Assembly (NCBI GenBank): GCA_020629615.1 | Contig: JAHDCZ010000011.1 | Span: forward strand, 1-46,933 | Length of the DNA stretch: 46,933 nucleotides | Source of the DNA: Saprospiraceae bacterium | Lineage (GTDB): Bacteria; Bacteroidota; Bacteroidia; Chitinophagales; Saprospiraceae | Direction of reading: 5' to 3' | In this document: positions 1 through 46,933 of the stretch, one piece after another | Layout of the letters: every line of letters starts with the position of its first letter | Numbering within the stretch: position 1 is the first letter of the stretch | Notes under the pieces: model-generated | Seen by the model: only the letters and a program-made list of their open reading frames with translations | The model's database searches: none | Told to the model about the DNA's origin: nothing | Position numbers and translations under genes: made by a program

Positions 1-23
1 TACTCAATCACAACCTGACTCAG

Positions 24-1124
24 ATGAAAAAAACCTTACTCTTATTATGTAGTCTCTTTTTTACTTTCCAAGTGTTTTCGCAATGCGAAGAATTGTTCTT
101 CTCTGAATATGTTGAAGGATACGCAAACAATAAAGCATTAGAAATTTACAACCCCACAGAAAATGCCATTGATTTATCTAATTATTCTATTGTTAGGTTT
201 AGTAATGGATCTACGACTGCAGATGCCTTGTACACCGTAACTCTGCCCGGTGATATGATTGAGGCTCATGGAACTTATGTCATTGTAGTAGATTTAACGG
301 ATACCGCAGATTGGAACACCCAGTTTGATAAACCGGCATGGAATGGTTACAATGTGGTAGATACTCTTTTTGATGTCGTTACTGGACTGCCAATTTTAGA
401 TGAAGATGGAAATGTGGTTTTTGGACCTCAGTATATTGATGGAGCTGCAATTTTTGGTTCTGAGTACAATGAAGAATATGACTTGCAGGGAAAAGCAGAT
501 GTCTTTTTATGTCCAGATTATGACACTAATAGAACGATGTATTTCAATGGCAATGATGCCATGGCCTTAATTTCTGGTACAGAGGTAGCAGTTGACGGTT
601 CAAATTTGATTGACGTTATAGGAGTCATTGGAGAAAACCCGGAAGAAACCATCATGGAAGATGCATGGGTGGATGCAGATGGATTTTGGTTAACAAAAGA
701 TCGCACATTGGTTAGAAATTATGACATTGAGAAAGGAAGAAATGCGCTATCAGATGTTGTCCTGATTGCTGGCGGCACTTTTACTGGAACAGAATGGACT
801 AGCTATTTCAAAAATGATTTCAGCCACTTAGGGGCTCATGAAAGTGCCTGTCAAACTAGTTCAATCAGTGACTTAAATGAAGTCGCTTTCGAAATGTTTC
901 CAAATCCAAATTCCTCAGACATTTTAAATATTAGCTCTGAGGAAAAAATTTCCAAAATCATTGTTTATGATTTACTCGGAGAAATGGTCATGACTAATTC
1001 ATTGTCTCAACCATTAAATAAAATGAATCTTGATATTTCGACACTTGAAAATGGAATGTTTGTGATCAGTTTGTTATTCGATGCAAATCAAGTTTCCAAC
1101 AAAACTCTTGTGATTCAAAAATAA
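24..1124 (+). CDS. Secreted lamin-tail-domain protein with T9SS sorting domain
   Basis: This 366-residue protein has a signal peptide (residues 1-19, ending FSQC). A lamin-tail-like beta domain follows from about residue 20, with the typical pattern LFFSEYVEG, ALEIYNPT and IDLSNYSI. The last 75 residues look like a type A T9SS sorting domain (FPNPNSS near residue 292, a YDLLG strand, ending LVIQK). In Bacteroidota, lamin-tail domains occur on exported proteins, often with nucleases or phosphatases, but here no catalytic domain is visible. The ATG start is followed directly by the signal peptide. A strong terminator follows the gene. The next two genes are a TonB-dependent receptor and a PLD-like nuclease, which suggests a shared surface function. 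The biochemical role is unknown. Confidence 0.85.
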   Translation: MKKTLLLLCSLFFTFQVFSQCEELFFSEYVEGYANNKALEIYNPTENAIDLSNYSIVRFSNGSTTADALYTVTLPGDMIEAHGTYVIVVDLTDTADWNTQFDKPAWNGYNVVDTLFDVVTGLPILDEDGNVVFGPQYIDGAAIFGSEYNEEYDLQGKADVFLCPDYDTNRTMYFNGNDAMALISGTEVAVDGSNLIDVIGVIGENPEETIMEDAWVDADGFWLTKDRTLVRNYDIEKGRNALSDVVLIAGGTFTGTEWTSYFKNDFSHLGAHESACQTSSISDLNEVAFEMFPNPNSSDILNISSEEKISKIIVYDLLGEMVMTNSLSQPLNKMNLDISTLENGMFVISLLFDANQVSNKTLVIQK

Positions 1125-1130
1125 AATTTG

Positions 1131-1163
1131 AGCGCAGTGTATTAGTACCTGCGCTTTTTTTTT
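1131..1163 (+). terminator. Rho-independent terminator after the lamin-tail gene
   Basis: A perfect 7-bp stem (AGCGCAG at 1131-1137 with CTGCGCT at 1149-1155) and an 11-base loop are followed by a run of nine T (1155-1163). It lies directly after the stop of the lamin-tail gene and before the receptor gene, so the receptor probably has its own promoter or depends on read-through. Confidence 0.85.
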
Positions 1164-1196
1164 ACTGTTCTATTCCAGATTTAAACCAACCAAAAT

Positions 1197-3899
1197 ATGA
1201 GAATTGTTCTATCGATTCTATTTCTGATGACTAGTTTATTCGGCTACAGCCAACAATACAAACTAACAGGTACTGTAACTGATGCTTTTTCTAGTGAACC
1301 ACTAATTGGTGCTACAGTGATTATTCAGGATATGGGGACGGTAACCGACTTCAATGGTCGCTTTGAATTTAAGTTAAATCCCGGCACCTATTCGGTAAGT
1401 AGTTCTTATGTAAGTTATCAGTCAAAGTCAATGGAGGTCACTATTCAATCCGATCTTGATATTGCGCTTGAATTGGAACCTGGTAATGTGATGAAAGAAA
1501 TTACGATCACCGCTGACATTGCAAAAGAACGAGAAACTCCTGTCGCCTTTTCTAACATTCCAACCATAAAAATTGAAGAGGAATTAGCTGCACAGGACAT
1601 TCCTATGTTATTAAATTCTACTCCTGGCGCGTACGCCACTCAGTCAGGAGGAGGTGATGGCGATGCTAGAATTACCATCCGTGGATTTAACCAAAGAAAT
1701 ATAGCGGTCATGCTTGACGGAATTCCAGTAAATGACATGGAAAATGGTCAAGTCTATTGGTCCAATTGGTTTGGCTTAGACTTAGTCACTCAAACCATGC
1801 AAGTTCAGAGAGGACTAGGTGCATCGAAACTTTCCATTCCATCCATTGGTGGAACAATCAATATATTAACCAAAGGGATTGATGCCAAACGCTCAATGAG
1901 ATTTAAACAAGAAGTGGGTAATAACGGCTTCTTGAGATCGACACTTGGAATGACAACTGGTAGATTTGGTAACGGCTGGGGAATTTCAGGAGCGCTATCT
2001 TATAAACAAGGTGATGGTTGGGTAGATGGTACATTTACAAAAGGTTTGTTTTATTATTTGAGAATTGACAAACAAATTGGAGATCACTTTATAAGCCTCT
2101 CAGGTTTTGGCGCACCGCAAGAACATGGTCAACGACCGTTTACCGCCGAAGTTGGACAGGTTGACACAGTCTATGCCCTCGAAATAGGTATTCCTCAATC
2201 CGCGATCAATGAATTAACCGTCAGTAATCAAGGTAGAAGATATAATGAACATTGGGGTACACTCGATGGTGAATTAATCAGTTCTAGAAAAAACTATTAT
2301 CATAAACCACAATATAGTCTGCGTCATAGTTGGCAGGCTACCGAAAAATTATTTTGGTCTAATGTGGCCTACCTTTCTATTGGAAAAGGTGGTGGAACAG
2401 CTCCAGATGGATTAACAATTCCGAGAACAGATGATGGCTTGGTGGATTTTGAACAAGCACGAATCAATAATCAATCAACCAATTTTGCTAAGCCTGATGA
2501 TCGCTCCGAACACATTTTACGTTCTTCTCACAATGAGCATTTTTGGTATGGCTTGGTCTCCACAATGAATTACAATTTAAACGAAAACCTAACTTTCTCA
2601 GGAGGTATCGATGCCCGATATTATCGTGGAGATCACTACCGAAGTGTTTATGATCTACTCGGAGGATCCTATTTTAGAAGTGAAGGGAATTATCGAATTG
2701 ATCAGGTGAATACCAAATTAGGTGAAACGGATCGATTCAGTTACGATTACAGCGGTTTTGTGCGTTGGTCCGGTTTATTTGGCTTAATGGAGTATAAAAA
2801 TGATAAATTCTCCGGTTTCGTAAATTTCTCATCCGCTTTGTCAGGATATCGATTAGAAGATTACATGAAACCAAAAGTAATTAACTTAACCGATACTAGT
2901 TTGTATGTTAGTTATATTGAGAACGTAGAGTATAATGGAACAACTTATACTTTGGATTCACCCGAGGCAGAAGATCAATCAATCGATTGGATCAACTTAG
3001 TCTCATATACCATGAAGGCCGGAGGTTCTTATAATCTAAATGATCGAAATAGTGTTTTCGTCAATACAGGATATTTGTCCAAAGCCCAACGATTTAATAA
3101 TGTGATCAACAACGATCGTTTCGGTACCAAAATATCTGAATTCAGAAATTACGAAAATGAAAAGATCATTGCTTTCGAATTAGGTTATAATTTTAAAAGT
3201 CCCTACTTCTCGGCAAATTTAAATTCCTATTATACGATTTGGAATAATAAACCTTTGGATCGAACTGTGACCGTTCCACTGGATGCAAGCGATCCTGATA
3301 CAGAAAGAATACCCGTTAACATCTCTGGAATTGATGCCCTTCACAAAGGGATTGAAATAGACTTTGCAATTAAACCGATTTCGAGTGTCTCCATTGAAGG
3401 CTTGGCATCAGTAGGTGATTGGCGATGGAATTCTTCGGAAACTGCGCTCGTAAATTTGCCGAATGATGTAGTTTACGAATACCAATTTGATGCTACTGGT
3501 GTACACGTTGGTGATGCTGCTCAAATGCAGTTTGGAGGTTTGATCCGATATGAACCAATCAAGCGGTTCTACCTAAAGCTAAACGGTACTTATTTTGGAA
3601 ATAATTATGCGGATTTCCAACCAGAAAATCTACAAGGTGATGATGGAGGAAAAGACTCGTGGAAATTACCTTCTTATACATTGTTTTCATTTCACACTGG
3701 ATATTCCTTTAAGTTTAGAACATTTGATTGTAGTGTACGTGGAAATATCTTGAATTTGTTTGATACCGTTTATGTTAGTGATGCAAGAAATAACGATAGT
3801 TTCAATACACCATCATTTAATGATTTCGACGCCAAATCAGCTTCTGTTCACTTTGGTCAAGGAAGACGATTTTCGTTATCACTTCAATTAGGATTTTAA
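1197..3899 (+). CDS. TonB-dependent outer-membrane receptor
   Basis: This 900-residue outer-membrane transporter has a signal peptide (1-18, FGYSQ). A carboxypeptidase-regulatory-like beta-sandwich follows at about 20-105 (LTGTVTDAFSSEPLIGATV). A plug domain spans about 110-225 (ITIRGFNQRN, VMLDGIPVND, GGTINILTKG), and a beta barrel runs to the C-terminal aromatic residue (LSLQLGF). The length is normal for the family. It is not a full SusC type, and no SusD partner is next to it. The following gene encodes a secreted PLD-like nuclease, so the cargo could be a product of that enzyme, but this is inference. The substrate cannot be read from the sequence. Confidence 0.92.
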   Translation: MRIVLSILFLMTSLFGYSQQYKLTGTVTDAFSSEPLIGATVIIQDMGTVTDFNGRFEFKLNPGTYSVSSSYVSYQSKSMEVTIQSDLDIALELEPGNVMKEITITADIAKERETPVAFSNIPTIKIEEELAAQDIPMLLNSTPGAYATQSGGGDGDARITIRGFNQRNIAVMLDGIPVNDMENGQVYWSNWFGLDLVTQTMQVQRGLGASKLSIPSIGGTINILTKGIDAKRSMRFKQEVGNNGFLRSTLGMTTGRFGNGWGISGALSYKQGDGWVDGTFTKGLFYYLRIDKQIGDHFISLSGFGAPQEHGQRPFTAEVGQVDTVYALEIGIPQSAINELTVSNQGRRYNEHWGTLDGELISSRKNYYHKPQYSLRHSWQATEKLFWSNVAYLSIGKGGGTAPDGLTIPRTDDGLVDFEQARINNQSTNFAKPDDRSEHILRSSHNEHFWYGLVSTMNYNLNENLTFSGGIDARYYRGDHYRSVYDLLGGSYFRSEGNYRIDQVNTKLGETDRFSYDYSGFVRWSGLFGLMEYKNDKFSGFVNFSSALSGYRLEDYMKPKVINLTDTSLYVSYIENVEYNGTTYTLDSPEAEDQSIDWINLVSYTMKAGGSYNLNDRNSVFVNTGYLSKAQRFNNVINNDRFGTKISEFRNYENEKIIAFELGYNFKSPYFSANLNSYYTIWNNKPLDRTVTVPLDASDPDTERIPVNISGIDALHKGIEIDFAIKPISSVSIEGLASVGDWRWNSSETALVNLPNDVVYEYQFDATGVHVGDAAQMQFGGLIRYEPIKRFYLKLNGTYFGNNYADFQPENLQGDDGGKDSWKLPSYTLFSFHTGYSFKFRTFDCSVRGNILNLFDTVYVSDARNNDSFNTPSFNDFDAKSASVHFGQGRRFSLSLQLGF

Positions 3900-3924
3900 T
3901 TTTAGAAAGATAGAAAATAACAAT

Positions 3925-6135
3925 ATGAAAAAATTAATCATTTTATTAACCTTCGTTTTTGCATTTCAATATTCAAATGCCCAAATAGATATTGCAGAAG
4001 CCCGTACAATGAGTGAAGGAACCACGGTCACCGTTCGAGGGATTGCTACCAATGGTGGTGAACTTGGAATCATACGTTATGTCCAAGATGCTACTGGCGG
4101 AATAGCTGTTTATCCTGGAACAGGATCGAATGGAAACCTACCGTCTGATGTAGTTCGAGGAACAGAATTTGAAGTCACAGGAGAACTAAAAGTTTACAAT
4201 GGCTTGTTGGAGATTGATCCAGTATCATCTTACACTGTAATTTCAAACAACAATCCTCTCCCTACTCCATTAAGTGGATCACCCGGCATAATCAATGAAG
4301 ATAATGAAGCCAAATTATTGACTGTCAACAACATTACATTTGATGACGGCGGTTCGATATTTTCGGTTGGAAGTTATGGTTTCTCGGATGGATCGGAATC
4401 TTCTACCATTTATGTTCGATCTGGACATCCTCTTTTAGGTACAACCATTCCGTTGGCTACTGTTAATTTAACGGGAATTAGCTCTGAATTTAATGGCAAC
4501 TATCAATTACTCGCAAGAGATGAAGATGATTTGCAAATTGCAGATAATTTTTATATCACTGAATCTCCTAGACAAATTGAAATCGAAAAAAATAGTTTTA
4601 CACTTACGTGGAAAACAAATGCACCTGGAAATTCTAATGTGCGGTTTGGATTAACGAATAGCTTGGGTCAAGAGATCAACAATGCTGGAATGACAACAGA
4701 TCACAGTGTAACCATCACGGGTTTAATCCCTGGTGAATTCTATTATGCACAGGTTTATTCCAACGATGGTAACATTGATGCAAGTTCAACTATAGGTCTA
4801 TATAGTACCGAATCAAATTCTAGTGGATCAGTAAGGGTCTACTTCAACCACGGAGTTAATGGCAATTTTTCCAATGGCACCAATTGGCCAACAGACACCA
4901 ACGCGGCTGCATTAGAAGCTGCCATTATAGATCGTATTAATAAGGCACAAACGAGTATTGACGTCGCAATGTATAATGTGAATCGATCTACCATAATTGC
5001 CGCATTGAGTGACGCCTATGACAGAGGGGTCATTGTGCGCTATATCGCAGATGATGAAACTGCCAATTTAGCTTTAATGAATCCAACTCCCAATTTCCCT
5101 GTATTAAAAGGTAATGCAGGTAGTCCCTTAATGCACAATAAATTTTATGTTATAGATGCTGAATCTGAAACAGATGCATGGGTCATTATGGGATCTACCA
5201 ATATGACTGATCAAAATATAGCGGATGATTTCAATAATATGGTTGTGATTCAAGACAACGCCATTGCCAAAGCTTACACGATTGAATTTGAAGAAATGTG
5301 GGGATCAGATTCTCCTTCACCTGGTGTATTTTCTGTTAAGTTTGGAGAGAGCAAAACTGATAACACCCCCCACTTATTTGTTTCCAACGGCACGCTGATA
5401 GAATCATATTTTTCTCCATCTGATAACACTGCCGCCAATCTATCTCAAGCCGTTCGATCAGCAGATACGGATTTACAATTTGCATTATTAACTTTTACAC
5501 ATAATGAATTAGGAAACGCTGTAGTGGATGAACATGATAGTGGAACTGAAGTCCGAGGTATCATTGATAATATCACTGACCAAGGCACTGAATTTGATTA
5601 TTTGGTCAATCAAGGGGTAAATGTAACCGATGACAACACCTCTACTCAAACACATCATAAGTATTGTATTATTGATGCGACCGATACCGCTTCTGATCCA
5701 CAAGTAATTACTGGATCTCACAATTGGTCAGGTAGTGCCGATTCAAGAAATGATGAAAACACATTAATATTTCATAGTGCCGCGATCTCTAATATTTTCC
5801 TTCAAGAATTTGAAGCTCGATGGTGTGAAATTAATGGTGGAGCGAATTGTATCACTTCGATCAATGAGTTGGAAATTACAGGATTAGAAATCAACATGTA
5901 TCCTAATCCGACCAGTGAGGTGCTGAAGGTAGATTTATCAATTGAATCTAAAGCTGATCTTGTCTTAAGCATTTGGTCGAATGAAGGCAGATTACTCGAA
6001 AGTAGGCTCTTGCCTAATAGCATAGGAAAAATTCAAGAAGTAATTCCAGTTAATTATTATACCGAAGGAAATTACATTCTGAGTCTTCATCATGGAGATC
6101 AGGTGACGAGTCGAAAATTTACGGTTATCAAATAA
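3925..6135 (+). CDS. Secreted phospholipase D-like (nuclease-type) protein with T9SS domain
   Basis: This 736-residue protein has a signal peptide (1-19, SNAQ). An OB-fold-like beta domain follows at about 20-205 (TVTVRGIATN, YVQDATGGIAVY), resembling DUF5689/nuclease-associated domains, then a fibronectin-III-like domain at about 213-295. Two PLD repeats carry HxKxxxxD motifs: HNKFYVID near residue 403 with GSTNMT, and HHKYCIID near 576 with GSHNWS. A T9SS sorting domain ends the protein (MYPNPTSE near 656). Both catalytic HKD motifs are intact, so it should cleave phosphodiesters; DNA, RNA or phospholipid are all possible. It starts 25 bases after the receptor gene and is probably cotranscribed with it. 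A strong terminator follows. Confidence 0.88.
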   Translation: MKKLIILLTFVFAFQYSNAQIDIAEARTMSEGTTVTVRGIATNGGELGIIRYVQDATGGIAVYPGTGSNGNLPSDVVRGTEFEVTGELKVYNGLLEIDPVSSYTVISNNNPLPTPLSGSPGIINEDNEAKLLTVNNITFDDGGSIFSVGSYGFSDGSESSTIYVRSGHPLLGTTIPLATVNLTGISSEFNGNYQLLARDEDDLQIADNFYITESPRQIEIEKNSFTLTWKTNAPGNSNVRFGLTNSLGQEINNAGMTTDHSVTITGLIPGEFYYAQVYSNDGNIDASSTIGLYSTESNSSGSVRVYFNHGVNGNFSNGTNWPTDTNAAALEAAIIDRINKAQTSIDVAMYNVNRSTIIAALSDAYDRGVIVRYIADDETANLALMNPTPNFPVLKGNAGSPLMHNKFYVIDAESETDAWVIMGSTNMTDQNIADDFNNMVVIQDNAIAKAYTIEFEEMWGSDSPSPGVFSVKFGESKTDNTPHLFVSNGTLIESYFSPSDNTAANLSQAVRSADTDLQFALLTFTHNELGNAVVDEHDSGTEVRGIIDNITDQGTEFDYLVNQGVNVTDDNTSTQTHHKYCIIDATDTASDPQVITGSHNWSGSADSRNDENTLIFHSAAISNIFLQEFEARWCEINGGANCITSINELEITGLEINMYPNPTSEVLKVDLSIESKADLVLSIWSNEGRLLESRLLPNSIGKIQEVIPVNYYTEGNYILSLHHGDQVTSRKFTVIK

Positions 6136-6139
6136 ATCA

Positions 6140-6180
6140 AAAACAAAAGAGGGGTTGAATTTCAGCCCCTCTTTTGTTTT
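6140..6180 (+). terminator. Strong hairpin terminator after the PLD-like gene
   Basis: A 15-bp perfect inverted repeat pairs 6140-6154 (ending GAGGGG) with 6166-6180 (starting CCCCTC). The loop is short, and T-rich sequence closes the 3' arm. A-rich sequence on the 5' arm means it could also work on the other strand. It overlaps an upstream in-frame ATG of the next gene, which is why the downstream ATG at 6210 is preferred. Confidence 0.85.
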
Positions 6181-6209
6181 GTAATCCTCGATTCAAATCT
6201 GGTATTACT

Positions 6210-6812
6210 ATGAACCTCCAACATATCGCTTCTGAAATCATTAAAAAGAAAAACAACGATCTTGAATTAAGAAACAAATTGTTGCTTGCTGGAGAATTAA
6301 ACGATGGATATCATCCTCAAATGGAACAATTGCACATTTCTAATGCAAATTATCTCCAAAAGATTATCCATAAAATTGGATTTCCAACGATTGAAAAAGT
6401 AGGATTGGAAGCGCATGAAGCGGCCTGGCTTATTATTCAACACGCCATTTCCAAACCAAAATTCATGATAGATTGTGCTGGTCATTTAAAAAAACTGGTC
6501 GCTCAAGATCAAGCAAACCCACAAAGACTAGCTTTCCTGCAGGATCGCATTGCTGTCTTCCAAAATCGAGATCAACATTATGGTACCCAATTCAGTTGGA
6601 ATAAAGCGTGTGAGTTGTTTCCAGAATCTTACGACGATTTATGCAAAGTGAATCAAAGAAGAAAATCAATTGGACTTAACAGTTTGGAAGATCAAATTAT
6701 TATCATGAACGAGACGGCAAAAAAAGAAAACCAAAAAGCTCCTGCTGATTGGAAAGAACAAAAAAGAAAATTTGACTTATGGAGAATTCAAGTGGGATGG
6801 ATAAAAAAATAA
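6210..6812 (+). CDS. DUF6624 family protein
   Basis: This is a 200-residue cytoplasmic protein with no signal peptide. The pattern AHEAAWLIIQHA, then LKKLVAQDQANPQRLAFLQDRI, then QHYGTQF is typical of DUF6624 proteins, whose function is unknown. An ATG 36 bases upstream (6174) is in frame but lies inside the terminator hairpin of the preceding gene. The ATG at 6210, giving MNLQHIASEI, is therefore the better start. Only four bases separate its stop from the HAD phosphatase gene, so the two are probably cotranscribed. Function unknown. Confidence 0.75.
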   Translation: MNLQHIASEIIKKKNNDLELRNKLLLAGELNDGYHPQMEQLHISNANYLQKIIHKIGFPTIEKVGLEAHEAAWLIIQHAISKPKFMIDCAGHLKKLVAQDQANPQRLAFLQDRIAVFQNRDQHYGTQFSWNKACELFPESYDDLCKVNQRRKSIGLNSLEDQIIIMNETAKKENQKAPADWKEQKRKFDLWRIQVGWIKK

Positions 6813-6816
6813 TAGT

Positions 6817-7497
6817 ATGAAATTAATAGTTTTTGATATCGACGATACGATTACCAAAAGTGAATTTCAACATCAAACTGCTTATGTAAATACCATGATA
6901 GAATTTGGTATTAAAAAGATCAATAAAGACTGGAAATCGTATACTCACCACACAGATAGTTTTATTCTTAAAGAAAATTATGAATCTAATTTTTCTACAA
7001 AATTTGATTTCAATTTTATTTCAGCATTTGAAAATCGAATGACTGAACGAATTCAAGAATTAAAACCTGTTACTGAAATTTTCGGAGCAAGAGATATGAT
7101 CAATCAATTGTTAACGCAAAAGGATTATGCCATGACCTTTGCAACGGGTTCACTTAGAAAACCTGCATTGATTAAACTATCCCAAGCTGATATCAAATAC
7201 CAAGACGAGCTTGTTGTAGGTTCCAATAGCATATACGAAAGAGAAGGAATTGTAAAAACGTCCATTGAAAATGCCAAACGATTTCATCAAGTAGAACAAT
7301 TCGATTCCATCATTTCCGTAGGAGATGGAATATGGGATTTAAAAACAGCCAAAAATTTAGGCATCCATTTTATGGGTATAGGTCTAAAAAATTATACTGA
7401 TTTTCAAAAATTCGATCTTCAACATCACATCAATGATTGGTCAAAATTTAATTTAGGTCTATTTGATCAAATATTCGGCGAAAGCCAAAGAAAGTAA
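6817..7497 (+). CDS. HAD-superfamily hydrolase (phosphatase-like)
   Basis: A 226-residue cytoplasmic protein. HAD motif I is VFDIDDTIT at the N-terminus, with D7 as nucleophile and D9 as acid/base. Motif II is FATGS near residue 105, and motif IV is GDGIWDLKTA near 168. A helical cap lies between motifs I and II (about 15-85). This is the phosphoglycolate phosphatase/beta-phosphoglucomutase type of layout, but the substrate is not predictable. It follows the DUF6624 gene by four bases. The C-terminus carries one copy of the recurring ATTCGGCGAAAGCC motif. Confidence 0.8.
   Translation: MKLIVFDIDDTITKSEFQHQTAYVNTMIEFGIKKINKDWKSYTHHTDSFILKENYESNFSTKFDFNFISAFENRMTERIQELKPVTEIFGARDMINQLLTQKDYAMTFATGSLRKPALIKLSQADIKYQDELVVGSNSIYEREGIVKTSIENAKRFHQVEQFDSIISVGDGIWDLKTAKNLGIHFMGIGLKNYTDFQKFDLQHHINDWSKFNLGLFDQIFGESQRK
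7473..7486 (+). repeat. Copy 1 of recurring 14-bp motif ATTCGGCGAAAGCC
   Basis: Exact 14-mer, also present at 25396-25409 and 33753-33766. Here it is read in the frame encoding FGES near the HAD C-terminus. Confidence 0.6.
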
Positions 7498-7585
7498 ATG
7501 GATAAACGAATATAATTACAGATCAATAAATCATATTTAAAACAGCTCCTGGCAAAGTTAACCTTTTAACAATTAAATAAACTCT

Positions 7586-10171
7586 TTAAAACTCGATTAA
7601 GACCGCCCCTCGAATCCCCAAACCCTTTCTTCCAAACAAGCTAGGCACATTAGGGTGATTTAAATAGGTAAATCGTTGAATCATCTCAAGTCTAAAAATT
7701 CTTAAAATATTTGAGAATCCTATGGAGCCTTCAACATACGGCCCGTTATCAAATATGAATGTGGTTTTCTCTCCATTCTCATTGACTGGAAATTGGATTT
7801 GTGTAGGATTCAAATTAGGATTTTGATCATCGGACAAGCTACTAAAAATGATTTTGCCACTTATGATCTCTCTCAATTTCAATCTTCGTATTAATGGAAT
7901 CTTATTGAGAAAATACCCGTAAAAGAAATGCTCAAAATTGTACGAAACATATTGATCTCCGACAAATTCCAAGAAATTCATCAAATTAAATGAGCTAAAT
8001 TGATGAACATATGTTTGATTCCCTCTAGGGATCATTTGCATAATATAAGGAATATCACCCCAGGTTTTTCCACCTTCCAAAATCATATCCGTTGTTCCAA
8101 TTCGATCCCATTCAATTTGTTTAAAAATATTGATTCTTAATCGATGATAATCGTATTCACCATTAAGAATATTATCAAAGCCTTTGGAATAGGTAATATT
8201 TACAACAGGGTATTCATTATAAATAGGAGTACGTTTATCTTGTCCTTGAACATATTGTTCATTCGGAGCAATCCGCAAACCAAAAAATGCCTCTGTGGTA
8301 TTCAATTCGGGAATGAAATTAATATCCCCTGAGGATTCGTTGATCGTTCTGAAATCCAAAGTACCGTAGGGTTGTCGACGAGAAACATTTGCGCCCAAGA
8401 TAAATCCGAAGCTCGGTATTTCTCTAACATATCGCGCTTCATACTTATCCGTCAAAAGCATTTTGGTTGTCACGCCTCTTTGAAAAGAAAGTAGAAAATT
8501 ATCTGGATTAAAAAACTCTAATTCCTGTCCAGGAAAACTACTTTCTCGTTCGCTACTAATTTCGACATAGTGTTTAGGATTGTCTTTAAAAGCCTCATTA
8601 AATGTGTAAGACAATTCAGCGTTGTGCTTCCATATTTTAGTTTTTCGAGGGTAGCTAACGTAGCCTTTCAATTTAATTTTTCTACTCAATTTATAATTGG
8701 TCTCTCCTCCCATTCTCAGATTGAGTCCTTCGACATCATTGAAACTGACCAAGGCCGCAACAGGACCTATATCCAAAAAACCTGCGGGGAAATAACCAGA
8801 TATGGATACTCGTAGTAAGGTTACAAAGGTTTTATAAGCGGGCGTTTTCTTTAATCGCTCGATCATCTCATAGAGCTCTGTATCATTTTGAGTTTGAAAA
8901 TATAGTGGGATACTATCCCAATACGATTGATCACGCTTGGTCGCTAAGGGGTCTGTCACTACATTCTCAAATCCTCCAAAAATGGACATATCGGAGGGTT
9001 GGGAAAAATCGTAATCACCATATTTAACAATACGAGTACCAAAAAAACCGAGACCATTATTTAAGATGGTAAAATCAATTGTGAGATTGTCTTTCGTTTT
9101 GACAAATTGATCATCTTGAGGATCATACTCTTGTACAATTCTTAGGTCTCTTACAAAATTGAGATTGATTCCATTAATGATCCCCATATCCACCTTTCTT
9201 ACGGTATAACGATCATCGTTTGAAATGTATAAATTACCTGTGAAACCCATGTCTCCCTTAGTGGCAGGAATAAAAGCCAAATTAATCACATCTGTTCCTT
9301 TATAATCAATAGTATCGATAATGTAATAGCGATAAAAATCGACTCCCGAAGGAGAAAGTGGACTTAAAAATTGAGACTCTAACAGAGGGACTACTGGTTC
9401 GTAAATATCAATATCTACATAGAGTGCATCTAACAAATCATCAAGAGATTTTGTATCTAGACTTTCGTCTAATTCTGTGGCGCGAACAGCATCCCGACGT
9501 TGTCGTAGGACATCTCCTTGCTTTTTATAAAATACCGTGGAGGCAACTTGTCTTAAGAAAATGGGCAGATAAGTTTTACCATTAATCTCCGATGTATCAA
9601 TGTAATCCCACACAAATTTAAAGGGTCTGAATATCCTTCTATTTTTGAACTTTTCAGTGATGTTATTCAAATCCATTCGAATCTTCTCGAATTGCTTATA
9701 ACTGTAGTAATCCGTGGATTTTAGTTGATTGCGATCTTTATTTTTGATCACTTTTTTTGCTAATTCGAGAGAGGGATTATTCTTTTTACTATACTTCCTT
9801 TTTTCGGCGGTTACCTCGACGGTTTCCATTTCAAGAGATTCGGACTCCAAGTAGAAATCAATTCGCTGTCGCTTTTCCTTTTCGGTTACAAAAAACTGAG
9901 GTTTGTAACCCAAAAATGTCGCAAAAATAGTATCACTTGGAAATCGAGTTTCCAATTTATATGCACCATCCAAGTCAGTCGAAACACCAACATTTGTCCC
10001 TTTGAATCCAACATCTGCGAATGGAATGACCTCCTTTGTTTGAGCATCATAAACCTTTCCTCTCACTCTAGTGACGCCTTGTGAATAGATATTCACAACT
10101 AGAAGAAGTAAAGAAAAAACTCCCAAAACTCTTATTAGTTGACAAGAGTGTGACTTGAATAGAACGGTCAT
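7586..10171 (-). CDS. DUF5686 outer-membrane protein with carboxypeptidase-like domain
   Basis: The protein has a signal peptide (ending IYSQG). A carboxypeptidase-regulatory-like domain follows (VRGKVYDAQTKEVIPFADV, TDLDGAYKL), then a linker (ETVEVTAEKRKYSKKNNPSLELA) and a long C-terminal region of amphipathic beta strands ending in VLIEF. This is the DUF5686 layout, thought to be an outer-membrane barrel of unknown role. The frame stays open to 10243, but a TATTTTTG promoter element at 10221-10228 lies inside that extension. The residues upstream also do not look like a leader. The ATG at 10171 gives 861 residues and a proper signal peptide, so I prefer it. It is divergent from the pigment transporter gene. 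Confidence 0.85.
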   Translation of the reverse strand: MTVLFKSHSCQLIRVLGVFSLLLLVVNIYSQGVTRVRGKVYDAQTKEVIPFADVGFKGTNVGVSTDLDGAYKLETRFPSDTIFATFLGYKPQFFVTEKEKRQRIDFYLESESLEMETVEVTAEKRKYSKKNNPSLELAKKVIKNKDRNQLKSTDYYSYKQFEKIRMDLNNITEKFKNRRIFRPFKFVWDYIDTSEINGKTYLPIFLRQVASTVFYKKQGDVLRQRRDAVRATELDESLDTKSLDDLLDALYVDIDIYEPVVPLLESQFLSPLSPSGVDFYRYYIIDTIDYKGTDVINLAFIPATKGDMGFTGNLYISNDDRYTVRKVDMGIINGINLNFVRDLRIVQEYDPQDDQFVKTKDNLTIDFTILNNGLGFFGTRIVKYGDYDFSQPSDMSIFGGFENVVTDPLATKRDQSYWDSIPLYFQTQNDTELYEMIERLKKTPAYKTFVTLLRVSISGYFPAGFLDIGPVAALVSFNDVEGLNLRMGGETNYKLSRKIKLKGYVSYPRKTKIWKHNAELSYTFNEAFKDNPKHYVEISSERESSFPGQELEFFNPDNFLLSFQRGVTTKMLLTDKYEARYVREIPSFGFILGANVSRRQPYGTLDFRTINESSGDINFIPELNTTEAFFGLRIAPNEQYVQGQDKRTPIYNEYPVVNITYSKGFDNILNGEYDYHRLRINIFKQIEWDRIGTTDMILEGGKTWGDIPYIMQMIPRGNQTYVHQFSSFNLMNFLEFVGDQYVSYNFEHFFYGYFLNKIPLIRRLKLREIISGKIIFSSLSDDQNPNLNPTQIQFPVNENGEKTTFIFDNGPYVEGSIGFSNILRIFRLEMIQRFTYLNHPNVPSLFGRKGLGIRGAVLIEF

Positions 10172-10220
10172 AAATTCATTAGTTTTCAGCGATTTTAATG
10201 AAAGAATCGCCAAGGGACTG

Positions 10221-10228
10221 CAAAAATA
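10221..10228 (-). promoter_or_regulatory. Bacteroidota -7 promoter element for the DUF5686 gene
   Basis: TATTTTTG on the minus strand fits the Bacteroidota -7 consensus TAnnTTTG exactly. It sits about 50 bases upstream of the ATG at 10171. The upstream -33 partner is weak (TTTA with a 23-base spacer). It supports the shorter start for the DUF5686 protein. Confidence 0.5.
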
Positions 10229-10327
10229 CGAATCAAGGAACAATATCCCTGTTAAAGCGAAAAAATAGCTTCACTATCGTAACCAACGATTGTTTAAAAA
10301 AGCTCATATTTACCCTTTCAAATCAGC

Positions 10328-13300
10328 ATGATGTCCAACTTCTTCCAAAGGATTTATAATTACGTACAGAGGAGAAAATGGTTGATCCCATTTTGCTTTG
10401 TTTTAATTTTGAGTGCCTGTGGGCTATCACTTTGGACCAGCAAATTGGAAGAGGATATTACTAAAATTCTCCCCAACAACGAGGAGATCGATAAATTCAA
10501 TGAAGGCTTTTTAGATTCGGAAATGTCCAATCGCATGATTGTTCATTTGTCAACTGAAAAAGATAGTCTTTCTGATGAACTTGGGGAATTTTGTCAGCTC
10601 ATTGTAGATTCTCTTTCTTCCCCTTTCTATGATGAGGCCATCCGTTCGATCACTTATAAAATGGATGCTTCCCTGTTTCAAAATTTAAGTTCTAATATTC
10701 TTGAAAACTTGCCTTTGTTTTTGGAAGAAGAAGACTATCAAGTTATTGAACAATCGATCCAACCCGATGCTATTGAAGAACGCACCTACGGAGCATATAA
10801 GGCCCTTTTATCGCCTGCGAGTTTTGCTTTCAAAGATATTTTAAGGAAGGATCCTTTAGGATTTTCCAATCTGGTGTTTGAACAATTAACCAATTTTCAA
10901 TTAGATGACAATTTTGAGTTAAATAATGGATATTTAATCACGAAAGATAAAAAGCATTTGCTCTTTTTTATTTCACCTTTGACTAAAGTGAATGATTCTA
11001 GAAATGTCAATCAATTAATTAAAGACATAAAGGGTATTGGCAAACACTACGAAAAAAACTATTCCGATATAAAGTTTGAATATTTCGGAGGTCCTGCTAT
11101 TGCAGCAGCAAATTCTTTGCGGATCAAAAAAGATGTGAGTCTTACGGTAAGTATTGCATTGCTCAGCTTATTATTTATCATTACTTATTTCTATAAGGAT
11201 TGGAAAATATTTTTTTACATTCTGTTGCCGGTTTTAGCAGGAGCAGCGGCGGCCTTAGCCATAATTGGATTTGCAAAAACCAACTTGTCTATCATAGCAA
11301 TTGGTGTCGGATCAGTACTAATTGGAATTGGCATTGACTTTTCGATTCATTTATTTACACATTTCAAAAAAACAGGCAATGTACGTGAAGTGTTCAAAGA
11401 TGTCAGTTCTCCGATCCTCTTGAGTGCCATTACAACATCAACTGCTTTTTTATGTCTATATTTTGTGCGTTCTGAAGCGCTCCATGATCTTGGATTATTC
11501 GCTGCCTTGAGTGTATTTTGTGCCGCTGTTTTTGCATTATTGATCCTGCCCCATTTTTTTAGTAAGAAACCACAAAAAGTCTATAAAAAAACATTTATAG
11601 ATAAAATTGCTGCTTATCCATACCATAAAAACAAAATGCTTTCGATAGGCATTTTATGTCTTTTTGCCTTTTGCGCATTTTGGGCGCCCAATGTAGCCTT
11701 CGAAAAAAACCTGAACAACATCAATTATATGTCTCAGGAATTATTGGAAGCGGAAGAAAATATTAATTCAATTAGTGATGCCACTAAAAGAGGAATATAT
11801 CTCATTAGCATTGGAGAAAACTTAAATGAAGCACTAGATCATAGTTCAAACTTAGAACCCAAATTAAAAGAGTTAAAGGCGTCAGGAAAAATAGAATCCT
11901 TTTCAACTCCCAACCAACTGCTGAGCTCCGAAAGGATGCAACAAGAAAAAATAAAACGGTGGAAAGATTTCTGGACACCAGAAAAAATTGAATTCGTCGA
12001 AAGACAAATAATTGAACAGACCACAAAATTAAAATTTAAGGCGTCCGCTTTTAGTTCGTTTTTCGATCTATTGAAAAAAGACTTTAAACCTACGGGTCCC
12101 CAGAAACTAGATGAAGCAAGTGGCGGATTACTGAAGGATTATTATGCTGTCAAAGATGAGAATACGACGGTAACAACCATGATTCGTTTGGATCCAGAGG
12201 ATAAAAAGCATGTTCATGCGGCTTTCGCCGAAAGGGAAAAATTGGCGATTATTGACAAAGAATATATAGTCCATCAGTTTGTCGATACCTTAAAAACCGA
12301 TTTTAACAAATTGGTGTGGATATCTTTGCTGGTAGTTCTTATCCTCTTACATATTGTTTATGGTAGACCAGAATTGGCAATGGTTGCTTTTTTACCGATA
12401 TGTTTTTCATGGGTAATTACCTTGGGTTTAATGAATCTCATGGATATTAAATTTAATATTGTAAACATTATCATCACATCTTTCATTTTTGGACTAGGCA
12501 TAGATTATAGTATTTTTGTTCTTCGAGGTTTATTGCAAAAATATCGTACAGGAGAAGACAATTTGACTTCATACAAAACCTCCATTCTTTTATCTTCTTT
12601 TACAACACTTATTGGTATTGGAGTTTTGATATTTGCCAAACACCCTGCCTTAAAATCGATTGCCTCTATTTCACTCATTGGAATATTTTCTGTATTACTG
12701 GTCACATATATCTTGCAACCTTTAATTTTCAATTGGCTAACCGAAAAGAACGGTGAGAAAAGAGACTACCCATTGACTCTTTCTAATATGGGAAAAACTC
12801 TTTGGGTCTATTTCACTTTGGCCATGGGGTGTTTACTCCTTACAGTACTCGGAGTGATACTCCAGTTATTGTTTTTCATTCCTATTGAACTTAGAAAAAC
12901 CTTTTTTCATCATTGCATTTATTGGCTCTCAAAAGCATATATCAAAGTGTCATTTTTGAGTCGAGTCACATATCAAAATGAATCAAAAGAAGATTTTAGT
13001 AAGCCAAGTCTAATTGTAGCCAATCATAAATCTCTGATTGATACACCACTTTTTTTTCAGCTTACGCCGAAAGTATTAATTATCACAAATGATTGGGTAA
13101 ACAAATCTCCACTATATAGAATGATCTGCAAGTTTGCCGACTTTTATTCTATATCACGTGGAGCCGATGATTTATTAAACAAGCTCCAAGATCGTGTTAA
13201 TAAGGGCTATTCCATTGCCATATTCCCAGAAGGCACAAGATCAAAAACTGAGGAATTATTACGATTGAAAAAGGGATCATTTTATCTAGCAGAGAAACTT

Positions 13301-14161
13301 CAATTGGATATTGTACCAATGCTCATTCATGGCACACTCCCATTCCTATCCAAAGGAAATTTCTTTGGAAGAGCCAGCGATATCACGGTGAGAATAAAAG
13401 AAAGAATTCCGCACTCGTCAGGCAAGTTTGGAAATGATTATTCAACTTTCACTAAATCCTTTGGCAAATGGTTTAAGGAGCAATATCGCATAATTCGTAA
13501 GGACAGAGAAACAGTAGATTACCATCGAGAAGAAATAATATACAACTACATATACAAAGGTCCAATTACGGAACATTATACTAGAGTAAAAACAAGAATG
13601 GAAGAAAATTATAAAATCTTCGATTCTATTATATCTCATGATTCGCTCATAACCGATTTGGGTTGCGGTTTAGGGCATATGACCTTTTTCTTGGGTAAAA
13701 CCAGACCCAATCGTAAATTTATCTCAATGGACTACGATTGTAATAAAGTTGAGATTGCCAATAATTGTGCGATCAAAACTTCCAATATGCGATTTAGTTG
13801 CGCTGATGTTAGAAGTTTCGAACTAGAAAACTCGGACGTTTTTATCATTTCCGACATGCTCCATTATTTAAAACCGAAGGAACAATTTCAACTTTTGGAA
13901 CGATGTCTAAACAAATTAAATCCAGGAGGAAAAATCATCTTAAGGGATGGAGATCGTGACTTAGAAAAACGTCATGAAGGAACCAAATGGACTGAAATAT
14001 TTTCTACAAAAATGGGCTTCAATAAGACAGCAAATGAATTGCATTTTATTTCTGGTCAAGAATTAAAAAACTGGTGTGTTCAACGAGAACTAAAACTTAG
14101 CAAATTGGATGAGACTAAATTCACTTCTAATGTTATTTTTGTCATTGAAAACACAAATTAA
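10328..14161 (+). CDS. Trifunctional MMPL/RND transporter - lysophospholipid acyltransferase - SAM methyltransferase fusion
   Basis: A 1277-residue fusion protein. Residues 1-about 800 form an MMPL/RND-type transporter. It has one TM near 18, a periplasmic loop, and a five-TM bundle around 268-415 with GIGIDFSIHLFTH. A second loop and TM set (about 660-800) carries GLGIDYSIFVLRG. After another TM near 825 comes a PlsC-like acyltransferase with NHKSLID (HX4D, near 899) and FPEGTRS (near 966). From about 1080 there is a class I methyltransferase with DLGCGLGH near 1109. Inference: it exports or flips the pigment lipid and also acylates and methylates it. First gene of the plus arm; the next gene follows by 23 bases. 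Similar fusions exist in other Bacteroidota pigment clusters as far as I recall. Confidence 0.88.
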   Translation: MMSNFFQRIYNYVQRRKWLIPFCFVLILSACGLSLWTSKLEEDITKILPNNEEIDKFNEGFLDSEMSNRMIVHLSTEKDSLSDELGEFCQLIVDSLSSPFYDEAIRSITYKMDASLFQNLSSNILENLPLFLEEEDYQVIEQSIQPDAIEERTYGAYKALLSPASFAFKDILRKDPLGFSNLVFEQLTNFQLDDNFELNNGYLITKDKKHLLFFISPLTKVNDSRNVNQLIKDIKGIGKHYEKNYSDIKFEYFGGPAIAAANSLRIKKDVSLTVSIALLSLLFIITYFYKDWKIFFYILLPVLAGAAAALAIIGFAKTNLSIIAIGVGSVLIGIGIDFSIHLFTHFKKTGNVREVFKDVSSPILLSAITTSTAFLCLYFVRSEALHDLGLFAALSVFCAAVFALLILPHFFSKKPQKVYKKTFIDKIAAYPYHKNKMLSIGILCLFAFCAFWAPNVAFEKNLNNINYMSQELLEAEENINSISDATKRGIYLISIGENLNEALDHSSNLEPKLKELKASGKIESFSTPNQLLSSERMQQEKIKRWKDFWTPEKIEFVERQIIEQTTKLKFKASAFSSFFDLLKKDFKPTGPQKLDEASGGLLKDYYAVKDENTTVTTMIRLDPEDKKHVHAAFAEREKLAIIDKEYIVHQFVDTLKTDFNKLVWISLLVVLILLHIVYGRPELAMVAFLPICFSWVITLGLMNLMDIKFNIVNIIITSFIFGLGIDYSIFVLRGLLQKYRTGEDNLTSYKTSILLSSFTTLIGIGVLIFAKHPALKSIASISLIGIFSVLLVTYILQPLIFNWLTEKNGEKRDYPLTLSNMGKTLWVYFTLAMGCLLLTVLGVILQLLFFIPIELRKTFFHHCIYWLSKAYIKVSFLSRVTYQNESKEDFSKPSLIVANHKSLIDTPLFFQLTPKVLIITNDWVNKSPLYRMICKFADFYSISRGADDLLNKLQDRVNKGYSIAIFPEGTRSKTEELLRLKKGSFYLAEKLQLDIVPMLIHGTLPFLSKGNFFGRASDITVRIKERIPHSSGKFGNDYSTFTKSFGKWFKEQYRIIRKDRETVDYHREEIIYNYIYKGPITEHYTRVKTRMEENYKIFDSIISHDSLITDLGCGLGHMTFFLGKTRPNRKFISMDYDCNKVEIANNCAIKTSNMRFSCADVRSFELENSDVFIISDMLHYLKPKEQFQLLERCLNKLNPGGKIILRDGDRDLEKRHEGTKWTEIFSTKMGFNKTANELHFISGQELKNWCVQRELKLSKLDETKFTSNVIFVIENTN
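12220..12232 (-). repeat. Recurring motif copy on the minus strand (13 of 14 bases)
   Basis: Reads TTCGGCGAAAGCC on the minus strand, matching the ATTCGGCGAAAGCC motif except for its first base. It lies within the transporter domain coding sequence. Confidence 0.5.
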
Positions 14162-14184
14162 TCCTAAAACACATAGAAAAACAA

Positions 14185-15705
14185 ATGCAAAAGCCTTATG
14201 ATGTCGTGATAATAGGTAGTGGTCTTGGAGGACTCGAATGCGCTTATATCCTTGCTCAGGAGGGTCACAAAGTATGTGTTCTAGAAAAGAATAGACAATA
14301 TGGAGGTTGTCTTCAAATTTTCTCTCGTGACAAAGTAATCTTTGACACTGGGGTTCATTACATCGGAGGTTTAGACAAAGGACAAAACTTATATCAATAT
14401 TGGAATTACTTCGGACTGATGGATAATCTGAAGCTGCGGAAAATGGATGAGGATGGTTTTGACCACATTAGTTTTGGTGATGACCCAACTCCATATAAGC
14501 ACGCCATGGGCTATAGTGGATTTGAAGAAGAACTTATAAGACAGTTTCCAAAAGAAGTGGCAGGAATAAAAAAATATATCTCCAAGATCAAAGAGGTTTG
14601 TCAGTTCTTTCCTTTATACAATGTTAGAGAAAAAACGGATCATTCGTTTGACACTCAATATTTAAGTATTAATACTAAGGACTTTATTGCCGAATGTACG
14701 CAAGATGTTTTATTGCAAAATGTGCTTGCAGGATCAAATGCTCTTTATGCCGGATATGCAGATCGAACCCCACTATACGTTCACGCTTTGGTAATTAATA
14801 CTTACATTGAAAGTTCTTATAAATGTATTGATGGAGGCGGTCAAATAACTCGTCATTTTGAGCGCTCCTTGAAGTCCATGGGATGTGACCTCTTCAATTA
14901 TGCTGAAGTTAAACAGCTTCATATAAGTCAGGGCGAGGCGACTTCCGTCGAATTGAAAGATGGGAGGATCATAGAAGGAAAACAGTTCATTTCTAACATT
15001 CATCCAAAAGCAACAATGGATCTTGTTGCCTCAGGTATCATAAGAAAATCCTATAGAAATAGAATGTCCAATTTGGAAAATAGTATATCGGTTTTTACCG
15101 TACATATTGTATTCAAAGAGGATAGTTTTGAGTATCTGAATTATAATATTTATCATCATGGCACTCAAGACGCTTGGTCTTCGGTTAATTATAAAAAAGA
15201 AGAATGGCCCGAAAGTTTTGCCGCTTTTGTTCCTGCAGATTCCAAATCTGAAAAATATGCTACGGGTATGAATGTTATGGCTTACATGAATTATTCTGAA
15301 TTAGAAAAGTGGTCAAATACATTTAACACCATACCTAAAAACCGAAGTGATCGTAGTCAAGAATACCAAGATTGGAAAATCGAAAAGGCCGAATTACTCA
15401 TTGATAAATTATCTGTGAAATTTCCAAATATTCGAGAAAAAATTAAGTCTTACTATACTTCTACTCCTCTCTCATTTCGAGATTATATCGGCACTCAAGA
15501 TGGTTCTCTCTATGGCGTCAGAAAAGATTATAGAGATCCTCTAAGGACTTATATTTCTCCAAAAACTAAGATTCCAAATTTATTCTTAACAGGTCAAAAT
15601 TTGAATATGCATGGAATGTTGGGAGTAACTGTGGGATCTATTGTAACTTGTGCTCAATTTATGGACAACAACTACCTCGTTCGAAAAATCAAAGCAGCCA
15701 ATTAA
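14185..15705 (+). CDS. CrtI-like FAD-dependent oxidoreductase (plus arm)
   Basis: A 506-residue flavoprotein of the phytoene-desaturase-like family. The N-terminal Rossmann motif is VVIIGSGLGGLECAYILA (GSGLGG at 11-16), followed by VLEKNRQYGGCLQIF and FDTGVHYIGG. The C-terminal FAD signature is LFLTGQNLNMHGMLG near 470. No carotenoid genes (crtB, crtE) lie nearby. It therefore more likely acts on the polyene or aryl product (dehydrogenation, isomerisation or saturation) than on carotenoids. A second, related enzyme is encoded at 21966-23558. It sits 23 bases after the transporter gene and 13 bases before the C45 hydrolase start. Confidence 0.88.
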   Translation: MQKPYDVVIIGSGLGGLECAYILAQEGHKVCVLEKNRQYGGCLQIFSRDKVIFDTGVHYIGGLDKGQNLYQYWNYFGLMDNLKLRKMDEDGFDHISFGDDPTPYKHAMGYSGFEEELIRQFPKEVAGIKKYISKIKEVCQFFPLYNVREKTDHSFDTQYLSINTKDFIAECTQDVLLQNVLAGSNALYAGYADRTPLYVHALVINTYIESSYKCIDGGGQITRHFERSLKSMGCDLFNYAEVKQLHISQGEATSVELKDGRIIEGKQFISNIHPKATMDLVASGIIRKSYRNRMSNLENSISVFTVHIVFKEDSFEYLNYNIYHHGTQDAWSSVNYKKEEWPESFAAFVPADSKSEKYATGMNVMAYMNYSELEKWSNTFNTIPKNRSDRSQEYQDWKIEKAELLIDKLSVKFPNIREKIKSYYTSTPLSFRDYIGTQDGSLYGVRKDYRDPLRTYISPKTKIPNLFLTGQNLNMHGMLGVTVGSIVTCAQFMDNNYLVRKIKAAN

Positions 15706-15718
15706 AACGAGATTATCC

Positions 15719-17371
15719 ATGCCACTAAAAAAGAGATATAGAATATTCGCGGTTCTATCGGTTCTATTACTATTTGCTGTGCTCTTGTTTATTTGGCTCA
15801 TTTACATTTCTCCACCTGAAGTGAAAGATAAGAGCGCTCTTGACGTTCCTAGAATTAAGATATCAGATACTCACTATACTCATGGGAATAATTGGTTGAG
15901 AAAAAATAAATACGGAATATGGGAAATGTATATTGAAGGAGATCCCTTTGATCGAGGTGTATCAATCGGTTGTCTTTCTGAAGAACTATTGGAATATCAA
16001 GAAAAAGCCTTTGTAGATGGTGTATACAAATTGCTCCCCCAAGGCTTTATGGTCCATTTTTTAAAATTAATGGTTGCTTGGCAAAATAGAAATTTACCAG
16101 ATTATATTCCTGTTGAATATCAAAAAGAAATAGCTGGATTTTCAAGATATGCAAGTGACGACTATGACTACATCGGACCTAAATATCACCGCAAGTTATT
16201 GTTTCATGCGGCTCATGACATTGGCCACACCGTACAAAATATGGGATTGGTGGGTTGCAGTGCTTTTGCGGCCTGGGGTAACAAAACAGAAGATGGACAG
16301 ATTATAACAGGTAGAAATTTTGACTTTTACGTAGGAGATGAATTTAAAGAAAATAAACTTCTACTATTTCTAAAACCAAATTCAGGCTATGGATTTGTGT
16401 CGTATTCATGGGCAGGAATGCTCGGGGTACTCTCTGGAATGAATGAAAGAGGTCTATCTATTAGCTTAAATGCAGGACCACCAGAAATGCCCAAAGCTTC
16501 AAAAACACCCGTTTCGATATTAGGAAGGCATATCCTTCAATACGCCTCAAACATTGAAGAGGCTATCAATATTGCCAACGACTTTGAAACCTTTGTCTCT
16601 GAAAGTTTTTTGATCTGTTCAGCGGATGATGGACGTTGCATTATTATTGAAAAATCTCCAGATACTTTGGCCATAGTGGAAGCCAATGACAAACTTCTCA
16701 TTAGTACCAATCATTTTCAGTCAAAGTTATTTAACGATTTGAAATCGAACCTCGAATTTAAAAAGGAATCGTCTACCTTAAGGAGATCTCAACGCCTTAG
16801 TACATTATTGAAAGATACAATCTTGAACCCCGATCTCGCAGTGGCTACACTTCGTGATAGAGGTGGAAATAAAAGTGAATTATTTGGAATGGGTAATGAA
16901 GAAAATATCAATATTCTTTTGGCTCATCATTCGATCCTTTTTCAACCAGAATCATTGACAACTTGGGTATCGGTTGGATTAAATCCGATGAATGAGTTTA
17001 TTAAATATGATATATCTTCTTTCTTTAACTCTTCACCAAAATCAGATTTTTTCAAATTTGATGAATTTATTCCTTCATCGGAATGGACAAAGAGTCAGGA
17101 GTATGTACGTTATACCACCTATCATAAATTGTATAATGAGTTAGAAGACAAAATAAGAACAGATCAAAAACTCAGTAGAGAGCAATTTGATTCACTCATT
17201 CAATTGAATCCGCAGCTGTATAAAGCATATTCTTTAGCTGGACTTTATTATTCTGATCAGGGAGAATGCGAAATATCAGAATCATATTTAAAGAGCGCCT
17301 TGACAAAAATTATCCCATGGAAAAAAGACGAGCTCGAAATTCAAAAGGCGCTTAACGAATGTCAATTATAA
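15719..17371 (+). CDS. C45-family autoproteolytic acyltransferase/hydrolase (Ntn fold), membrane-anchored
   Basis: From the ATG at 15719 the protein has 550 residues. The frame extends upstream to 15650 inside the CrtI-like gene, but that part has no leader features. The N-terminus has a basic stretch and one TM (about 6-29), suggesting a membrane-anchored protein with an external domain. The Ntn-hydrolase part shows GLVGCSAFAAWG with Cys180 as the likely autoproteolysis site and nucleophile. GRNFDFYVGDE follows, then SYSWAGMLGVLSGMNERGLSISLN. The C-terminal 60 residues look TPR-like. The family includes acyl-CoA:6-aminopenicillanate acyltransferase, so acyl transfer to, or hydrolysis of, a pigment ester or amide is plausible. 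The actual substrate is unknown. Confidence 0.82.
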   Translation: MPLKKRYRIFAVLSVLLLFAVLLFIWLIYISPPEVKDKSALDVPRIKISDTHYTHGNNWLRKNKYGIWEMYIEGDPFDRGVSIGCLSEELLEYQEKAFVDGVYKLLPQGFMVHFLKLMVAWQNRNLPDYIPVEYQKEIAGFSRYASDDYDYIGPKYHRKLLFHAAHDIGHTVQNMGLVGCSAFAAWGNKTEDGQIITGRNFDFYVGDEFKENKLLLFLKPNSGYGFVSYSWAGMLGVLSGMNERGLSISLNAGPPEMPKASKTPVSILGRHILQYASNIEEAINIANDFETFVSESFLICSADDGRCIIIEKSPDTLAIVEANDKLLISTNHFQSKLFNDLKSNLEFKKESSTLRRSQRLSTLLKDTILNPDLAVATLRDRGGNKSELFGMGNEENINILLAHHSILFQPESLTTWVSVGLNPMNEFIKYDISSFFNSSPKSDFFKFDEFIPSSEWTKSQEYVRYTTYHKLYNELEDKIRTDQKLSREQFDSLIQLNPQLYKAYSLAGLYYSDQGECEISESYLKSALTKIIPWKKDELEIQKALNECQL

Positions 17372-17379
17372 TCAAATAA

Positions 17380-18672
17380 ATGATTCACTCAATCGAACAT
17401 ACCAATAGAGAACAAATAGAACACTTTAAACTTGCCAAACTTAAAGCTAGTTTATTGTATTTAGAAAGTTTCTCACCGTATTATCAATCCCTTTTTAGAA
17501 AACATAATATCAATCTTGATATACAGAGTTTCGAAAATTTAGGGCAAATTCCTTGTACGACTAAGACAGATTTACAAAATAATAATCTTGATTTTTTGTG
17601 TGTCCCTAAATCAGAAATCGCTGAATGGACCACTACCTCAGGTACTCTTGGAAGTCCTGTATCCTTTGGTTTGACACAGAACGACTTGAAACGTTTGGGT
17701 AGAAATGAAGCAAGGTCTTTGATGATAACAGATTGTCGACCATCAGACACGATCCAACTCATGGTTACTTTAGACAAGCGATTCATGGCTGGACTCGCCT
17801 ATTATCTTGGGGCACAAAATTTTGGTTGTGCAACTGTCAGAGTAGGTTCTGGTAGTCCCGGCTTACAGATCGATTCTTTGATTCGATTTAAAGCAAATGT
17901 AATTGTAGCAGTACCTTCTTTTTTATTAAAGGTTTTAGAATTCGCTGAAAAGCAAAAAAATGATCTCGAAGAAATACAAGTTGAAAAAGTAATTTGTATT
18001 GGAGAGCCTGTACGAAATTTGGATGGAACATTAAACAATCTAGGAGAACGATTAAAGAGTAAATGGCCTAAGACAAAATTTTTCTCTACTTATGCTTCTA
18101 CTGAAATGTCAACAGCTATAACAGAATGTAATGCCTGTCATGGAGGACATATCCCTGCAGATTTAATTCATGTGGAGTTACTGGATGAGGAAGGTAACAA
18201 TGTTCCACACGGTGAACCCGGAGAGGTAACCATTACAACTTTTGATCTTGAGGCAATGCCATTATTGCGTTATAGGACCGGTGACATCTGTAAGTTTTTA
18301 ATTGGTGATTGCCCATGCGGAAATAAAACTCAACGATTAAGTCCGGTACTAGGACGAAAAAAACAAATGATAAAATATAAAGGAACAACCCTATTTCCTG
18401 AAAGTATCTACGAATTAATGAATGGTGTAGAATGGATCAAAGATTATATTGTCGTCTTAGATACGAATGAGCTTGATACTGATGATCTAAGTGTAATGAT
18501 GTCCGTCGATGAAGAATTATATAATCAAAACGAATTGGAATATTTAGAAGAATTATTCCGCACCCATATTCGCGTAAAGCCAAAAATAGAATTAAAATCA
18601 GCTATAGAAATACGAAAAATCAAATTTCCCAGTTCAAGTAGAAAGCCTTTAAAGTTATTAGATAAAAGGTAA
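17380..18672 (+). CDS. PaaK-like adenylate-forming ligase
   Basis: A 430-residue enzyme of the phenylacetate-CoA ligase (PaaK/CapK) branch. The P-loop-like motif is TTSGTLGSPV (84-93), a variant of TSGTTGxP. YASTEMS lies near 240, and LLRYRTGDICKF near 295. Cysteines in ECNACHGG and DCPCGN could bind a metal, as in some relatives. It probably activates an aromatic acid such as 4-coumarate for loading on CoA or ACP. A second ligase of a different branch sits at 23560-24990, so the two may activate different acids. It starts eight bases after the C45 gene stop. Confidence 0.83.
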   Translation: MIHSIEHTNREQIEHFKLAKLKASLLYLESFSPYYQSLFRKHNINLDIQSFENLGQIPCTTKTDLQNNNLDFLCVPKSEIAEWTTTSGTLGSPVSFGLTQNDLKRLGRNEARSLMITDCRPSDTIQLMVTLDKRFMAGLAYYLGAQNFGCATVRVGSGSPGLQIDSLIRFKANVIVAVPSFLLKVLEFAEKQKNDLEEIQVEKVICIGEPVRNLDGTLNNLGERLKSKWPKTKFFSTYASTEMSTAITECNACHGGHIPADLIHVELLDEEGNNVPHGEPGEVTITTFDLEAMPLLRYRTGDICKFLIGDCPCGNKTQRLSPVLGRKKQMIKYKGTTLFPESIYELMNGVEWIKDYIVVLDTNELDTDDLSVMMSVDEELYNQNELEYLEELFRTHIRVKPKIELKSAIEIRKIKFPSSSRKPLKLLDKR

Positions 18673-18704
18673 AATAGTCATATCTTGATTTAAAATATAT
18701 TCTT

Positions 18705-19961
18705 ATGAGCCAAAGTGTTGAAAGTGTAGACATCTTAATCATTGGAGCAGGTCCTTCTGGTTGTGTAGCGGCATCCATTGCCAATCAACAAGGTTATAAG
18801 GTTAAAATCGTGGAAAGAAGTAAATTTCCGCGATTTGTAATTGGCGAAAGCCTCTTACCGAAATGTATGGAACATTTGGAAGAAGCTGGATTTATGGAAG
18901 TGCTAAAGGAGCAAAATTATCAGAAAAAACACGGCGCAAAGTTTATTAGAGGCGATAAAGAATGTCTTTTCGATTTTGCCGAACAATATACTCAAGGTTG
19001 GACGTGGACATGGCAGGTTCCAAGAGATCACTTTGACCAAGTTCTTGCAACGGAAGTTCAGAAAATGGGAGTTGATGTGAGTTTTCAATCAACTGTAACT
19101 GATGTGGAGTTTAGAGGAAGTGACTCCACCACAACTATAGAAAAAGTAGACGGATCGAAGCAAAAAATCAATGCCAAGTTCATCATTGACTCAAGTGGCT
19201 ACGGTAGAGTTTTACCGCGTTTATTGAATTTGGAAAAGCAAGGAGAATCTCCTGCACGAAAGGCTATTTTTACACATCTCACGGACACAATTCGTCCTCA
19301 AGGTCCTGATGGCCAGCAAATAACTTTTGTGATCCATAAAAGAGATGTTTGGATGTGGATCATCCCGTTTTCAAATGGCAATACTTCCATCGGATTTGTT
19401 GGAAACAGCGATTATATAGATTCATTTGAAGGTGCAACTAAGGATGAAAAGATTTCTAAGATGATCCAGGATGTTCCACAGATGAGGGATCGTTTCGCCA
19501 ATCAAACTACTCAAGTAAAAGCACATCAAATAGAAACTTATGCTGTTTCTTCAAAACAATTGCATGGAGAAGGCTTTGTTATAACTGGAAACAGTTCAGA
19601 ATTTATAGATCCCATTTTTTCATCTGGTGTAACATTCGCCACGCAATCAGGATTATTGGCTGGTAAAATTGTAGGTAAACACTTGCGAGGAGAGTCAGTT
19701 GACTGGGAAGGTGAATACATCAATCACATTTATCAGGGTATTGATACATTCCGTACTTATGTTACTTCATGGTACGATGGAAGTTTACAAGATATCTTTT
19801 TCTACACAAGTGATAGTGAGAAACAACCTTCAAATGTTAATCTCAAACGTCAAATTTGCTCAGTATTAGCTGGATACGTCTGGGATAAAACCAATCCTTT
19901 TGTACGAAAACACGAAAAGGCTGTTAGTTCACTTTCTCGCGTTATACGTATGAGTTCTTAA
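18705..19961 (+). CDS. Flavin-dependent halogenase-like / FAD monooxygenase-like enzyme
   Basis: A 418-residue flavoprotein. It has the GxGxxG motif (IIGAGPSG, 14-19 region) and FVIGESLLP (45-52), typical of phenolic halogenases and related monooxygenases. KKHGAKF (74-80) contains lysines where halogenases carry the catalytic Lys. WMWIIP near 215-220 fits the halogenase signature WxWxIP. STFATQSG-type FAD-contact sequence (SGVTFATQSG) appears near 310. Chlorinated flexirubins are known from Bacteroidota, so ring halogenation is a reasonable role, but hydroxylation cannot be excluded. It is the last gene of the plus arm. Its stop lies five bases from the stop of the converging gene. Confidence 0.75.
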   Translation: MSQSVESVDILIIGAGPSGCVAASIANQQGYKVKIVERSKFPRFVIGESLLPKCMEHLEEAGFMEVLKEQNYQKKHGAKFIRGDKECLFDFAEQYTQGWTWTWQVPRDHFDQVLATEVQKMGVDVSFQSTVTDVEFRGSDSTTTIEKVDGSKQKINAKFIIDSSGYGRVLPRLLNLEKQGESPARKAIFTHLTDTIRPQGPDGQQITFVIHKRDVWMWIIPFSNGNTSIGFVGNSDYIDSFEGATKDEKISKMIQDVPQMRDRFANQTTQVKAHQIETYAVSSKQLHGEGFVITGNSSEFIDPIFSSGVTFATQSGLLAGKIVGKHLRGESVDWEGEYINHIYQGIDTFRTYVTSWYDGSLQDIFFYTSDSEKQPSNVNLKRQICSVLAGYVWDKTNPFVRKHEKAVSSLSRVIRMSS

Positions 19962-19966
19962 TATTT

Positions 19967-20578
19967 TTATTTTTTTAATTTGAATTTTTTCTTTGCATCT
20001 TTCATAACTCGAAGGATGGATGATGCCCAATAGTTACGAAGACCGAAACCTCCACTTTTGCCCTGCATCAGTTTTGTCTTAAGGATTTCTCCCGAAGAAG
20101 CGTCGAAAAAAGTTACCCAAAACGACCCTTTATTAATTTCTTTATTAAATGCTTCTACAACAAACAATAAGCCCAAACCTGAAGTTTTGCCAGCATAGGT
20201 TTTGACGATAGCATCTATATTTTCTCTTGGAAGAATATATTCTTCATCGATTACGAGTGTCTCTGCATTCACCAAATCATTTCTAGTTTTTGCATTAGTC
20301 AAATCGTAGATGACCTCCTTTTTTTTGAAGTATTTTTCAAAGCTGTATTTCTCAGATTCGTTTTTAAGCAATTTGTTCCACTTATTGAAAAATCTCTCCA
20401 CGATATCATCTGGATCGGCAAAACCTTCCGAACCGATCATTCTAGATTCCGAAAAATCCAAGCCAAACCAGGTCATTTTACTGTCTTGAATGCTTACTTG
20501 ACATTGCCCAGAAAAACTTCCAACAAGCAAAAAAACAATAATATGTAATAGATTGAAAGATAAATTTGAAGTTGTCAT
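19967..20578 (-). CDS. Secreted protein of unknown function
   Basis: A 203-residue protein with a hydrophobic leader (about 9-26, ending SGQCQ). The mature part is mixed alpha/beta with many Lys and Glu. Recognisable stretches are KMTWFGLDFSESRMIGSEG, ERFFNKWNKLL and FWVTFFDASSGEIL. I do not recognise a named family. The strand pattern near 130-165 suggests a small periplasmic or outer-membrane-facing domain. It is the last gene of the minus arm, 12 bases after another secreted unknown, with which it may form a pair. It may be involved in envelope handling of the pigment, or be unrelated but cotranscribed. Confidence 0.7.
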   Translation of the reverse strand: MTTSNLSFNLLHIIVFLLVGSFSGQCQVSIQDSKMTWFGLDFSESRMIGSEGFADPDDIVERFFNKWNKLLKNESEKYSFEKYFKKKEVIYDLTNAKTRNDLVNAETLVIDEEYILPRENIDAIVKTYAGKTSGLGLLFVVEAFNKEINKGSFWVTFFDASSGEILKTKLMQGKSGGFGLRNYWASSILRVMKDAKKKFKLKK

Positions 20579-20590
20579 ATCATCTAATTT

Positions 20591-21232
20591 TTAATTTCTC
20601 TTTTTGTTCTTCTTATCCTCTTTTAGCACCTTTTTTGACAAATATTTACCAAATTCCTTTCCTGCCTTAGCATAAGCTTCTTCTAGCCTTTTCGCAGTGT
20701 CAAAGTCAAACCCAAAAGCATCTTTGCCTTTGCATTTCTTCATTTCCATTAATGCTAGTATTTGGTCTGAACCAGTTTCATGCAAATACAATTCAAGATT
20801 GACCATCGCGTCTTTTCTGGTTATTCCAATGTTATATCCTGGTTCGGTATGTACTGTTTTGACCAAAAGAGTATATTTTGTAGAATCGTTGGAAAACGTT
20901 CCTTTCAGTTTCTTTTTCTTTACGTTTTTGTTAAATAATTCTAGGAAGCTTAATTCAAATCTATTTTCTCTATCATCGATCCAAGCTTGTCTCCACTTAT
21001 CCCCAGACCCAGGTTCGTCCTTATTTTTATCTTTCACTTTATCATTCAGGTAATCCTCCTCTTTATCATATTTCCCAACACTCATCGTAGAATAATCAAA
21101 TTCGATTTTGACACTACGTTGACCTTGTAATTCAGTGAAATCTCCTTCTTTTAATTTCTTTTTTTGAGCATTGAGTGGTAAGCCTACTGCTAATAAAAGA
21201 GTAGCAAGTAGAAGTTGTTTTAAGTGATTCAT
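20591..21232 (-). CDS. Secreted Lys-rich protein of unknown function
   Basis: A 213-residue protein with a signal peptide (1-22, LNAQ). The mature chain is very basic, ending in a Lys/Asn-rich tail. A central beta region (KYTLLVKTVHTEPGYNIG, MVNLELYLHETGS) is followed by a C-terminal helix (LEEAYAKAGKEFGKYLSKK). It is not a clear member of a family I can name. It is encoded between the LolA-like gene (31-base gap) and another secreted unknown (12-base gap), so a periplasmic role with those two is likely. Function unknown. Confidence 0.7.
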   Translation of the reverse strand: MNHLKQLLLATLLLAVGLPLNAQKKKLKEGDFTELQGQRSVKIEFDYSTMSVGKYDKEEDYLNDKVKDKNKDEPGSGDKWRQAWIDDRENRFELSFLELFNKNVKKKKLKGTFSNDSTKYTLLVKTVHTEPGYNIGITRKDAMVNLELYLHETGSDQILALMEMKKCKGKDAFGFDFDTAKRLEEAYAKAGKEFGKYLSKKVLKEDKKNKKRN

Positions 21233-21263
21233 GTTTTGATATTTGTGCAGTAAAAAAATCAGC

Positions 21264-21896
21264 TTATCCTTTCAACAAGAATTCGGCATCCTTTAAGTTA
21301 ATATTCAATTTTTTATTATTGAACTTTATTTCTGTAAAATCTTCTTCGTTTTCTCTCATAATCACTTTTGACACAATCATATCTTCTTTTTCGAAGAAGA
21401 CTTCGATGGTCCTTAAATATTGTTCCAGAGATTTTTCATGTGGGGTCAGAGTAATCTTATATTTCTTCTTAGATTCTTCAAGTATATATTGAAATTGGCC
21501 ATTAGATTCTAAAACTTTCCCCATGAGAGCATCAGAAATAATCTTATTAATTTGCTTAAACATATCATTGTTCCCCAGATCGACCTCATTTTGATTACCC
21601 TCATCATCTATATACAATTGATCATTATTAATGATTAAAATGTAACTGAATGGTTGGGTGTATTCCCATCTAATTTTATTGGGTTTTTTATATCTAAATC
21701 GACCTTCTGTCAGAATGGGTTCGGACATAAAACTCAAATGCTTCACTTGAACAAATTCACTAGACATTGTATTTGTTGCAGCATTGATTTCATCTGTTCT
21801 TTGTTTGAACTCAGATTCATCCTTTACTTTAGTAAATTGAGCAACAGCTAAAAACGGGATACTAAAGAGAAAAAGAGTGAGTAATTTATATTTCAT
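21264..21896 (-). CDS. LolA-like outer-membrane lipoprotein carrier protein
   Basis: A 210-residue periplasmic protein with a signal peptide (1-19, AVAQ). The LolA-type core includes SSEFVQVKHLSFMSEP, then GRFRYKKPNKIRWEYTQPF, LIINNDQLYID and a final KLNINLKDAEFLL. LolA-family proteins are standard members of aryl-polyene clusters and are thought to carry the hydrophobic pigment lipid across the periplasm. It lies 69 bases after the CrtI-like gene, so an internal promoter is possible, although I found no good TAnnTTTG element there. Confidence 0.88.
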   Translation of the reverse strand: MKYKLLTLFLFSIPFLAVAQFTKVKDESEFKQRTDEINAATNTMSSEFVQVKHLSFMSEPILTEGRFRYKKPNKIRWEYTQPFSYILIINNDQLYIDDEGNQNEVDLGNNDMFKQINKIISDALMGKVLESNGQFQYILEESKKKYKITLTPHEKSLEQYLRTIEVFFEKEDMIVSKVIMRENEEDFTEIKFNNKKLNINLKDAEFLLKG

Positions 21897-21965
21897 ATTA
21901 CTGATTATATATGCAATATTAGGTCATAGTTATCATAGAAACTGCTACTCTCTTCATTTTCAACA

Positions 21966-23558
21966 TTATTTAACACTTCTCCGAATCACGCCGATCAACT
22001 TGAATTTTAATATCCCAAATGCAGCAAAAACTCCAGAAAACAATGCCCCTCCTACTCCTACGGTTAAAATATCTTGTCCTGTCACAAATAGATTTCTAAA
22101 AGGAGTATATACACGGATCCATTTTTGTTTGAATCGCTGTACATTGTGTGACAGACCATAAATTTCGCCTTCCTTATAATTTGTAAAATGCTGGGTGCTT
22201 AATGGCGTAGATAATTCGGTATAATCCAAATATTTTTCAGCTTCAGGATAAAGTTTAAACAACTCCTTTAGCAATCGTTTAGTAATTTGCGCTTTGAAAG
22301 CTTCGTATTCTTCCGGTCTTTTTTTCCATTTAGAATCTTTCCAACGTTCAAACCATGTCATATTGGATGCGGCTACGATTTGTACGGTTGATCGATTAGG
22401 AAATCTGTTTGACCAAGTCGTATCTTTTGCAGACGGAAATGAAATATAAACTACAGGAAAATCATTATCAGAATCTGCTAAGAAAGCATCATAATCTTCT
22501 CCAAAATTGACTCGTTTATAAATCCAGTTATTATAAGCGGGAAATCCAATCTTACCATCCGAAGCCGTAAATCCAGCATACAGACAAAAATGACTAGTGC
22601 TTGCTCCAATCTTTTCCAGCTGAAGTGATTCTTTACGAGTATATTTATTATCAGAAAGCAAAGAGCCGTAGGTATTCGACAATCCAGCATTACTTATGTA
22701 CTGCTTTGCGCGAATGATAGAATCATCATTCATTCTTAGCCCTGTCACCTTTCTTCCTTTGGTTTCAATCGATTTGACTTCTGCATTCACAAAAATATCT
22801 CCTCCTCCATCAACTATAATTTTAGACATAGTTTTATAAATTTCAGAAGCACCCCCTTGAGGATATGCAGCACCATTTAAGTAATGCCCAACAATCGTAG
22901 TATGCATGGCAAAGCTACCCCGATCTGGAGGCAATCCATAATTCCCGCACTGAGTACATAGTATGGCGATCAGTTCTTCGTTATCTGTAATTTCTTTTAA
23001 TGCTTCAAGAGTTGTCTTTTCGCAATACGGTTTAAATCCTCTTCGTAAAAAGTACCCAAAAGTCTTGCTCATCCATGGCGGCATGGTCCTTTCACCAAAG
23101 AACATTCCTGAATACTTAGCCACTTGATCCAACATTTCAAAGTATTTATCAATAGCTTCAATCTCGTTAGGAAAACGCTCATACAGATCATCTCTTAAAT
23201 GATCTTTGCCCTTTCTAAAATCAAATGACTTATCTCCGATCCAAACTCTGTCATAAACTTCTCCCAGATCATCCCATTTCAAGTTTCCGTCAGTTACAAT
23301 ATCAAACAATTTCTTCATCATCGTTTGATTGTCATTGACTTGACCAACGTAATGAACCCCTACATCCCATTCATAATTGGGTCTTTGAAACACATGAGTA
23401 AATCCACCGGGGCGATAGTGTCGTTCTAGAATGAGAACCTTTTTGCCAGCCTTAGTGAGAAGTACTGCGGCAGTTAAACCGCCTAAACCAGAACCTACAA
23501 TGGCTACGTCATAATCTTCGGCAAGCGAATCTTTGTTATATTTTCTGTAATTTCTCAA
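21966..23558 (-). CDS. CrtI-like FAD-dependent oxidoreductase (minus arm)
   Basis: A 530-residue flavoprotein related to the one at 14185-15705. The Rossmann motif is VAIVGSGLGGLTAAVLL (GSGLGG at 21-26), followed by ILERHYRPGGFTHVF and WDVGVHYVG. The C-terminal signature LFVTGQDILTVGVGG leads into a hydrophobic tail (ALFSGVFAAFGILKF) that may contact the membrane. The start is TTG, since there is no in-frame ATG before the FAD-binding motif. The ligase stop is one base upstream, so translation is probably coupled. The likely role is redox tailoring of the polyene or head group. Two such paralogues in one cluster suggests two different steps. Confidence 0.87.
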   Translation of the reverse strand: MRNYRKYNKDSLAEDYDVAIVGSGLGGLTAAVLLTKAGKKVLILERHYRPGGFTHVFQRPNYEWDVGVHYVGQVNDNQTMMKKLFDIVTDGNLKWDDLGEVYDRVWIGDKSFDFRKGKDHLRDDLYERFPNEIEAIDKYFEMLDQVAKYSGMFFGERTMPPWMSKTFGYFLRRGFKPYCEKTTLEALKEITDNEELIAILCTQCGNYGLPPDRGSFAMHTTIVGHYLNGAAYPQGGASEIYKTMSKIIVDGGGDIFVNAEVKSIETKGRKVTGLRMNDDSIIRAKQYISNAGLSNTYGSLLSDNKYTRKESLQLEKIGASTSHFCLYAGFTASDGKIGFPAYNNWIYKRVNFGEDYDAFLADSDNDFPVVYISFPSAKDTTWSNRFPNRSTVQIVAASNMTWFERWKDSKWKKRPEEYEAFKAQITKRLLKELFKLYPEAEKYLDYTELSTPLSTQHFTNYKEGEIYGLSHNVQRFKQKWIRVYTPFRNLFVTGQDILTVGVGGALFSGVFAAFGILKFKLIGVIRRSVK

Positions 23559-23559
23559 A

Positions 23560-24990
23560 CTATCGTTTCAGTTTACCACTATCCGTCATCGGTAAAGATT
23601 CCAGATATTTAATTTTTTGTGGCACTTTATAGGTTGTTAGACGATCACGACAATATCCAATTACTTCTTCTTTATCCACCGGATCACCTTCCGTTAACAC
23701 AATTTCAGCAAACACCATTTCTCCCATCAACCGATGTTTAAATCCACTCACCCTACTCAATTGTATTCGAGGATGTGAATTTAGAATTTGTTCTACTTCA
23801 ACAGGAAACACTTTGTTCCCAGAAACATTGATCATACTTTTTTTGCGACCTTCTACTTTAACCAATCCGGAGTCATCCATGCTTGCCAAATCTCCTGTCA
23901 TAAACCAACCATCCTTTAACACCTCGTTGCGCAGCTTCGCTGGTTTTAAATATGCATCAAACATTCCAGGTCCCCTAATACCTAAATTTCCAATTTCGCC
24001 GAAAGGCAATTTTTGAAAATTATCAGAAAGTATTCCAACCTCATAGTCTGGCAAAGCATGTCCCACCGCATCGGGATGCTCTGCTGCTTTATTGGAATTA
24101 ATCATCGGCAATCCAATTTCAATAATTCCGTAAGCCTGAGAAACGGGAATTTTATAGACCTCATAAAATGCATCGCACTGCGCTTTTGATATTGCCGTAG
24201 AGGTTGAAATTACAGTTTCCAAATCATCCAATGATTCATCTGATTTATAATTTGTCAACAATTTGATGTGCATAGGTGAGGCATAAAGGAAAGTACCATT
24301 ATTTTCTTTGATACAATCAAAAATCGAACTTCCCAAAAAGTCTTTGGCGATGGCGATACTGGCACCATATTTTAAATAAAGAATGATCGATACCACAAAA
24401 TGATAAGACATTGGCAACACCCAAATCACAGTATCCTCCACTCCTAGACTTAATACTTTGTTAGCTCCATCAATTCGTTCATTAATGGATTGATGGCCAA
24501 TAATTACTCCTTTCGCCAAACCTGTAGTTCCAGAAGTATAACGAATAATCGCAGGATCCTTTACATGCTTAGCAAATGGAATTCCATCATATTTTTTAAA
24601 GGCATTGAGCGTCCATTTAGAATCTCCTATGGAGAAATCACTCAGAAATTCTGCCTCGGTTTCAGGACCATTTCCTGCATCTAAAAAGTAATGTAATCCA
24701 CTATTGCTTAAAATTTGATTGAGCTCTTGAGATTTTAATTGATTAGAAATTGGCATTGCCACTGCTTCTATTTTCAATACTGCAAATACAGCAATGATAA
24801 AAAAACGACTATTTCGATCCATAATCCCTACTCCCATCCCTTTGCTTAATCCAAAGCTTTCTAATTGATCTGCCAACTCTATAACAGCCATTTTGAATTC
24901 TTGGTAAGTCAGGGTCCCAAATTCATCTTTAATGGCAATTTGTTGGGGTCTCTGTTCATTCGAGGAAAAAACTATATCAACAATGTTCAT
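23560..24990 (-). CDS. Class I adenylate-forming enzyme (acyl-CoA/acyl-ACP ligase)
   Basis: A 476-residue ANL-superfamily enzyme. Motif A3 is YTSGTTGLAKG (151-161) and A5 is AYGIIEIG. A7 is WFMTGDLASMDD, A8 is VEGRKKSMINVSG, and the A10 lysine lies in DSGKLKR at the very C-terminus, so both domains are complete. It is shorter than CoA ligases such as 4CL and close in size to the ApeH-type ligases of aryl-polyene clusters. It probably activates 4-coumarate or another aryl/acyl acid onto an ACP. It is one base from both neighbours, in the block with the ACP at 27501-27752. Confidence 0.87.
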   Translation of the reverse strand: MNIVDIVFSSNEQRPQQIAIKDEFGTLTYQEFKMAVIELADQLESFGLSKGMGVGIMDRNSRFFIIAVFAVLKIEAVAMPISNQLKSQELNQILSNSGLHYFLDAGNGPETEAEFLSDFSIGDSKWTLNAFKKYDGIPFAKHVKDPAIIRYTSGTTGLAKGVIIGHQSINERIDGANKVLSLGVEDTVIWVLPMSYHFVVSIILYLKYGASIAIAKDFLGSSIFDCIKENNGTFLYASPMHIKLLTNYKSDESLDDLETVISTSTAISKAQCDAFYEVYKIPVSQAYGIIEIGLPMINSNKAAEHPDAVGHALPDYEVGILSDNFQKLPFGEIGNLGIRGPGMFDAYLKPAKLRNEVLKDGWFMTGDLASMDDSGLVKVEGRKKSMINVSGNKVFPVEVEQILNSHPRIQLSRVSGFKHRLMGEMVFAEIVLTEGDPVDKEEVIGYCRDRLTTYKVPQKIKYLESLPMTDSGKLKR

Positions 24991-24991
24991 T

Positions 24992-26236
24992 CTAAATATT
25001 TAGTTTTTGTTGGATAATGTGAAGGGCCTTACTTTTCTCATGATTATGGACAGCTAGAATTCCAGCAGCATATCCTGTTTGCAAACAGGTACCGATCACT
25101 CTGGCGCTCGCAATTGCTCCATCTTCGGCACTTAAATTTCTACCGGCAAAAAATAAATTTTTGATATACTTGGAATAAATACACGTGACGGGAATGTCAT
25201 AGTAATCATTCATCGAAAAATATTCCATGATCGGCTTAGTTCCATAATCCCAATATTCGATTGGCCATACTCCTCGAGCAATGGTATCCTTACACTTGGT
25301 GGCTAATAAAACATGTTCTTTAGTCAAAACGGTAACTCCTTGACTTCTTTTACCAGTCCGTACTCCCACTTCACTAGGTAAATTCCCTAATCTAGATTCG
25401 GCGAAAGCCTCAACATTATGTTTTAAATAACTAAATACTTGTTCTACCAGTTTTCTAGCCTCAATATTTAATTTACTCAATTCATTAATTTTTCCTTCAA
25501 CAAGTGATGGTAATCCAATTTTTAAATATACCTTCCCATTGATGTGTGAGCCAGGCACTACTGAAAGATGTTTAAGTCGTGCATCCAAAGTTTCATCTTT
25601 CACTCCTTTGATAATTGCTTTTATTAAGGCAAGAGAGAGGGTTGAAGTTTCAATTGCTTCTATATTTTCAATTCCAAAAACTTTGGCTCCCGCTTGGTAT
25701 TGATCGCTTTTGATTTGAGGGATCCCTAGAAAACTAGAAACGATAGCATCACCAGAGCAATCTACCACATTCTTTATTTCAAATTTCAGTTTTTGATCAT
25801 TGACCAAGACCTTCGCAGCTATGATTACATTTTCATTTTGCTCAACATCGACAAGACTCGATTGAAGGAAAACATCCACTCCAACATCCTGCAAACTCAA
25901 TTCTGCTAATCGTTGAAATTGAAATTGATCATAAGGCAAAAATTGAATCCCATCTTTGACTAAGCCGAATTCTGAATTACTTCGTTGAGCTAATGATTCC
26001 AAAAAAGTTTTTGGCCATCCTTCAAAAGCAAATTTGGCCATTTGGGTTTTTGATCGATAAAACGCTCCACAGATGGTACCAACATAGGCTGCTGTGGCTT
26101 TGCCTCCCAAGTAGGCGCACCGTTCGACTAATGCAACACTTGCTCCACTTTCCCTCGCGCTGTATGCCGCTGCAATTCCGGCTGCTCCCCCTCCAACAAC
26201 CAAAACATCATAAACATATGTATCAGGTTTCGTCAT
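24992..26236 (-). CDS. FAD-dependent oxidoreductase of the PF12831-like type
   Basis: A 414-residue flavoprotein with VLVVGGGAAGIAAAYSA (dinucleotide-binding GGGAAG), then LVERCAYLGGKATAAYVG and a C-terminal LFFAGRNLSAEDGAIAS FAD-contact motif. This is the FAD-dependent oxidoreductase family that includes reductases and dehydrogenases of unknown substrate. It differs clearly from the two CrtI-like enzymes and the halogenase-like enzyme. Its start overlaps the condensation-like gene by 14 bases, and its stop is one base from the ligase start. This suggests tightly coupled expression and a shared substrate. Confidence 0.82.
   Translation of the reverse strand: MTKPDTYVYDVLVVGGGAAGIAAAYSARESGASVALVERCAYLGGKATAAYVGTICGAFYRSKTQMAKFAFEGWPKTFLESLAQRSNSEFGLVKDGIQFLPYDQFQFQRLAELSLQDVGVDVFLQSSLVDVEQNENVIIAAKVLVNDQKLKFEIKNVVDCSGDAIVSSFLGIPQIKSDQYQAGAKVFGIENIEAIETSTLSLALIKAIIKGVKDETLDARLKHLSVVPGSHINGKVYLKIGLPSLVEGKINELSKLNIEARKLVEQVFSYLKHNVEAFAESRLGNLPSEVGVRTGKRSQGVTVLTKEHVLLATKCKDTIARGVWPIEYWDYGTKPIMEYFSMNDYYDIPVTCIYSKYIKNLFFAGRNLSAEDGAIASARVIGTCLQTGYAAGILAVHNHEKSKALHIIQQKLNI
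25396..25409 (+). repeat. Copy 2 of recurring 14-bp motif ATTCGGCGAAAGCC
   Basis: Exact match to the copies at 7473 and 33753. It is inside the FAD oxidoreductase gene (opposite strand), where it encodes part of EAFAES. Confidence 0.6.
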
Positions 26237-27491
26237 CGAGCAATCTATTTCTTAGTTTAGTTTCAAAAGTTGTGTATTCGCTGTCACTCAAGGAGTCTTC
26301 GGTGTGACAAATTGATAACTTTAGTTGATCCTTAAACATTGAATATACGATAGTTAATCCAGGATAAGTATTGGCAGGTGGAAAATGCCAAGCATCCAAA
26401 ATTTTAATACTGTTATTATTGTTTGGCTGATTTAGTGAGAGTCCAGTGTCCGAAAAAAAGAAACTCGCAAAAACTCCATGTGTAGGTCCTTTGGTAATAA
26501 AGTCGTAAAACCATAAGGGAAACCGAGCAAATATAGTCATCATTGAAGCATATTTAGTAGTTGTTTTCTGCTTCACTTGATACATCATTTGATTTTTCAA
26601 ATTTTGCGCAACACTCTTTAAATCTTTAAAATCATTCGGCTTAAGCCGAAAAAACAAATAAGAAATATGATTACCCATCACAGGTTTAATAGATCCTTTT
26701 AATCGCTGGTCTTGCGGTACTGGCATCCAAAGAGAAGTCCAATCCACTTTTCTCTTTTCCAATAATTCCTTAAAACAATAGGCAGTGCACGCCAAATAAA
26801 ATGGACTTTTGACCAAACGAATAAAATTAGAAGACTTCTTTTGAATTCGAATAGTCTCCTCACGACTGAATTTCAAAAACTTATAGTGGATCTTGGATTT
26901 TTTTGCTCCTCTTTTGTCAGCTGCAGAGTTAATCACCATGCCTCTGTCCGTCATTAAGAAATCTTTAGAATCCCTGGCATCTATTAATAAATCTTTCCAA
27001 TGCTTTTTGGGGTTATCAGGAAAAACATCATTTCGATCCAATGATTTGATTTCTCCAATGATAAATCGAGCAAAAAGTTCGCCCCCACGCGCATCAAAGA
27101 GCAAATGATGCCAAATGAATAAAAAATACTTTTCGTCCTTAAATTCGATCAAATATGTTTTATACAATTGAGCCCGGTTAAGATCAAAATCGGGCAAGGG
27201 CAATTCAGCAAAGATTGATTCACCTTCAATTAACTTGGATTTTAAGGGACAAGGATTCAATAGTTCTTTTGCTTCCCAGTAAGGCGCTGAACGAAACCAA
27301 GTCGCATGATATTTCAATGAGTAAATTTGCTTAGCAAGATTGGAATTCAAACGATTTTTAATGTTATCGCTAATAGTTTGTCCATCAATCTTCAGCAACA
27401 ATCTTCCGACGTTTCCGTGTTGGCCATTTTCGCGCATTTGCTTCTCCAGCAGTACTTGAAAATGATCAGATCCATTGGCAAAAAACTTCAT
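26223..27491 (-). CDS. Condensation-domain-like acyltransferase (HHxxxD)
   Basis: A 422-residue stand-alone protein of the chloramphenicol acetyltransferase/NRPS condensation superfamily. The catalytic motif is WHHLLFDARGGE (H128, H129, D133). A second half-domain starts near 200, with VPQDQRLKGS near 258 and FFFSDTGLS near 350, where condensation domains carry their bridging strand. Such enzymes join an acyl group on a carrier protein to an alcohol or amine. The ACP gene lies nine bases upstream, so this ACP is the likely donor. It could make the ester or amide bond of the final product. It might instead be wax-ester-synthase-like, but no NPLxxxD-type motif is evident. Confidence 0.75.
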   Translation of the reverse strand: MKFFANGSDHFQVLLEKQMRENGQHGNVGRLLLKIDGQTISDNIKNRLNSNLAKQIYSLKYHATWFRSAPYWEAKELLNPCPLKSKLIEGESIFAELPLPDFDLNRAQLYKTYLIEFKDEKYFLFIWHHLLFDARGGELFARFIIGEIKSLDRNDVFPDNPKKHWKDLLIDARDSKDFLMTDRGMVINSAADKRGAKKSKIHYKFLKFSREETIRIQKKSSNFIRLVKSPFYLACTAYCFKELLEKRKVDWTSLWMPVPQDQRLKGSIKPVMGNHISYLFFRLKPNDFKDLKSVAQNLKNQMMYQVKQKTTTKYASMMTIFARFPLWFYDFITKGPTHGVFASFFFSDTGLSLNQPNNNNSIKILDAWHFPPANTYPGLTIVYSMFKDQLKLSICHTEDSLSDSEYTTFETKLRNRLLDDET

Positions 27492-27500
27492 TAAAGAATT

Positions 27501-27752
27501 CTAGTTTTTTTGCGATTCTGCGAAGGCACAAGCCGAAATATTTTTAGCTGTTCGTACATTTTCAGTAGTCAAAACCTCATCGGGCAATTCGATTTCAAAT
27601 TTTCTTTCCAAGAATAATACAATTTCAATCAAGGAAAAAGAATCTAGGCCAAGGACGGCCAAATCGGTCTCCGGCAGAATATCAATATTTTCAGCTACAA
27701 GATTCTCTTTAATGAAGTTGCACAATTCGCTTTCTATAATTTTAAGATCCAT
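27501..27752 (-). CDS. Acyl carrier protein (block with AcpS and condensation enzyme)
   Basis: From the ATG at 27752 this is an 83-residue ACP with the phosphopantetheine site LGLDSFSLIEI (Ser38). An upstream in-frame start at 27827 lies inside the acpS gene and adds no ACP sequence. The ATG at 27752 overlaps the acpS stop by one base (TAATG), which argues for translational coupling and decides the start. The Phe after the serine and the acidic helix II are typical of ACPs for dedicated pathways. It probably serves the adjacent ligase and condensation-like enzyme. Confidence 0.88.
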   Translation of the reverse strand: MDLKIIESELCNFIKENLVAENIDILPETDLAVLGLDSFSLIEIVLFLERKFEIELPDEVLTTENVRTAKNISACAFAESQKN

Positions 27753-28126
27753 TACTCTATTTCTAATATTACTGTCGCTGTAGCCATTTCTTTTAAATGT
27801 GCTATCGAAACATGAATTTTTGTCCATTTATTCTCTTCCAAGATGACCGAAGCTTGATTTAAAAGAGAAATTTCTGGTTTTCCTTTTTTATCGTTTATTA
27901 TTTCTATGTCCGAAAAGGCAAAAGCTCCACTCCAACCATCCCCTAAGGCTTTTAAAAAAGCCTCCTTGGCGGCAAATCGGCCTGCGTAATGCTCTTCTTT
28001 ATTATGAAATTTTTCACAATAATCTATTTCCTTTTGACTGAACACCCTTGATTTAAACAAAGGGGCTTCCAATTTTTTTTTGACTCTTTCCACTTCTATA
28101 ATATCTACCCCTAGTCCAAATATCAT
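27752..28126 (-). CDS. acpS: Holo-[acyl-carrier-protein] synthase
   Basis: A 124-residue phosphopantetheinyl transferase of the AcpS type. The metal-binding motif FGLGVDIIEVERV (D8) and FAAKEAFLKALGDG (E55, K54) are intact, and the length is normal. It transfers phosphopantetheine from CoA to the serine of ACPs, here presumably the three cluster ACPs. It is encoded directly before an ACP with a one-base stop/start overlap. This may be the only acpS of the genome or a pathway-specific copy; the window cannot tell. Confidence 0.93.
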   Translation of the reverse strand: MIFGLGVDIIEVERVKKKLEAPLFKSRVFSQKEIDYCEKFHNKEEHYAGRFAAKEAFLKALGDGWSGAFAFSDIEIINDKKGKPEISLLNQASVILEENKWTKIHVSIAHLKEMATATVILEIE

Positions 28127-28193
28127 GATATTCTTCTTTTGAAATCTACGCTAAGATAAGGATATATGGTTATTTTGGATTGAATTATAATTC

Positions 28194-29372
28194 TTATTTA
28201 GACTCCTTTTTTCGGCGTAAAAAAAGTAATAGAACATAGCTTAATAAGCCAAAAGCAAGTGAAGCCAAAGTTGCCAAAACGAAGGCACCTACCACATATT
28301 GCCAGAGATTCTGACCAACTAGTTCAAATGTTACTTCTTGATCAAAAGACTCTGGGGCATGATTACCGATACAAATTCCCCCTAGAATATAGCTTCCAAA
28401 CAAAATAAAAGGAATCATTGGTGGTATACTAATATTACCCGCAACAAAGGCGATTGCTTTATTTAATTTAAACAAGTGGGCAAAGACAAGAATTAGCAAA
28501 ATTTGATAACCCCAAAATGGTGTAATGCCGAAAAAAACACCCAACATGACACTCAAAACAATCGATTGCGTGGACTCATTGGGATCATAAAAATATTTAC
28601 GCATCACTTCCCGTGGTCCCATTTCCTTTGCTTCTTTAACAATCTTTCGAGGCCAAAAAGAGACTAGAGCAATAACAACAAAAATCGTGTTTAGAACACT
28701 TATGCGTGCAAAATCCCTGACTGTTCTAAAATGAGAAACTCGCTCGTCTGCAGGAGGATAATAAACCTCGATCACCACATGTCTAACTTCTATTCCTTTC
28801 CAAGCTGCTCTTACTAAAACCTCAATTTCAAATTCAAAACGATCTGTTTTCCAATTGATGTCATGCAATAAATGTACTGGGTAAGCACGATAACCTGATT
28901 GTGTATCGGGTAATTCAATCCCGGTATTGACTAGATACCAAAAATTTGAAAATTTATTGCCAAAACTGCTTTTACCTGGAACGTTTTCACTTTCCATATT
29001 CCGAGCTCCTAAAAGCAAAGCATCCGGAGTCTTTTCAATTTCGACAAGAAACTTCGGAAGATCGCTCGCTAGATGTTGGCCATCAGAATCGATCGCAATC
29101 GCCTGTCGATAACCTAAAGAATAGGCCTTTTTAAACCCTTCTCTTAGCGCTTTTCCTTTGCCTTGGTTTTGTTCAAAATGAACAATGGTTAATTGTTGAT
29201 AATCGCATAAAATCTCCCTCGTAGTGTCTGTTGCTCCATCATTGACAATGATAATATGATCCGTATATCGAAGTATACTTTCAATGACTTGACGAAGTGT
29301 TTGTTCGTTATTATACGTCGGTAATAGAACACAGGTTTTAAGTGCCTCAAAAGAAGAATTATGACTACCCAT
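28194..29372 (-). CDS. GT2 glycosyltransferase fused to DUF2062 membrane domain
   Basis: A 392-residue protein. The N-terminal 230 residues are a GT-A family 2 domain of the dolichol-phosphate mannosyltransferase-like type: VLLPTYNNEQTL, IIIVNDGATDTT, and AIDSDGQHL with the metal-binding DxD-like site. The C-terminal part is DUF2062, with hydrophobic segments around SVMLGVFFGITPFWGYQIL and AFVAGNISIPPMIPFILFGSY. The ATG at 29372 overlaps the stop of the dehydratase gene by one base (TGATG); a TTG one codon upstream is less likely. It may glycosylate the pigment, its lipid carrier or a related envelope lipid. The same fusion occurs in other aryl-polyene clusters as far as I recall. Confidence 0.85.
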   Translation of the reverse strand: MGSHNSSFEALKTCVLLPTYNNEQTLRQVIESILRYTDHIIIVNDGATDTTREILCDYQQLTIVHFEQNQGKGKALREGFKKAYSLGYRQAIAIDSDGQHLASDLPKFLVEIEKTPDALLLGARNMESENVPGKSSFGNKFSNFWYLVNTGIELPDTQSGYRAYPVHLLHDINWKTDRFEFEIEVLVRAAWKGIEVRHVVIEVYYPPADERVSHFRTVRDFARISVLNTIFVVIALVSFWPRKIVKEAKEMGPREVMRKYFYDPNESTQSIVLSVMLGVFFGITPFWGYQILLILVFAHLFKLNKAIAFVAGNISIPPMIPFILFGSYILGGICIGNHAPESFDQEVTFELVGQNLWQYVVGAFVLATLASLAFGLLSYVLLLFLRRKKESK

Positions 29373-29752
29373 CAATTCAGAGGCTTATAGACCGCTTTAA
29401 ATTTCAGACAAGTCCCTTCATTCGATTTAATTTGGCTCGAAATCTTTATCAAATCTTGCGAATTTTCTAAAATTGAGGTTTCAATACTCAGAGTCGCAGT
29501 TTTACCGGGATCGATCATTTTGAGAAATTTGACATTTTTGGCATTGATCAAATTTAATTCTAGCTTAAGTGATTGTTCCAAAAAATCTGTGATAATTCCT
29601 ATCTGAGAAACTCCAGGAAGTACAGGTTGATCTGGGAAATGGCCTTTAAAAATTGAATGTTCTTTATTTAGCTCAATTTGATGAACTAGACTCCCCTCTT
29701 CGACAGTACCAGATTCTGATATTAGCTTGTATAATTTTTCACTCATAGTCAT
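29372..29752 (-). CDS. Hot-dog 3-hydroxyacyl-ACP dehydratase (FabA/FabZ, ApeI-like)
   Basis: A 126-residue hot-dog protein with the dehydratase motif FKGHFPDQPVLPGVSQIG, where H38 is the catalytic histidine. This matches the FabZ/FabA-type HFPxxPVxPG signature and the ApeI-like dehydratases of aryl-polyene systems. It should dehydrate 3-hydroxyacyl-ACP to the 2-enoyl form in each extension cycle, giving the conjugated chain because no enoyl reductase is present. The second dehydratase at 35962 may be its partner. It is translationally coupled to the GT2 gene. Confidence 0.82.
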   Translation of the reverse strand: MTMSEKLYKLISESGTVEEGSLVHQIELNKEHSIFKGHFPDQPVLPGVSQIGIITDFLEQSLKLELNLINAKNVKFLKMIDPGKTATLSIETSILENSQDLIKISSQIKSNEGTCLKFKAVYKPLN

Positions 29753-29763
29753 TCAATAAAAAT

Positions 29764-30411
29764 TTAATTTACAGAAGCTAAACGACTTAATCGCATTAAA
29801 AACGGAATCTTTTTATGTTGAATAAAAATCCTTTGAGGCCAGTTGTGCTCATCGTATTCAATATCCAATCTGACCACACTTTTGTATTTAGATCCTTTGT
29901 CAATTCTAAAAATGTATCCTTGTCGATCAATATAATAATGTAAAATATCTTTATTCGATGTTGATCTCATTACTAGATCTCCCGATGTTTTCAATTGGTA
30001 GTACTGATTAGATTCGGTAGTCACTTCATCAAAGATCATTCTTAGATCCCTTTCCAAAATTTGGAGGACGATTTTTTTATCTAGTTGATCAATTATTGAG
30101 TTTATTTTCATTGAATCCGGAGAAAACTCAAAATCAAAAAGTTTAACACCTGCTTTGGCCATAAAGACAGTACGATAGCAACCTGATGCTTGATTGGCCT
30201 TGGAAAATGCCAAAATCCCACTATGGTAAGTATTGATAAATTTTATGCTCATATCAAAGACTAATTCATCAACTTCATCATGAACCAAATTCTTTACTTT
30301 TGATAGCTTAGCGATTTGATGAACGGGGCGCATTTCTTCGAGTGGTATTCCAATCCCACAAGAATACAATGCTAGTGTAAAGATCAAGGCGATAAATATA
30401 AATCTATGCAT
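29764..30411 (-). CDS. Small lipoprotein, possibly LolB/DUF3261-like
   Basis: A 215-residue protein with a lipoprotein signal (FTLALYSCGIG, lipobox Cys near residue 18). The mature domain has alternating strands, e.g. LVFDMSIKFINTYHSGILAF, TVFMAKAGVKLFDFEF and YYIDRQGYIFRID. They fit a LolA/LolB-like or DUF3261-like incomplete barrel, but the sequence match is not clear enough to name. Aryl-polyene clusters usually contain such an outer-membrane lipoprotein near the LolA homologue. It overlaps the deacetylase gene by eight bases. Likely role: acceptor of the pigment lipid at the outer membrane (inference). Confidence 0.72.
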   Translation of the reverse strand: MHRFIFIALIFTLALYSCGIGIPLEEMRPVHQIAKLSKVKNLVHDEVDELVFDMSIKFINTYHSGILAFSKANQASGCYRTVFMAKAGVKLFDFEFSPDSMKINSIIDQLDKKIVLQILERDLRMIFDEVTTESNQYYQLKTSGDLVMRSTSNKDILHYYIDRQGYIFRIDKGSKYKSVVRLDIEYDEHNWPQRIFIQHKKIPFLMRLSRLASVN

Positions 30412-31174
30412 ATGCTTTGACGTCTAACAGTTGGTCTAATGGGACAATTTCAAATGATGCATCTTTAATGGCTCTTATGATTCGCGGCAATACTTCTTTG
30501 TGTTTTGGAAGAATATCATGCAAAAGAATAATGTCTCCCGATTTGAGATTCTTCATTATTCGTTTCATAATTAATTCGTTTGTTGCTATGGTATCAAAGG
30601 ATCGATTATTCCATCCGATACATTCCATTTTTAGTGACTTTAAGGCTAATGCCATACTGGGTGTGGTCACACCAAAAGGAGGTCTAAAAAGCAACGGTTC
30701 TTTTTCAATGGCATCAATAATTAATTGATTGGTCTTTAGCAGGTCATTTTTAATAACAAACGGTGGCATAAAGTCCAACCATGTCTGGTGTACATAAGAG
30801 TGATTACCAATTATATGTCCTTTTTCATCGATGCATTTCAAAACATCAGGATGACTTTCGGCATTCTTTCCGATGCAAAAAAAGGTAGCCTTAACGCTAA
30901 ATGAATCCAAAATATCTAAAACCATTCGAGTATGTTCTGGATGAGGACCGTCATCAAATGTTATTGCAACTCTTTTTGCGACACCAGGACCTTTGGAATG
31001 TGATTTAAGATAAAAGTCAAATTGAATATTCATCGAAGCGTAAAGCAATAATGCAAGATAAGGGATATGAACAATGAGGTACCAATAGTTGGAAAACCCC
31101 ATTCTGCTTTGCAATAATAACATTGAGATTAGAAGAAAAACAAATAGAATTAATATTTTCCTATGATTCGACAT
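30404..31174 (-). CDS. NodB-type polysaccharide deacetylase, membrane-anchored
   Basis: A 256-residue protein with two hydrophobic N-terminal segments (about 7-22 and 30-48) followed by a NodB-homology domain. All usual motifs are visible: TFDDGPHPEHT (D74, D75), NHSYVHQT (H125 and H129 for zinc), FRPPFG (R164) and LLHDI near 234. The enzyme should be an active zinc-dependent deacetylase on the periplasmic side. In a pigment cluster its substrate might be an N-acetylated sugar or a carrier glycolipid linked to the GT2 product. It overlaps the CLF-like gene by 14 bases and the lipoprotein gene by eight. Confidence 0.87.
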   Translation of the reverse strand: MSNHRKILILFVFLLISMLLLQSRMGFSNYWYLIVHIPYLALLLYASMNIQFDFYLKSHSKGPGVAKRVAITFDDGPHPEHTRMVLDILDSFSVKATFFCIGKNAESHPDVLKCIDEKGHIIGNHSYVHQTWLDFMPPFVIKNDLLKTNQLIIDAIEKEPLLFRPPFGVTTPSMALALKSLKMECIGWNNRSFDTIATNELIMKRIMKNLKSGDIILLHDILPKHKEVLPRIIRAIKDASFEIVPLDQLLDVKAYA

Positions 31175-32228
31175 GTTGCAAAAGTAACATCGAGTGATTG
31201 GAGTTGTTGTAATTGTTATACAGTAAAACGTTTTTTATGCTACTTTTTTCAAATTCTCCTTTTTTTAGTATGTCAGGTACATGCTGCTTTTTCAAAATTT
31301 GAGAAGCCGTCCATAGACCAAAAGAAGAAGCTGTTTTATATTCACCGCAAAGGTGCTTAAACCTACATACATCAATGCCTTGAAGCAAACCAGACTGTAA
31401 TTGATGATAAGTAGCATCTAATTCATGGTCTCCATTATATCCCAAAATTACAATATCCAAGTCTTCTTTGACCAAACCATTATTCACCAATAAAGAATTA
31501 ATGGTGTTTTCAACTGAGGATACATTTTGAGGTTTGAACAATATTTGCAATCCTTTTATTACCGCATAACAATTTTGGGAAGGTTTTTTACCCAACATAA
31601 AAAAGCTTGCTCCTTCTCCAGCGATGGTTCCTTTACCTTCTTGCATAAACAAGTCCAATTGCTCGAATCCTGTAGTTTTCCACATATTCATTCTACTCGT
31701 TATTTTAAGATAACTATCTGTCAATTCGTCCAATCCTCCAACCAATACATTCTCAGCATTTTCTTGAATTAGTAACATTCCATCGAGTAGCGCACTTTCA
31801 AAAGAAGACCCACGATGCGTATAAGTAAAATTGTAATTTTTACATTGAATCATTAACGCAATTTGCGCGCTGATCGCATTATGGGTAGATTGAATAAACT
31901 GCGTTGGGGAAACGACTCCTTCATCATTAGAATAAATATTTTTTAAAAACTTTTCAGTATCTGTTAAACATCCTAAACCTGTCCCAGTTATAATTGCATC
32001 TAATTTTTTTTGGCCAGCATCAGTCATACATTGATGTGCACTATGAACACCAATTTTCAAAATTCTACTCATTCTTCTCAGAGAACCCCCAGAAATATGC
32101 TCTTTGTAATTGGGGTCTTTCACCCACAAGGTGTTGCTCTTTTCATTGACCAATTCTTCAAGAAACTTCGAATTATCCAAAGTATTTTGGGGGGACACAT
32201 TTCCAATTCCGTTAATATAGATGTTCAT
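31161..32228 (-). CDS. Degenerate ketosynthase (chain-length-factor-like)
   Basis: A 355-residue FabF-fold protein without the catalytic triad. The nucleophile region reads THRGSSFESAL, so the active Cys is replaced (Gly140 by alignment with the neighbour). The HGTATP region reads LGYNGDHELD, and the GHTLAAAG region reads CGEYKTASSFG, with Glu in place of His. Overall fold landmarks such as TGTGLGCLTDTE and SAQIALMIQ remain. In type II systems and in aryl-polyene synthases such partners heterodimerise with an active KS and set chain length. The likely partner is the KS 16 bases upstream. Confidence 0.85.
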   Translation of the reverse strand: MNIYINGIGNVSPQNTLDNSKFLEELVNEKSNTLWVKDPNYKEHISGGSLRRMSRILKIGVHSAHQCMTDAGQKKLDAIITGTGLGCLTDTEKFLKNIYSNDEGVVSPTQFIQSTHNAISAQIALMIQCKNYNFTYTHRGSSFESALLDGMLLIQENAENVLVGGLDELTDSYLKITSRMNMWKTTGFEQLDLFMQEGKGTIAGEGASFFMLGKKPSQNCYAVIKGLQILFKPQNVSSVENTINSLLVNNGLVKEDLDIVILGYNGDHELDATYHQLQSGLLQGIDVCRFKHLCGEYKTASSFGLWTASQILKKQHVPDILKKGEFEKSSIKNVLLYNNYNNSNHSMLLLQHVES

Positions 32229-32244
32229 AAATCGTTTCGTTCTA

Positions 32245-33450
32245 TTAAATGGAAGAAAGTACTAGAGATGAACAATTACCTCCAAATCCAAACGAATTTG
32301 AAAGTATATTTTTTAACGAATTCGTACGCTTAAGGGAAACGATTGGTGTCATGTTGATTCCTTCAATGGCAGTCTTAAAATTTAAATTGGGAGCTATAAA
32401 TTGGTGTTTTAAATTAAGCAATGCTATTACTGCTTCAATCGAACCAGCGGCTGCCAATGTATGACCGGTAAAACATTTTGTTGAGCTAAAATCAGGAATT
32501 TCGGATTGAAACAATCTTTGAATGGCGGTCCCTTCCGAAAGATCATTTACAGGTGTTGCTGTGCCGTGTACATTGATATATTGGATATCTTCTGTCGTCA
32601 TTGCTGCTTGCTTAAGTGCGATACGCATCGCCTCATATGCTCCAGCCCCATCAGGCGAAGATGCAGTTTGATGATAAGCGTCGTTGGCATTTCCGTACCC
32701 TTGAACAATCCCAATGGGCTCACCATTTCTTTCTTTCAAACTTTCTTCTGATTCCAATAGTAAAAATGCCGCTCCTTCCCCTAGATTTAATCCTTGACGA
32801 TCATTATCAAAAGGCTTACAATGATCAGAATCCAATATTTTCAAGGCGTTAAAGCCATTTAAGGTATACTTTGTCATTGAGTCCGTTCCTCCAACCAACA
32901 CACGGTCCAGAATATTATGCCTGATCAACCTTGCTCCTGTCATAATTGCATTTGCAGAAGAAGAACAAGCCGTACTGATGGTTGAAACATAATGTCTAAT
33001 TCCTAAATCTACGGCAATGTGTTCAGTAGAATCCCCACAATCATGAGTCATCATATTTCTTAACTTACCCGAGGCAGGATCTTCGAAAAATTTTTTAATA
33101 AAATTTTCACTTTTATCGATTCCTCCTACACTTGTGGAAGATATTAAACCAGTTCTTTTCCCATCATCTAGATTTAGACCCTGAATCGCCACGGCTTCTC
33201 GGGCAGCAATCATACCTAACATGGTAGTTCGACTGCTTGATTCTATTTCTATACCAAGAGAATTTAGTAGTTCGTCATTAGACATTTTCACCTCACCAAC
33301 CAATAGTTTTCCTTTATGCGCGGTGTCTAAATATTGAATATGATGAATCCCATGACGGTTTGACATCAAAGAATTCTTCATTTCGCCAATGTTATTTCCG
33401 ATACTTGTGATGGCGCCCATGCCTGATATGTATACAGGTTTTTGCATCAA
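32245..33450 (-). CDS. Beta-ketoacyl-ACP synthase, FabF-like (active triad)
   Basis: A 401-residue KAS II-type enzyme with the full Cys-His-His triad: ISTACSSSANAIM (C162), VHGTATPVND (H295) and FTGHTLAAAGS (H330). It condenses malonyl-ACP with the growing chain. Its start overlaps the ACP gene stop by four bases (ATGA). The degenerate KS follows by 16 bases, which suggests that this KS and the CLF-like protein form a heterodimer loaded by that ACP. In the aryl-polyene scheme it would be the main elongating KS (ApeO/ApeC-like pair, inference). Confidence 0.92.
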   Translation of the reverse strand: MMQKPVYISGMGAITSIGNNIGEMKNSLMSNRHGIHHIQYLDTAHKGKLLVGEVKMSNDELLNSLGIEIESSSRTTMLGMIAAREAVAIQGLNLDDGKRTGLISSTSVGGIDKSENFIKKFFEDPASGKLRNMMTHDCGDSTEHIAVDLGIRHYVSTISTACSSSANAIMTGARLIRHNILDRVLVGGTDSMTKYTLNGFNALKILDSDHCKPFDNDRQGLNLGEGAAFLLLESEESLKERNGEPIGIVQGYGNANDAYHQTASSPDGAGAYEAMRIALKQAAMTTEDIQYINVHGTATPVNDLSEGTAIQRLFQSEIPDFSSTKCFTGHTLAAAGSIEAVIALLNLKHQFIAPNLNFKTAIEGINMTPIVSLKRTNSLKNILSNSFGFGGNCSSLVLSSI

Positions 33451-33698
33451 GTATTGGCATCGATATGCTCTGCGATTGATCTTACTGATTTAAATATTTT
33501 CTTTCCATCTTCCTGATTTTGAATTTTCACTCCATATTCTCTTTCCAAAAGAACAATAATTTCTAAGGCATCAATGGAATCTAATCCCAGCTCACTTTCA
33601 AACAGAGAATCATCTTCATTGATATCCTCTGGTGTCATGTCTTCCAAATTCAACTGGTCGATCAATTGTAATTTTAGTTTGTCAATCAATTCTTGCAT
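33447..33698 (-). CDS. Acyl carrier protein (between ketosynthases)
   Basis: An 83-residue ACP with ELGLDSIDALEIIVLLE, where Ser41 is the phosphopantetheine site, and acidic flanks. It is encoded between the half-KS gene (4-base gap) and an active KS (4-base overlap), so it is the likely carrier for chain extension. The DSID sequence and acidic helix II are close to fatty acid ACPs and to ApeE/ApeF-type ACPs. Confidence 0.92.
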   Translation of the reverse strand: MQELIDKLKLQLIDQLNLEDMTPEDINEDDSLFESELGLDSIDALEIIVLLEREYGVKIQNQEDGKKIFKSVRSIAEHIDANT

Positions 33699-33702
33699 AC
33701 CT

Positions 33703-34335
33703 TTAAACTCGATTTATTTTGTTATAAATAGATTCTACATTTTTACTAGTAAATTCGGCGAAAGCCTCAGGATTATCTGAAATTCTCTCCACCCAAGATA
33801 AGAAAACATTTTGCACACCTCTATAAAATTCTACCCATCCCACAATTGCTCCATTAATTCTTTGTTCCTCAAAGAGTAAAGTTACATAATTGACCAAATT
33901 CTGTACATCAAATTGATCACCGATCCACATTGCTTGTTCACCCTTAAATCCATGCCTTATGCTCAATTCTCCTAACATAATATTTGGAAGAGTATATACA
34001 AAAAGGGCTGGATTTGGTTTTATTTCGCCAGGCGTAAATGTTTTCTCAAAATAGTTTTCATCCGTATCCAAAGATGCCGACTTATTCATTAAAAAAACAC
34101 CAATTTTCTCTTTTTCGACCAATGTATTACAACATGACATTAATCCTTCGGCGGCCAAAAAGGCACTTTTGGACATCTTATCCATCTTAAAAAATTTAGG
34201 ATAAGAAACATTCAAACCTTGGTAAATCTCTTTTAGCGCTTCGACCATTTCTACTCTTGAAGAGTTTATATTGAGTTTTTTGCCTACTTGAAGGTGCTTG
34301 TCATTCAGAAAACTACTTTGCTTAATACAAATCAT
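33703..34335 (-). CDS. Half-length ketosynthase-like protein
   Basis: A 210-residue protein resembling the N-terminal part of FabF-type ketosynthases: KMDKMSKSAFLAAEGLM, then a strand GVFLMNKSASLDTDENY, then PNPALFVYTLPNIMLGELSIR, and a final strand INGAIVGWVEF. The thiolase-fold C-terminal half is absent, as are the two catalytic histidines. The position of the active Cys reads EQAMWIG, so it cannot act as a KS. Proteins annotated 3-oxoacyl-ACP synthase of this size occur in Bacteroidota pigment clusters. It overlaps the upstream KS by four bases and may be its regulatory partner. Confidence 0.78.
   Translation of the reverse strand: MICIKQSSFLNDKHLQVGKKLNINSSRVEMVEALKEIYQGLNVSYPKFFKMDKMSKSAFLAAEGLMSCCNTLVEKEKIGVFLMNKSASLDTDENYFEKTFTPGEIKPNPALFVYTLPNIMLGELSIRHGFKGEQAMWIGDQFDVQNLVNYVTLLFEEQRINGAIVGWVEFYRGVQNVFLSWVERISDNPEAFAEFTSKNVESIYNKINRV
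33753..33766 (+). repeat. Copy 3 of recurring 14-bp motif ATTCGGCGAAAGCC
   Basis: Exact match to the copies at 7473 and 25396. On the opposite strand it encodes EAFAEF near the C-terminus of the half-length KS protein. Confidence 0.6.
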
Positions 34336-35477
34336 ATCGCTTTCTTTTTAAAGATTATTGAAGCATTACATCCTCCAAAACCAGAAGCGGTTTTCAAAAC
34401 GGCGTTTATCGTTTTCTTATTTGATTTTCGAATAATATTTACAGGATCTGTAGTTCCTTGATTGCTAAAACCTATCGATCCTACCAAGGTATTTTCTAAA
34501 ATACTGTGATAAGAAGCAATGCATTCAATTACTCCTGCCGCTCCCAAGGTATGCCCCCAGTATCCTTTAAAACTATTCGTGGGCACCTCATGAAGGTTCA
34601 TAGATTTCAGAGCTTTGGCTTCCATTTCATCATTAAATAATGTGGCAGTGCCGTGCGCAGAAACGAAGTCAATTTCTGAAACGTCTGTACCTAATAATGA
34701 TTGTTGAATGGCTCGGATCATCCCTTCCCCATCTCTTGATGGTCCGCTGATATGATTGGCATCATTAGTAGAAGCTCCACCAGCAATTTCTATAGGGTAT
34801 CCCTTCTTTTCTGCAGACAAAATAATCGTACCACAAGCATCTCCTAAATTAATTCCTTTTCTTTTGGCATCAAACGGAAGACAAGGTTCCTGACTCAGTG
34901 CTTTCAATGAGTTAAATCCAGAAAGTGTAAAATCCGTTACCTCATCACAAGCTATGACGATGATATGTTTATAGTCTCCTACTTTCAATATTCTTTGTGC
35001 CGTAATGATCGCAACTACACCTGAAATACAGGCATTAGATATAAGGATTGGTTTGATCTTGTTTCCAAAAAAAGAAGTAATCGCTTTTGCCATGTTTTGC
35101 AAAAACCTTCGTTTCCTTGGGACTTTCGCTTTCGCGGAATGTTTAAGTAAATCAATATTTCCTTTGGTTGTAGAAAATACAAATAGAACATCCTTACCAG
35201 TGGGATCTATATCTGCAATGTCAAGTGCATTTTTAATGGAAAGTATAGAATTCATCTCAAGCTTGGTAAAATTTTCTGCATTACCTAGCTCGGTAAATAA
35301 ATCTTCACTTTGCGATATCTCGATTATACCACTATTGTGAAATAAATCAAGTGATTTGGAATAATGTCTTTTTAATCCTGTTACGCCCTGACTTAAAGAC
35401 GCAAAGTTTTTCTTGGTCGTCCACCCTAAGGGACTCGTTATATTATCTCCTATAATAGAAATCTCACTCATGTACAT
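34332..35477 (-). CDS. Beta-ketoacyl-ACP synthase (active triad, initiating or extending)
   Basis: A 381-residue KS, somewhat short for FabF. The triad is intact: ISNACISGVVAI (C150), SAHGTATLFND (H275) and YWGHTLGAAG (H309). The residues after the Cys (ISG, not SSS or ASG) differ from the other cluster KSs, suggesting a different substrate or timing, for example priming with the aryl starter. Its stop overlaps the half-KS gene by four bases (ATGA), and it follows the thioesterase gene by four. A start at MSEIS two codons later is equally possible. Confidence 0.9.
   Translation of the reverse strand: MYMSEISIIGDNITSPLGWTTKKNFASLSQGVTGLKRHYSKSLDLFHNSGIIEISQSEDLFTELGNAENFTKLEMNSILSIKNALDIADIDPTGKDVLFVFSTTKGNIDLLKHSAKAKVPRKRRFLQNMAKAITSFFGNKIKPILISNACISGVVAIITAQRILKVGDYKHIIVIACDEVTDFTLSGFNSLKALSQEPCLPFDAKRKGINLGDACGTIILSAEKKGYPIEIAGGASTNDANHISGPSRDGEGMIRAIQQSLLGTDVSEIDFVSAHGTATLFNDEMEAKALKSMNLHEVPTNSFKGYWGHTLGAAGVIECIASYHSILENTLVGSIGFSNQGTTDPVNIIRKSNKKTINAVLKTASGFGGCNASIIFKKKAI
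35128..35140 (-). repeat. Variant motif ATTCCGCGAAAGC
   Basis: 13-mer variant of the recurring motif on the minus strand, identical to 42965-42977. It lies in a KS gene and is read in the frame encoding HSAKAK. Confidence 0.5.
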
Positions 35478-35481
35478 TGGA

Positions 35482-35910
35482 TTATACTACCCCCCATTTC
35501 TCTTTCCATTTTTGATAAAAATCCGGTGTATTCAATTCTAGAGCATAGGTGTCCTTATGACAAAAAACTTGAATAGAATATCCAGTAGCAACTAATGCTT
35601 TAGTTTCGGCATTATATATCTCGTATTCGAATTTGATCTTTGCAGCTGGCGTATTGATGAATTTGGTCTTTACGATGGCTTCCTCTCCAAAAGTAAGTGG
35701 CAATTTGTGGTTCACATGAAATTCTACAATCGGAGTTGAAAAACCATGTTCAAAGACATCTAAGTAACTTAGATTATACTTTCTTCCAAACGCTTGTCTA
35801 CCGTCTTCAAAATAATTTACATAATGACCGTGCCATACGATTCGAAGTGCGTCTACTTCGTTAAAACGGACACGTAATTTGGTTTCACAAACTAAGTCTA
35901 ACTTCTCCAA
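35482..35910 (-). CDS. Acyl-CoA/ACP thioesterase, 4HBT hot-dog family
   Basis: A 142-residue YbgC/4HBT-like hot-dog protein. The signature RFNEVDALRIVWHGHYVNYFED, with its conserved Asp near residue 19 and the following HGHYVNYFE, is the usual active-site helix region. It may release the finished polyene acid, or edit stalled ACP species, as ApeK does in aryl-polyene clusters. The start is TTG (MEKLDLV); no in-frame ATG is nearby. It lies four bases upstream of a KS gene and 51 bases after the dehydratase gene. Confidence 0.85.
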   Translation of the reverse strand: MEKLDLVCETKLRVRFNEVDALRIVWHGHYVNYFEDGRQAFGRKYNLSYLDVFEHGFSTPIVEFHVNHKLPLTFGEEAIVKTKFINTPAAKIKFEYEIYNAETKALVATGYSIQVFCHKDTYALELNTPDFYQKWKEKWGVV

Positions 35911-35961
35911 TTCTAGGAATTTAATGACAATAATTGAATCGCAAAGATAATCTTATTGTAC

Positions 35962-36399
35962 TTATACAAGGGGTTCATCTAGTATGAATATTTTCATTTC
36001 ACAACTGGCGATTTTTTGATCATTCAGATAGGTATTTCCTTGAATTATTTTGATATTCATAACTTCTTGAAGCTCTTGAATTTCAGTGATTATCTCTTCT
36101 CCTATTTGCGGCCATGCGCATATTTCTAAATTCTTTACGCTTCCAATAAAACCGAGTTTTACGGGTTGGTTATTACTTTTAAAATAATATCCAGCCGAGG
36201 CGGCGGCTGTTTGTGCAATATTCTCAATCAAGCCCATTGAACTCAGCTGACCATTTTTGATAAAAATATTATCTTCCAAGATTGTAAATCCTGATTTAGT
36301 CCCTTGTTCTGTGACAGAATAAAGACTATCAATCATTACCACTGGTGGCCGCTGAGGAATATATTGTAATATTTCTTCTCCTTTGATCATTGCTTCCAT
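35962..36399 (-). CDS. Hot-dog dehydratase-like protein (ApeP-like)
   Basis: A 145-residue hot-dog protein. The N-terminal IPQRPPVVMIDSL matches the PHRxPMxxID pattern of FabZ/ApeP relatives. The helix SMGLIENIAQTAAASAGYY corresponds to the central hot-dog helix with the ENIAQ acidic position. The His of canonical FabZ (HFPxxP) is not visible. It may therefore be the accessory half of a heteromeric dehydratase with the ApeI-like protein at 29372-29752, as described for E. coli ApeI/ApeP. It is one base from the acyltransferase gene. Confidence 0.8.
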   Translation of the reverse strand: MEAMIKGEEILQYIPQRPPVVMIDSLYSVTEQGTKSGFTILEDNIFIKNGQLSSMGLIENIAQTAAASAGYYFKSNNQPVKLGFIGSVKNLEICAWPQIGEEIITEIQELQEVMNIKIIQGNTYLNDQKIASCEMKIFILDEPLV

Positions 36400-36400
36400 G

Positions 36401-37303
36401 CTAATTCAATTGTTTTGTCTCCGTTTCATTCCAAAACGGATAAAAGTTATACCATTGCTTGGGATATTTCAAAATCATTTTTTCTAGATTTTGAATATAA
36501 TCTTTCATTACCTCCTTTTCGGTTTTGTTACTACCATTTCCTTCTATCGCAAAAAACTCATAATGATATTTATTGGTTTTGACTGCAAAAACAAAACAAT
36601 AAGGTACTTTCAGTCGAGTCACCAAACTAAACGGACCAACCGGAAAATACGCATCTTGACCCAAGAAAGGTAAAAGCATTTTTTTAGATTTAACCGGATC
36701 CGAAAACCGATCACCATGAATACAAATAAGTTCTCCTGCTCTTAGGGCTCTGTTGATTTCAAATAAATGAGAATAGTCCTGTTTGATCGTTATGATATTT
36801 GTTTTTTTCTTGACCATAACTTTGTTCAACATGGCCTTTATTTGTTGGTGTTCTCCATCAAATAGAACAATATTAATGGGAACATTCAATTTATTGATGA
36901 AATGTCCAGCGATTTCCCAATTTCCAAGATGTGCGCTAATTAATATACCTCCTTTCTTTTCTTCGGCCAGTTTCCATAAATGTTGAGCACCATTAGAATT
37001 GCTGGTAAAAGGATGATCCCTTTTACTTAAAACAGCTACCTTATCAAGAATTGTCTGTCCAAAATTATAGTAACACTGATAGACATTGACAACAGATTTA
37101 AAAGGATTTAATCCTAATCTTTTTCGAAAATATGTGTAGCTGGAAATGGTCGATTTACCACCAAAAAGCAGAAAATAGAATGAAACGAAATATAAAATAA
37201 AGTAAGCAAAACTAACACCGAAAGTCTCTAGAATAAAATGAAATATTTTATATCCAGTTAGACCACCTCTTGTCTTCCCATCCCAGGATGACTGTTTTTC
37301 CAT
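36401..37303 (-). CDS. LpxL/HtrB-like lipid acyltransferase
   Basis: A 300-residue membrane-associated acyltransferase. An N-terminal hydrophobic stretch (about 19-48) is followed by the catalytic ISAHLGNWEIAGHF (H125 and E130, HX4E), then ICIHGDRFSD and LLPFLGQDAYFPVGPF. The C-terminal PKQWYNFYPFW is typical of the LpxL/HtrB family. In aryl-polyene clusters such an enzyme is thought to attach the polyene acyl chain to its lipid or glycerol acceptor. The start codon overlaps the ACP stop by one base (TAATG), so this ACP may donate the acyl group. Confidence 0.88.
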   Translation of the reverse strand: MEKQSSWDGKTRGGLTGYKIFHFILETFGVSFAYFILYFVSFYFLLFGGKSTISSYTYFRKRLGLNPFKSVVNVYQCYYNFGQTILDKVAVLSKRDHPFTSNSNGAQHLWKLAEEKKGGILISAHLGNWEIAGHFINKLNVPINIVLFDGEHQQIKAMLNKVMVKKKTNIITIKQDYSHLFEINRALRAGELICIHGDRFSDPVKSKKMLLPFLGQDAYFPVGPFSLVTRLKVPYCFVFAVKTNKYHYEFFAIEGNGSNKTEKEVMKDYIQNLEKMILKYPKQWYNFYPFWNETETKQLN

Positions 37304-37548
37304 TAGCTATTGACCTTGCTATTTATAAAGTCATAAAATTGCTTAAATGTGGCGATGTCTTTAAAGTCTTCACCAGTAGCTTTGAAACCAAAATTGGATT
37401 CAATAATAACTACTAAATCCACAAAATCAAGACTATCTAAATCCAAGGTTTCAATAAGACCTGCGTCATCAACGATTGTTGATTCGTCAACTTCAAACTC
37501 TTCTACTAAAAATTCTTTTACAGTTGAAACTATTTGATTGTATTCCAT
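37303..37548 (-). CDS. Acyl carrier protein (near the FabF-like KS)
   Basis: An 81-residue ACP with TLDLDSLDFVDLVVIIE, where Ser39 is the phosphopantetheine site. The long acidic N-terminal part (VEEFEVDESTIVDD) is normal for ACPs. Its stop overlaps the acyltransferase start by one base, and it lies 18 bases after the KS stop. This makes it a candidate carrier linking chain extension to acyl transfer. It is the third ACP of the cluster, the others being at 27501 and 33447. Confidence 0.92.
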   Translation of the reverse strand: MEYNQIVSTVKEFLVEEFEVDESTIVDDAGLIETLDLDSLDFVDLVVIIESNFGFKATGEDFKDIATFKQFYDFINSKVNS

Positions 37549-37566
37549 AACGATTACCTAAAAAGG

Positions 37567-38790
37567 TTATTTCTTAAATTTCTTTAAAATTAGGGTTGAA
37601 TTGGTTCCTCCAAATCCAAATGAATTAGAAAGTACCGTATCAACCTTCAAATCTATTCTTTTTTCTGCAATTTTCAATTTTGTAGAAGACTCATCTGGAT
37701 TTTCAAAGTTAATATTTGGGGCTATGAATGAATCTTGCATCATTAAAATACTATATACAATCTCACTCGCTCCTGCCATCCAACACTCATGTCCCGTCAT
37801 CGACTTAGTCGAACTTACCCAAGGAACATCAGTACCAAAAACCTCTGCGATTGATTCGGCCTCACTTTTATCCCCTACTGGAGTTGAGGTAGCATGTGCA
37901 TTAATGTAGTCAATATCTGTTAGCTGAACTCCAGCGTCCGCAATACATCTTTTCAGAGATTTAATAGGGCCATCTACACTTGGCTTAGAAATATGTGCTC
38001 CGTTAGATGAAAATCCGTAGCCTATCACTTCTGCCAAAATAGGTGCTCCTCGTTGAATTGCAGACTCATATGATTCTAAAATTACAGTTGCCGCACCACC
38101 ACTAGGCACTAAACCATCTCTATCCTTATCGAAAGGTCTTGATGCTTTTGTGGGATCATTTTCCAGAATTGAAAAGGCACTTAAGCCATCAAAACTTCCC
38201 ATTGCAAATTTATTTACTTCTTGAGCGCCTCCACAAATCACTCTTTCTTGCAATCCATTTTTGATAAGAACATATGCCAAACCTATTGAATGAGATCCAC
38301 TGGCGCAGGCTGCACTTACAGTAAAATTTATACCCGTTACTTTAAATATCGTGGATAAATTCATTGTTACTGTCGAATTCATCGCTTGGAAGATGGCACC
38401 TGATCCCAAGAGCGTCGTATCTTTTTTCTCTCTTATAGCATCAACAGAATCGATTACAGCTCTTGCAGAACTGTCATTGCCATAAATGACTCCCGTTTCA
38501 TTTTTTTCAAGAAAATCATTATCCATTTTGCTCATTTCTAGAGCTTGAACAGTGGCCATATACGCATACTCGCCTTCTTCGGCTAATTGAATACGTTGCC
38601 TTCTCGGCAAAAGCCCTTTTAAAGTAGGTCGTTCTAAGTGTCCCGTCAGACCGGAGCGAAAACCAAACTCTTTTCTTTCTTGATCTAAAACTATTCCAGA
38701 CTTTCCGTGATACAAAGAGTTTTTAACTTCATCTAGGGTTGTCCCAAGACAAGAATAAATTCCGATACCTGTTATAACTACTCTTTGCAT
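37567..38790 (-). CDS. Beta-ketoacyl-ACP synthase, FabF-like (first KS of the minus arm)
   Basis: A 407-residue KAS II-type enzyme with an intact triad: VSAACASGSHSIG (C162), NAHATSTPVGD (H299) and STKSMTGHECWMAG (H334). The HATSTP and GHECWMAGASE variants are typical of aryl-polyene KSs of the ApeR/FabF type. It is preceded by FabG (40 bases) and followed by an ACP (18 bases), which suggests a role in early extension or priming. Confidence 0.92.
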   Translation of the reverse strand: MQRVVITGIGIYSCLGTTLDEVKNSLYHGKSGIVLDQERKEFGFRSGLTGHLERPTLKGLLPRRQRIQLAEEGEYAYMATVQALEMSKMDNDFLEKNETGVIYGNDSSARAVIDSVDAIREKKDTTLLGSGAIFQAMNSTVTMNLSTIFKVTGINFTVSAACASGSHSIGLAYVLIKNGLQERVICGGAQEVNKFAMGSFDGLSAFSILENDPTKASRPFDKDRDGLVPSGGAATVILESYESAIQRGAPILAEVIGYGFSSNGAHISKPSVDGPIKSLKRCIADAGVQLTDIDYINAHATSTPVGDKSEAESIAEVFGTDVPWVSSTKSMTGHECWMAGASEIVYSILMMQDSFIAPNINFENPDESSTKLKIAEKRIDLKVDTVLSNSFGFGGTNSTLILKKFKK

Positions 38791-38830
38791 TGTTTTACAT
38801 TGAAAAGTTCAATCTACTAAATTTAAGAAA

Positions 38831-39559
38831 TTAAGTATATAGCCCACCATTGACAGAGATCACCTCACCTGTGATATAACTCGCTTCCTTTTTACATAAA
38901 AAATCAACAACCGAAGCAACTTCATCGGCTGTTCCAAATCTTCTAGCCGGGATAAATGTTTTCCATTGCGCCTCATCAATATCTTCGGTCATTTCAGTTT
39001 TAATGAATCCAGGCGCCACACAATTCACTGTAATGTTTTTCCTACTAATTTCTTGAGCCAAAGATTTTGATGCTGCAATTACACCCGCCTTAGCGGCAGA
39101 ATAATTCGTCTGACCAGCCATACCCTTAATACCTGAAAGTGAAACAACATTAACAATTCGGCCATATTTATTTCTTATCATCTTTTTCAGTACTTCAGTT
39201 GTAACTGTAAAAAATCCACCTAAATGAATATCCAGTACATCATCCCACTCTTCGTCAGTCATCCAAACCATCAGATTGTCCTTTCTGATACCTGCGTTAT
39301 TAACTAAAATCTCAATACACTGTCCGTCATGACTCTCGTGCCAAGATGAGATAGCCTTTCTAACTTCTTCTTTATTAGCGACATCAAATTGAAGCAAAGA
39401 AGCTTGCCCCCCTTCTTCCTCAATCATTTTAACAACCTCATTCGCTGCATCACTGTTACTACGATAGTTGATAACAACATGATAGCCTTGACGAGCTATA
39501 CGTAAAGCAATCGCACGACCGATTCCTCTACTTCCTCCTGTGATCATCGCATACTTCAT
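38831..39559 (-). CDS. 3-oxoacyl-ACP reductase (FabG-like SDR)
   Basis: A 242-residue short-chain dehydrogenase with the cofactor motif TGGSRGIGRAIA (7-18), LVNNAGI, catalytic Ser140, and YSAAK (Y153, K157), ending in GEVISVNGGLYT. It reduces the 3-keto group of the growing polyene on ACP using NADPH, matching ApeQ in aryl-polyene systems. Its start is two bases after the lyase stop. No enoyl reductase is present in the cluster, as expected for a polyene. Confidence 0.92.
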   Translation of the reverse strand: MKYAMITGGSRGIGRAIALRIARQGYHVVINYRSNSDAANEVVKMIEEEGGQASLLQFDVANKEEVRKAISSWHESHDGQCIEILVNNAGIRKDNLMVWMTDEEWDDVLDIHLGGFFTVTTEVLKKMIRNKYGRIVNVVSLSGIKGMAGQTNYSAAKAGVIAASKSLAQEISRKNITVNCVAPGFIKTEMTEDIDEAQWKTFIPARRFGTADEVASVVDFLCKKEASYITGEVISVNGGLYT

Positions 39560-39561
39560 CT

Positions 39562-41097
39562 TTATTTTTTCAAGTGATTTACTAAGTTTTTCATTTCTCG
39601 ATAACGGGGCTTGTCTTGAATAATAGTTTCCACGATCTGTCTAAGATTACTATAAGTTACAGCGTTCTCGGTAGAAAGTGAATCTTTTATCTCTAAGTAA
39701 TCAACAGCTTGCAATACTGACATCATACCGATAGCCATCACTTCAAAACTATTATCAATTACCTTTTTGGTAATTAAGGCAGCATTCGTACCCATCGAAA
39801 CGATGTCCTGATTATCATTATTCGTCGGAATACTGTGTACATACATTGGATTACTTAACATCTGATTTTCTGCCGTTGTCGAGGTCGCTGTAAATTGCAT
39901 TCCTTGTATTCCAAAATTCAATCCCAATCTGCCAAGATTAATAAAAGGACTCAACTTATCATTTATTTTGCTATTCATCAAAAAGTTTATCTGACGTTCA
40001 CAAAGCATTGATAATTTGGTTATTGCAATCTTCAACTTATCCATTTCTAAGGAAACATAATCACCATGAAAGTTGCCTCCATGTAGTACATTTTTACCTT
40101 TATAATCTACAATAGGATTGTCGTTGGCTGAATTTAGTTCTGCGATCAAGACCGCCTCAACGCTCTCAATAGTATCTTTTATTGGACCTAATACTTGTGG
40201 CACACAACGAATAGAATAATACTCTTGTAGCTTTTCAACTAAGACGTCTTCGGTTTGATCATTAGATTTTAATGAAGCATATCTATTTTTGGTACGCTGA
40301 CTACCCACTAATAATTTCCTCATTTCCTCCGCAACAGCTGTTTGACCCTTGTGCATTTTAGCCCCATTCAAAATATCTGAATGATGATCGTCATAAGACT
40401 CCGTTATCTCATTTAGGAATGCCGACATAATCAGGGACCAATTCAATAATTTCTTGGCATTCCAAACGTTGACCAATCCTATACCCGTCATCGCAGATGT
40501 ACCATTAATTAGAGAAAGTCCTTCCCTAAGATAAACTTTTAGTGGAGTGATATTTGCTTCTTGAAATACCTCTTTGGCATCCCTATTCTTCCCTCGGTAT
40601 AAAAGTTCTCCTTCGCCGATTAATCCTAAAGCCAAATGTGATAATTGTACAAGATCCCCACTCGCACCAACTCCTCCATGTTCAAATATTTGAGGAGCGA
40701 TTTCATTATTTAAAAATGTGGCCAACAACTGAACTGTTGATTCATGTACACCAGAAAAAGCTTTTGACATACTAACCAAGCGAGCAAAGGTTATTGCTCT
40801 TGCCAGCTCAGAAGATAATACATTTCCTGAACCAGAAGAGTGGCTACGGATTAGATTATATTGCAAAGCATTTAGATCATCCTTTGGAATAATATGTTGA
40901 GCCATCGGACCAAAACCAGTATTCACTCCATAGATAATCTTGTCTTTTGAAAATCCTATAAGGAACTCATGACTTTTTCGAAGAGCTTCAATACAACTTG
41001 CATCAAGCTCAACCGAGTAATTTTCAAAGACTACATTACAAAAATCGTCTAGAGAAACGATTTTGCTTGATATCGTGATATTTTTTTTCAGAAGCAA
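39562..41097 (-). CDS. Tyrosine/histidine ammonia-lyase family (probable tyrosine ammonia-lyase)
   Basis: A 511-residue MIO-type lyase. Catalytic Tyr56 lies in IYGVNTGFGPMAQ. The substrate-pocket region is NLIRSHSSGSG, and the MIO triad A145-S146-G147 lies in HGGVGASGDLVQLSHLALGLIGEG-type sequence. Long stretches such as ENQMLSNPMYVHSIP, NDNQDIVSMGTNAA and HGGNFHGDYVSLEMD match what I remember of the Flavobacterium johnsoniae tyrosine ammonia-lyase. This favours tyrosine over histidine, with 4-coumarate as product and polyene starter. It is the first gene of the minus arm. The start is TTG with an in-frame stop just upstream; translation from a weak start could tune expression. Confidence 0.9.
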   Translation of the reverse strand: MLLKKNITISSKIVSLDDFCNVVFENYSVELDASCIEALRKSHEFLIGFSKDKIIYGVNTGFGPMAQHIIPKDDLNALQYNLIRSHSSGSGNVLSSELARAITFARLVSMSKAFSGVHESTVQLLATFLNNEIAPQIFEHGGVGASGDLVQLSHLALGLIGEGELLYRGKNRDAKEVFQEANITPLKVYLREGLSLINGTSAMTGIGLVNVWNAKKLLNWSLIMSAFLNEITESYDDHHSDILNGAKMHKGQTAVAEEMRKLLVGSQRTKNRYASLKSNDQTEDVLVEKLQEYYSIRCVPQVLGPIKDTIESVEAVLIAELNSANDNPIVDYKGKNVLHGGNFHGDYVSLEMDKLKIAITKLSMLCERQINFLMNSKINDKLSPFINLGRLGLNFGIQGMQFTATSTTAENQMLSNPMYVHSIPTNNDNQDIVSMGTNAALITKKVIDNSFEVMAIGMMSVLQAVDYLEIKDSLSTENAVTYSNLRQIVETIIQDKPRYREMKNLVNHLKK

Positions 41098-41120
41098 TTA
41101 GTTTTTTCGAACGGCGAAAA

Positions 41121-41128
41121 TAAACATA
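41121..41128 (-). promoter_or_regulatory. Possible -7 element for the minus-arm operon
   Basis: TATGTTTA on the minus strand matches seven of eight positions of a TAnnTTTG-like element, 24 bases before the TTG start of the lyase. No good -33 TTG element lies at the right distance. The divergent 41098-41208 region must hold the promoter of the long operon, but the exact site is uncertain. Confidence 0.28.
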
Positions 41129-41268
41129 TTTAGCGTAAAATGAACTAAGAATTCACCATAATTCGAAGGTCGTAAAAGATTGCTATCACTAACGAGTACG
41201 ACAATAAATTGAATTTAAATCGCCAATTTCAAGTGGGTTCATTAACTTGGATGATACAAATACAAATT

Positions 41269-42687
41269 ATGTTGAAATCAAGATTCTTAAGCTGTACGTT
41301 ATTCTTCTTTATTCTTCAGTATTCGATTCTATGTCAAGAGACTATAACTGTCGGTAATACTACTTTAACAGAAAGAGAGGTTGCGATTGGCATCCAAGTT
41401 CCATGGGAAATGCTTTATGGACCAGATAAGCACCTTTGGGTTACCGAACGAAGAGGAAAAGTCTTACGAATCGAACCAGAAACTGGAAACACTGTCACCA
41501 TATTGGATATCCAAGATAAAGTTGAAGCAAGCTCTGAGCCAGGGCTATTAGGGATGTGCTTACATCCTGATTTTGAAAACGAGCCACTCGTATATTTGGT
41601 TTACACCTATGCTCAAGGTTTTCAATTGAAAGAAAGACTTGTGAGTTACGAATGGGATGGTGAATCACTAATTGACGAAGTGATCTTGTTGGATGAACTC
41701 AATGCTGCAGGTATTCATAATGGATCTAGAATTATCATCAGCTCGGATGATAAAATATTTATGACAACTGGTGATGTAGGCAGTGCTAATCTCTCTCAAA
41801 ACATGAACAGTTTGAGCGGTAAACTATTGAGAATCAATCTGGATGGTAGCATTCCCAATGACAATCCAAATCCCGACAGTTACATCTACTCATATGGCCA
41901 CCGTAATGCTCAAGGCTTGGCATACGGACCAAATGGTCAACTATATTCATCAGAACATGGCGCCCAACAATACGACGAAGTAAATCTCATTGAGGAAAAT
42001 CGAAATTATGGTTGGCCCAATGTTGAGGGTGAATGCAATACAAATTTGGAAATTTCATTTTGTGATCAATTTAATGTCAAGGAACCATTGCTCCAGTTCG
42101 CTCCATGTATTGCCATTAATGATATTCACTATTACAATCATGAGTCTTTTCCAGAATGGAGTGGGAAAATGCTCATGGCAGTTCTTGGAGGCTTAGGATT
42201 TAACAGTCCTTCGCCAGGCTTGATAGTCATGACTTTTAATGAGGACGGAACAGATATCACAGATAATACCACTTACTTCACGGACTATGGAAGACTTAGA
42301 GACGTTTGCTCAAATCCTGTAAATGGTGCAATCTATATCGCGACAAATGGCCCTGGGTATCCAAGTTCAGGACCGAATCGTATTATTGAATATCGAAATT
42401 TGAATTATAATCCAAATGTCTCTACTAAAGAGTTCAATGAAGCAGATCAATTTATTAAAATAACTCCAAATTATTTAAAAACTGGTCAAGATATCAATAT
42501 CGAATTTTCCGAAAGTTTTAAAAATTCAAAATTCGAATTATACAGAATGGATGGCAAAAAAATAATGGAAGGTACTGTTCATAGTTCCATCGAAACTATT
42601 CGGAATAATACACTTACGTCTGGAAACTATTACTTAAGAGCAGAGTCTAGAAGAGGAGTAATTACCAAAAAAATTGTGGTTCAATAA
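41269..42687 (+). CDS. Secreted PQQ-type glucose/sorbosone dehydrogenase with T9SS domain
   Basis: From the ATG at 41269 the protein has 472 residues, starting MLKSRFL with a clean signal peptide (ending SILCQ). The frame extends 20 residues upstream to 41209, but this part masks the leader. The beta-propeller domain shows VPWEMLYGPD, LLGMCLHPDF, GIHNGSRI and GHRNAQGLAYGPNGQL followed by SSEHG. These are the usual marks of soluble aldose/sorbosone dehydrogenases. The last 75 residues form a T9SS-type sorting domain (ITPNYLKTGQ, LYRMDGKKI, ending KIVVQ). It is divergent from the pigment operon and probably unrelated to it. The sugar substrate is unknown. Confidence 0.88.
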   Translation: MLKSRFLSCTLFFFILQYSILCQETITVGNTTLTEREVAIGIQVPWEMLYGPDKHLWVTERRGKVLRIEPETGNTVTILDIQDKVEASSEPGLLGMCLHPDFENEPLVYLVYTYAQGFQLKERLVSYEWDGESLIDEVILLDELNAAGIHNGSRIIISSDDKIFMTTGDVGSANLSQNMNSLSGKLLRINLDGSIPNDNPNPDSYIYSYGHRNAQGLAYGPNGQLYSSEHGAQQYDEVNLIEENRNYGWPNVEGECNTNLEISFCDQFNVKEPLLQFAPCIAINDIHYYNHESFPEWSGKMLMAVLGGLGFNSPSPGLIVMTFNEDGTDITDNTTYFTDYGRLRDVCSNPVNGAIYIATNGPGYPSSGPNRIIEYRNLNYNPNVSTKEFNEADQFIKITPNYLKTGQDINIEFSESFKNSKFELYRMDGKKIMEGTVHSSIETIRNNTLTSGNYYLRAESRRGVITKKIVVQ

Positions 42688-42699
42688 AAGATCAAATAT

Positions 42700-44598
42700 T
42701 TAAGTCATGTACTCCCAAGCCGATTGATAACTGTTATGTTTTTCAAAATATTCAGCCATACGGACATATAAAGGATGATAGCTTAGCGTCGACATGTCGC
42801 CAATCACGGTCAATTTCTTTCTAGCTCTTGTCATGGCAACATTTAAACGTCGAAAATCTTTTAAGAATCCAATCTCTCCGCTTTCATTTGATCGAACTAA
42901 TGAAATATAAATGACATCTTTTTCTTGACCTTGAAAACCATCAATTGTGTTCACTTCGATGTCCATTCCGCGAAAGCGGTCCTCCTCTTCTTGTTCTCCT
43001 TTAATGTATCGAACTTGCTCGGCATAAGGACTAATGATTCCAATTTCTGCATTCTTCAACAAATCAAAATGTTGTAAAAGGTGCTCTCTTAAAATAAAAT
43101 ACTCTCCTTCGTTCTTTAAACTTCGATGCTCTTCATTAAAAGTCTCTTCAAATCCGCATCCACTCGTATCAATGAAGCAGATAGGAGCTGTATCATTTTC
43201 AAGCATATGATGTGCTACCTTTTCATTACTAAAAAGCTGATCTTGATAAAATTCCGAATTTGAAAAACCCAATATTTTATCATTCATTCGATACTGTTCT
43301 TTCAGAAGAGAACAATGAGAGGCAACATTTGTCATTCGATCCAAAATAGTTTCTTCCAAACCAAGTTTCTTAGCTTTATCACTCTTCACAGTAGGTGGCA
43401 ATTGAAAGTGGTCTCCTACCAAAAAAACGCGTTTCGCCTTGAGCATAGCCGCCCAGCACTCTGCTTCTAGAGTTTGAGAAGCCTCATCAATAATTAAAGT
43501 TTCAAAATTGAGATGATTTATATTTCGGTTGGCCACACTGATTAAGGTGGTTGCTATAACTTGAGCACTTTCAACAATTTGACGTGTCAGTTTCTCTTCT
43601 AAATCGTCCGCCCACTGCCTTAAGTCTTTTGACTCTTTGTACAAAGCTCTTCGCCTTGCATGTTCTTTCGAACCGAATTTTCTTTTAAATGTACTAGCTT
43701 GTTTAATCAAAGCTTCTGATTCAATCCGCACTTTTTTAATGTGATTCCACTCCGGATGATTCCTAGATTTTTCTGACAAAGTAAGATGCCCAACACTATC
43801 TCCTATTCTAGTCACGTTACCAATGCGAAGAACTTTAAGCCCTTTTTCATCAAGTCTTCTTACCAATAAATCGACCGCGTTATTGCTCGGAGCACAAACT
43901 AAAATTCGTTTTTCGTTTTGCAAAATAGCTTTAACCAAGGCTACAATTGTGGTCGTCTTACCTGTTCCTGGAGGGCCGTGAATTATTCCAAAATTCCTAG
44001 CTCTCAAACAAGTCCTAATTGCTTCATTCTGAACTAAATTCAAATAGGGGTCTATGAATAATGAATTATCTTTTTGATGAAAAGTATCTCCTAAATTCGA
44101 CTTTCGTCGAATGCCTTCACGAAGAATTTTGATATGTTCATCTTTAGATTCAATCACCGCTTTTATGGCAGATTTCATCACTTTATAACTACGTTCGTCA
44201 TAAATCATTCGAACACTAAACACCCCATGATCGGGCAAGCCATCTTTCTCAATATGCCTAATACTCAGGATAATGGCCATCTTGTTTTTACGGACATAAG
44301 ATACTGTTGCTTTATATTCTTTAATTTCTTCAGCTTCGAAAACCAAAGAACATCCAATACCTGTTTTGAACTTATGCGGCTGATCCAAGTGTTTTGTTCG
44401 TTCTAGAACAATTTCAATACGCTCACCAATAGTGTAAAACTTTTTAGAAATAATCACCGGAGACCAAAGTATTCCCGAAGAAATTAATTCATGCTTTCCT
44501 TTCGCTTTGGAAAGATTTCTAAAATATTCCTCTTCACTTTTCCTCTCTTCTTCAATCGCATTTAAAATAATCTGGTAACGATCTTTGTCCATATCCAC
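42700..44598 (-). CDS. SF1 helicase, UPF1/SMUBP2-like (AAA_11/AAA_12)
   Basis: A 632-residue superfamily 1B helicase. The N-terminal 150 residues form a beta-barrel-like domain. The Walker A motif IHGPPGTGKTTTI lies near 208, motif II DEASQ near 373 and VGDHFQLPPTV near 395. LKEQYRMND, IDGFQGQEKDVIYISLVRS and NVAMTRARKKLTV complete the helicase motifs. Bacterial members of this family are poorly studied but likely act on DNA or RNA 5' to 3'. The frame opens with GTG at 44598; the ATG at 44592 is equally good. It converges with the sugar dehydrogenase gene (12 bases) and is divergent from the GTPase. Confidence 0.92.
   Translation of the reverse strand: MDMDKDRYQIILNAIEEERKSEEEYFRNLSKAKGKHELISSGILWSPVIISKKFYTIGERIEIVLERTKHLDQPHKFKTGIGCSLVFEAEEIKEYKATVSYVRKNKMAIILSIRHIEKDGLPDHGVFSVRMIYDERSYKVMKSAIKAVIESKDEHIKILREGIRRKSNLGDTFHQKDNSLFIDPYLNLVQNEAIRTCLRARNFGIIHGPPGTGKTTTIVALVKAILQNEKRILVCAPSNNAVDLLVRRLDEKGLKVLRIGNVTRIGDSVGHLTLSEKSRNHPEWNHIKKVRIESEALIKQASTFKRKFGSKEHARRRALYKESKDLRQWADDLEEKLTRQIVESAQVIATTLISVANRNINHLNFETLIIDEASQTLEAECWAAMLKAKRVFLVGDHFQLPPTVKSDKAKKLGLEETILDRMTNVASHCSLLKEQYRMNDKILGFSNSEFYQDQLFSNEKVAHHMLENDTAPICFIDTSGCGFEETFNEEHRSLKNEGEYFILREHLLQHFDLLKNAEIGIISPYAEQVRYIKGEQEEEDRFRGMDIEVNTIDGFQGQEKDVIYISLVRSNESGEIGFLKDFRRLNVAMTRARKKLTVIGDMSTLSYHPLYVRMAEYFEKHNSYQSAWEYMT
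42965..42977 (+). repeat. Variant motif ATTCCGCGAAAGC, second copy
   Basis: Identical 13-mer to that at 35128-35140 (opposite strand). On the helicase strand it is read in a frame encoding RFRGM. Confidence 0.5.
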
Positions 44599-44684
44599 GA
44601 ATAAACGGCTTTTAAACTAAAATCTATAAATGAAATGATCGATATTTACCTTAGCTTGAGGAATGTTCAAGACAAAAACATGAC

Positions 44685-46454
44685 TTGTCAAAATTTAGAA
44701 GTCATAAAAGAAGAATTGACAATACTATGTGGCTAATAAAAGAGGGATTTAAGGAATATAAAATACAACTGGCTTCTGTCATTGATTCTTTGCATCAATT
44801 AACTAAAGAAATTGATCATAAACCGCTGATACAAACAGTCAGTGAAATTAAAGATCATATCAACGACCCTTTTCTATTTGTAATAGTGGGCGAAGTCAAA
44901 GCTGGAAAAAGCAGTTTTGTTAATGCTTTATTAGGTACGAAGGAAGAAATCTGCAAGGTAGCAGCTTCTCCTATGACTGATACCATTCAGCAAATCGTTT
45001 ATGGTGAAAAAACGGAAGAAATAAACATCAATCCATTTCTAAAGAAGATAACACATCCTGTTGATATTCTGAAGGAGATTGCTATCGTAGACACTCCTGG
45101 AACCAATACCATCATTGATCATCATCAAGAAATCACAGAGCGATTTATACCACATGCTGATCTAATCGTTTTTGTTTTTGAAGCCAAAAATCCATACCGA
45201 CAATCCTCATGGGAGTTTTTTAATTATATCAATGAAGCTTGGAGAAAAAAAATCATTTTTGTTTTACAACAAAAAGATTTAATGGAACCTAGTGACCTTC
45301 GGACCAATATTGAAGGAGTAAAATCGCAAGCGATTAAAAAAGGGATTGAAGAGCCAAATGTTTTCGATGTTTCTGCCAAGATGGAATTAGAAGAAAGAGA
45401 TAACAGTGGATTTGAAATTCTTAAAAGTTATATCCAAAAAAATATCACAGGAGGTAAAGCCCCATTTCTTAAACTGATAAACAATGCCTCTACTGCCCAA
45501 ACTATCAATTTGAAAATTGGAGAGAGTTTAAAAATCCGTGAAGAGCAATGGAAGCTAGATCAGGCATTTCGAGATGAAATCAAAAGTACCTTGGATCACC
45601 AAAGTTTAAAGACTGAAAAGCAAATTGATTTTTTGGTAGAAAACTTAGTAGCTAGCTATGCTAAAATTACACGAGAAACAGATCAGGAGTTAAGTGATGG
45701 ACTCTCATTCATTACCATGATCAAAAAATCGTTCTCCTCAATGTTTGGAACGAATGAAGGACCCAAAGAATGGTTGCAAAGATTAACTAAAGATTTTGAA
45801 CAACGTTTAAATATTTCATTAAAAGATAAGCTACAAAGCGGTGTGATCGATATTGCGGACAATATTCAAACCATGGCCAAATTGGTTGATTCTCAAGTCA
45901 AAAACAGTCCAACGGTACTTTTGAATAGTGATGAAATATTTGCTGACATTGCTGAGAAAAGAGCCAACATTTTGAAGGAGCTACAAATGACTTTTTCGGA
46001 CTTCATGAATAACTCAGAAAACTTTTATGATAAGGCAATGTTACACGAATCCGAGAACATGGCACCCAATTTAGCAGCAGGTAGTGGCATTGCAGTTATC
46101 GGTGTTATTCTTGCCACTGTTGTTAACGGTGCTGTTTTTGATATTACGGGAGGCATATTGACAACGATAGGACTCTTGTTTGCTGGAGCCTCTATTGGAT
46201 TCAAGAGGAGAAAAATTCTTCAGGGATATCGCAAGGAAATTGAAAGAGGAAGAATTCAGATAGAGAATGAAGTGACAGACAAACTGAAAAATTACACTTC
46301 AAAAATAAAAACGAGAATCGACAGCAATTTTGCACAATTTGACCAACACTTAGCGGATGAAGGAAGTAAAATTATCGCTTTAGGCAATCATCGTGAAGAC
46401 ATTGATAATCAATTAAAAAGGATAAAATCCAACCTACAAATCCAATTGAATTAA
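44685..46454 (+). CDS. Dynamin-like GTPase
   Basis: A 589-residue membrane-associated GTPase. The P-loop GEVKAGKSSFVNALLG is at 69-84, switch/G3 DTPGTNTII near 138, and a G4-like LQQKDLME near 203. A long helical stalk with heptad-like patterns follows (270-450). A hydrophobic hairpin (about 470-510, GIAVIGVILATVVNGAVF and ILTTIGLLFAGASIGF) and a final coiled coil complete the bacterial dynamin layout. The start is uncertain: TTG at 44685, or ATG at 44727 (MWLIKEG). It may remodel membranes or respond to membrane stress. It is divergent from the helicase gene. Confidence 0.85.
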   Translation: MSKFRSHKRRIDNTMWLIKEGFKEYKIQLASVIDSLHQLTKEIDHKPLIQTVSEIKDHINDPFLFVIVGEVKAGKSSFVNALLGTKEEICKVAASPMTDTIQQIVYGEKTEEININPFLKKITHPVDILKEIAIVDTPGTNTIIDHHQEITERFIPHADLIVFVFEAKNPYRQSSWEFFNYINEAWRKKIIFVLQQKDLMEPSDLRTNIEGVKSQAIKKGIEEPNVFDVSAKMELEERDNSGFEILKSYIQKNITGGKAPFLKLINNASTAQTINLKIGESLKIREEQWKLDQAFRDEIKSTLDHQSLKTEKQIDFLVENLVASYAKITRETDQELSDGLSFITMIKKSFSSMFGTNEGPKEWLQRLTKDFEQRLNISLKDKLQSGVIDIADNIQTMAKLVDSQVKNSPTVLLNSDEIFADIAEKRANILKELQMTFSDFMNNSENFYDKAMLHESENMAPNLAAGSGIAVIGVILATVVNGAVFDITGGILTTIGLLFAGASIGFKRRKILQGYRKEIERGRIQIENEVTDKLKNYTSKIKTRIDSNFAQFDQHLADEGSKIIALGNHREDIDNQLKRIKSNLQIQLN

Positions 46455-46481
46455 GTTTCGCTTAAAACTAAAATTCTAGGA

Positions 46482-46904
46482 TCATTCAAAAACCTCTTGA
46501 TACAAAATGGGTCTAGGATATTCTTCCGTAAGAACATGTCTCAATACATCAAAAGAAGTAACAACGCCTTTTAACTCATTTTCCAAATTCACCACAGGCA
46601 AGGATTTGAATCGCTTATCCATAAAGAGTTCGGCAGCTGTACCAACCTTATCAAGCGGGGTTATTTTAACCACTTTTCTAGTCATAATGTCGCTGACCGT
46701 TTTTCCTTCAAAACTTTGATTTTCCTTTTGCCAGCGCCATAAATCATAAGTCGTAACCCAACCAACCAATTTCCGATCCTCAACTACAGGTAACTGATTC
46801 AAACGCTCAGTTTCCATCAGATTGGTTAACTCTTCAATGGTATTGTTTGGACTAACTACTATGGGGTCTGTAGTCATGATTCGACGTACTTGTTCATTCA
46901 TCAT
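46482..46904 (-). CDS. Tandem CBS-domain protein
   Basis: A 140-residue protein made of two CBS domains (about 8-65 and 75-132), with RRIMTTDPIVVSPNNTIEEL and DIMTRKVVKITPLDKVGTAAEL as their starts. Such stand-alone pairs bind adenine nucleotides and often act as energy sensors. It has no catalytic domain. It converges with the GTPase gene, 27 bases apart; a functional link is not evident. The window ends 29 bases upstream of its start. Confidence 0.9.
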   Translation of the reverse strand: MMNEQVRRIMTTDPIVVSPNNTIEELTNLMETERLNQLPVVEDRKLVGWVTTYDLWRWQKENQSFEGKTVSDIMTRKVVKITPLDKVGTAAELFMDKRFKSLPVVNLENELKGVVTSFDVLRHVLTEEYPRPILYQEVFE

Positions 46905-46933
46905 GGCGGAAAGTATTTGGTTCTATAATTTTA

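Follow-up and report, generated by a model that had tools for sequence, protein, structure and literature searches.

A carrier protein, condensation-type protein, flavoenzyme and acid ligase module inside a flexirubin-type gene cluster of a Saprospiraceae assembly with no dar match

Flexirubins serve as a taxonomic marker, and their defining feature is a resorcinol ester. What, then, would be joined to the polyene in a Saprospiraceae bacterium whose flexirubin-type gene cluster holds neither darA nor darB? The window analyzed here, the whole stretch of 46,933 nucleotides, corresponds to bases 1-46933 of a 51,201-base scaffold of a MAG and is followed by a 100-N gap. The assembly amounts to 3.3 Mb (completeness 79%, contamination 4.5%), and the GC content of the window, 0.360, compares with 0.356-0.362 in the few other loci read from the same assembly. 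The main point of interest proved to be a carrier/condensation/flavoenzyme/ligase module rather than the absence of darAB from the cluster.

Positions 10328-41097 form a convergent flexirubin (flx) cluster, and its product is predicted from the gene content to be a flexirubin-like yellow-orange pigment. The 30 ORFs, a selection from which overlapping opposite-strand ORFs were excluded, comprise five on the + strand (10328-19961) and 25 on the - strand. FlxA, FlxY, LolA2, and LolB2 all exceed their NCBIfam equivalog cut-offs, and profile and motif searches recovered the type II polyene machinery (KS/ACP/KR/DH) of an flx cluster. The flexirubin/aryl-polyene call of an earlier note on this DNA is thus borne out, and the KS/ACP/KR/DH set, LolA, and MMPL exporter that it listed were found with Pfam/NCBIfam.

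The + strand arm begins with a 1277-aa MMPL exporter fused to an acyltransferase and a methyltransferase (10328..14161; Pfam MMPL, Acyltransferase, Methyltransf_25), with a 1289-aa homologue in the dar+ genome G381 (41% over 1285 columns). CrtI-like flavin oxidoreductase 1 (14185..15705; Pfam/NCBIfam) has homologues or pieces, at 41-60%, in other flx clusters. The next ORF, whose listed start overlaps the preceding gene, encodes a C45 autoproteolytic acyltransferase/hydrolase (15650..17371; NF040521, 210 bits, cut-off 85) with 36-42% homologues in dar+ and dar- flx clusters alike. FlxY, a putative acyl-CoA ligase (17380..18672; NF053551, 553 bits, cut-off 520), and a flavin halogenase/monooxygenase-like protein (18705..19961; Trp_halogenase, 4e-24) complete the arm, the latter having 47-51% homologues in the flx regions of G347, G148, G194, G381, G248, G336, and G367.

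On the - strand, the FlxA tyrosine ammonia-lyase (39562..41097; NF053541, 781 bits, cut-off 700; ASG motif at 145) is followed by a FabG-like ketoreductase (38831..39559; Pfam), ketosynthase 1 (37567..38790; Pfam and motif search), ACP 1 (37303..37548; Pfam), an LpxL-like acyltransferase (36401..37303; PF03279, 1e-15), the weak FabZ-like dehydratase 2 (35962..36399; NF000582, 2e-7, below cut-off), and a 4HBT thioesterase (35482..35910; Pfam). Ketosynthase 2 (34332..35477; Pfam, NCBIfam) is FabF-like despite a faint ACP_syn_III match (8e-6). Then come a conserved 210-aa flx protein (33703..34335; 25-45% homologues in flx clusters), ACP 2 (33447..33698) and ketosynthase 3 (32245..33450), both identified by profile and motif search, and a KS-like protein (31161..32228) in which a pattern search did not find the active-site Cys motif and which may be chain-length-factor-like. 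These are followed by a polysaccharide deacetylase (30404..31174; PF01522, 6e-31), LolB2 (29764..30411; NF053540, 107 bits, cut-off 60), the FabA/ApeI-like dehydratase 1 (29372..29752; PF07977, 3e-7), a GT2-DUF2062 glycosyltransferase (28194..29375; Pfam), and an AcpS-type phosphopantetheinyl transferase (27752..28126; PF01648, 5e-18). Beyond the module lie CrtI-like flavin oxidoreductase 2 (21966..23558; Pfam), LolA2 (21264..21896; NF053544, 209 bits, cut-off 125), and two conserved hypothetical proteins without a Pfam match, one of 213 aa (20591..21232), with homologues in the flx regions of G381, G263, G367, and G449, and one of 203 aa (19967..20578), with homologues in other flx clusters.

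The earlier note had stated that the cluster lacks darA and darB, and neither was found by Pfam on the 30 cluster and 10 flanking ORFs or by NCBIfam on 20 of the 30. The genome-wide search that it proposed gave no match in the 3.3-Mb assembly, 79% complete, to DarB (NF053539, E up to 1e-60), DarA (three-row alignment, E up to 0.1 and 0.001), or DarH (NF053550, E up to 1e-10). The assembly has two other KAS III genes, of 329 and 352 aa. With the same queries, 80 genomes with FlxA yielded DarB in 68, DarA in 70, and DarH in 71, while nine had none of the three, eight of these being at least 95% complete. Dar absence at the level of the cluster means little, since in the order Chitinophagales just 8 of the 68 genomes with both DarB and FlxA show the two at most 50 kb apart; in 10 they are farther apart on one contig and in 50 on different contigs, where linkage is not readable from the contigs. 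FlxA is also an imperfect anchor for dar linkage, because darAB of G007 are next to other flx genes but on a contig lacking FlxA. Genome-wide dar absence is rarer than dar absence from the flx cluster alone.

That dar genes can lie apart was known already. According to excerpts of PMC3992019, darBA of Chitinophaga pinensis is unlinked to its flxA-flxY cluster, and attachment of the partner to the polyene, by FlxW, is only proposed. The cluster described here resembles that one in its TAL starter, FlxY ligase, several ketosynthases, dehydratases, and Lol/exporter/glycosyltransferase/deacetylase set, as well as in having no dar inside it; it differs in that the C. pinensis genome contains darAB, whereas none was found here and an ACP/C/FAD/AMP-ligase module is added (PMC3992019). 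Likewise, the marine Flavobacteriia have flx/aryl-polyene (APE) genes distributed separately from darA/darB, and the 16 cluster genes named in excerpts of PMC5932025 include, unlike here, no condensation-type protein or FAD/AMP-ligase module. For two Saprospiria strains, excerpts of PMC9248904 report no flexirubin cluster. The premise of the earlier note that darAB belong in the flx cluster is therefore not general, given C. pinensis and the 8 of 68 genomes; a different head group is the better of the two options it offered. It also listed ligases, which are present, with one of them belonging to a module that it overlooked.

This four-gene module (23560-27827) encodes an ACP, a stand-alone condensation-type protein, a FAD enzyme, and an acid-AMP ligase. 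The ACP (27501..27827 as the listed ORF, its start by hand probably about 27749) was recognized by PP-binding (2e-8) and a GLDS motif. The condensation-type protein (C-protein; 26223..27491) matches PF00668 at 1.3e-4 and 21.3 bits, under the gathering cut-off of 30.6. Its top Foldseek matches are NRPS condensation domains (E 1.5e-8, prob 1.00) with TM-scores of only 0.3-0.4, and the VIA structural comparison gave a Z of 13.5 with 327 aligned and an rmsd of 6.5, the model being of low confidence (pLDDT 56, pTM 0.49). The protein carries the HxxxD catalytic motif (WHHLLFDARG at 127-136, HxxxDxxG at residue 129), kept as HxxxDxxG in 15/16 aligned rows, and appears to have the fold of the NRPS condensation-domain superfamily. 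SgcC5 and VibH are stand-alone C-proteins that work with separate carrier proteins. By Foldseek, the module protein shares their fold (PDB 4znm and 1l5a), at low identities of 12% and 11%, respectively.

The FAD-dependent oxidoreductase (24992..26236; PF12831, 1.7e-67) is 32-44% identical to those of ten other module loci. Sequence searches match mostly its nucleotide-binding stretch, its model (pLDDT 69) is matched about equally by flavoprotein hydroxylases, halogenases, and reductases, and its tree is unsure, with two long branches meeting.

The AMP ligase (23560..24990; PF00501, 4.5e-54) is of the acid-activating type, with oxalyl-CoA and feruloyl-CoA synthetases as the closest solved structures and homologues of 45-63% at module loci. 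It scores 144 bits in one domain against acyl-CoA synthetases versus 73 and 66 against the A-domains of LgrA; taken as a whole protein, LgrA comes fourth, its 141.5 bits being summed over two A-domains. In alpha-amino-acid A-domains, an Asp (Asp235 in GrsA) binds the amino group. In the HMMER alignment this Asp is absent from the module ligase, whose His 197 aligns with the Asp of the LgrA SFD, and MxYHF is present in 13/13 module ligase homologues. An amino-acid head group supplied by an NRPS-like A-domain is disfavored on account of the weak per-domain LgrA scores and the Asp not being kept.

The C-protein, FAD enzyme, and ligase were found together in seven Saprospiraceae genomes, including the present one (G000). 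Six have flx genes adjoining the module (G000, G006, G257, G449, G489, G596), and the seventh (G601) is represented by a 3.3-kb contig; an ACP was seen at five of the seven loci, and in G596 and G601 the contig boundary falls at the C gene. The six flx-adjoining rows form one clade in the C-protein tree (16 rows, support 98/96), and the ligase tree groups the seven Saprospiraceae rows (94/97), of which the G006 row is a partial ligase sequence. DarB is missing from all seven; DarA and DarH, looked for in the present assembly, G006, and G257, are missing from these three as well. An ordinary flexirubin, with darAB in the fifth of the genome that the assembly lacks and away from flx, a common arrangement in the order, would fit the incompleteness of the MAG, the DarB frequency among FlxA genomes, and the rarity of close linkage. 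It is improbable in view of the six other carriers without DarB (G006, 98% complete; G257, 100%; G449, 91%) and the missing DarA and DarH.

Across the order Chitinophagales, a two-row search found the C-protein in 9 of 396 genomes, 8/79 with FlxA versus 1/317 without (p = 1.4e-5, kinship not corrected). The sole genome without FlxA is 68% complete, and its contig with the C-protein also holds the flx genes LolB2-DH1-GT2-PPT. Among the FlxA Saprospiraceae examined, DarB occurred in 0/6 with the C-protein versus 5/8 without (p = 0.031, with three of the six found through the C-protein, kinship uncorrected, and G494 having only a distant C-paralogue). Six dar+ genomes (G083, G110, G248, G263, G336, G367) carry the module as well, apart from flx, so it is not a simple replacement of dar, and the idea of a strict replacement is weakened. 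Conversely, of the nine FlxA genomes without dar, six (G113, G245, G297, G128, G148, G194) gave no C-protein match, assuming that the C-protein and FlxA searches drew the same 396 genomes; dar loss therefore does not require the module. These six genomes are in line with a plain aryl polyene (lipid) lacking a resorcinol, anchored through the GT2, deacetylase, and LpxL-like proteins, in which the module would only decorate polyene or anchor. The cluster does encode these proteins along with the MMPL-acyltransferase, as dar+ clusters do too, and excerpts of PMC5932025 treat APE and DAR genes as separately distributed. We consider this product somewhat unlikely, as it leaves unexplained an ACP/C/FAD/ligase set located in the cluster and found in flx genomes of the order sample.

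In five of the six dar+ relatives, the module stands as an ABC-permease-ACP-C-FAD-ligase operon, with an exporter pair related to that of the dar operon. Compared with the dar ATPase of G023, the ABC ATPase of this module operon shows 43-48% identity, the dar ATPases from other genomes show 47-49%, and the remaining ABC ATPases among the fetched loci show 27%. Azoarcus sp. BH72 has a similar arrangement for arcuflavin, with polyene genes (arc) and a second operon of ACP, ABC ATPase, permease, and head-group enzymes, but there the latter are those of dar (DarA, DarB, BtrH-like) and here a C-type protein, a FAD enzyme, and an acid ligase (excerpts of PMC3949708). A free-standing module operon that has an ABC pair of its own could also make a separate small molecule, with coincidence or shared regulation accounting for the module genes in the cluster, and C-protein paralogues do occur elsewhere. 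This is very unlikely, given that flx genes adjoin the module in six of the seven Saprospiraceae that carry it and that it is enriched in flx genomes.

The reading that we prefer, tentatively, is a flexirubin-type aryl polyene joined by the module to a non-resorcinol partner. Against it we count the dar+ carriers, the dar-less genomes without a C-protein, the 79% completeness, the poor C-protein model, and its PF00668 score below the cut-off. A broader proposal, which we hold with somewhat more reserve, is that the module represents a second head-group system for flexirubin-type pigments, one that does without resorcinol, shares the ABC-exporter-plus-ACP plan of the dar operon, is located inside flx in dar-less Saprospiraceae, and gives an aryl polyene ester or amide. 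No description of such a module was found in open-licence PMC articles. Flx-gene annotation alone would then misname the pigment class of a cluster with this recurrent, different tailoring module, which offers a genetic handle on enzymes attaching a partner to the polyene.

For such a polyene with a non-resorcinol partner, FlxA and a ligase would make a coumaroyl starter, the aryl polyene would be assembled on carrier proteins by the KS/ACP/KR/DH set, and its transport to the outer membrane would fall to the Lol/MMPL parts, following the scheme proposed for flexirubin. The adjacent phosphopantetheinyl transferase would charge the module ACP, onto which the module ligase would activate a carboxylic acid; the FAD enzyme may alter the oxidation state of the bound acid, and the condensation-type protein may link acyl and acceptor as ester or amide. 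The transferase adjoins the module in G257, G489, and G449 as well. CrtI-like oxidoreductase 2 directly neighbours the module here, but none was seen next to the embedded module of G006, G257, G449, or G489; other module loci have matches of 21-24%, and a 40% homologue lies near the separate module of G263.

The thirty ORFs at 10328 to 41097, arranged in two convergent blocks, form a flexirubin-type cluster, since FlxA (tyrosine ammonia-lyase), FlxY (ligase), LolA2 and LolB2 all exceed their NCBIfam equivalog cut-offs, which confirms the earlier family call. The ten ORFs flanking the cluster are seemingly unrelated to it by Pfam. The window covers bases 1-46933 of the 51,201 bp scaffold C45, in a MAG of 3.3 Mb (214 contigs, 79% complete). 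A run of 100 N lies immediately past its end (L046:2935-3034), and the window thus appears to end at a scaffold gap. In the same-genus genomes G001 (89% complete) and G002 (87% complete), the lyase present is only 34% identical, so the cluster seems patchy within the genus.

Dialkylresorcinol (dar) genes were searched for with NF053539 (DarB), NF053550 (DarH) and three aligned DarA proteins. The latter were named by their position beside DarB and a flavodoxin-like start, which we take, like the earlier note, to be a mark of DarA; an NCBIfam scan of two of them gave no match. The genome-wide search proposed in that note, which had pointed out the lack of darA and darB in the cluster, detected no DarA, DarB or DarH in the 79% complete assembly. 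Two other KAS III genes (329 and 352 aa) are present. FlxA was found in 79/396 genomes of the order; in the 80 FlxA genomes obtained by adding G006, we detected DarB in 68, DarA in 70 and DarH in 71. Dar-less FlxA genomes are real, because nine of the 80 (G000, the genome studied here, G006, G113, G245, G257, G297, G128, G148 and G194) lack all three and all except G000 are at least 95% complete; the FlxA of G128 is truncated by a contig end. Dar is missing in 6/11 Saprospiraceae of this set. Dar-less G245 has a different FlxA locus (L081), in which FlxA and a KR have genes for an EryCIII-like glycosyltransferase and a phosphopantetheinyl transferase nearby, and gene sizes at the FlxA locus of G113 (L079) are similar; this type of locus perhaps yields a glycosylated aryl polyene.

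Linkage to flx genes is a poor guide to the presence of dar, since DarB lies within 50 kb of FlxA in 8 of the 68 genomes with both and darAB of G007 sit beside other flx genes, apart from FlxA. DarB shares the FlxA contig in 18/68; in the 50/68 with separate contigs, some pairs may still be near. In the available parts of the sources, unlinked dar genes are described in C. pinensis (PMC3992019), and aryl polyene and dar genes are handled as separable in marine Flavobacteriia (PMC5932025).

Between GT2/PPT and LolA2, the cluster contains a module (23560-27827, reverse strand) of ACP3, a condensation-type protein (C-protein), an FAD oxidoreductase and an AMP ligase; a CrtI-like enzyme comes next. 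A comparison of window proteins with ORFs encoded in stretches of 18 FlxA genomes placed the module inside the flx cluster of dar-less G006 alone; several of the stretches ended before the module position, so that absence there is uninformative. The FlxA-to-MMPL span was complete without the module in G381 and G347 (both with dar), G194 (dar-less), G248 and G263. A two-row C-protein alignment matched 9/396 genomes of the order, and an 11-row alignment matched 8/398 Saprospiraceae, with the FAD enzyme and ligase adjoining in 7/8; G494 has only a distant paralogue at a contig end. The module lies beside flx genes in G000, G006, G257, G449, G489 and G596. FlxA proper is present in G000, G006, G257, G449 and G596, is split in G494, and was not found in G489 (89% complete) or G601 (87% complete).

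The DarB search was negative in all eight matching Saprospiraceae. Taken alone, the lack of dar in G000 leaves a true absence at about even odds by our hand estimate, because DarB is missing from 12/80 FlxA genomes and the MAG leaves one-fifth of the genome uncovered. With the module as a marker, these odds shift, since DarB occurs in 0/6 other Saprospiraceae carriers. Among FlxA Saprospiraceae, DarB was found in 0/6 with versus 5/8 without the C-protein (p = 0.031), in a small test that ignores kinship and whose genomes were partly chosen via the C-protein. A simple exchange of dar for the module is made less likely by six dar-less FlxA genomes without a module match and by six dar-containing genomes that carry the module apart from flx (G110, G248, G263, G336, G367 and G083).

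In the first five of these, the gene order is ABC ATPase, permease, ACP, C-protein, FAD enzyme and ligase; the ACPs of G248 and G263 were masked by an overlap filter and found separately. In G083, the ligase is 3.7 kb from the rest, and no ABC pair was found within the 14 kb read. The module ATPases are 43-48% identical to the dar-operon ATPase of G023, as compared with 47-49% for five other dar ATPases and 27% for the next ABC ATPases in the loci examined. The Azoarcus dar operon, in the available part of its description (PMC3949708), comprises a BtrH-like protein, ABC ATPase, permease, ACP and KS, sharing the ABC pair and ACP with the module operon. Given these likenesses, the module appears to be a counterpart operon with the same exporter and carrier plan as the dar operon; in dar-less Saprospiraceae it sits inside the flx cluster without the ABC exporter.

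Although the C-protein model is weak (pLDDT 56), it matches condensation domains of NRPSs and related proteins, and 15/16 homologues retain HxxxDxxG. Oxalyl-CoA and feruloyl-CoA synthetases give the best alignments to the ligase, at twice the score of each of the two LgrA A-domains; a His stands at the Asp of the first LgrA domain, and MxYHF is kept in 13/13 homologues. Based on these features, we favor a predicted role in acid activation, ACP loading and ester or amide formation.

No account of a link between module and flx genes was found in the open-licence literature searched, and for two Saprospiria strains the available text of PMC9248904 reports no flexirubin cluster. We file the cluster as a variant of the flexirubin/aryl polyene kind.

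Further C-like proteins occur at separate loci (L161, L162, L164 and L165), three of the four near CrtI-like enzymes; one in G006 adjoins an ABC pair. The sequence at 24-6135, flanking the cluster, encodes an LTD protein, a TonB-type receptor and one more secreted protein, and homologues of the first two (27% and 44%) lie just before DarB in G043 (L042:60-6203). Finally, a DUF5686-type protein is encoded at 7586-10243; relatives 24-27% identical to it (L134:613-3240, L089:4414-6912, L161:4336-6843 and L165:728-3229) lie close to flx genes (G110, G128) or to C-paralogues (G449, G006).
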